Source: Parapedobacter soli
GTDB taxonomy: Bacteria; Bacteroidota; Bacteroidia; Sphingobacteriales; Sphingobacteriaceae
DNA length: 39,273 nt
Assembly (NCBI RefSeq): GCF_025460835.1
Contig: NZ_JAMXAY010000043.1
Span: 1-39,273, forward strand
Reading direction: 5' to 3'
Part shown: piece by piece, positions 1-39,273 of the stretch
How the letters are laid out: every line of letters starts with the position of its first letter
How positions within the stretch are numbered: the first letter of the stretch is position 1
Program-made: the position numbers and the translations under genes
Notes under the pieces: model-generated
The model's database searches: none
What the model saw: only the letters and a program-made list of their open reading frames with translations
What the model was told of the DNA's origin: nothing

Positions 1-120
1 TTTTACTGACTGTTAGTGTGTTGTACAGAATTTAAGGGATGACTACCTAGGAATAAAATCCGTGTTATTACTGAAATTGGTCAGGAGTTTGGGGTAAGGT
101 GGAACGGAATTAGGAATAAC

Positions 121-1038
121 TTACACGCCAACATCCCACACCATAGCCCGTTTATCGTCACTCACAGAAACCAGCTGATCTTTAAATGGGTTCCAAGTGA
201 TATCGTTGATCGATAAAAGATGGCAATCGAAGCCCTTTTCGAAACTTATGGTACGCAATAGCCGAAAATCATCAGCAGCCCAGATTTTGATGCTCTTGTC
301 GCGGCTACCGGTGGCAAAAATGGGGAGTGTAGGGTGGTATTTTATAGCATACACTGTAAACAGATGTGGGGTAAACTCTTTTACCATGGTAAAGTCAGCT
401 CCATCGAGCACATGGAGCTGCGCATCCCGTCCTCCCGTGAGTAGATATCGGCCATCGGGCGAAAAGCAAAGCGAGGTAACCGGCCGGGTATGCGATGGCA
501 ATTCCGCCACAAATGTGTGGTCCACAGCATTGTACAATTTAACCGTACCCTCTTTCGTACCAAACACAATCCATTGTTCGTCGTTACTGATGGCAATGGT
601 ACGCACGGTCTGTTCCGACACCTTAAAGTGGTACAGCAGGGTAAAGTGCTCCGTATTCCAAATCGACACGGTACCATCTTCGGAAGAAACTACCAATTCC
701 GGCTTGTTCCTAAATGACTTGATAGCAAACACCGGCCGCTGGTGGTGTTCGAGCCGGGCTACTTCCCGCTGGGTTTGGATGTCTACCACATGTACTTTCC
801 CCTCTCGGGTACCGATAGCCAGTAATGTCGAATTTGCGATAAGATGCAACGCATAGACAGAAAATTGGACGGGATACAGGACTTTTTCGAAGGCCATGGT
901 TTCCAGGTTCCATTGCACCACCCCTTTGTCGTTTCCGCCGGTGAATACCATTGCTGGTTCGGGACCATTTTCCACGGCGAATATCGGGTTCTGATGTCCC
1001 GATAAGGCACCTGCTCTATCAACTTGAAGACTATACAT
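121..1038 (-). CDS. WD40-repeat beta-propeller protein
   Basis: A 305-residue protein made almost entirely of WD40 repeats, about seven blades. Repeat ends are visible as 'GVVQWNL', 'GTVSIWN', 'GTVKLYN', 'KSIKIWA' and 'RAMVWDV', each preceded by an S/T-G-G/S-R/D-D-type turn. There is no signal peptide, so it should be a cytoplasmic scaffold for protein contacts; no enzymatic domain is present. It is the last gene of the minus-strand run that contains the his genes, 81 nt downstream of hisIE. No link with histidine synthesis is evident and it may simply be carried along by read-through. The partner protein cannot be predicted. The family call is secure; the function is not known. Confidence 0.9.
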   Translation of the reverse strand: MYSLQVDRAGALSGHQNPIFAVENGPEPAMVFTGGNDKGVVQWNLETMAFEKVLYPVQFSVYALHLIANSTLLAIGTREGKVHVVDIQTQREVARLEHHQRPVFAIKSFRNKPELVVSSEDGTVSIWNTEHFTLLYHFKVSEQTVRTIAISNDEQWIVFGTKEGTVKLYNAVDHTFVAELPSHTRPVTSLCFSPDGRYLLTGGRDAQLHVLDGADFTMVKEFTPHLFTVYAIKYHPTLPIFATGSRDKSIKIWAADDFRLLRTISFEKGFDCHLLSINDITWNPFKDQLVSVSDDKRAMVWDVGV

Positions 1039-1119
1039 GTTTACTAAACGTGGATTTTATAGATTCACGCCGATTAATTTTTCCAAGCAACCTCGCATTT
1101 ATTGCCGGTTGCAAGCCTA

Positions 1120-1713
1120 TTATTGGTGCCTGCGTTCGAGGTTTTTGGCAATCGCCTCAAGCGGCACGTTTTTCTCCCGCAGCAATACCAGTAAATGGAA
1201 CACCAAATCGGAAGTCTCATTTACAAAATCAGATTCTTCCTCGGCCAAAGCCGCGATTACCGTTTCTACGGCTTCCTCCCCTACCTTCTGAGCAACTTTA
1301 TTCATACCACGTTCCCGTAATTTGTTTACATACGAGTCAGCCCGCGGAAACTGGTAGCGGTCATCAATAATGCGTATAAGTTCGAAGATGAAATTTTGGT
1401 TGTATGCGGTATTGAAACAACTTCTGCTACCCGTATGGCATGTCGGCCCTTTCGGTTGGGCCTTTACCAAAACCGTATCATTGTCACAATCGATATGGAT
1501 ACTGACCACCTCCAGAAAATGGCCACTTTCCTCCCCTTTCGTCCAGAGCCGGTTTTTACTTCTCGAAAAAAATGTGACGCGTTTCTCAGCCTGGGTTTTC
1601 TGCCATGCTTCCTGATTCATGTAACCCAGCATCAACACTTCCAATGTCTGCGCGTCCTGTATGATGGCAGGAACAAGACCGCCATTCTTCTCGAAGTCTA
1701 GTTGTTCACTCAT
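1120..1713 (-). CDS. hisIE: Bifunctional phosphoribosyl-AMP cyclohydrolase / phosphoribosyl-ATP pyrophosphatase
   Basis: Catalyses steps 2 and 3 of histidine synthesis: PR-ATP to PR-AMP, then ring opening to ProFAR. The N-terminal HisI domain (about 1-105) keeps the metal-binding Cys/Asp set: DCD at 75-77, C92 and C99 in the GPTCHTG...SCF block. The C-terminal HisE domain (about 108-197) has the MazG-like acidic helix KVGEEAVE at 143-150 and a second acidic site around D169. The 197-residue length is typical of the fused form. It lies 100 nt downstream of hisF and closes the his block, as is common in Bacteroidota. An ATTTGTTTTCT element occurs twice just around the start. The call is near certain. 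Confidence 0.97.
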   Translation of the reverse strand: MSEQLDFEKNGGLVPAIIQDAQTLEVLMLGYMNQEAWQKTQAEKRVTFFSRSKNRLWTKGEESGHFLEVVSIHIDCDNDTVLVKAQPKGPTCHTGSRSCFNTAYNQNFIFELIRIIDDRYQFPRADSYVNKLRERGMNKVAQKVGEEAVETVIAALAEEESDFVNETSDLVFHLLVLLREKNVPLEAIAKNLERRHQ

Positions 1714-1813
1714 TTGTTTTCTAACTATTTGTTTTCTTCTCGCCGGATATCATTCTGCTTGTCGCGGCGTAGCGGCAATCCATTTTACCAAGCCTCGATG
1801 CACGCATGTCGCA

Positions 1814-2566
1814 TCAGCGTACCTCTATTCCGTGCTGTCGCAATTCGGCCTTTAGCTCGGGGATCAAAATCTCACCATAGTGGAAGACCGAAGCCGCCAG
1901 TGCGGCATCAACGTTGGCCTGCTGGAACACATCGATGAAATGCTGCATATTGCCCGCCCCTCCGGACGCGATGAGTGGAATGGAGATATTATCGTTGACG
2001 GTTTTCAAAAAGCGGCAATCGAATCCATTTTTGGTGCCGTCATGGTCCATCGAGGTGAGCAGAATCTCACCGGCTCCGCGGCTTTCCGCTTCTTTTATCC
2101 ACACTTCCGTCTCGATGTCTGTTTTCAATCGCCCACCATTAAGGTGCACATAATTCTTCCCGTCCACATTGCGGGTGTCCACCGCCACAACCACAAACTG
2201 CTTGCCGAATGACGACGCCAGCTGATCAATCAGTGCCGGATTCCGTACCGCAGCCGAGTTGATTGATATTTTGTCAGCACCCGAATGCAGCAACACATCG
2301 GCATCGGCGAGTTCATTGATTCCACCGCCGATAGTAAACGGGATATTGAGTTGCCTCGCTACCGCTTTTACAAGTTCTACCGTCGTTTTACGGCGCTCAT
2401 GGGTAGCTGTAATATCCAAAAAAACCAGTTCATCAGCCCCTTGCTGCGAATATTGCCAGGCTAGTTCCACCGGGTCGCCCGCATCCCGTAGATCGACAAA
2501 GTTAACCCCTTTGACGGTGCGGCCATCTTTTACGTCCAGACATGGGATGATACGTTTTGCTAACAT
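1814..2566 (-). CDS. hisF: Imidazole glycerol phosphate synthase cyclase subunit HisF
   Basis: The (beta/alpha)8 cyclase half of IGP synthase. It takes ammonia from HisH and turns PRFAR into imidazole glycerol phosphate plus AICAR. An in-frame start exists at 2602, but I chose the ATG at 2566. The family begins with M-L[10 protein letters not shown], and this start puts the catalytic aspartates at D11 and D130, their usual numbers. It gives 250 residues and leaves 5 nt after the hisA stop instead of an overlap. Phosphate-binding glycine loops (IGGGI near residue 80, SGGAGN later) are visible. HisH is encoded two genes upstream in the same run. Confidence 0.97.
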
Positions 2567-2571
2567 GGCAT

Positions 2572-3321
2572 CTAAAAGCGAATCAGCGATTTCAGGTTCC
2601 ATTCTTTAATCTGCTCGATGGTAATGTGGTTTTCGTAGATAGCTTTCCCGATTACGCACGCTTCCACATTGATGGCATCAAGATCTCTGACATCGTCCAT
2701 TGAACTGATACCACCGGAGGCAATGAGTTTGATAATGGGTGAATGATCCATTAATTTTTTATAAAGCTCCACGCCGGCCCCACCTAACTTGCCGTCTTTG
2801 TTGATATCGGTGCATAGGAAACGGAAAAACCCTAACGACAAACACCTGTCGATATAGTCAAGTAGCTTCACCGGTGAGCTTTCCATCCAGCCGGAATACT
2901 TAATCACTTCATCGAGTACATCAATGGCGATGACCACTTGGTCGGCATATTTATACCTCCCCTGGTTGAGTTTACTGAGCTCATCCAAAAACGCGGGATT
3001 GGTGATGGCTTGCGTGCCTACCACCACGCGGTGGATACCTGCGTCCACGAGCTCTTTGACTTTATCGATACTTCGCACCCCGCCGCCATACTGCACCTTC
3101 ATATCGGTATGGCGAACGATATCGAACAGATACGATTGGTTGGAAAAGTCGCCTTTGGCACCGTTGAGATCAATAATATGCACGAATTCGGTACCATTTG
3201 ATTGATAGCGCTCGATCATTTGCTCGAGGCTCACCTCATAGGTGGTTACATCGTCGTAATTGCCTTCGCGCAAACGGACTACTTTCTTATCTAGAACATC
3301 TATTGCCGGGATGATATACAT
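2572..3321 (-). CDS. hisA: Phosphoribosylformimino-5-aminoimidazole carboxamide ribotide isomerase HisA
   Basis: Amadori isomerase converting ProFAR to PRFAR, the substrate of HisH/HisF. It is a 249-residue (beta/alpha)8 barrel homologous to HisF. The catalytic pair is D8 (in PAIDVLD) and D134 (in IAIDVLD). The phosphate-binding motifs YGGGVRS (78-84) and the later ASGGISS are present. The start has an unusually good Shine-Dalgarno sequence for this phylum (AAGGAG, 4 nt before ATG), which suggests strong independent initiation within the polycistron. It lies 22 nt after hisH and 5 nt before hisF. Confidence 0.97.
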
Positions 3322-3325
3322 ATTT

Positions 3326-3331
3326 CTCCTT
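3326..3331 (-). promoter_or_regulatory. Strong Shine-Dalgarno sequence before hisA
   Basis: AAGGAG on the minus strand, separated by AAAT from the hisA ATG. Bacteroidota genes generally lack such a site and use A-rich leaders, so this is unusual and supports the start at 3321. Confidence 0.6.
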
Positions 3332-3343
3332 AGTGGTTGATTA

Positions 3344-3934
3344 CTACAATCTTGAAAAATTCAACAATAACCGCTCGCCCGCTTCACCGGATTTCTCAGG
3401 ATGAAATTGCACGCCATAAAAATTCCTATCCTGCAGTGCGGCGGAAAATCTCAGCCCATATTGGGTATAAGCGGCGGTAAAAGTAGCATTATATTCAATA
3501 AAATAAGCGTGAACAAAATAAAAATAGGCATCTTTTCCCACATTTTCGAATATTGGGCAATCGTTTTCAGGAAACACCTTATTCCAGCCCATATGGGGGA
3601 CTTTCCCTGTAATGCGATTTTCGAAATGTAACGTTTTCAGCGGAACAACGTTAAGCAAGTCACTATCACCCTCTTCCGAATAGGCGGTGAGCAACTGCAT
3701 CCCCACACATATACCTAATACGGGCTTCGTAAGCTGGCCGATATGTGCGGCAAGCCCCGAGGCCTGCAGTTTGCGCATAGCAGCCCCCGCATGGCCCACA
3801 CCAGGGATTATAATCCGCTCATAGTCTGATAGTTCCTCGGATCGGTGGACCATCCCATAAGGAATATGCAACCGGTCTAATGCCGCTGTCAGCGAAAAGA
3901 TATTGCCTGCACCGTAATTGATAATTCCTGTCAT
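3344..3934 (-). CDS. hisH: Imidazole glycerol phosphate synthase glutamine amidotransferase subunit HisH
   Basis: Class I glutamine amidotransferase (196 residues) that hydrolyses glutamine and passes ammonia to HisF. The triad is complete: C76 in GICVGMQ, and H178 and E180 in FHPEKSG. The N-terminal IINYGAGN and the oxyanion-strand region IIPGVGHAG (42-50) are typical. The leader before its ATG is an array of heptamers (TTAAGGA on this strand) that fills the space between hisB and hisH. A GGGAG sequence lies about 9 nt before the ATG. The next gene, hisA, is 22 nt downstream. Confidence 0.97.
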   Translation of the reverse strand: MTGIINYGAGNIFSLTAALDRLHIPYGMVHRSEELSDYERIIIPGVGHAGAAMRKLQASGLAAHIGQLTKPVLGICVGMQLLTAYSEEGDSDLLNVVPLKTLHFENRITGKVPHMGWNKVFPENDCPIFENVGKDAYFYFVHAYFIEYNATFTAAYTQYGLRFSAALQDRNFYGVQFHPEKSGEAGERLLLNFSRL

Positions 3935-3943
3935 CCTTGTTGC

Positions 3944-4020
3944 TCCCTAATCCTTGCTCCTTAATCCTTAATCCTTGCTCCTTAATCTTTAATCCTTAAT
4001 CCTTAATCCTTAATCCTACA
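3944..4020. repeat. Tandem heptamer array between hisB and hisH
   Basis: Eleven contiguous 7-nt units. On the plus strand the consensus is TCCTTAA; six units are exact and the others differ by one to three bases (TCCCTAA, TCCTTGC twice, TCTTTAA, and the end unit TCCTACA). The array begins 9 nt upstream of the hisH ATG and touches the hisB stop. Read in the sense of the operon it is a series of TTAAGGA units, each holding an AAGGA core like a Shine-Dalgarno site. Such arrays can change copy number by strand slippage. Confidence 0.9.
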
Positions 4021-5155
4021 AAACCCCCTTGGTACTCGGCAGTTCCATATGCCCCGCATCTCGCCGCACGGCCTTTTTTATCGATTTGGCAAAAGCTTTG
4101 AAAACAGCCTCTATTTTATGATGCTCGTTTTCGCCCGTTGCTTTGATATTCAAGTTACATTTTGCCGCATCGGAAAAGGACTTGAAGAAATGGTAAAACA
4201 TTTCCGTGGGCATCTCCCCTATTTTCTCGCGCTTGAATTCGGCGTCCCACACCAACCAGCTGCGCCCGCCGAAATCAATAGCCACCTGCGCCAAGCAATC
4301 GTCCATCGGCAACGTAAATGCATACCGTTCTATACCCCGTTTATCACCCAGTGTTTTGGCAACAAGTTCGCCCAATGCTATTCCTGTATCTTCGATAGTA
4401 TGATGCTCATCGATGTGTAAATCACCAACCGCCCGTATGGTAAGGTCAATATTCCCATGCCGCGCAAGCTGGTCGAGCATGTGGTCAAAAAACGGCAATC
4501 CCGTAGAGATATCCGATCTACCTTTACCATCAAGGTTCAATTTGATGTAGATATCGGTCTCGTTCGTTTTCCGGTGGTGCTCACCTACGCGCTCACCCAA
4601 CTTCAAAAACTCATAGATCGCTTTCCAGTCCGTTGTCTCCAAGGCCACTACAGACTCATCCATTTCATGGGCTTCTGCAGCACCCAACGCATCATTGTTA
4701 CGAAGCCAGATAGCCCGGGCCCCAAGATTCTGTGCCAGCTTAACGTCATTGATGCGATCGCCGATAACAAAAGAGTGGGCAAGGTCATACTCGTCCGTGT
4801 TGAAATAAGCATCCAACAGCGCTGTTCCGGGCTTACGTGTAGGAGCATTTTCATGCGGGAAGGTACGGTCGATATGTTCTGCCGCAAACACTACGCCCTC
4901 ACCTGCGAACGTATCGATGACAAACCGGTGCACGGGCCAAAAATGCTCTTCGGGATGTGCGGGTGTACCCAAACCGTCCTGGTTAGTCACCAAAACCAAT
5001 TCGAAGTCGAGCTCACGGGCAATACGAGGTAGGTATTGCAGGGCCCCCGGATAAAACTTCAACTTAGCAAATGAGTCAATCTGCTCATCTTCCGGTTCGG
5101 CAATCAGTGTACCGTCCCGGTCTATAAATAATAACCTTTTAATCGTATTGGACAT
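4016..5155 (-). CDS. hisB: Bifunctional histidinol-phosphatase / imidazoleglycerol-phosphate dehydratase
   Basis: A 379-residue fusion. The N-terminal HAD phosphatase (about 5-165) has the nucleophile motif DRDGT (D12, D14), the motif TNQDG and the late acidic motif GDRINDVK. It dephosphorylates histidinol phosphate. The C-terminal IGP dehydratase (about 190-379) has paired metal-binding His motifs [13 protein letters not shown] and DEHHTIED, and near the C-terminus [10 protein letters not shown]. The zinc-knuckle cysteines found in the HAD half of E. coli HisB are absent: the equivalent stretch reads [17 protein letters not shown] recall this as usual in Bacteroidota, not a defect. It lies 56 nt after hisC. 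Confidence 0.96.
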
Positions 5156-5211
5156 TTCTATTTGTTATCACCAAAAATTCACCACGCTTACAGCCGATGA
5201 GCGTAATCCCG

Positions 5212-6285
5212 TTAAGTTCGGTCTCCTGCAGGGTATTGCTCCAATGCGGCCAACAGCGCCGCATTTTCCTGCGGCGTACCAACCGTGAGCCGCAGACAGC
5301 CTGCACATAACTCTACATTTGACCGGTCGCGAACGACAATACCTCCATCTACCAAATGTGCATATAACCCCTTGGGGTCGCTGGTCTTTACCAATATAAA
5401 ATTAGCGTCAGAGGGATAGACAAACTCTACAAAATTAAACTTACGCAAGCTGTCCGACAGCCGGTCGCGCTCGGCAACGGTCTCTTTGATCCACGCATTC
5501 ACCTGGTCAACTCGGTCAAGAGCCTTGAGGGCCAGTTCCTGTGTCGCTTGGTTAATGTTGTACGGTGGTTTTATTTTATTAAATACTTCAATGATTTCCT
5601 CACTCGCAAAAGCCATACCCAGTCTCAGCCCGGCAAGCCCCCACGCTTTCGAAAGCGTCTGAAGTACCACCAGGTTGCTGTATTCCGTCAGTTCCTGGAT
5701 GAATGTTTTCTGCCTGGAATAATTGATATATGCTTCATCGATAACCACCAGTCCATTGAAGTTAGCCAGCACGGTCTCCACGTCTTCCCGATACAAAGAA
5801 TTACCAGTAGGGTTATTTGGCGAACAAAGGAAAATCATCCGGGTATTGGCATCGATCGCCTCAGCAATCCCCTCAAGGTTAAGCTGGAAGTCAGCTGTTA
5901 GATTCACATACTTCGTGGCTACATCATTGATATTTGCCGACACCTTATACATCCCGTACGTTGGCGGCACGAGTATTACATTATCGACACCCGGGCGGCA
6001 GAATGCACGGAAAAGTATATCAATCGCCTCGTCGCTACCGTTGCCTAGAAACATATTGCGGGGGGGTACGCCTTTAATCTCACTCAACTTCAACTTCAGT
6101 TGATGTTGCAAAGGATCCGGGTAACGGTTGAAATTGCGATCGAGCGGTGAGCCGAAAGCATTTTCATTCGCATCCAGCCATACGGACGCTTCCCCTTTGA
6201 ACTCGTCACGTGCTGATGAATATGGAGTAAGCTGCCTTATATTTTCGCGCAATAATTTTGTCAGGTCAAATGTTGTTGTCATCAT
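5212..6285 (-). CDS. hisC: Histidinol-phosphate aminotransferase
   Basis: PLP-dependent fold-type I aminotransferase converting imidazole acetol phosphate and glutamate to histidinol phosphate. Counting from the TTG at 6288, which lengthens the frame by one codon, the PLP lysine is K214 in TLSKAWGLAG. The ring-stacking/phosphate region is NGSDEAID (83-90), SPNNPTG lies at 156-162 and the cofactor-binding VIDEAY at 182-187. The first frame codon at 6288 is TTG. The next two codons are ATG, so I place the start at 6285, 4 nt after the rnz stop. That tight spacing indicates co-transcription with rnz. In many relatives hisG and hisD precede hisC; here they do not. Confidence 0.96.
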   Translation of the reverse strand: MMTTTFDLTKLLRENIRQLTPYSSARDEFKGEASVWLDANENAFGSPLDRNFNRYPDPLQHQLKLKLSEIKGVPPRNMFLGNGSDEAIDILFRAFCRPGVDNVILVPPTYGMYKVSANINDVATKYVNLTADFQLNLEGIAEAIDANTRMIFLCSPNNPTGNSLYREDVETVLANFNGLVVIDEAYINYSRQKTFIQELTEYSNLVVLQTLSKAWGLAGLRLGMAFASEEIIEVFNKIKPPYNINQATQELALKALDRVDQVNAWIKETVAERDRLSDSLRKFNFVEFVYPSDANFILVKTSDPKGLYAHLVDGGIVVRDRSNVELCAGCLRLTVGTPQENAALLAALEQYPAGDRT

Positions 6286-6289
6286 CAAA

Positions 6290-7201
6290 TTAAATAGGGT
6301 ACCAATTCCCTTCCAGCGCTAGCCGGGTATCTTCAAACACCGATTTGCTTTCGGATAGCAATGGCTTCAAATCTTTATATCGTGCTGAATAGTGTCCAAT
6401 AAGCAATCTCTTTGCCCCTACCTCCTTCGCAATCTCCGCAGCCTGCAATGCCGTAGTATGGTAGGTAGCGATAGCCCGATCGAGCATCTCATGTAGGAAC
6501 GTCGCCTCGTGGTATAGCAAATCGACCTGCTGAATGGACGGCAGGTAGGCCGAGTTCCTTACTGTGTCCGAACAGTACGCATAGCTCCGTGGCGAAGGTG
6601 GTGCGATTGTTAAGTCCTGCCACCGGTACACCGTCCCGTCGGGTGCCGTATAGTCCTTCCCCCTTTTTATCGATGACAGGTAGGCAGCCGGTATTCCAAC
6701 AGCGGCTACCTTCTCCCTATCAATAGATGGAAGGCGTTTTTTCTCATCGAAGCGAAACCCGGTGCAGGCAATCCGGTGATCCAGCGGAAATGTGCTTACC
6801 TGCAGATTTTCATTTTCAAACACCACGCCTTCGGCTTCATCCTGGGTGGTGTGTATATGAAGCGGGTATCTTAGCTCAGTCTGTGAATGCAGAAAATGCA
6901 GATCTATGATTTCCTTCAGCCCGGGCGGCCCATATATATGCAATTCATCTTTACGCCCCACCAAATGCATCGACGAAACCAGACCGATCAACCCTAGGTA
7001 GTGGTCGCCATGCAAATGGCTGATAAAGATATGTTTAATACGATTACTTTTGACACCGTATTTTATCAGTTGCACTTGTGTGCCCTCCCCGCAATCCACC
7101 AAATAAAGCTGTTCATTGACATTAATAAGCTGAGCGGTGGGATGGCGACCATAAATCGGTGTGGCAGAACTACTTCCTAATATCAATACATCAAACTTCA
7201 T
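6290..7201 (-). CDS. rnz: Ribonuclease Z (tRNA 3' processing endonuclease)
   Basis: Metallo-beta-lactamase-fold nuclease that trims tRNA 3' trailers. The 303-residue length fits the short bacterial RNase Z. The zinc motif SHLHGDHYLG gives H62, H64, D66 and H67. Later ligands are seen as 'FPLDHR', the DTV motif in 'YCSDTVR' and 'IGHYSAR'. The arm-forming region with 'YTAPDGTVYRWQDLTI' fits RNase Z rather than a generic hydrolase. Its start overlaps the stop of the STAS gene by 4 nt (ATGA), and hisC starts 4 nt after its stop, so it sits in the middle of a polycistron. Confidence 0.95.
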   Translation of the reverse strand: MKFDVLILGSSSATPIYGRHPTAQLINVNEQLYLVDCGEGTQVQLIKYGVKSNRIKHIFISHLHGDHYLGLIGLVSSMHLVGRKDELHIYGPPGLKEIIDLHFLHSQTELRYPLHIHTTQDEAEGVVFENENLQVSTFPLDHRIACTGFRFDEKKRLPSIDREKVAAVGIPAAYLSSIKRGKDYTAPDGTVYRWQDLTIAPPSPRSYAYCSDTVRNSAYLPSIQQVDLLYHEATFLHEMLDRAIATYHTTALQAAEIAKEVGAKRLLIGHYSARYKDLKPLLSESKSVFEDTRLALEGNWYPI

Positions 7202-7581
7202 CCTTCTTCAGCGGCTCCCCGCAAGTCCCGTTCAATTTCCTTAGAAAATATCATATCCTCAGCCTCGGCCGTGTTCGGTGCGATTGTAAACACACCATCC
7301 AGCTTACAAACAGAGATGAGGTTTTTAATGCGCTGGTTTGCGCATGCCAATATGAATACCCCTCCTGCGGTTTTACACATTCGGTGTGCTAACAGACCTA
7401 TACGCAACCCTGAAGAGTCAGCATCTTTCACGTGCGATAAATCCAGCACGATATTGCTTTGCCCACCGGAGTTCCGCAGCACAAATTCAGCCTTTATCTT
7501 CGGTGCCGAATCACCATCCAACACTTCCACGTGGGGCTGTATGGTGACATACTTCTCGTGCTTATCAATAGTGAATTTCAT
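7198..7581 (-). CDS. STAS-domain protein, anti-sigma factor antagonist type
   Basis: A 127-residue single STAS domain like SpoIIAA/RsbV. The phospho-acceptor motif is DADSSGLR, with D55 and S56/S57 as the site normally phosphorylated by a partner serine kinase. The core strand LDLSHV and the following helix LLAHRM are typical. Such proteins bind an anti-sigma/serine kinase and release a sigma factor when unphosphorylated. No partner kinase, sigma factor or PP2C phosphatase is in the window. The C-terminal 25 residues after the domain are charged and of unknown role. It overlaps rnz by 4 nt and follows purC by 17 nt. Confidence 0.88.
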   Translation of the reverse strand: MKFTIDKHEKYVTIQPHVEVLDGDSAPKIKAEFVLRNSGGQSNIVLDLSHVKDADSSGLRIGLLAHRMCKTAGGVFILACANQRIKNLISVCKLDGVFTIAPNTAEAEDMIFSKEIERDLRGAAEEG

Positions 7582-7598
7582 CTGTTTATTTTTGCCTT

Positions 7599-8549
7599 TT
7601 AACCATCTAATTGCTGAAGCGCCGCCTTTGTATTCTCCGCTATCCGGTGTAATAAATCCCCGTGTTCGGGATAAACAAACCGCTCGCCAGTGATGTGCTC
7701 AAAGAGCTCAATATACCTTTCAGAAATCGAAGATACGATTTCATCCGTCATTTCAGGCACTAGCTCGCCTTCTTTTCCCTGAAAACCATTTTCAATCAGC
7801 CATTTCCTCACAAATTCCTTGGAAAGCTGCCGCTGTGGCTTACCTTCTTCTTGTAAACGTTCAAAACTATCGGCATAAAAGTAACGCGACGAATCCGGTG
7901 TATGGATCTCGTCGATCAAGTATATTTCCCCATTTCGCTTACCAAATTCATACTTAGTGTCTGCTAAGATCAATCCACGCTTAGCTGCCAATTCCACGCC
8001 ACGTGCATACAATGCTTTGGTATACGTTTCCAGCTGTGTATAGTCATCAACCGACACCAGCCCGTGCTCAAGGATATCAGACCGTGAGATATCTTCGTCA
8101 TGGCCCTCGGCAGCTTTTGTAGTTGGGGTGATAATCGGTTGGGGCAAGCGGTCATTCTCACGTAGACCGTCGGGCAACTGTTCTCCGCAGATTTCCCGTT
8201 TGCCGGCCTGGTATTCGCGCCAAGCGTGGCCGGCGAGGTAGCCACGGATGACCATCTCTACTTTGAACGGCTGGCATTGATAGCCAATGGTAACACATGG
8301 GTCAGGTACCGCAATCACCCAATTCGGTAAGATATCTTCGGTCGCTTTCAGGAACTTTGCAGCAATTTGATTGAGTACTTGCCCCTTGTAGGGGATGGCT
8401 TTTGGCAATACAACGTCAAAAGCCGATATCCGGTCGCTAGCTACCATAACCAAGTACGTTTCGCCAATGGTGTATACGTCTCGTACCTTGCCCCGATAAA
8501 AGGCCCGCTGTCCCTCAAAATGGAAATTTGTCTCTTTTATGGTATTCAT
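7599..8549 (-). CDS. purC: Phosphoribosylaminoimidazole-succinocarboxamide synthase
   Basis: ATP-dependent SAICAR synthase, the purine step joining aspartate to CAIR. At 316 residues it is the long form common in Bacteroidota and eukaryotes, not the roughly 240-residue E. coli form. Visible family motifs are YRGKVRDVY (18-26), ASDRISAFD, '[17 protein letters not shown]' and the ATP-site run '[10 protein letters not shown]', with '[11 protein letters not shown]' after it. It lies 46 nt after phoH and 17 nt before the STAS gene. Its place upstream of the his genes is notable because HisH/HisF releases AICAR, which joins the purine pathway two steps after PurC. Confidence 0.97.
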
Positions 8550-8595
8550 TTGTTGATGGCTATTGGCCTTTCAGTATTCTATTTAGGTATGCACA

Positions 8596-9558
8596 TCAGA
8601 TATCGCCATAAGCAGCCAATATCCTTTTGACAAGTTTGTGCCGCACCACATCGCCGCCACTGAGGTGAATAATATCGATCCCCTCAATGCCGTCAAGCAA
8701 CTTCAACGCCGTAGGCAAGCCCGACTGCTGTTTCTTGGGTAAATCAATTTGTGTGACATCCCCCGTAACGATAAACTTTGCGGTAGGCCCCATCCGTGTG
8801 AGGAACATCTTCACCTGCATATCGGTTGCATTCTGGGCTTCATCCAGTATAACGAAGCAGTTGTCCAAGGTACGGCCACGCATAAACGCCAACGGTGCTA
8901 CCTCGATTGTCCGGTTTTCTAGGAAAACCTTCAATTTCTCCGCAGGAATCATGTCATCCAGTGCATCGTAAAGCGGTCGAAGGTACGGGTCAACTTTTTC
9001 TTTCAGGTCGCCGGGCAGGAACCCGAGATTCTCACCCGCCTCTACCGCCGGCCTGGTGAGGATGATACGCCGCACCTCTTTATTTCGAAGGGCCCGGACC
9101 GCAAGTGCCACCGCAGTATAGGTTTTCCCGGTGCCGGCCGGTCCGATGGCAAATAAAATATCATTACGGACGATACTTTCCACCATTCGCCGTTGGTTTG
9201 CCGTCCGCGCTTTTACCACAATACCGTTGGGACCGAAAACGATAGGCTCCCCACCACCAGTAGCGACTACCTTTTCACCATTTTTCTTTGCGGCTTTCGC
9301 CTCTTTGGGAGATCCCAAAATCACTTCTACATCATTTGGGGTTAGGCTGTTATACCGCTCGATGTGCGAAACCACCCTATCGAACTGGGTTTTGAACAGC
9401 GCGATTTCCTGCTCATCGCCCAGCACTTTCACCTCATTACCCCTCGCCACAATCTTCAATTTCGGAAACTGCTTTTTGAACACTTCGAAATGTTCATTTT
9501 GCGCACCCCACAACATGGCGGGGTTTACATACTCCAACGTGATATTTAATTCGTTCAA
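8596..9558 (-). CDS. PhoH-like ATPase
   Basis: Cytoplasmic P-loop ATPase of the PhoH/YbeZ family, linked in other bacteria to RNA metabolism with YbeY. The 320-residue length is standard. Walker A is GPAGTGKT at 139-146 and Walker B is VILDEAQ at about 236-242, followed by 'TGDVTQIDLP'. The start codon is TTG at 9558: an in-frame stop lies three codons upstream and no ATG is near, while the N-terminus NELNIT matches the family, so a UUG start is the best reading. A strong promoter lies 77-107 nt upstream. ybeY is not adjacent. It is probably the first gene of the purC-his polycistron. Confidence 0.93.
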   Translation of the reverse strand: MNELNITLEYVNPAMLWGAQNEHFEVFKKQFPKLKIVARGNEVKVLGDEQEIALFKTQFDRVVSHIERYNSLTPNDVEVILGSPKEAKAAKKNGEKVVATGGGEPIVFGPNGIVVKARTANQRRMVESIVRNDILFAIGPAGTGKTYTAVALAVRALRNKEVRRIILTRPAVEAGENLGFLPGDLKEKVDPYLRPLYDALDDMIPAEKLKVFLENRTIEVAPLAFMRGRTLDNCFVILDEAQNATDMQVKMFLTRMGPTAKFIVTGDVTQIDLPKKQQSGLPTALKLLDGIEGIDIIHLSGGDVVRHKLVKRILAAYGDI

Positions 9559-9567
9559 ATTCGTTTA

Positions 9568-9633
9568 TCAGCTATCTACTTTTATTGTCGCACTGCTATC
9601 CATCATCGTTAAGCATGGCGCATCATACGGCAT
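9568..9633 (-). other. Possible leader ORF before phoH
   Basis: An open frame of 21 codons plus stop, beginning one base after the promoter -7 element and ending 9 nt before the TTG start of phoH. It has no recognisable motif. The first ATG may lie at or just before the transcription start, so it may not be translated; a pair of ATG codons lies further inside. Listed as a possibility only. Confidence 0.2.
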
Positions 9634-9634
9634 T

Positions 9635-9665
9635 CAAACTTAGATAAATTCCTTTTTATATGCAA
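9635..9665 (-). promoter_or_regulatory. Bacteroidota-type promoter for phoH and the downstream run
   Basis: TAAGTTTG at 9642-9635 (minus strand) preceded by 20 nt and then TTG at 9665-9663. This matches the Bacteroidota vegetative consensus (-33 TTG or TTTG, -7 TAnnTTTG). The same TTTATCTAAGTTTG string occurs in the promoter at 12985. No other promoter this good was found between here and the left edge on this strand, so it probably drives the purC-his cluster. Confidence 0.7.
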
Positions 9666-9670
9666 TATCG

Positions 9671-9693
9671 CCGGGTCATTTCCCATCGCCCGG
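9671..9693. terminator. Possible hairpin after the ABC exporter gene
   Basis: CCGGG and CCCGG arms with a 13-nt loop, between the ABC exporter stop (9702) and the phoH promoter. No T-run follows it in the direction of the exporter, only a short T-rich stretch on the other side. It may be a weak or bidirectional terminator. Confidence 0.3.
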
Positions 9694-9701
9694 TTTTGTT
9701 A

Positions 9702-11528
9702 CTATTTGACAGCCAGCTGCAATTGGTATAAATGGTGGTAGAGCCCTTCTCCTTTCCCCATAAGTGAATCGTGCGTGCCCGAGGCGACCACTTTACCCTC
9801 CTCGACCACGACAATTTGATCTGCCTCACGAATCGTAGACAACCGGTGGGCAATGATGATGGATGTACGCCCCTTCATCAGTTCTTCTAGCGCTTGCTGC
9901 ACTTGGCGTTCCGATTCGGAGTCAAGCGAAGAGGTGGCCTCATCGAGGATAAGTATGGCCGGGTCTTTTAGTAGCGCACGGGCGATGGCGATACGCTGGC
10001 GCTGTCCTCCCGATAATTTGACACCCCGCTCGCCAACCATGGTGTCGTACCCCTTCGGGAAGTCCATGATGAAGTCGTGGGCATTGGCACGTTGAGCTGC
10101 CGTGATAATTTCTTCCGCATCGGCATCAAGCCTGCCATATGCGATGTTTTCGCGGATGGTGCCGCCGAAGAGTAGCACGTCTTGCGGAACGATGGCCACT
10201 TGCCCGCGGATGTCGGTAAGCGGATAGTCGGCTGCCGCACGCCCATCGAACAGGATGCGCCCACTATCAGGCTTATAGAATTGCAGCACCAAAGCGGCGA
10301 TGGTTGATTTTCCCGTTCCACTTGGCCCCACTATTGCCAGCTTTTCACCCGCCCGTGCTTCAAAAGAAACGTTCTTCAAAACGGTGATTTCGCGGCGTGA
10401 TGGATAAGCAAAGGTAACATCTTCAAAGGCTACCGTGCCCTCGATAGGGTTTTCGATGGTCTTTTCGGTCTGCAGCAGTCCCGCATCTTCCTGTTGCTCA
10501 TCGAGGATTTCGATAACGCGCTCACTCGCACCAATAGCCTTTTGGATATTGGCATATAATTCAGGGAAACTACCCATGGAACCCGCCACAAATATAGAAT
10601 ATAAGATATAAGTGGTCAGGTCACCTACGGAAATGTCACCGGCAGACACCAGCGCAGACCCGTACCAAATAACGGCAACAACAGCACCAAACAGGCAGAA
10701 AATAATAAACGAGGCAAATATGCCCCGGTAAGTGGCGCCTTTTACAGCGATTTTGACCACCGACTGAAGCGACTTCGAATAGCGTGATGCTTCGTACGCC
10801 TCGTTGACAAAGGCTTTGACATTACTGATACCTTGCAACGTTTCCTGCACTACCGTGTTGGATTCGGCCAATTTATCTTGCGCCTGGCGCGAAAGGTTAC
10901 GGATGAACCGGCCGAATACTACGGCAATAACAACCAATATTGGCAAAATGCTCAAGTTTAGCAATGTTAACTTGCCAGATACCACAAACAGCAATGACAC
11001 ACCCCCGGTAAGGAGGATAATCTGCCTGATAAGTTCCGCAAATGTAGTGGTCATCGTATCTTGTATCTGCGACAGATCGGCCGATAAGCGGCTATTGAGC
11101 TCACCTACCCTTCTGTTGGAGAAAAAGTCGAGCGGCAACGTAATCAGGTTATGATAAGAATCGCGTCGGATATCTGCTAGTGATTTTTCGGCAACCTCCA
11201 CAAATAGACGGATACGGAAGAACGATACCAATGACTGGATGAATAAAATAACAAAAGAGATTACCCCGATGGTGCGGATATCGGCCGGCAGCCATTGGTA
11301 ACTCTGTTTATCCTGTGCGGCATCAATCATGGCACCCAGGAGCGCCGGAAATGTAAGTGCAGTAAGGCTCGACAGGAATAGGAAGACCATACCGATGACG
11401 AATTTACCACGATAGGGCCTCAGGTAGGCCAACAGTCTGCCTGCCTTTTTAAGTGTTGATTTTGTCAGCTTCGATTTGGGCAGGTCTTCCGATGGCGCGT
11501 GTCCACTGTTTAACCGTTGTCTTGCCAT
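9702..11528 (-). CDS. Half-size ABC exporter (MsbA/ABCB type)
   Basis: A 608-residue fusion of a six-helix transmembrane domain (about 40-330) and a nucleotide-binding domain (about 365-605). Walker A is GPSGTGKST at 401-409, the Q-loop is VPQD at 447-450, the signature LSGGQ lies at 505-509, Walker B is ILILDE at 525-530 and the H-loop is H561. Such proteins work as homodimers or heterodimers in the inner membrane and export lipids, peptides or drugs; the substrate cannot be read from sequence. A perfect 9-bp inverted repeat ends 2 nt before the ATG. It follows the coiled-coil membrane gene by 55 nt on the same strand. Confidence 0.95.
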   Translation of the reverse strand: MARQRLNSGHAPSEDLPKSKLTKSTLKKAGRLLAYLRPYRGKFVIGMVFLFLSSLTALTFPALLGAMIDAAQDKQSYQWLPADIRTIGVISFVILFIQSLVSFFRIRLFVEVAEKSLADIRRDSYHNLITLPLDFFSNRRVGELNSRLSADLSQIQDTMTTTFAELIRQIILLTGGVSLLFVVSGKLTLLNLSILPILVVIAVVFGRFIRNLSRQAQDKLAESNTVVQETLQGISNVKAFVNEAYEASRYSKSLQSVVKIAVKGATYRGIFASFIIFCLFGAVVAVIWYGSALVSAGDISVGDLTTYILYSIFVAGSMGSFPELYANIQKAIGASERVIEILDEQQEDAGLLQTEKTIENPIEGTVAFEDVTFAYPSRREITVLKNVSFEARAGEKLAIVGPSGTGKSTIAALVLQFYKPDSGRILFDGRAAADYPLTDIRGQVAIVPQDVLLFGGTIRENIAYGRLDADAEEIITAAQRANAHDFIMDFPKGYDTMVGERGVKLSGGQRQRIAIARALLKDPAILILDEATSSLDSESERQVQQALEELMKGRTSIIIAHRLSTIREADQIVVVEEGKVVASGTHDSLMGKGEGLYHHLYQLQLAVK

Positions 11529-11530
11529 GT

Positions 11531-11551
11531 CCTATAATTAAAAATTATAGG
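11531..11551. promoter_or_regulatory. Perfect inverted repeat in the ABC exporter leader
   Basis: CCTATAATT-AAA-AATTATAGG: two perfect 9-nt arms around a 3-nt centre, ending 2 nt before the start codon of the exporter. A TACTTTTG that fits the -7 consensus lies just upstream at 11561-11554 on the minus strand. If that is the promoter, the transcript would begin inside or next to the palindrome. It could be a repressor operator or a 5' hairpin limiting translation. No convincing -33 element accompanies it. Confidence 0.6.
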
Positions 11552-11583
11552 GGCAAAAGTATAGACAATAATATTGCCGGGTA

Positions 11584-12126
11584 TCATGTTTTCGTCAATT
11601 TTTGGCGGCGGAGGACTAAAAAAATGGCCATCCCAGCGGCAGCCGCACCCAAAAGCAGGAGTAAGCCCCGGTCCCGCCGATTGGATTTTTCGAGTTTATC
11701 GATTTCCGCGGTCAGGCGCTCCTGTTCGCGCTGCAACTTGCTGATGGTTTTTATGTATCCGTTTATACGTCCATCAAATTCGGTCGCTTGCTGTGCTATC
11801 TGTGAATTTTCGAAATCCTTATAATCCAGCAGCATCTTCGTTTCCCGAAAAATACCGTTATCCGTGAGGACGATCTGTTTCAATATATCGATCGATGCCT
11901 GCATATCTTTTTTGGTCTTCAACCCGAAGATTCCGGTACGTTGTTTAAGACTCTCGTCGAATTGGCCAAAGCGGGCACTGCGTTGCTGGAGCAACTCATT
12001 TACTTTTTGGCGCTGGGCTTCATAACCGGAGGAATCTGAAGTGGAGGGCTGGGAAAACGCGGTTGTTGAGCAAAACACCAACACGCCAACTAGCCAGCCC
12101 ATCTGGGCAAGATTAAAAAATCGCAT
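11584..12126 (-). CDS. Exported coiled-coil protein with C-terminal membrane anchor
   Basis: A 180-residue protein that I do not recognise. It has an N-terminal signal peptide (about 1-25, cleavage likely after AFSQ or just before), a long charged helical middle rich in Q, E and K (about 40-150) with a clear coiled-coil pattern from about 125 to 150, a single hydrophobic helix at about 155-172 and a short basic tail RRQKLTK. The likely topology is periplasmic coiled coil with a cytoplasmic tail. It lies 53 nt after the SAM hydrolase-family gene and 55 nt before the ABC exporter, so it may be co-transcribed with both. A role as an accessory to the exporter is possible but unsupported. Confidence 0.75.
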   Translation of the reverse strand: MRFFNLAQMGWLVGVLVFCSTTAFSQPSTSDSSGYEAQRQKVNELLQQRSARFGQFDESLKQRTGIFGLKTKKDMQASIDILKQIVLTDNGIFRETKMLLDYKDFENSQIAQQATEFDGRINGYIKTISKLQREQERLTAEIDKLEKSNRRDRGLLLLLGAAAAGMAIFLVLRRQKLTKT

Positions 12127-12179
12127 AGGAATTTGCGGTCAAAAAACGGACCAATATTGCACTTACCTGGATACCACGG

Positions 12180-12968
12180 CTACTTACCAAACTCCAAGCG
12201 GATGATGTCGCCTTTATTGAGACCCAAGAGGCCACTCGCGTTGCCTTTATTGATGGCTATTTCGAGGTGATTGCTAATACCGAATAAACAAAGCTTCTCT
12301 CCCTCAGGCACGTCGTTGTAATGCCAGCTCATCTGATCAATGGTCTCGTTGCGCCTGAAATGCAGGGTGAAACTCCGTCCCCGCTGCACTTGGTTAAAAA
12401 GCTCCTTACTGATATTACTGATCACATTGCCGAATGAGTCGACAAAGACAACACTCCCCCGCAGACTGTCCTTCTCGACCACAGGCTGTACCAGTGTCCG
12501 GTCAACTAGCTTACTGACGGGATCACCGACGTCGGCTAACTTTCCCCCTTTCGCCAAAATACACGCTGCCTTAGCAAAAATATCGGTCAACGGGAAATGC
12601 AGGTACTTCAGATCCTGTATGATATTCAACTCCACGGCTTCATCGGGCAAACCGCCATCCAATATCAGCGAGAAAATACCATTGTCGGCACCCACGAAAT
12701 AATGCCCCCTGTAAGCTAGGGCAAGGTAGCGGGTGTCTTCGTTAAATACCGAATCAATTCCGATGAGATGAACGGTCTTATTGGGAAAATACGGATAAGC
12801 ATTTTTCAGCACAAATGCAGCATACTGGATATCAAAGGGCGGGATGTCGTGGGATATATCGATAAGCCGCACGGCTGGGAATTGGCTGATGATACTCCCC
12901 TTCAGTGCCGCTTGGTAAAAATCCTTATGTCCTAAATCTGTTGTTAAGGTAACGACTCCCATACCCAT
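12180..12968 (-). CDS. SAM hydrolase / SAM hydroxide adenosyltransferase family protein (DUF62)
   Basis: A 262-residue protein of the family that includes fluorinase, chlorinase and SAM hydroxide adenosyltransferase. Family features are TLTTDLG with D11, 'RLIDISHDI' (34-42), the 'YFVGADNGI' block (90-98) and a C-terminal beta domain with 'GSVVFVDSFGNVISNIS'. Canonical members carry an Asp-Arg-His triad. Here D72 and R80 can be aligned (HLIGIDSVFNEDTR), but the FHGRD motif is replaced by FPLTD (125-129), so the triad histidine is missing. I recall the same change in other Bacteroidota members. Activity on SAM is therefore uncertain. ATG codons at 12968 and 12962 are both possible starts; a strong promoter lies just upstream. 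Confidence 0.88.
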   Translation of the reverse strand: MGMGVVTLTTDLGHKDFYQAALKGSIISQFPAVRLIDISHDIPPFDIQYAAFVLKNAYPYFPNKTVHLIGIDSVFNEDTRYLALAYRGHYFVGADNGIFSLILDGGLPDEAVELNIIQDLKYLHFPLTDIFAKAACILAKGGKLADVGDPVSKLVDRTLVQPVVEKDSLRGSVVFVDSFGNVISNISKELFNQVQRGRSFTLHFRRNETIDQMSWHYNDVPEGEKLCLFGISNHLEIAINKGNASGLLGLNKGDIIRLEFGK

Positions 12969-12984
12969 GTTTCTTGAACAGTTG

Positions 12985-13015
12985 CAAACTTAGATAAAGT
13001 TGCTATTATATCCAA
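12985..13015 (-). promoter_or_regulatory. Promoter for the SAM hydrolase-family gene
   Basis: TAAGTTTG at 12992-12985 (minus strand), 20 nt, then TTG at 13015-13013. The start codon follows 16 nt after the -7 element. The string TTTATCTAAGTTTG is identical to that before phoH. It lies in the divergent region shared with the plus-strand RmlD-like gene. Confidence 0.7.
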
Positions 13016-13077
13016 TTTATGCAATCAGCCACGGATTGCCTCTGCGCCGTATCCTGCAGGAAAAACAAAACTATCGT

Positions 13078-13085
13078 TATCTTTG
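13078..13085 (+). promoter_or_regulatory. Candidate -7 element for the RmlD-like gene
   Basis: TATCTTTG fits TAnnTTTG and lies 50 nt before the ATG at 13136. No clear TTG is found 19-20 nt further upstream, so the promoter is only half supported. Confidence 0.4.
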
Positions 13086-13135
13086 CCCTCGACTACCCCA
13101 CAAAGGTATTTTTTCAATAATCCAAACGCTGTCTG

Positions 13136-14086
13136 ATGACCTCCACACAATCAACAAAAAGAATCCTCGTAACGGGAAGCAACGGCCTCCTTGGCCAAAA
13201 AATAACGGATCTGGCACTCCTAAATGATAACGTGGCATTGATAGCTACCTCTCGCGGTCCGAACCGCCACCCTGAAAAAAACGGCTATACATATGTCGAT
13301 TTGGATATCCTCGACGGCGACCGGCTTCGGAAGGTGATAACCGAGCACCATCCGCACACCATCATCAATACCGCTGCCATGACCAATGTCGATGCCTGCG
13401 AACATGACCCCGAAGGGTGCCGGAAGCTAAATATCGATGCGGTGAGCAGCTTGGTAGCACTGTGCGAGGAATTCGGCATCCACCTAATCCACCTCTCCAC
13501 CGACTTCATCTTCGACGGGAAATCCGGTCCTTATGCCGAGGATGCTCCACCTAATCCGTTAAGCCTTTATGGCCAGAGTAAACTGGATGCAGAAGAGATT
13601 ATCCGGCAGTCCACCTGCAAGTGGACTATCCTACGCACCATACTGGTATATGGCGTAGTCGCCGATATGAGCCGTAGCAATATCGTATTGTGGGCAAAGG
13701 GAGCGCTGGAAAAAGGACAGCCGCTGAATGTAGTCGACGACCAATGGCGCATGCCGACGCTAGCGGAGGACCTAGCCCAAGCCTGTATCCTGGCAGCTAC
13801 CAAGGAAGCTGAGGGCATATTCCATATTTCGGGAAACGATATGTTCGCCATCGACGAGCTTGTCGCCGCTGTGGCAGATTTCTGGAAGCTCGACAGTTCA
13901 CTTATACACCGGGTAAGTTCCAGCACCCTCAGCCAGGCAGCGCCCCGCCCCGCCAGAACGGGTTTTGTATTGGATAAGGCACGCCACATACTGGGATACA
14001 AGCCCCGAAGCTTCAATGAAGGGCTCGCTATCGTAGACCAGCAACTCCTAAAAAAATCCCAAACGGATAACGCAAACAAAAAATAA
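13136..14086 (+). CDS. RmlD-like NAD(P)-dependent sugar nucleotide reductase (extended SDR)
   Basis: A 316-residue extended short-chain dehydrogenase of the dTDP-4-dehydrorhamnose reductase type. The Rossmann motif TGSNGLLG is at 13-20, 'NTAAMTNVDACE' resembles the RmlD substrate loop, STDFIFDG lies at 121-128 and the catalytic Y145-x3-K149 is in YGQSK. RmlD reduces the 4-keto group of a dTDP-sugar. However, no rmlA, rmlB or rmlC is nearby, and Bacteroidota have many RmlD paralogues of unknown substrate, so a specific symbol is not justified. It is one of only two plus-strand genes, divergent from the SAM hydrolase-family gene, and ends 15 nt before the thioesterase ATG. Confidence 0.88.
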   Translation: MTSTQSTKRILVTGSNGLLGQKITDLALLNDNVALIATSRGPNRHPEKNGYTYVDLDILDGDRLRKVITEHHPHTIINTAAMTNVDACEHDPEGCRKLNIDAVSSLVALCEEFGIHLIHLSTDFIFDGKSGPYAEDAPPNPLSLYGQSKLDAEEIIRQSTCKWTILRTILVYGVVADMSRSNIVLWAKGALEKGQPLNVVDDQWRMPTLAEDLAQACILAATKEAEGIFHISGNDMFAIDELVAAVADFWKLDSSLIHRVSSSTLSQAAPRPARTGFVLDKARHILGYKPRSFNEGLAIVDQQLLKKSQTDNANKK

Positions 14087-14089
14087 TCC

Positions 14090-14097
14090 CATCTTTG
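14090..14097 (+). promoter_or_regulatory. Candidate -7 element directly before the thioesterase start
   Basis: CATCTTTG, one base from TAnnTTTG, ending 4 nt before the ATG at 14102. The spacing would make the transcript leaderless or nearly so. There is no clear -33 element. Confidence 0.35.
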
Positions 14098-14101
14098 CAG
14101 C

Positions 14102-14626
14102 ATGAATGAAAAATTTGCCCATGAGTCGCACACCATCATGAATGAGCTGGTCCTCCCCAACGACACCAATACACTAAATAACCTCATGGGAGGGCGCCTA
14201 CTGCACTGGATGGACATCGCTGCTGCAATTTCAGCCCAAAAACATTGCAACAGTATTGTTGTCACTGCCTCGGTGGATAATGTATCTTTCAAACACCCCA
14301 TCAAGCTGGGAGACGTAATCAGTATCGAAGCCCAAGTGACCCGCGCTTTCAACACGTCCGTTGAAGTACGGCTGGTTGTATGGGCACAAAATATCCCCTC
14401 AGGCACACGTGTCAAATCAAATGAAGCGTTCTACACACTCGTCGCCATAGACAAGCAAGGCATGACGACCGCGGTTCCCCGGCTGATTCCGACGACAGAT
14501 GAGGAAAAAACACTATACAATGAGGCCCTCCAACGACGGGAGCTACGGCTCGTCCTCGCGGGGAAACTGAAACCTAAGGACGCAAAAGAACTCCAGAATT
14601 TATTTAAGGAGGTGGTGAAAGACTGA
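14102..14626 (+). CDS. Acyl-CoA thioesterase (single hotdog domain, YciA/BACH type)
   Basis: A 174-residue hotdog protein that hydrolyses acyl-CoA to free acid and CoA. The family motif N-x-L-x-N-L-M-G-G-R-L-L-H-W-M-D runs from N23 to D38, with the catalytic Asp at D38. The strand 'VDNVSFKHPIKLGDVISIEAQV' is characteristic of acyl-CoA hydrolases of the BACH type. It is cytoplasmic and normally hexameric. A C-terminal tail of about 45 charged residues follows the domain. It ends 10 nt from the stop of the convergent small membrane gene. Confidence 0.92.
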   Translation: MNEKFAHESHTIMNELVLPNDTNTLNNLMGGRLLHWMDIAAAISAQKHCNSIVVTASVDNVSFKHPIKLGDVISIEAQVTRAFNTSVEVRLVVWAQNIPSGTRVKSNEAFYTLVAIDKQGMTTAVPRLIPTTDEEKTLYNEALQRRELRLVLAGKLKPKDAKELQNLFKEVVKD

Positions 14627-14636
14627 GGTGAAGAAC

Positions 14637-14849
14637 CTAACGCCGCCGTGGGATAACCAGTAACACTACGCCAGCCACCAAGATTGCGCCACCAACATAC
14701 GGCGGCCAATTGACGTGCTCTTTTTTATCTGCCGTGATTTCCAGCGAGCCGATATCCACTACTTTCTCTTTCTTAGTGTATGAAAAACCGGTCCACACCA
14801 GCATGATTATCCCTACTATTACCAAAATAATTCCGATTGATTTTGCCAT
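14637..14849 (-). CDS. Small membrane protein with two transmembrane helices
   Basis: A 70-residue protein with helix 1 at about 4-23, a short polar loop rich in K and E (about 26-48) and helix 2 at about 50-66, ending in RRR. The arrangement resembles small DUF3185-like membrane proteins, but I cannot assign it firmly. It is convergent with the thioesterase, and 93 nt separate its ATG from the DUF1080 stop. No function is proposed. Confidence 0.7.
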   Translation of the reverse strand: MAKSIGIILVIVGIIMLVWTGFSYTKKEKVVDIGSLEITADKKEHVNWPPYVGGAILVAGVVLLVIPRRR

Positions 14850-14942
14850 GCGATTTGTATTTAATCATCCAACAAAACCAATCGGAAAATGTTTGAACAG
14901 GGTTGCCGGTCTATCGGTAGCCGCTCTAGTATGTGCAGTTAA

Positions 14943-15947
14943 CTATTTCGCCGGGATCACGGTAATCTTGCGGAATGTAACCCCGGTATGGTCGCCCTGG
15001 ATATAAATAGGGCCAGGCTCACCTTCATGGCTATCCAGCGCACCGCCGGTAATGCCCGGAATCTCTTGGTTGCTAATAATCGTTTTACCGTTGGCTACTA
15101 TTGTAACCATACGCCCACGGAGGGTAATTTCATATTTGTTCCACTCGTTGGGGCCCAATGTTGCCATTTCACTAGGCGATAAGAACCCATAGACACCACC
15201 GAAATACAACGATCCCGGATGTCTGTCTTTCGGGGAATCTTCAATCTGTACTTCATAGCGCCCGCGCAAATAAATACCCGAGTTGGCTCCCTCGGTGTAA
15301 CGGAATTCGGCAATCAGCTTGAAATCTTCAAACTGCTGTTCACTGATCAGGTTGGCACCTGTTCCCTTATTGATCAGCAAACCATTTTCCACCACCCACT
15401 GGCTATTCTCACCAGAGGTCTTCCATCCCGTCAAATCCGTACCGTTGAAGAGCTCGATGGGGTCACCCCATTGCACATCACCCGTTCTAACCAAATAAGG
15501 CGCTTTCACACCCGTAAAATCAAACGTATTCCCCTTATTGGTCGTGATGGTACCTTTGATACCATTATCGGTCAATTGCCCTTCAATCGTAAAAAAGCCA
15601 CTGCCACCTTCCCACTGCGGCGGAATCTGGAAGGAGAACACTCCGTCTTGGAGGGTGATATGTGAAACCGGGCGGCTACTACCCGCATCTGCAACGAAAG
15701 CACCTACCAACACGTCAAAGCCCGACAGCTTGACTTCCAACCACGAGGGTACTTCTTTGCCCTCTTTATTTACAGTAAGATCCCAGCGTCCGATCAGCCC
15801 TTCCGCTTCTTCGGGCACCACCTGCGTAGCCGCATTATGTATTTCTTCTTCCTGTTTCTGCATGGTAGTTCCGTTATTGCATGAAATCAATCCCGCCGTA
15901 AACAAACAAAACAACGGGCCGCATATTACATATCTCTTCATCATCAT
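14943..15947 (-). CDS. DUF1080 (3-keto-disaccharide hydrolase family) lipoprotein
   Basis: A probable lipoprotein of 334 residues. The frame opens at 15965 with TTG, but three consecutive ATG codons begin at 15947, and starting there gives a normal lipoprotein signal with lipobox LISC and C23 as the acylated residue. The C-terminal half (about 150-334) is the concanavalin-like DUF1080 domain: 'PIELFNGTDLTGWK', then 'NSGIYLRGRYEVQIED', then 'GPIYIQGDHTGVTFRKI'. The N-terminal half (about 50-150) is a small beta domain ('GRWDLTV... VSHITLQDGVFSFQI'). Some family members hydrolyse 3-keto-glycosides, but no glucoside 3-dehydrogenase is adjacent, so activity is unproven. It follows the EVE gene by 23 nt. 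Confidence 0.87.
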   Translation of the reverse strand: MMMKRYVICGPLFCLFTAGLISCNNGTTMQKQEEEIHNAATQVVPEEAEGLIGRWDLTVNKEGKEVPSWLEVKLSGFDVLVGAFVADAGSSRPVSHITLQDGVFSFQIPPQWEGGSGFFTIEGQLTDNGIKGTITTNKGNTFDFTGVKAPYLVRTGDVQWGDPIELFNGTDLTGWKTSGENSQWVVENGLLINKGTGANLISEQQFEDFKLIAEFRYTEGANSGIYLRGRYEVQIEDSPKDRHPGSLYFGGVYGFLSPSEMATLGPNEWNKYEITLRGRMVTIVANGKTIISNQEIPGITGGALDSHEGEPGPIYIQGDHTGVTFRKITVIPAK

Positions 15948-15970
15948 TAAGGTTAAAATTTTCAACGGGA

Positions 15971-16390
15971 CTAATCTACAAAATTTTCGGTGCCAAGTGC
16001 TACGATGCGGTCAAACTCCTCCCGCTTGAGTGGCATAACGGACAAGCGGCCCTGACGCACCAGTGCAACATCCTGTAGCAGTGGGTCTGCCTTGATGGTT
16101 TCGAGCGTAACCGGTTTTTTCAATGTCTCGACAGGTGCCAGATCCACCACTACCCAGCGCTCATCAGCCGTGGTGGGGTCTTGGTAGGCTTCCGTCACCA
16201 CCTTTGCTATCCCTACCACTTCCTTGCCCTCATTACTATGGTAAAACAACACCAGATCCCCTTTTTTCATAGCCTGCAAATTGTTACGGGCTTGGTAATT
16301 GCGCACACCGTCCCAAAACGTCTGCTTATCAGCGAGAAACTGCTGCCAGCTGTATTTGAATGGTTCCGATTTCACTAAAAAATAGTTCAT
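15971..16390 (-). CDS. EVE-domain protein (modified-base reader fold)
   Basis: A 139-residue protein consisting of one EVE domain, the PUA-like fold related to YTH and to thymocyte nuclear protein 1. Typical motifs are the N-terminal 'YFLVKSEPFKYSW', the core 'WDGVRNYQARNNL', and 'GDLVLFYHSN'. EVE domains bind modified bases in DNA or RNA, and in bacteria they often pair with restriction, toxin or RNA-modifying genes. No such partner is adjacent here, and this stand-alone form is widespread in Bacteroidota, so a housekeeping role is more likely. A period-7 repeat lies directly before its ATG. Confidence 0.92.
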   Translation of the reverse strand: MNYFLVKSEPFKYSWQQFLADKQTFWDGVRNYQARNNLQAMKKGDLVLFYHSNEGKEVVGIAKVVTEAYQDPTTADERWVVVDLAPVETLKKPVTLETIKADPLLQDVALVRQGRLSVMPLKREEFDRIVALGTENFVD

Positions 16391-16391
16391 T

Positions 16392-16419
16392 AGATTTTAG
16401 ATTTACGATTTTGGATTAT
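16392..16419. repeat. Short period-7 repeat before the EVE gene
   Basis: Four degenerate heptamers on the plus strand: AGATTTT, AGATTTA, CGATTTT, GGATTAT. It ends 1 nt before the EVE start codon. It recalls the heptamer array before hisH in period and in position relative to a start codon, though the unit differs. Confidence 0.6.
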
Positions 16420-16458
16420 TGACATCCGATTTGTTTTTACGGTCATCGTTGCTGCCTT

Positions 16459-16809
16459 CTATGATTGCTTTTGGGCAACTTCCATCTTTTCTGCAAAATG
16501 ATCGCAATAATCCCTCAAATCGCCGATAACGGCTTTTGCCATGGGATCATCCCCCGAAGCACGGATAAATGTATCGCCCAAAGTTTGCAGCGTTTCATAA
16601 AAAAAACGCTTCATTTCGTCCAATGGCATATCCTTAGTCCATAGGTCTATACGCATCGAATTTTTGTAATGATGATCCCACAAGGCTAAAAACAGCGCCT
16701 TCGCGGGCAGGGCCTCTTTACTCTCACCATCCGAGGACTCCCACGTGATCGTATCAGGCACATTGTTTTCGTCCAATGCGATTGTTAATTTTATTTCTGC
16801 TTTTTTCAT
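16459..16809 (-). CDS. gldC: Gliding motility-associated protein GldC
   Basis: A 116-residue cytoplasmic protein matching the GldC family: the N-terminal 'KKAEIKLTIALDENNVPDTI', a tryptophan-containing core 'ITWESSDGE', 'KALFLALWDHHYKNSMRIDLWTKDM' and a helical C-terminus. GldC was named from Flavobacterium gliding, but it is conserved in many non-gliding Bacteroidota and its biochemical role is unclear. gldB, often its neighbour, is not adjacent here. It lies between the palindromic repeat (upstream) and the EVE gene (downstream). Confidence 0.88.
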   Translation of the reverse strand: MKKAEIKLTIALDENNVPDTITWESSDGESKEALPAKALFLALWDHHYKNSMRIDLWTKDMPLDEMKRFFYETLQTLGDTFIRASGDDPMAKAVIGDLRDYCDHFAEKMEVAQKQS

Positions 16810-16826
16810 GTTCAGTTTTTAAAATT

Positions 16827-16912
16827 GACCACGGATAACGCAGACGCTACAGATGACCGCTGATTTGTTGACCATCAGTGAATATCCGCTACGTCAGTGT
16901 CATCTGCGTTCC
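16827..16912. repeat. Imperfect palindromic intergenic repeat
   Basis: About 86 nt between the gldC start and the stop of the small membrane gene. Nested arms are visible. AGATGAC (16851-16857) pairs with GTCATCT (16899-16905). CGCTGAT (16858-16864) pairs with ATCAGTG (16874-16880) with one mismatch. GGATAACGC (16833-16841) pairs with GCGTTCC (16906-16912) with a two-base bulge. The wording 'gtcatctgcgttcc' is familiar from dispersed intergenic repeats in Bacteroidota genomes, but no second copy was noticed in this window. Confidence 0.65.
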
Positions 16913-16919
16913 ACTCTTT

Positions 16920-17168
16920 CTACCACAATTTCAATATCCAAATAACCAATACCATAAACACCAGAAAAATACTCTCCACAATCCACACCCGTTTGAGGTT
17001 GCGGAGCATGAGCCGGAAAAACTGGTCTGCGATAACCATGACCAGCAAAAGTAAAAAAAACCAGCCAATTGTTCCCATCCCGGCTGCATTGTCCACGATC
17101 TGCCAGAGCAATCCAGCCAATACCAGTGCGGACGCAATATTCAGTGGAGTTACCCGCAATCGTTTCAT
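16920..17168 (-). CDS. Small integral membrane protein co-expressed with the DEAD-box helicase
   Basis: An 82-residue, strongly hydrophobic protein with three predicted membrane segments (about 10-28, 33-50 and 62-80) and little polar sequence other than a basic N-terminus (MKRLRV) and a basic loop (RLMLRNLKR). I do not recognise a family. Its ATG overlaps the helicase stop by 4 nt (ATGA), so the two are probably translationally coupled; that is the main evidence that it is a real gene. Confidence 0.72.
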   Translation of the reverse strand: MKRLRVTPLNIASALVLAGLLWQIVDNAAGMGTIGWFFLLLLVMVIADQFFRLMLRNLKRVWIVESIFLVFMVLVIWILKLW

Positions 17169-18490
17169 CTCCGTCGTTTACTTTGCCTAGGGTTGTGCTT
17201 GCGGCTACCCGCTCGCTGGTGTTTGTCCGCTTGCTGGTTTTTTGTTTTCTTTTCGTGGAAAGCCCCTTGGAACTCCGGATTTTCTTTCCGCTTTTGAGCG
17301 TCGATCTCGCGAGCAATAGCCTGGCGTTCTTCAAATCCGGTGTTCTCTATGGTTACATCATCCGGGATGTCCCGTACCGGTATCTGCTGGCGGATCAATT
17401 TCTCTATTTTCCGGATGTAGTATTCCTCCGCTGGGTTGCAGAATGTGATGGCGTCTCCTGTTTGGTACGCCCGGCCGGTACGGCCGATGCGATGCACGTA
17501 GTCTTCGATAACGATAGGAACATCGAAATTGATAACGTGGCTTACATTGCTCACGTCCAGCCCCCGGGCGGCTACATCCGTTGCCACCAAGATCCGTACA
17601 CTCCCCTCCTTAAACGCATTGATGGAATTTATCCGTGTATTCTGCCCTTTGTTTGCATGGATCACCCGCACATTTTCTACCCCGTACCTACGCTCCAAAA
17701 AGTGGAACACATTATCTGCAACTGATTTAGTTTTACAGAAAACAATGAGACGGTGCGCCGCTTCATCGTTCTTAAGCAGATGTTGCAACAGGTTTATTTT
17801 CGTTTTCAAATTGGGCACATAATAGAGCATTTGGCTTACCGTTTGCGCTGGCGTGGCCTGTTCGGTCACCTCCACGACGGTAGGAAATGCCAGAAAGTCG
17901 CCCGCGATCTTATGTACCAGCTCGCCCATGGTAGCCGAAAAAAGTAAATTCTGCCGTTTACGGGGGACTACTTCCAATATTCGGTGCAGCTTACCAATAA
18001 ACCCCATATCCATCATCTTATCGGCCTCGTCCATGACGAGAATTTTCAGGGATTTGGTGATGAGGTGGCCTGCGAGGTATAAGTCGAGAAATCGCCCCGG
18101 TGTGGCCACCACGATATCCGCACCTTTTTCCAACTCGGCAATCTGCGTTTTCGGACCGAGTCCACCGTAAAGAACAACCGTACGTAGATCGGTGTATTTG
18201 GCAAAGAGGCGAATATGTGCTTCGATTTGCATGGCCAGTTCACGGGTGGGCGAAAGTATAAGCGCCCTTGGATCATCGCCCTGCGCATACTTCAATTTCA
18301 TTAGCAGCGGCAACACAAATGCAGCGGTTTTACCCGTGCCGGTTTGGGCTACTCCCATAACGTCTTGTCCCGCCAAAATCGGAGGGATGGCCTTTTGCTG
18401 GACTGGGGTAGGCTCGGTATACCCTGTCTCCTCGATGGCATTCAGGATTTGCCTATTGAATTTGAAATCGGCAAAGGTTTTCCGCTCCAT
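17165..18490 (-). CDS. DEAD-box ATP-dependent RNA helicase (RhlE-like)
   Basis: A 441-residue two-domain RNA helicase. The Q motif lies around 27-31, motif I AQTGTGKT at 48-55, PTREL at 81-85, motif II DEAD at 154-157, motif III SAT at about 185, and the C-terminal motifs 'ATDVAARGLD' and 'HRIGRTGRA'. The last 60 residues are basic and low-complexity (KKTKNQQADKHQR... PRQSKRRR), a usual RNA-binding tail. It unwinds RNA in the cytoplasm, likely in ribosome assembly or RNA decay. Its promoter sits almost against the ATG, so the mRNA may be leaderless. It precedes the 82-residue membrane gene. Confidence 0.95.
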   Translation of the reverse strand: MERKTFADFKFNRQILNAIEETGYTEPTPVQQKAIPPILAGQDVMGVAQTGTGKTAAFVLPLLMKLKYAQGDDPRALILSPTRELAMQIEAHIRLFAKYTDLRTVVLYGGLGPKTQIAELEKGADIVVATPGRFLDLYLAGHLITKSLKILVMDEADKMMDMGFIGKLHRILEVVPRKRQNLLFSATMGELVHKIAGDFLAFPTVVEVTEQATPAQTVSQMLYYVPNLKTKINLLQHLLKNDEAAHRLIVFCKTKSVADNVFHFLERRYGVENVRVIHANKGQNTRINSINAFKEGSVRILVATDVAARGLDVSNVSHVINFDVPIVIEDYVHRIGRTGRAYQTGDAITFCNPAEEYYIRKIEKLIRQQIPVRDIPDDVTIENTGFEERQAIAREIDAQKRKENPEFQGAFHEKKTKNQQADKHQRAGSRKHNPRQSKRRR

Positions 18491-18494
18491 GGAA

Positions 18495-18525
18495 CAAACT
18501 TAGAAAAGATTGCAGATAAAGCAAA
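18495..18525 (-). promoter_or_regulatory. Promoter for the DEAD-box helicase
   Basis: TAAGTTTG at 18502-18495 (minus strand), 19 nt, then TTTG at 18525-18522. The -7 element ends only 4 nt before the ATG at 18490, which suggests initiation at or next to the start codon. Confidence 0.7.
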
Positions 18526-18704
18526 CTTTTCGATCTCTCATCTGCCATTAAAGAATAAATTACGCTAGATGAAACATAGTAAAAGCGGCTACAATCGTCG
18601 CCAAACCTCCTGTCACATTCGTAATTATATGCCACAAATCGCCAAAAGATCGCCTTGCTTTTACCTGCGGTTAAGGTTAATGAACCTCATTACGGACAAT
18701 GACA

Positions 18705-19610
18705 TTACCTTACATCTCTATCTTTCAATGCATCTCCAACTTCAATCGGCAGGTCGGATTCTAAAATCGAAGCCCCATCAGCAAAAACCGCCCGGTAAGC
18801 TTCTGCACGTTCCTCGCTGCTTAGCAACTTATCGTAGGTAGGCGCCGCAGAGATCATGCACATCACGCCCGCTGCATTCAATAGGTTGTACATCTCTTGG
18901 TTTTCAGCCTTGATATCTGGACCGATATACGCAATCATCCGGTTGAATGGGATGTCTGCGGCACGGTAGGCCTCAAACACATCCGGTGTCTTGATATGCG
19001 CGGATAACATCTGGTCACTGTTCTGATCTAAGTAGAACCGGGCTTGTTCGGGTGAATGCACGGTAACCATCACAAAAGAATAAGCATCGTGTTTCCGAAT
19101 AATTTCGGCCGAAAGGGTTATCGGAACGTCTTTCTGGTCGAGATTCAATACCGTCTTACCCCGCGCCCATTCTATCGCTTCATCGAGAGTGGGTATCCGG
19201 TACGGCGTTACGTTTCCATCCCGGTCTTTCAACCGCAATTGCTGCAAATCCGCCCATGTATAATCGGCCACCATACCTGTTCCATCGGTCGTTCTGTCGA
19301 GGGTCTTGTCGTGCATCAATACGACCACACTATCTTTGGTAAGCCTCGGGTCAATCTCAAAAAAAGCGGGGGCATGGCGCAAAACCGCCTCCATCCCCTC
19401 GATGCTATTTTCTGGCAGCCCCTGTTCAATGGTGCCACGGTGGCCACTGACAATGGTACTGCCTTCCTTATAGGCAAAAAACTGGTGGAGTTCGGTAGGG
19501 GTCTTAAAATCCAAGCGATGGAGGCTAGGCTCGTCCACGCATGCGCTTGCAACTAGTGTAAACAGCGTGACCATCGGCACGGCATAACGGAGGCTCATAT
19601 TATTAATCAT
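18705..19610 (-). CDS. Glycerophosphodiester phosphodiesterase-family lipoprotein
   Basis: A 301-residue GDPD TIM barrel, predicted to hydrolyse a phosphodiester such as glycerophospho-X to a polyol phosphate. The N-terminal signal ends in VASAC with C24 as the likely lipidated Cys, so it should sit in the periplasm or on the outer membrane. Catalytic residues are H57-R58 (GHRG), E67-N68, E85 and D87 (EIDPRL) and H100-D101 (MHDKTLDRTTDGTG). The HRG-to-EN spacing is longer than in many GDPDs (TIEQGLPEN). It is the last gene of an eight-gene unit, and its start overlaps the histidine phosphatase stop by 8 nt. It is clearly distinct from the other GDPD at 23085. Confidence 0.92.
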   Translation of the reverse strand: MINNMSLRYAVPMVTLFTLVASACVDEPSLHRLDFKTPTELHQFFAYKEGSTIVSGHRGTIEQGLPENSIEGMEAVLRHAPAFFEIDPRLTKDSVVVLMHDKTLDRTTDGTGMVADYTWADLQQLRLKDRDGNVTPYRIPTLDEAIEWARGKTVLNLDQKDVPITLSAEIIRKHDAYSFVMVTVHSPEQARFYLDQNSDQMLSAHIKTPDVFEAYRAADIPFNRMIAYIGPDIKAENQEMYNLLNAAGVMCMISAAPTYDKLLSSEERAEAYRAVFADGASILESDLPIEVGDALKDRDVR

Positions 19611-20199
19611 TTAATTTCAACAAGGAGAATGGTTCGTCACCGCCGAAGCGTATTAAGGTAATGGCAGAATTTTCCTGTGCAAGACGCCGGTAATTGCATA
19701 GCGGCATTCCCAATTTGTACGCGAGGTAAAGGCGGTTCACACCATTATGTGCTACCACTACTATCGTTTGCCCATTATGGTGACGCTGCATTTCTGCAAA
19801 GAAATCATCCACCCGCTGTACTACCTGCGTGGCCGTATCACCTGTCCCACCTGCGGGCGTCGTTGCGGGGTCCGTGTTCCAAGCTTCCCAAAGCTCGGGG
19901 GCCTCGGCGATGAACTCGTCGCGTGTCTTTCCTTCCCATACACCGAAATCCAACTCAATGAGCCGCGGGTCTCGCGTAACTGGCAGTTGGCCACCTGTTA
20001 CGATTTCTGCCGTCCGGTATGCCCGTTGCAGCGGTGACGCATACACCGCATCTATTGTTTTACCCTGCAAGGCCTCACCTACACGCTGGGCCTGCGCAAT
20101 CCCTTTTTCCGTAAGATTGGCGTCGGTACGTCCGCAGTAGCGGTTGCCGTCAGCATTGTAGGTCGTTTCTCCATGCCGGAGTAGGTACACATCTAACAT
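19603..20199 (-). CDS. Histidine phosphatase (phosphoglycerate mutase-like, CobC/GpmB type)
   Basis: A 198-residue cytoplasmic phosphatase. The LRHGE motif gives the phospho-accepting H9 and R8, the second arginine is in 'YASPLQRAYRTAE', the acid is in 'IELDFGVWEG', and the second histidine is in 'VVVAHNGVNR'. The overall pattern is like alpha-ribazole phosphatase, but no cobalamin genes are near. Its place next to two FGGY kinases suggests that it removes phosphate from a small polyol or sugar phosphate. The start follows the kinase stop with one base between (TGA-T-ATG), and its end overlaps the downstream GDPD. Confidence 0.92.
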   Translation of the reverse strand: MLDVYLLRHGETTYNADGNRYCGRTDANLTEKGIAQAQRVGEALQGKTIDAVYASPLQRAYRTAEIVTGGQLPVTRDPRLIELDFGVWEGKTRDEFIAEAPELWEAWNTDPATTPAGGTGDTATQVVQRVDDFFAEMQRHHNGQTIVVVAHNGVNRLYLAYKLGMPLCNYRRLAQENSAITLIRFGGDEPFSLLKLND

Positions 20200-20200
20200 A

Positions 20201-21634
20201 TCAGCAGTATTTCTTTTTTTTCATTTCAGCTACAAAATAGTCATACTCCGTTTCATACTTGTCTACCATGGTCTGTTCGGGAAGCACCTCCCGTTCGACA
20301 GCCGTCATCGACTGCGCTGCTTCTGCCATTGAGTTGAATCGGGTTTTCGATGCCGCGCCAATCGCTGCACCCACGGCTCCATTTGCTTCACGGCATTTAT
20401 ATATCGGCCGCCCCAATACGTTGGCCCGGATGCGGAGCCATGTATCGCTGTTACTCCCCCCACCTGCGGTATAAACCGCAGCGACACGTTCGCCCGAAAG
20501 CTGTTCGATGAGTTCGTATGCCATCCGCTCGATGAAAGCTACGCCTTCCATGCATGCAGCGAAGCGCTGTGCTGGCGAAATACCGGTGGGTACGAACCCT
20601 TTGGCCTTGGGCGCAATAAAAGGGAATCGTTCACCGGTCTGTTTAAGCGGCCAGGCCAACAGACCTGTGGGGATAAGACTTGCAGCAGCGTCATCCAATT
20701 GCTGCAGATCCGTACCGAAGTCGGTTGCCACCCAATCAGCCCCTGTGTTGCTCGCTCCTCCCGGCATCCAATAACCATCGGGGTGCCTGTGGCTATATAA
20801 CCGGCCTTCGAAATCATGCACAGCCCGTTCCGTCACGCCCTTAATGACCAGCGTTGTTCCTATCGTCGTATTCCACTCGCCCGGTCTTACGGCACCTGAT
20901 GCAACTTGCGACGCACAGCCATCGGTCATACCAACTACGACATGCGTTTGGGGCATTGCCCAACGCACCGCGAGGGCCTCATGCAATCTACCGACGGGAG
21001 TACCCGAGGGGACGACCTCCTGAAACCACCGGCGCTGCAATGGCAACTCGGCGGTCAGATAGTCCGGCCATTCGAACCGGGCCACATCATACCCCGATTT
21101 CAGGGCATTGGTGTAGTCGGTTATGTCGAATCGTCCGCATAGCATACCGGTAATATAATCCGAAGCATGGATCCATTTGTGGATTAGGACCGCCTTTTCG
21201 GGATAGGTTTCGACAAACCACACCATCTTAGATAGGCCGCTCGACGCGTTGAAGCCGGTGTAGCCCGTGGACACGTGGCGCTCGGCCAATGCCCTGACCT
21301 TATGGCCAATGGCTGCCGAACGCGGATCGCTGTACATGATGGCCGGATGCAATGGACGGTTCGCCCGGTCAAGCGGAATAACGGTACCCGAGGTCGAGTC
21401 AACCCCGATGGCCGCCACTTGGCATGAATCGCCCTGTGCTTGCAATGCCGCATGTAGCTCGTCCATTACTTCCAACGTACGTTGCCACCAGTCGTCGGGC
21501 GATTGCTCCATCCGGGACCCTTCGGTAAGGACAAATCGGCGTGACGCCTCCCCCACGACCTCACCGGTTTCCGTGACCATCGACGCACGCACCCCCTGCG
21601 TCCCTACATCGATACCGATAAAACAATGCTGCAT
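20201..21634 (-). CDS. FGGY-family carbohydrate/polyol kinase (second of a tandem pair)
   Basis: A 477-residue ATP-dependent kinase of the FGGY family, which phosphorylates sugars or polyols. An in-frame start exists 14 codons upstream, but I use the ATG at 21634. It lies 2 nt after the upstream kinase stop and gives the usual N-terminus 'FIGIDVGTQGVR' with the phosphate-1 loop at 8-15. The catalytic Asp is D238 in VVGMTDGCAS. The second half has the ATP-binding 'TAGGGSNSDTWLRIRANVLGRPI'. Similarity is to the xylulokinase/AI-2 kinase branch, but the substrate cannot be set. It is very different from its partner kinase, so the pair is not a recent duplication; they may act on two substrates or as a complex. 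Confidence 0.93.
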   Translation of the reverse strand: MQHCFIGIDVGTQGVRASMVTETGEVVGEASRRFVLTEGSRMEQSPDDWWQRTLEVMDELHAALQAQGDSCQVAAIGVDSTSGTVIPLDRANRPLHPAIMYSDPRSAAIGHKVRALAERHVSTGYTGFNASSGLSKMVWFVETYPEKAVLIHKWIHASDYITGMLCGRFDITDYTNALKSGYDVARFEWPDYLTAELPLQRRWFQEVVPSGTPVGRLHEALAVRWAMPQTHVVVGMTDGCASQVASGAVRPGEWNTTIGTTLVIKGVTERAVHDFEGRLYSHRHPDGYWMPGGASNTGADWVATDFGTDLQQLDDAAASLIPTGLLAWPLKQTGERFPFIAPKAKGFVPTGISPAQRFAACMEGVAFIERMAYELIEQLSGERVAAVYTAGGGSNSDTWLRIRANVLGRPIYKCREANGAVGAAIGAASKTRFNSMAEAAQSMTAVEREVLPEQTMVDKYETEYDYFVAEMKKKKYC

Positions 21635-21636
21635 AA

Positions 21637-23088
21637 TTAGCTGATTTGGCTGAACGTGTGCCGGGCACGCTTCCACTCGGCATACAATTCCAAGAACCGC
21701 TCGCGGTCTTGCGGCGTTACCTCGTCCTGCAACTCGGGTGTAGTACCTTGCTGGCCAGTTGCCTCCGCACAGATGAATGCACCGCCCAATACCGATGATT
21801 GTCTATACGTATTACAAATCCGGACGTTCTTATTCGTGAGGTTAGCGATGAACTGGCGGAGCTTGCGGCTTTGCACGCCACCACCACATGCCCATATGTA
21901 ATCGCAGTCATGTGGGGACACCTTGTCCAACACCTTATAATTCTCGTAAATACTACATGCGATGTCCCATAATATAGCAAACACAAACCCACCGCGGGTC
22001 AGTTGATGCGAAACGGGCGCATTGAAAATAAACCCGCCCTTGGTGAGGGGGGTGTCTTCATCGGCCACTAATGAGCCTAAGGACGCCACGCATTGCGAGT
22101 ATGATGTCTCGTCGAGTTCTCGCTCGATAACTTCATAGTCTTCATTGGGATAAAATATTTCTTTAAGGCGTTGGTAGTTCAACCCTGTAACCCCTGCGTT
22201 GGCTTCCAGCATGAAACCGTCTGTATCAATATGGCGTCCGGTCCACGTCCGCTGTTGTTCATCGGTAATGTACACATCAACGATTTTGATAATGGGTGTC
22301 GTCGTACCGGATACGATAACCACATCATCCCGGTTTGGTTTGGTGCTGTGCACCGCCAATTGGGTATCTGCACCGCCAACTACCACCACGGCATCGGGGG
22401 CGATGTCCAATTCTTGTGCTACGTCGGAACGGATATTGCCCAACACGCTGCCCGATGATTTCAAGGAAGGTAAAAGGGAAACGGGCAGATCGAAAACACC
22501 GCAAAGTTCGGCAGACCAATCTTTGGCTTTCACATCATACAGCAGCGTCTCTGATGCTTGGGAGTGTTCGTAACCCAATACACCCGAAAATTGGAACTGT
22601 ACCCAATCGCTGATGCTTGTGAATTTAGCAACTTGCTTCCACAAATCGGTTTTCCGTTCACGCAAACCCACCAGTTTCAATGCAGAGAACAATGCCGTGG
22701 GATAACGTCCCGTCAATGTATACATCCGGTCCTTATCCGCGACCAACGATTCCCATTCCCGACCTCGGTTGTCATGGTTGGACATGCCGACCAAGGGCTT
22801 ACCTAGGTGGTCCAACACAACAATGCCTTCACGCTGGCTGGTTGCCGTTATTGCAGCGATATACACATTACCTGCATCGGCAAGTGCATTTTTCACCAAT
22901 TGTTCAATCTGCTCCCACAGTTGAATGGGATCGAAAGCGATGGAATCGGGGTAGTCGTTGTCTTTTACGTACCGTACATTTTCGCGGTGTAACGCCATCA
23001 GCTCGCCGCCAACTGAAACCACTGCCGCGCGGACATTGCCCGTGCCTATGTCGACAATTAAATAGGCCTGTTGTGTGATGTTATTCAT
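21637..23088 (-). CDS. FGGY-family kinase (first of a tandem pair; AI-2 kinase-like)
   Basis: A 483-residue FGGY kinase. The N-terminal phosphate loop is IVDIGTGNVRAA (11-22), 'ATSQREGIVVLD' is at 82-93 and the catalytic Asp is D241 in VVGGADTQLAV. The adenine-binding part is 'WACGGGVQSRKLRQFIANLTNKNV'. The 'TSQREGIV... NHDNRG' wording is that of the branch often labelled autoinducer-2 kinase, but no lsr transport or lsrF/lsrG genes are present, so that name should not be taken as function. The ATG overlaps the upstream GDPD stop (ATGA), and the second kinase starts 2 nt after its stop, so the pair is tightly coupled. Confidence 0.93.
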   Translation of the reverse strand: MNNITQQAYLIVDIGTGNVRAAVVSVGGELMALHRENVRYVKDNDYPDSIAFDPIQLWEQIEQLVKNALADAGNVYIAAITATSQREGIVVLDHLGKPLVGMSNHDNRGREWESLVADKDRMYTLTGRYPTALFSALKLVGLRERKTDLWKQVAKFTSISDWVQFQFSGVLGYEHSQASETLLYDVKAKDWSAELCGVFDLPVSLLPSLKSSGSVLGNIRSDVAQELDIAPDAVVVVGGADTQLAVHSTKPNRDDVVIVSGTTTPIIKIVDVYITDEQQRTWTGRHIDTDGFMLEANAGVTGLNYQRLKEIFYPNEDYEVIERELDETSYSQCVASLGSLVADEDTPLTKGGFIFNAPVSHQLTRGGFVFAILWDIACSIYENYKVLDKVSPHDCDYIWACGGGVQSRKLRQFIANLTNKNVRICNTYRQSSVLGGAFICAEATGQQGTTPELQDEVTPQDRERFLELYAEWKRARHTFSQIS

Positions 23089-24002
23089 ATTCCGTTATTA
23101 TGGCGTTTTTTAGCTGCTAGGGATGTCATTGGGAAATCTGAAATCACCCGGTGTACGCCAAGCGCTGAAATTCTTTCGATCTCGTTATAGTCGTTGCAGT
23201 TACCGATAATGAGTTCGGTCTTGATCTCCTTGCACGCCGCTACCAATGCGGCATCGATGTAAGCCGGGTTGATGGAGTAAAAATCGGGTGTGAAACCTAG
23301 CCATTCTAAATTGTCTTCCAATGACGTTTTGGCCTTGGCTAGAAACGCCAGCTTAACGTCTGGAAACAGCCGATGGAGTACTTGAAGTGTGCGTGGATCA
23401 AAAGACTGAACGATGATTCGGTCGCGAATGCCCTTCGCCTCGATTACCTGCATCATGAGGCGCACAAATTCTTCCGGACCCGGGTGGTTCACTCCATCCG
23501 TTTTCGGATTCAGCTTGGTTTCTATAAAGTAGCGCGGTGCCTCCAGGCCTTGCGCTACTGCATAGCTCTCGACCGAGTCGATCAACTCGCTCAACAACGG
23601 AATATACGCGGGGTACCGTTCCTGTTCGGGAAAATCAGGATTCGGTAGCTGACCCACGTCATACGACCGGATGTCAGCGTAATCCATTTGGTAGAGCACA
23701 TGCTTCTCCTCTTTCACTATCGAACTGCCGTCTTTTTTCCCGGTGATTTTTGGATTCATTACCGCATCATGACTCACGATTACATTTTTATCCCTGCTAA
23801 TGGCCAGGTCAAGCTCTAGGACCGCTCCGTAATGCAGTGCTTTCTTCATTGCTTGGATCGTATTTTCCGGATGTAGACCTCTGAACCCCCGATGCGCAAA
23901 CACCTCCATCGCTGGCTGGCCGATGGCTGTTTGGCCGCATACCAGGTACAACACCGTTCCCAGCACCAGGCCCCGTAACAAAGCAATAGTTATTAATTTC
24001 AT
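23085..24002 (-). CDS. Exported glycerophosphodiester phosphodiesterase
   Basis: A 305-residue GDPD with an N-terminal signal peptide (about 1-28), so probably periplasmic. Catalytic residues are H37-R38 (AHRGF), E46-N47 (HPENT), E63 and D65 (LELDLAISRD) and H78-D79 (SHDAVMNP). The middle insert with 'NPDFPEQERYPAYIPLLSELID' and 'YFIETKLNP' is typical of bacterial GlpQ-like enzymes. The metal ligands are complete. It should release a polyol phosphate and an alcohol from a phosphodiester. Its stop overlaps the first kinase by 4 nt and it starts 10 nt after the hydroxyacid dehydrogenase. Confidence 0.93.
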   Translation of the reverse strand: MKLITIALLRGLVLGTVLYLVCGQTAIGQPAMEVFAHRGFRGLHPENTIQAMKKALHYGAVLELDLAISRDKNVIVSHDAVMNPKITGKKDGSSIVKEEKHVLYQMDYADIRSYDVGQLPNPDFPEQERYPAYIPLLSELIDSVESYAVAQGLEAPRYFIETKLNPKTDGVNHPGPEEFVRLMMQVIEAKGIRDRIIVQSFDPRTLQVLHRLFPDVKLAFLAKAKTSLEDNLEWLGFTPDFYSINPAYIDAALVAACKEIKTELIIGNCNDYNEIERISALGVHRVISDFPMTSLAAKKRHNNGI

Positions 24003-24012
24003 GCGAAGACCT

Positions 24013-25017
24013 TTACTTCAAAGTAATGATTAAGTTATCTCGGTTAACGGGTTGTTTAATATCTTTTTTTTCCCGCTTAAAATAATCCCCCAACACCCTG
24101 TTCATTATAGCTACGTGATGATCCTCCACCTCATGCGTAGCACCAGCGATGTGGGGCGTTGCCAGCACATTCGGATGCTTGATTAGTTGGTAGTCTTTTT
24201 CATCAGGCGGCTCGTGGTTAAACACGTCCAATATCGCTCCCCGGATCTTACCGTTTTCCACCACATCCAGTAAGGCATCCCGATCGACGACAGCCGCTCG
24301 TGCCGTATTGACAAATATCGCATCCGGATTCATCAATGATAAGAGGTCGGCACCAATCATGCCTCTCGTCTCGTCCGTTACCGGCAAATGTATCGCTACG
24401 ATATCGCTTGAGCGGAAAAGTTCTTCCAAAGACTGCTTCTTAAATAACGGGTCTTGGGCCACGTAAAACGGATCGAAGTAAGTGATTTCACACGGAAATG
24501 TTTTCAGTATTTGCGCGATGGTTTGGGCCACCGCGCCGAAACCGACCATGCCCACGTGCCTTCCTGCCAGTTCGTTACCCTTAAATTGCAGGTATGCCGT
24601 ATGGGCCCCTTCGCCCCATTTACCCGCTTCCAGCCATTCGACCCCCTGCCTTGCTTTCCGCAAAAAGGAAATGATATTGGCGATAAACAACTCGGCCACA
24701 GCTTGGGCATTCCGTGCCGGCGTGTTGAAAACAGGTATGCCCTTTTGGGTCGCCATATCTACCGCCACATTAGAAGGCGTACCGCGGCATACACCGATGA
24801 ATTTCAAGTGTGGATGGGCGTGGATCACTGCCGCTGTCACCTCATCATGCTCTGTAATCAATGCCCCCGCTTGTGATTCACGTAGTAAATCAATGAGCTC
24901 ATCGGGTCGATACCCCCTTCCATGTGCTTTCCAAGGCTTATAAACAACCTCTCCAAACAGTTGCGCCAACTCTTCCCTGCCTTTCTCGTGATAAGGCGCC
25001 GTAACCAATATCCTCAT
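24013..25017 (-). CDS. D-isomer-specific 2-hydroxyacid dehydrogenase
   Basis: A 334-residue NAD-dependent dehydrogenase of the PGDH/FDH family. The dinucleotide motif is GFGAVA at 159-164 with D182 at the end of beta-2 (TYFDPF), indicating NAD preference. The catalytic triad is R240 (NTARAAVVD), E269 (FNHEPP) and H289 (TPHIAGAT). It would oxidise or reduce a 2-hydroxy/2-keto acid derived from the imported compound. It sits between the polyol permease-like carrier and the GDPD-kinase block. A similar trio (hydroxyacid dehydrogenase, FGGY kinase, MFS carrier) is known as yoaD-yoaC-yoaB in Bacillus subtilis. Confidence 0.93.
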   Translation of the reverse strand: MRILVTAPYHEKGREELAQLFGEVVYKPWKAHGRGYRPDELIDLLRESQAGALITEHDEVTAAVIHAHPHLKFIGVCRGTPSNVAVDMATQKGIPVFNTPARNAQAVAELFIANIISFLRKARQGVEWLEAGKWGEGAHTAYLQFKGNELAGRHVGMVGFGAVAQTIAQILKTFPCEITYFDPFYVAQDPLFKKQSLEELFRSSDIVAIHLPVTDETRGMIGADLLSLMNPDAIFVNTARAAVVDRDALLDVVENGKIRGAILDVFNHEPPDEKDYQLIKHPNVLATPHIAGATHEVEDHHVAIMNRVLGDYFKREKKDIKQPVNRDNLIITLK

Positions 25018-25056
25018 AAAAATATCATGTTAATTATAAATTCTCCTTTGTTCGCG

Positions 25057-26331
25057 TCAGGTACGCTCAATGCTCCTTTGCGTCTCTCCTATGTTTTCGG
25101 ACTTAGGCAACGTGATGAACTTCGTGAGCAATGCGCTCAGGAAATACAAGCCTGCCAACACCCAAATTACCCCTTCATTACCAATAACTCCAATTAATAC
25201 GCCCACGATAGCGGGGCCTACAAAAACCGGAAGGCCAGCGCCAAGGTTTAGGATCGCCATGGCCGCACCTTTGTCTTTTTTTACGAGCGAAGGCACCAGT
25301 GCCGATAATGGCACATAGCCGGCCAGCAGGCCACCCCAAAGTACGCCGCATAACAGCACCGCCCAGTAATCGCCACCGAACCAGACCGGCGAGTAGAAAA
25401 ACAGCAGGGTGGTGAGGCCACACCCCACACCACCGAACCACATAATAGTGTTCTGCCAGCCCATCCGATCGCCCACAAACCCGAAAATAAGGTTAAATGC
25501 AATGTTACTGGTGAAAATGGTGCCCCATATCTGCAGCCATTCGATGGTACTGAACCCATGCGTGGCCATGTAAATCGGCAAGAACACCGGAAAGGCAAAT
25601 TGCGCGGTGGTGTTGATTACCCGCACAATTCCCCCGATAAGTACTTTGGGCTCTTCTTTGACGATGGTCAACCCTTTAAGCAACTCTTTGGTTTTCGAAC
25701 CCGCATCGCCGGATGGAACGAACTTATCTTTATTCATCACAAGGGCGAAAAACGCACCTACCAATACCCAGAATATGGAACTCCATAATGTATTTTGATA
25801 GCCAAGTGCTTCGATGGCCCAACTGGAATAGTAGGCCCCGAATACATTGAGGCCTCCTGTGAAAACGAACCAGAACCATCCGACCGCCCTACCCAACTTG
25901 CTTTGGGGTGTACGGTAAGTGATCCACACCAAAAACGAATAAGCAAACAGTGGGTAGGCGAATCCGCGAATGGCATAGGTAATTAACATCACGGGGTAAT
26001 CTAGGTTCTGCATCCCGAGGCCCACGAACCCGACCGTCCCGATAATATACAGGAGTAAACCGAGGAGCATGGCTTTCCTTGGCCCATATCCTTCGGCGAG
26101 CACACCAGAAAACCACGATGAAATGGCGATGGTAATTCCATATACGGTAAACAATAACGCAGATTGTTGCATGGAAAGCCCATGCTCAATCAAGTAAGGG
26201 CTTAACCAGCCCTGCTCCACGCCATCGCCCATCATGAAGATGATGATGCCGAGGTAGCCCCAAGCGAGGGGTTTGGGAAGGCCCGACTTCGAAAAAAAAT
26301 TAGGCTTTTTTGAATTTGCTAGGTTCTCCAT
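25057..26331 (-). CDS. MFS transporter, polyol permease (RbtT/DalT)-like
   Basis: A 424-residue 12-helix inner-membrane carrier. The N-terminal segment 'WGYLGIIIFMMGDGVEQGWLSPYLIEHG' and the loop 'SGVLAEGYGPRKAM' strongly recall ribitol and D-arabinitol permeases of the PoP family. The second conserved region 'AIRGFAYPLFAYSFLVWI' is also shared with them. It should import an uncharged alditol or related sugar by proton symport. It lies 18 nt after the metallophosphoesterase and 39 nt before the hydroxyacid dehydrogenase. The family resemblance is from memory, but this wording is distinctive. Confidence 0.88.
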   Translation of the reverse strand: MENLANSKKPNFFSKSGLPKPLAWGYLGIIIFMMGDGVEQGWLSPYLIEHGLSMQQSALLFTVYGITIAISSWFSGVLAEGYGPRKAMLLGLLLYIIGTVGFVGLGMQNLDYPVMLITYAIRGFAYPLFAYSFLVWITYRTPQSKLGRAVGWFWFVFTGGLNVFGAYYSSWAIEALGYQNTLWSSIFWVLVGAFFALVMNKDKFVPSGDAGSKTKELLKGLTIVKEEPKVLIGGIVRVINTTAQFAFPVFLPIYMATHGFSTIEWLQIWGTIFTSNIAFNLIFGFVGDRMGWQNTIMWFGGVGCGLTTLLFFYSPVWFGGDYWAVLLCGVLWGGLLAGYVPLSALVPSLVKKDKGAAMAILNLGAGLPVFVGPAIVGVLIGVIGNEGVIWVLAGLYFLSALLTKFITLPKSENIGETQRSIERT

Positions 26332-26349
26332 AAACGTTCAGGGTACCTG

Positions 26350-27471
26350 TTAATGTGAATCGAAATAGAACGTAAATTCATTGCGGGGATCGCGCTTCCA
26401 GGCGAATTGCCGGGTCGTCGGCGATATGCCGAAAAGCGGCGAAAATGTCTTCACCTTTACCGTTTTGTTATCCGGGAAAAACTCCAGTATCCGGAGCCAA
26501 CCATCGCCGCCGTTGCCGCTTCGGCTTCCGCCGCCCATCGATTGCGCATCGAACAGTATTTGGTGCACCGATTTGCCTGCTACGTTTTTGTCCAGCCGAT
26601 AGCCTTCTCCGGAGATGTGTCCGCACAGTACAAGTTCAATGTTGTTTGCCGGCTGGACGAGCTGCTCCCAAATCTGCTTACCGTTGTTTGCGTTTGGCAG
26701 TTTGACTTTGGGCGACTTCAAAATCTGGTTATCCACAGCGTACGGCTCCCAAAACAACCAGCCTACCTCACCCGATGTATGTTGATCTTCCGCGTTGAGG
26801 TAATTGTGTGTGGTGAGCATAATTCGATGGTCTTTGTATTGTTCCATGGCCGCAATCCGCTTCGCCCAGGTTAACACCGTGTCTCGCGGGCCGTATTCGA
26901 TCGTCATGAACAGGTAGTCTTTGCCATTCAGTCCCCGAATCTCATACGCTGAGTTGGCCAACGTCGGTTCGCCCGCTTCATCCCGGCTATTTTGAACCAA
27001 GATTTTTTGGTTCAAATGGTTTTTATCGGCGTTAAAAAACTCACTGTACTGGGTGTACCGGTTGCCTTCCCGGTCTATCCGATAATCGTGGTTACCCGTT
27101 GCGGCGATATAGGGCACCTTACCATCCAATCGGGAGAAAGCGTTTGACACCGCCGCCCATTGACGGCGTGTCGTTTGGTCGCCGTCGTAATCGTTGGTGA
27201 TTTTTTCGGGGCTTTGGATGAGGTCGCCTACGCATATCACCATCTTTATGTTCAGGGTGTCGATATTATCCTCAATCCAAGCCATCATCAGATCCAATAT
27301 CGGCTGGTTCCGATTCCATTTAACATAGTTTTGAAGATCAGGGATCATAATCATCGACCAGGATCCCGTTTGTTCCAAAGCGGGCTTCTGATAGGTCTGT
27401 TGTGCACAAACATTGATGACCAACAATGCACTGACAAGTGCAAACATTAGATGCCGAAGTACATTTTTCAT
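26350..27471 (-). CDS. Exported calcineurin-like metallophosphoesterase
   Basis: A 373-residue secreted enzyme with a signal peptide (about 1-23, cleavage after CAQ or before). The dinuclear-metal motifs are IPDLQN (D45, with Q47 in place of the common histidine), VGDL (81-84), GNHD (126-129), 'MLTTHNYLN' and 'LCGHISG'. The D-x-Q variant is frequent in the secreted branch. It should cleave a phosphomonoester or phosphodiester outside the cytoplasm. It is the first gene of the unit that continues through the MFS carrier to the terminal GDPD, which suggests that it acts first on the substrate. Confidence 0.92.
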   Translation of the reverse strand: MKNVLRHLMFALVSALLVINVCAQQTYQKPALEQTGSWSMIMIPDLQNYVKWNRNQPILDLMMAWIEDNIDTLNIKMVICVGDLIQSPEKITNDYDGDQTTRRQWAAVSNAFSRLDGKVPYIAATGNHDYRIDREGNRYTQYSEFFNADKNHLNQKILVQNSRDEAGEPTLANSAYEIRGLNGKDYLFMTIEYGPRDTVLTWAKRIAAMEQYKDHRIMLTTHNYLNAEDQHTSGEVGWLFWEPYAVDNQILKSPKVKLPNANNGKQIWEQLVQPANNIELVLCGHISGEGYRLDKNVAGKSVHQILFDAQSMGGGSRSGNGGDGWLRILEFFPDNKTVKVKTFSPLFGISPTTRQFAWKRDPRNEFTFYFDSH

Positions 27472-27571
27472 ATTTGTATTTTTCAGTAGTTACGATTTCA
27501 ACTGTATGCTACATGCGATTTACCATCTAGCTCCGTGATGCTAGAACAACGGATAACCAGAAAACAGCACG

Positions 27572-27599
27572 GTTGTTGTTTGATGATTCAAACAACAAC
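27572..27599. promoter_or_regulatory. Perfect 11-bp inverted repeat upstream of the metallophosphoesterase operon
   Basis: GTTGTTGTTTG, 6-nt loop ATGATT, then CAAACAACAAC, with no mismatches. It lies 101 nt before the metallophosphoesterase ATG in the only long gap of the locus. No T-run follows on the minus strand, so it is not a standard terminator. It may be an operator for a dimeric regulator or an mRNA leader hairpin. Confidence 0.65.
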
Positions 27600-27707
27600 A
27601 GTACTTATTGACAAATAGCACTTTAAATAACATTTTATTCACAACATCGACTTTTTATTAGTATAATTTGAATTATTGCACAAACAAATCGCCCACGACC
27701 ACCTCAC

Positions 27708-27741
27708 AAAAAAAAATAAAAAACGCACTCAGTTTGTCGCG
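27708..27741 (-). terminator. Candidate rho-independent terminator after the Tat-exported EEP gene
   Basis: On the minus strand, 13 nt after the stop codon, a short stem (CGCGAC paired with GTGCG, one bulged G, 7-nt loop, 27741-27724) runs straight into 15 T of 16 bases. The stem is weak but the T-run is long. It would divide the SusC-to-EEP unit from the metallophosphoesterase unit. Confidence 0.5.
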
Positions 27742-27754
27742 GTTTCCATGCCGG

Positions 27755-28675
27755 TTACAGTAACTGCATTTCGGTTAATACAAAATAATGGTCGCTTGGA
27801 TACACCCCATTAACATGGTCGCGAATGATTTCAGCGCGTACCGGACTTGCACCTCCATTGACGAAGATGTAGTCGATTTTTCGTCCTTTCCCTTTATTAA
27901 TATAGTTCTCGCCTTGGAAGAGATGGACCGTACCTCCTGGCTCTTCGGAGTCATGAATAGCTGTATATGTATCATTCCAACCAAATTCTTCGACAAGCTG
28001 ATATACTCGGTTTTCCATGCTGGCATTAAAGTCCCCGACTAATAATTGGGGAAATTCAGCTGGATACTGTCTTGATTCTTCCAGCACTACCCGGGTTTGA
28101 CTTTCTCTAGCTGCTTGACTCACATGATCCAAGTGTAGATTGATTACCCTGAAGTGCTGTTTCGTTTGTTTGTCCTCGAGTCGCCCCCAATTGGCGTGCC
28201 GTGCCCTTGCTGTGCCCCAGGACATACTTCCAGCGATCAATGGAGTTTCAGAAAGCCAATAACACCCTGCCGCAACTAATTCATAGCGTTCCTTTGAAAA
28301 CATAATTGGATTTTTGGCAATGCCATGGTAACCTACTGCACGTACATCCATCTCCGGGCCATCAAAGCCAAAAAGCTGGAATGCGGGAAAATGGTGACGA
28401 AGGTCGTCTGCCTGTATTTTCAGGACTTCCTGTAACGCAATGATGTCGGGCTTTTGTTTCTCAATGATTTCTAGGCAAACGTTTTTCCTGGAAGACCATC
28501 CTACGTTCTGGGCTTCGTCATCCGCCAGCGCAACACGTATGTTGCAGCATAACACCCGATGAAACCGCGTATCTTTTCCTTGATGCACGGGCAACCGGCC
28601 GCTGATCCCCGCAAGCGGGGGAAGTATTGCGGTAGCGACCAATCCTTTCAAAAATTTTCTTCTATTTCCTGACAT
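27755..28675 (-). CDS. Tat-exported endonuclease/exonuclease/phosphatase-family phosphoesterase
   Basis: A 306-residue EEP-fold enzyme. The N-terminus NRRKFLKGLVATA fits a twin-arginine signal, so it is exported folded, with metal bound. Catalytic motifs are N45 (CCNIRV), E83 (ALQEVL), 'INLHLDH', 'LVGDFNAS', 'KIDYIFVN' and the terminal 'SDHYFV'. EEP members include inositol-phosphate phosphatases, sphingomyelinases and nucleases. The exported single-domain form in a SusCD locus points to a small phosphoester, not nucleic acid, but this is inference. It is the last gene of the SusC unit, 116 nt after the sulfatase. It differs from the second EEP at 33102. Confidence 0.92.
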   Translation of the reverse strand: MSGNRRKFLKGLVATAILPPLAGISGRLPVHQGKDTRFHRVLCCNIRVALADDEAQNVGWSSRKNVCLEIIEKQKPDIIALQEVLKIQADDLRHHFPAFQLFGFDGPEMDVRAVGYHGIAKNPIMFSKERYELVAAGCYWLSETPLIAGSMSWGTARARHANWGRLEDKQTKQHFRVINLHLDHVSQAARESQTRVVLEESRQYPAEFPQLLVGDFNASMENRVYQLVEEFGWNDTYTAIHDSEEPGGTVHLFQGENYINKGKGRKIDYIFVNGGASPVRAEIIRDHVNGVYPSDHYFVLTEMQLL

Positions 28676-28791
28676 CCTGTTTTATTCATTGTGACATGAG
28701 CTCAATGTCCGCCACATGTAGCCTTTCCTATCGTGAAAAAGCCATGTTAGTTCATACCGTGCACCCCCGTCACACGCTGTCTCCGTAGTAA

Positions 28792-30405
28792 TCAAGGCTC
28801 ATACATCAATGCTTGCGACAGATATTGCACACTAATCTGTTGATCGATCTGCTTTGAAAACTGCTCACACAATTCCTTCGACCCCGGCAAGACAGCGAGG
28901 TTATTGTTTTCGTTGGGGTCGTTTGAATGATCATATAGCTCCCAAGCGTCGGGTTTCCCTCGCTTTATCCATTTCGTAAAGCGGTAACGTGCTGTGCGCA
29001 TAGAGTAGCCCATCCGATCACCCCTGGCGCACTGCGTAAATGCAGCTTCTTTACCCGGCGCGTAGGGCTTTTTTAATAAGTAATCAAAGCTTTGGCCTTC
29101 TACATGTTCGGGCAAAGGAAGATTCGCCAGCATTGCTAACGTTGGGTAGATATCCAACATTTCCACCAATCCTGGCACCACTGTGTTGGACTTATAACCT
29201 GGTACACGAACAATCAAAGGTACACGGGCGTCAACCTCGAAATTGGACGATTTCCCCCAAGAGCCATGTTCTCCCAACTTATAACCGTGATCCCCTACTA
29301 GAACCACAATGGTACTGCGATCGAGCTTCAATCTTTCCAGCTCATCTAATACCCGGCCTACCTGTGCGTCCACATAGCTTACGCAAGCATAATAACCGTG
29401 CCGTGCTAAACGGGCGTATTCGCTTGGTATAGGCCGATTGTCGGGAACATCCGTATAGGTGTAAAACTCCGCTGCGTCGCCCAACGCATAAGGGGCGCCG
29501 GCCGGAGGAACTACGTTTTCTGCCACCTGGATGCTATCACCATCATACATTTCCCAGTATTTCCGTGGCGCGACAAAAGGAAGGTGGGGTTTATGAAATC
29601 CGACGGCGATAAAAAATGGATCTCCCCGCTCCTTTGCTTCTTGTAGTGCTTTGACGCCTTCGGTGGCAATCTTTCCATCCGGCAACTGCTCATCGTCCAC
29701 ATCAGCTATTTCATATGCAGGCCCTCTCTGGGAGCGTTCTAATTCAACGCCGATCAGTCCGTTCCTCTTTGCCTCCTCAAATTTCAGCCATCCCGCTTCG
29801 TTAAGTTCTGGACTGGCATAGGGTGATCTCCGTTTCGGTTCTGATGGCCCAAATTTCTGCTCGGGATATGGAGGGGTCCAAGATCTCGCATCGTCAATAT
29901 GAAAAATTTTCCCGAAACGATCAGTATAGTATCCAGAATTTTTAAATAATTCAGGCAACGATGGAATCTCGGTTAGCGCCTCCCTGAAATCGGTGTACAA
30001 ATCGTATACTTTAGTAGAAGCGGGACGAGTGCCAGAAAGCATACTGGCTCTTGAAGGGGCACAAACCGGATACTGACAATAAGCACTAAGAAAAGTTGTA
30101 CCGGAGGAAGCCAAACGGTCCATATTCGGACTTTTGATTTGCGAAGCGCCATAGCAATTCAATTCAGGCCGCAAATCGTCTACCATAATTAACAATATAT
30201 TGAAACGACTTTTCGAAACTGACTGTGCAAATAAAGTAACACCGAACGCTAGCGGTAAAAGAACCCAGCAACACATGATTAGTGCTAGACCACAAAGCTG
30301 CCGCAGCCCAAAAGAGAACAACATATTCGTTATAGCCATTTTAATTGACGCAACTGTCGCATAGATTATTGACGTTATCGCGTGCGAGTAAAACCCTACC
30401 TCCAT
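28792..30405 (-). CDS. S1-family sulfatase (iduronate-2-sulfatase-like)
   Basis: A formylglycine-dependent sulfatase. From the start at 30405 it is 537 residues, and the maturation site is C115 in CAPSR, which needs an anaerobic or aerobic maturase encoded elsewhere. Metal ligands are D76-D77 (IMVDDLRP) and 'GDHGYKLGEHG'; 'SNFEVDARVPLIVRVPG' is typical of iduronate-2-sulfatase relatives. The start at 30405 overlaps the upstream oxidoreductase stop by one base (TAATG). The ATG at 30339 would give a more normal signal peptide, with a hydrophobic stretch at about 36-60 of the long form, so the true start is uncertain. It is probably periplasmic and removes a sulfate ester. Confidence 0.92.
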   Translation of the reverse strand: MEVGFYSHAITSIIYATVASIKMAITNMLFSFGLRQLCGLALIMCCWVLLPLAFGVTLFAQSVSKSRFNILLIMVDDLRPELNCYGASQIKSPNMDRLASSGTTFLSAYCQYPVCAPSRASMLSGTRPASTKVYDLYTDFREALTEIPSLPELFKNSGYYTDRFGKIFHIDDARSWTPPYPEQKFGPSEPKRRSPYASPELNEAGWLKFEEAKRNGLIGVELERSQRGPAYEIADVDDEQLPDGKIATEGVKALQEAKERGDPFFIAVGFHKPHLPFVAPRKYWEMYDGDSIQVAENVVPPAGAPYALGDAAEFYTYTDVPDNRPIPSEYARLARHGYYACVSYVDAQVGRVLDELERLKLDRSTIVVLVGDHGYKLGEHGSWGKSSNFEVDARVPLIVRVPGYKSNTVVPGLVEMLDIYPTLAMLANLPLPEHVEGQSFDYLLKKPYAPGKEAAFTQCARGDRMGYSMRTARYRFTKWIKRGKPDAWELYDHSNDPNENNNLAVLPGSKELCEQFSKQIDQQISVQYLSQALMYEP

Positions 30406-31802
30406 TACAGTTTAATTTCTTTGAATTCTCGCAGGTAAGCGCCCTTCGCGCGTAATTCACTTTGCAATTCCTTCACGTCGATTTCTGCAACGGGAACCCC
30501 CTTTTTTATCGCCATTTTGGCAGCCCGTCCTGCTGCTTCACCCATGGCCATACAGGGTGCCATTACGCGTATAGCTGACATGGCTTCGTGTGTAGTGGAG
30601 ATACATCGACCGGCCATGATGAGGTTTTTTACGTGTTGTGGGATCAGCGAGCGATACGGGATATCGTAGCAATCCCCACACCAAGTGAGCGTACACCCTC
30701 CCCCTTCGGGATGGTGGATGTCTAGTGGATAGCTGGCCACAGCTATCGCGTCGTCAAAATACGCACAATTTAACACGTCATCACTCGTCATCACGTATTG
30801 GCCGACAATACGACGGGTCTCCCGGATACCGAGAAAAGGGGCGGTTTTCAAAAAGTAAGCATTTTCAAAGCCGGGAACATACGATATCAGGTATTTTTGA
30901 ATATCCTGTATCTGCTTACGCCCTGCAACCTCACCGTAGCTGAGGCTTTCTGGATTCGTGCCATTTACACCATTTACCCGAGTCATATTTACCCAAATCT
31001 CACCTTTCCGCAATCCGGTTATCAAAATCGTCCGTTCCACAGGTAACGAAAGCCCTTCATCTTCGGCCTTTTTGATAAGGCTTCTCAAGCCTACCACGAT
31101 AAACTGATTATTTTGTCCAAAATACTCGGCCGGTATAAAGTCGGTCAAGTACGTTCTCGGTTCCTCGGCAATGCTCAACCGAAGCTTCTCCGTATCCACG
31201 CCGCCCAAACAAAACATCAGGGTAGGAGGCTGCACCCCGCCATCCTCATTACCATATTCACAAGGAACCCCTGCCCGGAAGGCTACATCTGCATCCCCAC
31301 TGCAATCAATAACGACCTTGGCGAGGATGACTTCCCGACCTGCCTTGCTTTCGACGATGACCCCTTTCAACTCGTCCCCTTCCATCACCACATCTGCACA
31401 AAAAGCATAAAACAACACGTCGACACCGCTTTCGATAAGCATTTCGAGCGCTACAGCTTTAACAGCCTCGGGTTCTACCAAGGTAAGACTCATGTGCAAA
31501 GGACATGGCCGGTGTTCACTCGCCGCATCCACACGTTTTAACCTGTCGATGAATTTTTGGGGTAATCCCCTGATGATCTGATTCCCTTTTTGACCCAAGA
31601 AGCCCAATATCGGCAATCCAATGGTCATATTGCCTCCTACAAAGCTACGGCTCTCAACCAACGTGACCTTCAAGCCATCCTCTGCTGCCGCTTGCGCGGC
31701 GATAATGCCGGACGGGCCGCCTCCGATCACCAATACATCCACTTCCTTTCTCACTTCCAACTCGCGCGTTGGTTCGGTAATTTTCTTTTTAAAACCTGTC
31801 AT
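30405..31802 (-). CDS. FAD-dependent oxidoreductase (FAD_oxidored family)
   Basis: A 465-residue flavoprotein. The dinucleotide motif is VIGGGPSG (25-32) with the ribose-binding E50 (TLVESR), and there is a C-terminal FAD contact region 'NLIMAGRCISTTHEAMSAIRVMAPCMAMGEAAG'. No signal peptide is seen, so it is probably cytoplasmic. Members of this family are common in sugar-utilisation loci of Bacteroidota and Planctomycetes, but few have known substrates. A cysteine-rich patch 'CTLTWCGDCYD' is visible near the C-terminus. It lies 15 nt after the MFS gene and overlaps the sulfatase start by one base. Confidence 0.88.
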   Translation of the reverse strand: MTGFKKKITEPTRELEVRKEVDVLVIGGGPSGIIAAQAAAEDGLKVTLVESRSFVGGNMTIGLPILGFLGQKGNQIIRGLPQKFIDRLKRVDAASEHRPCPLHMSLTLVEPEAVKAVALEMLIESGVDVLFYAFCADVVMEGDELKGVIVESKAGREVILAKVVIDCSGDADVAFRAGVPCEYGNEDGGVQPPTLMFCLGGVDTEKLRLSIAEEPRTYLTDFIPAEYFGQNNQFIVVGLRSLIKKAEDEGLSLPVERTILITGLRKGEIWVNMTRVNGVNGTNPESLSYGEVAGRKQIQDIQKYLISYVPGFENAYFLKTAPFLGIRETRRIVGQYVMTSDDVLNCAYFDDAIAVASYPLDIHHPEGGGCTLTWCGDCYDIPYRSLIPQHVKNLIMAGRCISTTHEAMSAIRVMAPCMAMGEAAGRAAKMAIKKGVPVAEIDVKELQSELRAKGAYLREFKEIKL

Positions 31803-31817
31803 GATTTAATTATTTTT

Positions 31818-33083
31818 CTAACGCTTGATATCCCCCGTTATGGAATGGCGTGGCGTCTCTTTCCGCACCACCACCCATAAAATCACCGCGGCGATGGGGT
31901 GTAAAACTGCCATAGCGATGAAGATTTGGGTGGCACCAATGGTACCGATCATCTGCCCCACAAAATAGTTAAAAAGCACAGCACCCAATGCACCGAAGCC
32001 TCCTGCAATTCCCAATACGCTGGCCACATTTTTCACCGGGAACGCTTCGGCCACGACGACACTGACCGTAAAGAGCCAACTAATACATACTGCCGCGACA
32101 ACACTAAATAGTAGTAGTGTTCCGCCCGCATTGGGCATATAAGGTGTGAGGGCGCATAATGGTCCAAACACCGCAGCGATGGTAAGCATCACTTTCCGGG
32201 CCCGAAGTGGCTCCATCCCACCCCGTACCAACTTATCCGACCATGCCGACGAACCAATTCCTCCCAAGTCTGCCGCCAAAAATGGAATCCATCCAAACAT
32301 GCCAACTTGTGCTAACGTCAAACCGGATTCTTCCTGTAGATATCCCGGCAGCCAGAACAAACAGAAGTACCATACGGGATCACTAATAAACCTAATCATC
32401 AAAATCCCCCAAAGACTACGGGTTTTCCACAGCTGCCCCCAAGAGAACTTAGCAAGGCTATCTGCCGTATCTCGGCTCGCTTCAGCCGCTATATGCGCTG
32501 GCGGTTCGCGATAAACGAACCACCATAACATTGCAATCAATAGGCCTATGCCCCCACACACCCAAAATACCGTGTGCCAGTTATAGGTTATGGCGAGCCA
32601 GGCCACCAGTGGCGGGGCTATTATGGCACCGATGGAACTGCCTGCCACGCAAAGGCTATTCGCGGTAGCGCGAAGTTTTCCTGGGAACCAAACCGTCACG
32701 ACTTTCAATTGTGCCGGGAAATTGGTCGGTTCAGCCATTCCCAACATGCCGCGGAAAAAAGAAAATTGGCCCACCGTACGGGAAATACCTCCCCCTATAC
32801 ATGCGACCGACCAAGCGAGAATGCCATAAAGCATCACCTTACCCGCGCCAAACCTATCGACCAACCAGCCGGTGACGGGATACATCGTTGCATAGCAAAT
32901 CGTAAAAATATTAACGATAAAAGCATATCCACTGTCATCCAGCGAAAAGACATCTTTAAGCGTGGGCTTGAGGATGGAAACTATCTGTCGATCTACATAG
33001 TTGAAGACAATAGCTAAGAAAATTACTCCCACGATTAACCAACGTCGTTTTTCAGGAGATATATGTTGTAAGCGACACTTCAC
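31818..33083 (-). CDS. MFS transporter of the anion:cation symporter family (ExuT-like)
   Basis: A 421-residue 12-helix carrier. 'IFLAIVFNYVDRQIVSILKPTLKDVF' in helix 1 and 'GWLVDRFGAGKVMLYGI' are the ACS-family wording seen in hexuronate (ExuT) and sugar-acid carriers. 'RGMLGMAEPTNFPAQLKVV' is the following conserved loop. It should carry an organic anion such as a uronate or sugar acid into the cytoplasm. It is therefore a second importer with a different expected substrate class from the polyol permease-like carrier at 25057. It lies 18 nt after the EEP gene and 15 nt before the oxidoreductase. Confidence 0.9.
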   Translation of the reverse strand: MKCRLQHISPEKRRWLIVGVIFLAIVFNYVDRQIVSILKPTLKDVFSLDDSGYAFIVNIFTICYATMYPVTGWLVDRFGAGKVMLYGILAWSVACIGGGISRTVGQFSFFRGMLGMAEPTNFPAQLKVVTVWFPGKLRATANSLCVAGSSIGAIIAPPLVAWLAITYNWHTVFWVCGGIGLLIAMLWWFVYREPPAHIAAEASRDTADSLAKFSWGQLWKTRSLWGILMIRFISDPVWYFCLFWLPGYLQEESGLTLAQVGMFGWIPFLAADLGGIGSSAWSDKLVRGGMEPLRARKVMLTIAAVFGPLCALTPYMPNAGGTLLLFSVVAAVCISWLFTVSVVVAEAFPVKNVASVLGIAGGFGALGAVLFNYFVGQMIGTIGATQIFIAMAVLHPIAAVILWVVVRKETPRHSITGDIKR

Positions 33084-33101
33084 GATAATCTATTAAACCC
33101 G

Positions 33102-34022
33102 TTAATCCATTTTAAATCTTATCAACATCGGATAATGGTCAGAAAGTACGTCTGTTAATTCATTCTGAACAATGTCTGCTTCGTACATCTTCCCGGCCAA
33201 CGTGGGGTTTACCCATATGTAATCAATCCTTTTGGGCTTGGAATCTGTTTTCATATATCCTTTCGTCGGCGCACTGTTTTTGAACGTGGCGTTGTGAACG
33301 TAATAAGAATCCAAGAACCCGGCATCTTTAATCAGCCGCATGACCGAATAGTCGATTTGACCCTCATTGAGATTACGCCGGTAAATTATCCTATTCTTAA
33401 CAATGGGGGTACCGCTCTTGGGCTCCAATCGGCCTTCGATTTTTTCCAGCGCAGCCAACAGTTCACTACCATACATTGATGAGTCGACTTCGGAGAGTGC
33501 ATTGAAATCACCAGCAATAAGTATGCACTCGTTGGGCGGTATCGTACGGGCATGGGCAAGAATTCGGGTAAGATCCCGATACCGATCTTGTAATGTGAAC
33601 GGCGCCAAGTGGGTAGTAAAGCAATGCACTCCGCCAACCTTTGCATATATGTATCCGTGCCACATACTATCCAAATACATTTCGACGTTTGAAATTGGAA
33701 ATCTCGATGTGATACCAATGGGATGAGTCGCATCGTGCCCCGACTCTTGGTTCAAAAGGACACTATGGAGGTGGCCGTATCCAAGCGCCAAATCTTGGAG
33801 ATCTTTTTGCACAAAATCATTCAATTCTTGATAAAGAACGATATCAACGTCCATCTTTTTTACCCATTTGGCATACTTGCGCTGAAGCGATTGGTCGCCG
33901 AGAAATCCATGCAGCACATTGTAACTCAATACACCAACGTCGCTTCGTTGGCCATACGTCACAGCACTAAACGTGAGCGATAAGCATATGCATCCCGTTA
34001 TATTGATCAATATTCTTTTCAT
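33102..34022 (-). CDS. Exported endonuclease/exonuclease/phosphatase-family phosphoesterase
   Basis: A 306-residue EEP enzyme with a Sec signal peptide (about 1-24, ending TYGQ). Catalytic residues are N35 (LSYNVLHG), E66 (LYQELND), 'THLAPF', 'IAGDFNAL', 'RIDYIWVN' and the terminal 'LSDHYPM'. It is encoded right after susD, the usual place for the enzyme that prepares substrate for the SusCD pair. It could cleave a phosphomonoester or diester at the cell surface or in the periplasm. Its low similarity to the Tat-exported EEP at 27755 suggests different bonds or substrates. Confidence 0.92.
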   Translation of the reverse strand: MKRILINITGCICLSLTFSAVTYGQRSDVGVLSYNVLHGFLGDQSLQRKYAKWVKKMDVDIVLYQELNDFVQKDLQDLALGYGHLHSVLLNQESGHDATHPIGITSRFPISNVEMYLDSMWHGYIYAKVGGVHCFTTHLAPFTLQDRYRDLTRILAHARTIPPNECILIAGDFNALSEVDSSMYGSELLAALEKIEGRLEPKSGTPIVKNRIIYRRNLNEGQIDYSVMRLIKDAGFLDSYYVHNATFKNSAPTKGYMKTDSKPKRIDYIWVNPTLAGKMYEADIVQNELTDVLSDHYPMLIRFKMD

Positions 34023-34063
34023 ATCCAGCCGTTGCTAAACCAATGTAAGTACATGCTTTTTAA

Positions 34064-35731
34064 TTACCACCTCGGATTCTGCTTTAGTGCTGGATTGGTT
34101 TGTATTTCAACCGGGTGAATAGGCCACAGATAGTGTTTTTCCGGATCAAATACCATTGTTTCGACGACACGCAATATATCTTTGTTTGCAATACCGGAGT
34201 AATCCGGCGTCGTATTCTCGTCCAACGTCGGGGGCGAGACAAGGAGCTCGGTCTTGCTATTACCGTATCTGGGGCCATTCATTACTTGCTCTGCTATTCT
34301 CCAACGTCTGATATCCAACAACCGTCTTCCCTCCATGGCAAGCTCAACTTTCCTTTCCCTTCTCACCACCGATCGTAGGTAAGCTTGTGTGCTACCTTGT
34401 GGAACGGAAGGCATTCCGACGCGGTTTCTTACCGCATTTAGGGCCTCATATACGGAACCGTCGATATCATTTGCTTCTATTTTAGCCTCTGCATACATCA
34501 GCAATAAATCGGCATAGCGCATTAATGTGATATTGAGTTCGTTATCCTGGGTATAGTTCAAGTCTTGGATGTCCATCCATTTCCTCCACAGGTAACTTGT
34601 GAACGTCGCAAACGCATTTGTTGCGTCCGTATTATTTACCCGGATAGCTGGAGTCACATTGTAGTTCCAAACCCTGAGGCTATCGGGATGCGTTTCAAAC
34701 TGGAAACCCATGTAAATGGTCCCCGGGACGGCGACCGTCATATGCAATCGGGGATCTCTGTTGTCATAGGGGTTTTGAGGGTCGAACAAGGGCGATTGAT
34801 CGATGGTCAACCCGTCGATACACTCATACGAATCAACCATTGCCTGTGTGGGCTTTTCGTTAGATACGCCGGCGGACAGCCTGGAGCCAAACTGGCGAAA
34901 CGTAACATGCGTATTTATCCCTCTAAGATACTGCATCGAGAATATATGCTCCCTGGAACTTTCGCCCGCATACGTGAAAAGCTCCGCATAGTCAGGGTGC
35001 AGCTCATAGTGCCCCAAATCCATCGCCGTTTTAGCTGCCTGGGATGCAACCGTCCAACGGCTATTGCACAGGGCCACATACGCTTTAAGAAAATACGCTG
35101 CAACGCTTGTCGCACGTCCGGAATGTCCGTCATGGAATAAGGGTAAATCCGGAGCAATTTCATCCATTTCATTCAAGATCCAATCAACGATTTCACTTTT
35201 TGCCGTCCTCGGCATTTCAGCCTCATCAATGGTAATGCTCGCCGTTATTAATGGTACATCACCAAAAAACTCGGTGAGATAGAAATAACTATAAGCTCTT
35301 ACAAAGCGGGCTTCACCGGCGACTTGGCGTATATAATCGGCGGCTACAGCCCCTTCTGCATTGCTGATATTATCCAACAGGAAATTTGTTCTTGCGATGA
35401 CCGCATAAAAATCCTGCCAGGCATTTTGAGCTGAAGCATTATCACTGGCTGCGGTACCGTTCCCCAGTGAACCTATAGGAGACGCATCCCGATTCCAGTT
35501 AATATCTGATGTACAATCAAGTGTCACAATCCAAGGCATGGCCCCTTTCAATCCAATTCGATTGACTATCCGTTCGTAACAACCTAATATCCCCATATCC
35601 AGTTCCGTTCTGTCATTAAAGAAAGAAGCCGAAGAGGGGCTATCCAGCGGAAGTTTATCCAACATCTTATTACAACCTGAGGCGAATACCAGGCAACTTG
35701 TCAATACGGTAAAAAATATTTTCGTCTTCAT
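34064..35731 (-). CDS. susD: SusD/RagB-family outer-membrane substrate-binding lipoprotein
   Basis: A 555-residue surface lipoprotein that caps the SusC channel. The frame extends to a GTG at 35749, but the ATG at 35731 is preferred: it gives a compact signal peptide with lipobox FASGC and C20 as the lipidated residue, 21 nt after the SusC stop. TPR-like helices and the family phrases 'LDKLPLDSPSSASFF', 'RFVRAYSYFYLTEFFGDVPL', 'YADLLLMYAEAK' and 'EALNAVRNRVG' are clear. The ligand cannot be read from sequence. susD is used here as a family symbol; this is not the starch protein. Confidence 0.95.
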   Translation of the reverse strand: MKTKIFFTVLTSCLVFASGCNKMLDKLPLDSPSSASFFNDRTELDMGILGCYERIVNRIGLKGAMPWIVTLDCTSDINWNRDASPIGSLGNGTAASDNASAQNAWQDFYAVIARTNFLLDNISNAEGAVAADYIRQVAGEARFVRAYSYFYLTEFFGDVPLITASITIDEAEMPRTAKSEIVDWILNEMDEIAPDLPLFHDGHSGRATSVAAYFLKAYVALCNSRWTVASQAAKTAMDLGHYELHPDYAELFTYAGESSREHIFSMQYLRGINTHVTFRQFGSRLSAGVSNEKPTQAMVDSYECIDGLTIDQSPLFDPQNPYDNRDPRLHMTVAVPGTIYMGFQFETHPDSLRVWNYNVTPAIRVNNTDATNAFATFTSYLWRKWMDIQDLNYTQDNELNITLMRYADLLLMYAEAKIEANDIDGSVYEALNAVRNRVGMPSVPQGSTQAYLRSVVRRERKVELAMEGRRLLDIRRWRIAEQVMNGPRYGNSKTELLVSPPTLDENTTPDYSGIANKDILRVVETMVFDPEKHYLWPIHPVEIQTNPALKQNPRW

Positions 35732-35752
35732 ATTTTTATCATTAAGCACTCA

Positions 35753-38700
35753 TTAAAATCTGAAATCAATACCCAAGCTATATGTTTTCATTACGGGGTA
35801 ATTAGTTCCGGTTCCCACGGGGGTTTCTACATCATAGCCATCCCAAAAACGGTCGACCGTAAAAAGGTTCTGTCCATTGATGTAAATACGTGCTTGCTCT
35901 ACCTTTATTCTACCCAACAGGGTTTTCGGCAGATTATAGCCGAGCTGGATATTTTTCAACCTGAGGTACGCCGCACTTCTCATCCAGAAACTGGAATGCT
36001 GATAATTATTTCCAGCGTCGCCCCAAGTTAACCGGGGAAACGTTGCATTTCTGTTCTCTGGTGTCCAGTAATCCTTGTGTTGCTCATATGCAGAAGCTCC
36101 ACTAAAAAAAGGCTGAATGGCGCGCCCATGCAAATATCCATCTGCTTTTCCCACCCCTTGCGCAAAGGCATTGAATGTAAAGTTCTTAAATTCAGCATTC
36201 AGGTTTAAACTGTAAGTAAACCGCGGAATCGTACTTCCTATAATGACAAAGTCGTCCGCGTTTATCACATCGTCATTGTTCTGGTTTACATATCGGATGT
36301 CACCCGGGGCCAGTACACCGATTTGTGTCACATGGCTATTGATCTCTTCGTCTGATTGAAAATAACCGTCTGCCTGTAAAGCAAATATGGAATTGATTGG
36401 GTATCCTTCGCGACTGACCCGAAGCCCGGTCTGGCTCACCCCTCTTAGATCCAACACGGTATTTTTGACATCGGAAACATTCACATCCACACCATATTTA
36501 AATTCGCCGGCCTTTCCTTTATAGCCCAACCCTGCATCCCATCCCCTATTCCTTACCTTTCCTGCGTTCTGCGTAGGTGCTTCAAGGCCTATGCTCATCG
36601 GGATATCTAACTCGAGAAGGATATCGGATGTAATTTTATCATACCAGTCAAATGTCAACGTCAGGTTTCCGAACAACATCAAATCTAAACCAATGTTGGT
36701 CATTTCCGACGTTTCCCAAGAGATTTGCTCATTGCTCATTTCGTTAAGTGCGGCGATAGGCATAATCTGCCCACCCAACGAATACGAGCCTAAATTCAGC
36801 GTAGATGCAAAAGGGTATGTTCCAATATTTTGATTTCCGAGCCGTCCCCAAGAAGCCCGCAGCATAAGATTGTTAACCGTGCGACTGGTACCTTGCATGA
36901 AATCTTCCGCAGAGATCCGCCAACCGCCGGATACGGATGGGAAAAAACCATATTTGTGCCCTTTGGCAAAGCGAGATGAACCATCGTAGCGGGCGTTCAC
37001 TTCAAACAAGTAGCGTGAATCAAAATCATAATTAAACCGCCCAAAAAATGATTGCAGCGCCCATTCGGAAGCGGTGCCTGTAGCCTCCCTATTATCTAAT
37101 AAGCCCGCATCAAGAACTCGGTATTGGGGGAATATAAAACCTTCTCGATATGCCCTGAAATCACGGGTATAAAAAGTTTCCAAGGATGATCCGAGCAAGA
37201 CTTTCAATGCATGTTCACCAAAGTTCTGGTTTGCAGTAAGGTAGCCGTAGTAATTTCCGAACAGCGCACGACTACTCTGATTGGTTAACGTACTTCTTTC
37301 CGGCCGGGTGAACAAAGGGCTTCCATCGAGTTGATACGTTTGGACCGCTTTGTTAAAATTGTCGCTGTACAATTCCTCATATCTGGGCTGGGCCAATAAC
37401 TCAACGTTAAGCCACTCTACCGGCTTATAGTTCAATACAAACCTGCCAAGGAGATTAAGGTGTTCCTCTTTCATAGACCCGCCATCCCCATTGGCAAAGG
37501 CAATAGGGTTATTCCCATTCCACCCCTCACCGTACAACCCATTGGAATATTGGCCCGGTTGAATAGCGGGGATACGGTTCATCTGTAAAAAGACCGCAGA
37601 CAAACCATCAGCCCCAACCTCACCTGCACTGCCCGGTGTAGTTGTATTCCGTTTTATTAATTGGACGTCGAACTGCATGTTCAACTTCTCGCTAAATGTG
37701 ATATCCGTGTTATTGCGTAGCGCGTATCGCTCGAACCGCGATGCTTTAATAATACCTTGTTGATCCAAGTAACCTGCAGATGTCAAAAAACGGAATTTTT
37801 CCCCACCGCCATTAACCGACAGATTATGGTTATGCATTACACCCGAGCCCTTCAAAACTTCCTTCTGCCAATCGGTATTTGGATATTCGTCCGGATTGAC
37901 ATGCATATTTTGACGATACTCGTCAATAAATTCTTGGGTAAATAAAGGTGAGGCACCTGAATTTACATGGGCCATGTTAATCATTTCCATATGATCGATA
38001 GCATCCACTTTGTCCGGCAAATTCGTCGGTGTTTGAAACCCGGTATAGGCATTGTAACCAACCTTCAGCACATTACCACTCGCCCTTTTGGTAGTTACCA
38101 GAATCACGCCATTAGCTGCCCGAGATCCGTAGATGGCCGAAGATGCCGCATCTTTCAAAACATTAATTGACGCAATCATATTTGGATCGATCGAATTCAT
38201 ATCCCCTTCTACCCCATCTATTAAGACCAATGGATTGGAGTTGTTCAATGTACCGATACCCCTAACCCTTATGGTACCACCACTACCCGGAGCGCCTGAA
38301 GGGGTGGTAACAGTAACCCCAGGGGCAACTCCTTGCAACGCGTTGGATGTGGAAGTAAAGGGACGCGAAGCTAAGTCGCCCGTTTCAATTGACGAGACGG
38401 CCCCTGTCAAATTCGCCCGTTTTTGTGTCCCAAAGCCTATAACAACGACTTCGTCCAAATCGGTATGACGACCAGCCATCACCACATCAATTCGTTGTTG
38501 GTTCTCATAGGAGATTTCCTGGGTTTCATATCCCACCATTCCAAAAACCAACACGTCTCCAAGTTGAACCAGCAAGTTGAATCCGCCGTCTATGTTAGTT
38601 GCGACTCCGAGATCTTTACCCTTTACCGTAACTGAAACGCCTTGTAAAGGGACCCCGTTCTCGTCTAACACGCTGCCCGAGATCTGACGTGTCTCTTGCG

Positions 38701-38764
38701 CTGACACGGCAGTAATTGACACCAGACACAGCATCAATAAAAAATAGTAGGTTTTCCTTGTCAT
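35753..38764 (-). CDS. susC: SusC/RagA-family TonB-dependent outer-membrane transporter
   Basis: A 1003-residue TonB-dependent receptor. It has a signal peptide (about 1-23), a CarboxypepD_reg-like domain (about 27-100, 'ISGSVLDENGVPLQGVSV'), a short linker with 'VVVIGFGTQKRANLTGAV', a plug (about 115-225, 'GVTVTTPSGAPGSGGTIRVRG' to 'GVILVTTK'), then a 22-strand barrel ending in the aromatic 'SLGIDFRF'. It lacks the extra N-terminal STN signalling domain, so it is not expected to signal directly to an anti-sigma factor. With SusD it imports an oligomer or other large nutrient across the outer membrane. It is the first gene of the minus-strand unit. No sigma/anti-sigma pair or hybrid two-component regulator is in the window. 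susC is a family symbol only. Confidence 0.95.
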   Translation of the reverse strand: MTRKTYYFLLMLCLVSITAVSAQETRQISGSVLDENGVPLQGVSVTVKGKDLGVATNIDGGFNLLVQLGDVLVFGMVGYETQEISYENQQRIDVVMAGRHTDLDEVVVIGFGTQKRANLTGAVSSIETGDLASRPFTSTSNALQGVAPGVTVTTPSGAPGSGGTIRVRGIGTLNNSNPLVLIDGVEGDMNSIDPNMIASINVLKDAASSAIYGSRAANGVILVTTKRASGNVLKVGYNAYTGFQTPTNLPDKVDAIDHMEMINMAHVNSGASPLFTQEFIDEYRQNMHVNPDEYPNTDWQKEVLKGSGVMHNHNLSVNGGGEKFRFLTSAGYLDQQGIIKASRFERYALRNNTDITFSEKLNMQFDVQLIKRNTTTPGSAGEVGADGLSAVFLQMNRIPAIQPGQYSNGLYGEGWNGNNPIAFANGDGGSMKEEHLNLLGRFVLNYKPVEWLNVELLAQPRYEELYSDNFNKAVQTYQLDGSPLFTRPERSTLTNQSSRALFGNYYGYLTANQNFGEHALKVLLGSSLETFYTRDFRAYREGFIFPQYRVLDAGLLDNREATGTASEWALQSFFGRFNYDFDSRYLFEVNARYDGSSRFAKGHKYGFFPSVSGGWRISAEDFMQGTSRTVNNLMLRASWGRLGNQNIGTYPFASTLNLGSYSLGGQIMPIAALNEMSNEQISWETSEMTNIGLDLMLFGNLTLTFDWYDKITSDILLELDIPMSIGLEAPTQNAGKVRNRGWDAGLGYKGKAGEFKYGVDVNVSDVKNTVLDLRGVSQTGLRVSREGYPINSIFALQADGYFQSDEEINSHVTQIGVLAPGDIRYVNQNNDDVINADDFVIIGSTIPRFTYSLNLNAEFKNFTFNAFAQGVGKADGYLHGRAIQPFFSGASAYEQHKDYWTPENRNATFPRLTWGDAGNNYQHSSFWMRSAAYLRLKNIQLGYNLPKTLLGRIKVEQARIYINGQNLFTVDRFWDGYDVETPVGTGTNYPVMKTYSLGIDFRF

Positions 38765-39273
38765 AGTTTATTATATTAAATCAGTAATGTCTACTAACAT
38801 TCTTCGACCTCATGGTAATCTGATTGTTTTGCTGGTCCGGATTCCCTCCCCCATCCTATATCGATACGATCTTTCCTAGATCGGGGCCAAAAGGAAAGCC
38901 TCTCATTTTGAACCGCGTGATGGATGTTACTCTTCCATGGGATATTAAAAAACTCCTGTCGTGTGGAGCTTAAACTGGGTAATTCTGAAGGTATTTTACT
39001 AGTAGGTATAAGCAAAAACGAAAAGCATCATACTCCCGCAGGACACCAATAGCCAATTAATCAGACCTTCGGGGCTATCCGGATATCATATGTTGGGTTA
39101 ATCTTCCAAATAGGGAATCGAATTATCGCCTCACTCATCGGCCCCGACATCTCACGGAACCAGACAGCGTTGCTTACCAAGCAGATTACAATTTATCAAA
39201 GAACGTATCGCTTAATCAGATTAGTAATTATGGCTCTATGACGGATAGTGTGGGTAATCGAATTTTAGCTTAC
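38765..39273. other. Non-coding region upstream of susC
   Basis: 509 bases without a convincing gene. On the minus strand no TAnnTTTG element of good quality was found before susC; the TTTG occurrences lack the TA. Short open frames exist at 39061-39273 (plus strand, open to the edge) and at 39060-39185 (minus strand, 43 codons ending near 39063), but two or more frames are open over the same bases, so none is favoured. The susC promoter probably lies here and may need an activator. Confidence 0.5.

Follow-up and report, generated by a model that had tools for sequence, protein, structure and literature searches.

A Sus-type polysaccharide utilisation locus clusters SusC and SusD with exported hydrolases, an inner-membrane carrier and catabolic genes. 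The same arrangement is found in a stretch of Parapedobacter soli DNA of 39,273 nucleotides (the window), but here, unlike in Sus-type loci, the hydrolases are phosphoesterases and a sulfatase, and a Pfam and NCBIfam search of the 15 proteins, which covers the locus up to the gap separating contigs C116 and C156, gave no glycoside hydrolase or lyase family. This raises the question of what such a locus would harvest. The window is one entire contig (C116), so nothing lies past position 39273 on it.

Gene content and organisation

The locus is a minus-strand run of 15 consecutive genes spanning positions 18705-38764, with intergenic gaps of -40 to +283 bp (Table 1). Pfam and NCBIfam profiles assigned all 15 proteins: SusC, SusD, two EEP, two MFS, FADox, sulfatase, MPE, HADH, two GDPD, two FGGY and HisPhos. 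Every gene is as the preliminary description of this roughly 20-kb co-directional SusCD, phosphoesterase, sulfatase and kinase set had given it, with catalytic motifs present where checked (GDFN and SDH in both EEP enzymes, HRG/ExD/HD in both GDPDs, and the catalytic Asp of the FGGY family in the kinases). SusC and SusD are adjacent, with 3 bp between them.

Export was judged by eye from a basic scan of hydropathy and motifs, not by a trained predictor. Hydrophobic N-termini were seen in GDPD1, GDPD2, MPE, EEP1, SusC and SusD, and also in the sulfatase, whose start is less clear; EEP2 has a Tat-like RRKFL motif. By the same check, no export signal was seen on HisPhos, HADH, FGGY1, FGGY2 or FADox. 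The closest PDB entries are 3mz2 for GDPD2 (E=1.2e-85) and 6hhm for the sulfatase. EEP2 has four PDB matches, and an activity, mannosyl-6-phosphatase, is named for 4c1r alone. No characterised close PDB relative was found for FADox or FGGY1, and single-sequence structure prediction gave a mean pLDDT of 32.5 for FADox and 44.5 for MPE.

The genes likely form two adjacent transcription units, SusC-EEP2 and MPE-GDPD2, with 283 bp between them. The regulator that recurs in relatives is a DeoR protein by Pfam DeoRC and HTH_DeoR. It lies here on a separate contig, C156, and its position next to SusC is therefore derived from synteny. An AT-rich repeat in 43 DeoR control regions (40 non-redundant) scores well above letter-shuffled regions. 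The EEP2-MPE gap holds a weak, AT-rich match to this repeat near 27700, by itself not significant, and the repeat is absent from the 509 bp upstream of SusC in the window. No Rfam RNA elements were found at gathering scores in 15000-39273.

Table 1 Features of the P. soli locus, in the order of transcription.
Feature	Positions	Strand	Assignment	Basis
SusC	35753..38764	-	SusC/RagA TonB-dependent outer-membrane transporter	TIGR04056, 926 bits
SusD	34064..35749	-	SusD-like substrate-binding lipoprotein	PF07980/PF14322; lipobox
EEP1	33102..34022	-	endonuclease/exonuclease/phosphatase-family enzyme, predicted exported	PF03372
MFSgal	31818..33083	-	MFS carrier closest to D-galactonate type	TIGR00893, 200 bits, below cut-off 395
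FADox	30405..31802	-	FAD-dependent oxidoreductase	PF12831, 427 bits
Sulfatase	28792..30405	-	S1-type sulfatase	PF00884; CAPSR formylglycine motif (CxPxR) at residue 115
EEP2	27755..28675	-	EEP-family phosphoesterase, predicted Tat-exported	PF03372
Gap	27472..27754		EEP2-MPE gap of 283 bp, probably holding the promoter of the second unit	EEP2-MPE spacing
MPE	26350..27471	-	calcineurin-like phosphoesterase, predicted exported	PF00149; GD/GNHD/GH motifs
RbtT	25057..26331	-	MFS carrier, ribitol/D-arabinitol RbtT/DalT/CsbX subfamily	TIGR00897, 566 bits, above cut-off 375
HADH	24013..25017	-	D-2-hydroxyacid dehydrogenase family	PF02826/PF00389; catalytic R/E/H motifs
GDPD1	23085..24002	-	glycerophosphodiester phosphodiesterase, predicted exported	PF03009
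FGGY1	21637..23088	-	FGGY kinase	nearest solved relative AI-2 kinase LsrK; REGIV stretch common to both
FGGY2	20201..21676	-	FGGY kinase, D-ribulose-kinase-like	SePSK/AtXK-1 type; NALKxGY stretch
HisPhos	19603..20199	-	histidine phosphatase superfamily branch 1	PF00300; RHG motif
GDPD2	18705..19610	-	lipoprotein-like glycerophosphodiester phosphodiesterase, predicted exported	PF03009

Conservation and linkage in relatives

An HADH ortholog is present in 44 of 301 family genomes, the present genome counted. Gene content was compared in a matrix of 42 relatives, made up of 40 of the 43 other HADH-positive genomes plus G562 and G711; HADH was the selection criterion for those 40, and the identity thresholds were chosen after earlier hits had been seen. 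Fetched stretches are unequal in length, and absence means absence from the stretch read. Outside the matrix are G077, G261 and G288, read in a later addition only; G702, first fetched at a site with MFSgal-FADox-EEP2 (module B) and without the core of HADH-FGGY1-FGGY2-HisPhos; and G019, where module B occurs without the core.

The search across relatives suggested in the preliminary description found this core in 46 of the 47 other genomes fetched, most of them chosen by HADH. FGGY1, FGGY2 and HisPhos each accompany HADH in 42/42 matrix relatives and in four genomes added later. Of 45 loci compared, 43 to 45 retain the core gene order; L066 and L068 are second entries for genomes G007 and G067, and L067 comes from a MAG that is not in the matrix. 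Among the 46 core-bearing genomes, RbtT is present in 42, exported GDPD2 in 37 and the DeoR regulator in 44; the corresponding matrix counts are 38 (at 68-97% identity), 35 and 40 of 42. GDPD2 lies immediately behind HisPhos in all 38 loci having both. It is absent in 4/4 RbtT-less relatives versus 3/38 others (p=3e-4); with the later genomes added the counts become 4/4 versus 5/42 RbtT-bearing genomes, the p value being for the smaller set. Such joint absence is expected if GDPD2 makes the cargo of RbtT. RbtT kept without GDPD2, in 5/42 genomes, was counted against a phosphodiester-polyol substrate.

The accessory front-end genes differ from relative to relative and frequently encode phosphoesterases with other folds, namely PLC, purple-acid-type or other metallophosphoesterases, and additional GDPDs. 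Unlike FGGY1, FGGY2 and HisPhos, no single phosphoesterase is found in all 42 relatives: MPE is in the fetched stretches of 11, EEP1 in those of 3, and GDPD1 only in G007 (Parapedobacter pyrenivorans). On this distribution GDPD1 is a recent, local extra. The sulfatase, with no ortholog at 45% identity or more in any of the 42, is by the same comparison a strain-level or local extra, which weakens the earlier proposal of a sulfate-bearing target, but other S1 sulfatase genes are found close to the locus, and on contig C156 one lies two genes away from DeoR.

We also observed linkage of module B and SusCD to the core. MFSgal, FADox and EEP2 occur as a set in 26 of 42 relatives, in each case within fetched sequence that also carries the core (about 17 kb away in G033), and EEP2 comes after FADox in 26/26 loci. 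FADox orthologs in the family are 76-80% identical. In one family sample, an HADH ortholog is found in 26 of 27 other FADox genomes versus 17 of 273 without FADox; counted the other way, FADox is in 26/43 HADH-positive and 1/257 HADH-negative genomes (p=5e-25), the two surveys being taken as the same 301 genomes from their handles and size, with most match-less genomes not itemised. SusC of the window's type, 44-53% identical, occurs in 17/42 relatives, all with module B (17/26 with it versus 0/16 without, p=1.4e-5), and in G277 SusC-SusD-HADH-FGGY1-FGGY2-HisPhos form a single co-directional run.

The two units might still be neighbours by chance insertion, a SusCD-EEP-FADox glycan unit beside a separate polyol kinase unit. 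GC3 is 0.44-0.52 in the SusC-EEP2 genes, wholly below the 0.54-0.60 of the MPE-GDPD2 genes, and the four other core-bearing Parapedobacter genomes lack module B, as this explanation would predict. Shared stretches in 26/42 relatives and family co-occurrence far above chance make it very improbable, and this linkage appears to contradict the possibility, raised in the preliminary description, that the SusCD and kinase units are unrelated. The GC3 difference and the weakness of the shared regulatory motif were also counted against a single phosphodiester-polyol system, as were the placing of DeoR on a separate contig, the lack of characterised close PDB relatives for FGGY1 and FADox, rhamnose-type neighbours, a kinase-less Microvirga plasmid FADox (72%, with sugar ABC genes beside it) and the arrangements in G702, where core and module B are far apart, and in G019, where MFSgal, EEP2 and FADox are joined to a rhamnose operon in place of the core.

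Candidate substrates

We lean somewhat towards a phosphodiester utilisation locus, in which a phosphodiester-linked polyol would be used as carbon source. A phosphodiester-bearing polyol target had been proposed at the outset and gains from the comparison, since relatives repeatedly combine the polyol carrier and both FGGY kinases with exported phosphoesterases, and since the variable genes so often encode phosphoesterases. More tentatively, the polyol may be a pentitol. Hints come from RbtT, which belongs to the ribitol/D-arabinitol carrier subfamily; from FGGY2, nearest to AtXK-1 and to the D-ribulose kinase SePSK (with a score under the XylB cut-off, and Gly where SePSK has Ser222); from Neorhizobium plasmids, where FADox is accompanied by a TIGR01315 pentulose kinase; and from a second locus in the same genome, where a DalD-like dehydrogenase, itself scoring under its cut-off, is joined by FADox, MFSgal, GDPDs and MPE. 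SePSK is reported to be active on D-ribulose, and AtXK-1 only little (PMC4880283).

Two other substrates were set aside. Inositol head groups, suggested earlier, fit poorly with 15 genes that include no inositol dehydrogenase and with a carrier of the pentitol family. Nucleoside use was considered for G204, which has a nucleoside-hydrolase-family gene, a PfkB kinase and a permease; among the loci compared, this recurs only as a 34% hydrolase relative in G033.

The cargo could instead be a sugar acid or other hydroxy acid, oxidised or reduced by HADH and phosphorylated by FGGY1. HADH retains the R/E/H motifs for acid binding, which may point to a sugar acid, and MFSgal is nearest to sugar-acid carriers. 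An Enterococcus raffinosus megaplasmid groups relatives of HADH (44%), FGGY1 (33%) and DeoR with an NhaC-like carrier and a FucA-type aldolase. RbtT, however, scores far above the cut-off of the polyol-carrier subfamily and FGGY2 resembles a ketose kinase, and we consider an acid unlikely. MtnK and MtnA adjoin the HADH-FGGY1 relatives in E. raffinosus, a hint of 5-deoxyribose/methylthioribose salvage there.

Rhamnose genes near related loci suggest a further source, a phosphate-bearing, rhamnose-containing surface polymer such as a Gram-positive rhamnose/polyol-phosphate glycopolymer, of which this strain would have kept only the phosphoester/polyol half. Of 49 organisms read, 9 (G008, G076, G057, G067, G094, G190, G239, a Mucilaginibacter MAG and G019) have rhamnosidase genes (GH78/GH106), a rhamnose-operon GntR regulator or a rhamnose operon close to the core or module B, and in G019 the FADox-EEP2-MFSgal genes continue into RhaT, aldolase-SDR, isomerase-like and FGGY genes. 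These rhamnose genes come with a GntR regulator of their own and occur on one strand or the other, and for most Pedobacter-type loci (g16) the stretches read contained none. On contig C156, where 11 of 14 ORFs were searched against Pfam, the sole glycoside hydrolase among them is a GH43 that lies behind an AraC gene, at 18.6 kb from the contig start. Such a polymer is thus doubtful. The reported lack of glycoside hydrolases holds for the 15 genes; it is not a trait of the class, since some relatives have rhamnosidase or rhamnose genes beside the core, and G562 has GH127/GH141 genes near its locus.

Relation to known systems and proposed route

Enzymes of the EEP, MPE and GDPD families yield phosphate or phosphomonoesters. 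The locus might accordingly serve phosphorus scavenging, the phosphoesterases obtaining phosphate under starvation while the kinase unit merely disposes of the freed alcohols. According to the report on Flavobacterium PusCD (PMC8115612), those loci, like this one, combine SusCD with exported phosphodiesterases and phosphomonoesterases (PDE/PME) and no CAZyme, include a PF00149-type enzyme (in PUSI) as here, and are induced by Pi depletion. Phosphoesterases replacing CAZymes in SusCD loci are therefore already published, and that part is not new. Unlike PusCD, this locus is equipped for carbon catabolism, with HADH, DeoR and two FGGY kinases beside a polyol carrier. The recurring regulator is DeoR and not PhoBR, its nearest own-genome paralog adjoining DAO/DAO_C, FGGY and MIP genes (a GlpD-GlpK-GlpF-like set); no phosphate transporter or Pho regulator was found among the 15 genes (Pfam/NCBIfam); and relatives keep the kinases and HisPhos throughout, but no single phosphoesterase. 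Scavenging as the main role thus seems improbable.

Ribitol and D-arabinitol operons have the forms rbtT-rbtD-rbtK and dalT-dalD-dalK. The locus shares their TIGR00897 carrier and FGGY kinases; unlike them, its core has HADH, a second FGGY kinase and HisPhos, and is coupled to exported GDPD. No dedicated ribitol/arabinitol dehydrogenase was found among the 15 genes (Pfam/NCBIfam), and a core without a dedicated polyol dehydrogenase was counted against the phosphodiester-polyol reading. The GDPD GlpQ cuts wall teichoic acid exolytically, as described in PMC7086022; in Bacillus subtilis it degrades the cell's own polymer, and its likeness to GDPD2 is that of the glycerophosphodiesterase class. 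The preliminary description knew of no pathway with the full gene set, and none was found in titles or abstract openings among the matches listed from open-licence PMC full text.

For a phosphodiester-linked polyol, we infer the substrate, the direction of each step and shared expression as follows. SusC/SusD would capture phosphodiester oligomers or head groups and take them in, and exported GDPD, EEP and metallophosphoesterase would cut the phosphodiester and remove phosphate. The product would be a free polyol, in the likeliest case a pentitol (ribitol or D-arabinitol, for example). Inner-membrane passage would be via RbtT, with MFSgal and FADox serving a second form of the substrate. FGGY1 and FGGY2 would phosphorylate the imported polyol, HADH and the cytosolic phosphatase would complete an undescribed route to the pentose-phosphate pool, and a GlpR-like DeoR regulator would control the whole.

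It is conceivable, though we hold this with reserve, that the locus represents an undescribed Sus-like class, recurrent in Sphingobacteriaceae, that harvests phosphodiester-linked polyols as carbon source, with phosphoesterases interchangeable in the glycoside-hydrolase role and the two-kinase/2-hydroxyacid-dehydrogenase core as a new polyol pathway. Candidate sources, as part of this same reading, would be teichoic-acid-like polymers of other bacteria or deacylated phospholipids. To our knowledge, few studies have addressed how other soil bacteria turn over teichoic acids. If this reading is correct, soil Bacteroidota would feed on phosphodiester polyols as well as draw phosphate from them, and the PUL idea would extend to phosphate-linked polymers such as teichoic acids. 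Orphan families, namely PF12831 oxidoreductases, LsrK-like FGGY kinases and exported EEP enzymes, would gain a substrate context, and a new polyol pathway would be open to testing.

Gene content and edges of the locus

The preliminary description listed 15 genes, a SusCD pair and two kinases among them, and every one was found on the minus strand of the window, which is one entire contig (C116, 39273 bp) of the 5.17-Mb P. soli genome. The genes form two tight runs separated by 283 bp, one ordered SusC-SusD-EEP1-MFSgal-FADox-sulfatase-EEP2 and the other MPE-RbtT-HADH-GDPD1-FGGY1-FGGY2-HisPhos-GDPD2. By simple pattern checks, catalytic motifs were found in both glycerophosphodiester phosphodiesterases (GDPDs), both EEP enzymes, the metallophosphoesterase (MPE), the sulfatase, the 2-hydroxyacid dehydrogenase (HADH), both FGGY kinases and the histidine phosphatase (HisPhos), and export features were predicted for GDPD1, GDPD2, EEP1, EEP2 (Tat-like) and MPE. 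In Pfam/NCBIfam, the 15 locus proteins gave no hit to families of glycoside hydrolases or lyases.

Because its GC3 (0.443-0.524) lies wholly below that of the MPE-GDPD2 run (0.537-0.604), the SusC-EEP2 run looks like a later arrival in the genus Parapedobacter. Four of eight other Parapedobacter genomes carry an HADH ortholog; in these four, FADox was not detected at E 1e-150, nor MFSgal-FADox-EEP2 on the stretches read. Elsewhere in the window, a lipoprotein-like PF06439 gene (3-keto-disaccharide hydrolase family) lies with EVE-domain and DEAD helicase genes, and these neighbours also flank the core (HADH-FGGY1-FGGY2-HisPhos) in G007, probably P. pyrenivorans (L010).

In most relatives the divergent gene encodes a DeoR-family protein. 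The P. soli ortholog (91% to that of P. pyrenivorans; Pfam DeoRC and HTH_DeoR) starts 428 bp inside one end of contig C156, and the genes that come next correspond to its neighbours in P. pyrenivorans, from which we infer that C116 and C156 abut across an assembly gap. Of 14 ORFs in the initial 20 kb of C156, 11 were searched with Pfam; the matches include one glycoside hydrolase (GH43), a second S1 sulfatase, a glycosyltransferase, sugar-isomerase-like, MR/MLE-type and Gfo/Idh proteins, two ThuA-domain proteins and an AraC regulator. One more SusCD pair was assigned there from similarity. The closest DeoR paralog in the genome (51%) adjoins a glycerol set of DAO/DAO_C, FGGY and MIP genes. An AT-rich repeat (TAAAACAAAATAAAA-like) recurs in the DeoR control regions of many relatives (e.g. 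L111, L104 and L053) and is a candidate operator.

Positions of the locus and of related features
Feature	Sequence	Positions	Basis
Locus, minus strand	C116	18705-38764	
PF06439 gene	C116	14943-15965	
Second S1 sulfatase	C156	2830-4257	Pfam
GH43, behind AraC gene	C156	18648-19718	Pfam
Second P. soli locus, contig C1	L019 + L070	640-15000 (L019)	
Plasmid FADox copy	L116	9995-11431	
Plasmid FADox copy	L117	9986-11419	
Plasmid FADox copy	L118	9986-11385	
E. raffinosus cluster	L115	7632-16664	
Streptomyces and Klebsiella clusters	L119; L120	6355-9699; 5889-9028	
G019 run with rhamnose genes	L132	1813-15154	

Conservation and linkage in relatives

HADH orthologs (E at most 1e-80) occur in 44 of 301 family genomes, and FGGY1 (E at most 1e-70) is rare, occurring in 3 of 395 genomes sampled across the phylum (P. 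soli counted in both figures); one of the three, G562, belongs to another family of the class. The locus was fetched from 42 other genomes, namely 40 of the 43 HADH-positive ones, G562 (via FGGY1) and G711 (via FADox), so that HADH presence in 40 of the 42 is a selection criterion. With analyst-set ortholog thresholds, FGGY1, FGGY2 and HisPhos were found in all 42, DeoR in 40 (exceptions: G033, not found, and G038, where the locus meets a contig end), RbtT in 38, GDPD2 in 35, and MFSgal, FADox and EEP2 in an identical 26. SusC of the window type (17/42), MPE (11/42), EEP1 (3/42) and GDPD1 (1/42) are rarer. Four genomes beyond this set (G077, G261, G288 and G702) carry the core, RbtT and DeoR, and G261 and G288 also GDPD2.

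Gene order is largely fixed across 45 loci. Adjacency was seen for HADH-FGGY1 in 43/45, FGGY1-FGGY2 and FGGY2-HisPhos in 45/45 each, HisPhos-GDPD2 in 38/38, RbtT-HADH in 40/41, MFSgal-FADox in 27/28, FADox-EEP2 in 26/26 and EEP2-RbtT in 17/20. FADox (E at most 1e-150) was present in 27 other genomes of the family sample, 26 HADH-positive and one (G019) HADH-negative (p=5e-25; G261 is scored FADox-negative here, its copy being divided between contigs). In G277, SusC-SusD-HADH-FGGY1-FGGY2-HisPhos form a single co-directional run with ~56 bp from SusD to HADH, and in G235 SusC-SusD-MFSgal-FADox-EEP2 are ordered as in the window, without EEP1 and the sulfatase. Core and MFSgal-FADox-EEP2 module share a contig in G033, ~17 kb apart, and lie far apart in G702 (4.17 and 0.54 Mb on a 5.17-Mb contig). 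Thus, linkage and co-occurrence, both read from genome sequence, support the earlier suggestion that the two units belong to one system.

All four genomes lacking RbtT (G114, G216, G235 and G277) have MFSgal-FADox-EEP2, and GDPD2 is missing from all four versus 3 of 38 others on the stretches read (p=3e-4), or 5 of 42 when later genomes are included. This joint absence, with the module kept, is consistent with two ways of feeding a single core: one would use GDPD2 and RbtT, the other SusCD, EEP/MPE enzymes, MFSgal and FADox. Further enzymes next to the core or module in individual relatives include a phospholipase C (PF04185/PF05506; Pfam-matched in G014 and G033, while G099, G256 and, adjoining the module, G702 have comparable genes), a purple-acid-type metallophosphoesterase (G099, G256), MetallophosN/C (G001), an additional GDPD (G008) and SGNH esterases (G014, G033, G099, G256; near the core in G562).

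Candidate substrates

The reading under consideration is a phosphodiester utilisation locus that would free a polyol, perhaps a pentitol. RbtT scores 566 bits (cut-off 375) in the RbtT/DalT/CsbX subfamily. FGGY2 matches AtXK-1 (180 bits) and SePSK (145 bits) best, with xylulokinase lower (113), and has the NALKxGY stretch and catalytic Asp in common with the AtXK-1/SePSK type; according to excerpts of one study, D-ribulose is phosphorylated by SePSK and only little by AtXK-1 (PMC4880283). FGGY1 is closest to LsrK (122 bits). A hydroxy-acid step is likely, since HADH retains acid-binding motifs.

On the two Neorhizobium plasmids examined, the neighbours of FADox are genes for a sugar ABC transporter, an SDR and a pentulose kinase (TIGR01315, 704 bits, cut-off 409, scored on one of the plasmids), and on a Microvirga plasmid it adjoins ABC genes only. 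FADox of Sphingobacteriaceae is 69-74% identical to copies on Neorhizobium and Microvirga plasmids (five records at 60-80%), almost as similar as inside the family (75-80%), suggesting gene transfer across phyla. The copy in Neorhizobium sp. EC2-8 is annotated as two overlapping ORFs. A second phosphoesterase-SusCD locus of P. soli, on contig C1, comprises a LacI regulator, Zn-ADH, GDPD, sugar ABC transporter, a dehydrogenase nearest DalD (334 bits, under the cut-off of 600), a PfkB-type kinase, FADox (58%), a DUF6772 protein, a second FAD oxidoreductase, MFSgal (66%), a sigma factor, FecR, SusC, SusD, another GDPD and an MPE relative (69%). The carrier, FGGY2, the FADox contexts and the C1 locus jointly favour pentitols as substrate, short of proof.

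On an Enterococcus raffinosus megaplasmid, relatives of HADH (44%) and FGGY1 (33%) cluster with a DeoR relative, an NhaC-like carrier, a FucA-type aldolase, an iron ADH, MtnK and MtnA; these genes may form a related Bacillota pathway, whose aldolase has no equivalent in the Bacteroidota core. Genes for an FGGY kinase, an HADH-type dehydrogenase and a class II aldolase are also grouped together on a Streptomyces plasmid and in a Klebsiella "plasmid" record, which at 5.37 Mb may be a mislabelled chromosome.

Against the polyol reading, G019 has FADox-EEP2-MFSgal without the core, in one run with a LutB-type gene and rhamnose genes (RhaT, an aldolase-SDR fusion, an isomerase-like gene and an FGGY_C_2 kinase gene). 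A rhamnosidase (GH78/GH106), rhamnose GntR or rhamnose operon lies near the core in G008, G057, G067, G076, G094, G190, G239 and a Mucilaginibacter MAG, giving 9 of 49 organisms with G019 included (flank lengths vary). In G562, GH141 and GH127 genes lie downstream of the core on the same strand, with two other genes between. A rhamnose-containing polyol-phosphate polymer would reconcile the rhamnose genes with a phosphodiester substrate.

The window sulfatase has no ortholog in the 42 relatives at the threshold used, yet other S1 sulfatases lie near the locus in several genomes. The sulfated target proposed earlier is therefore neither supported nor excluded. Overall, the observed gene set is confirmed and the earlier interpretation is upheld in part.

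Relation to known systems

Wall teichoic acid is degraded by the GDPD-type enzyme GlpQ (PMC7086022, excerpt). The word start "bacteroid" is absent from the main text of a survey of FGGY kinases (PMC3245297), and no description of the gene set was found among the papers listed by searches of open-licence full text. SusCD pairs with phosphoesterases and no CAZymes are already known from the PusCD clusters of Flavobacterium, which, according to excerpts of two papers, respond to phosphate depletion (PMC8115612, PMC8812569). The P. soli locus is Sus/Pus-like and of an already-known kind, but its catabolic core is undescribed.
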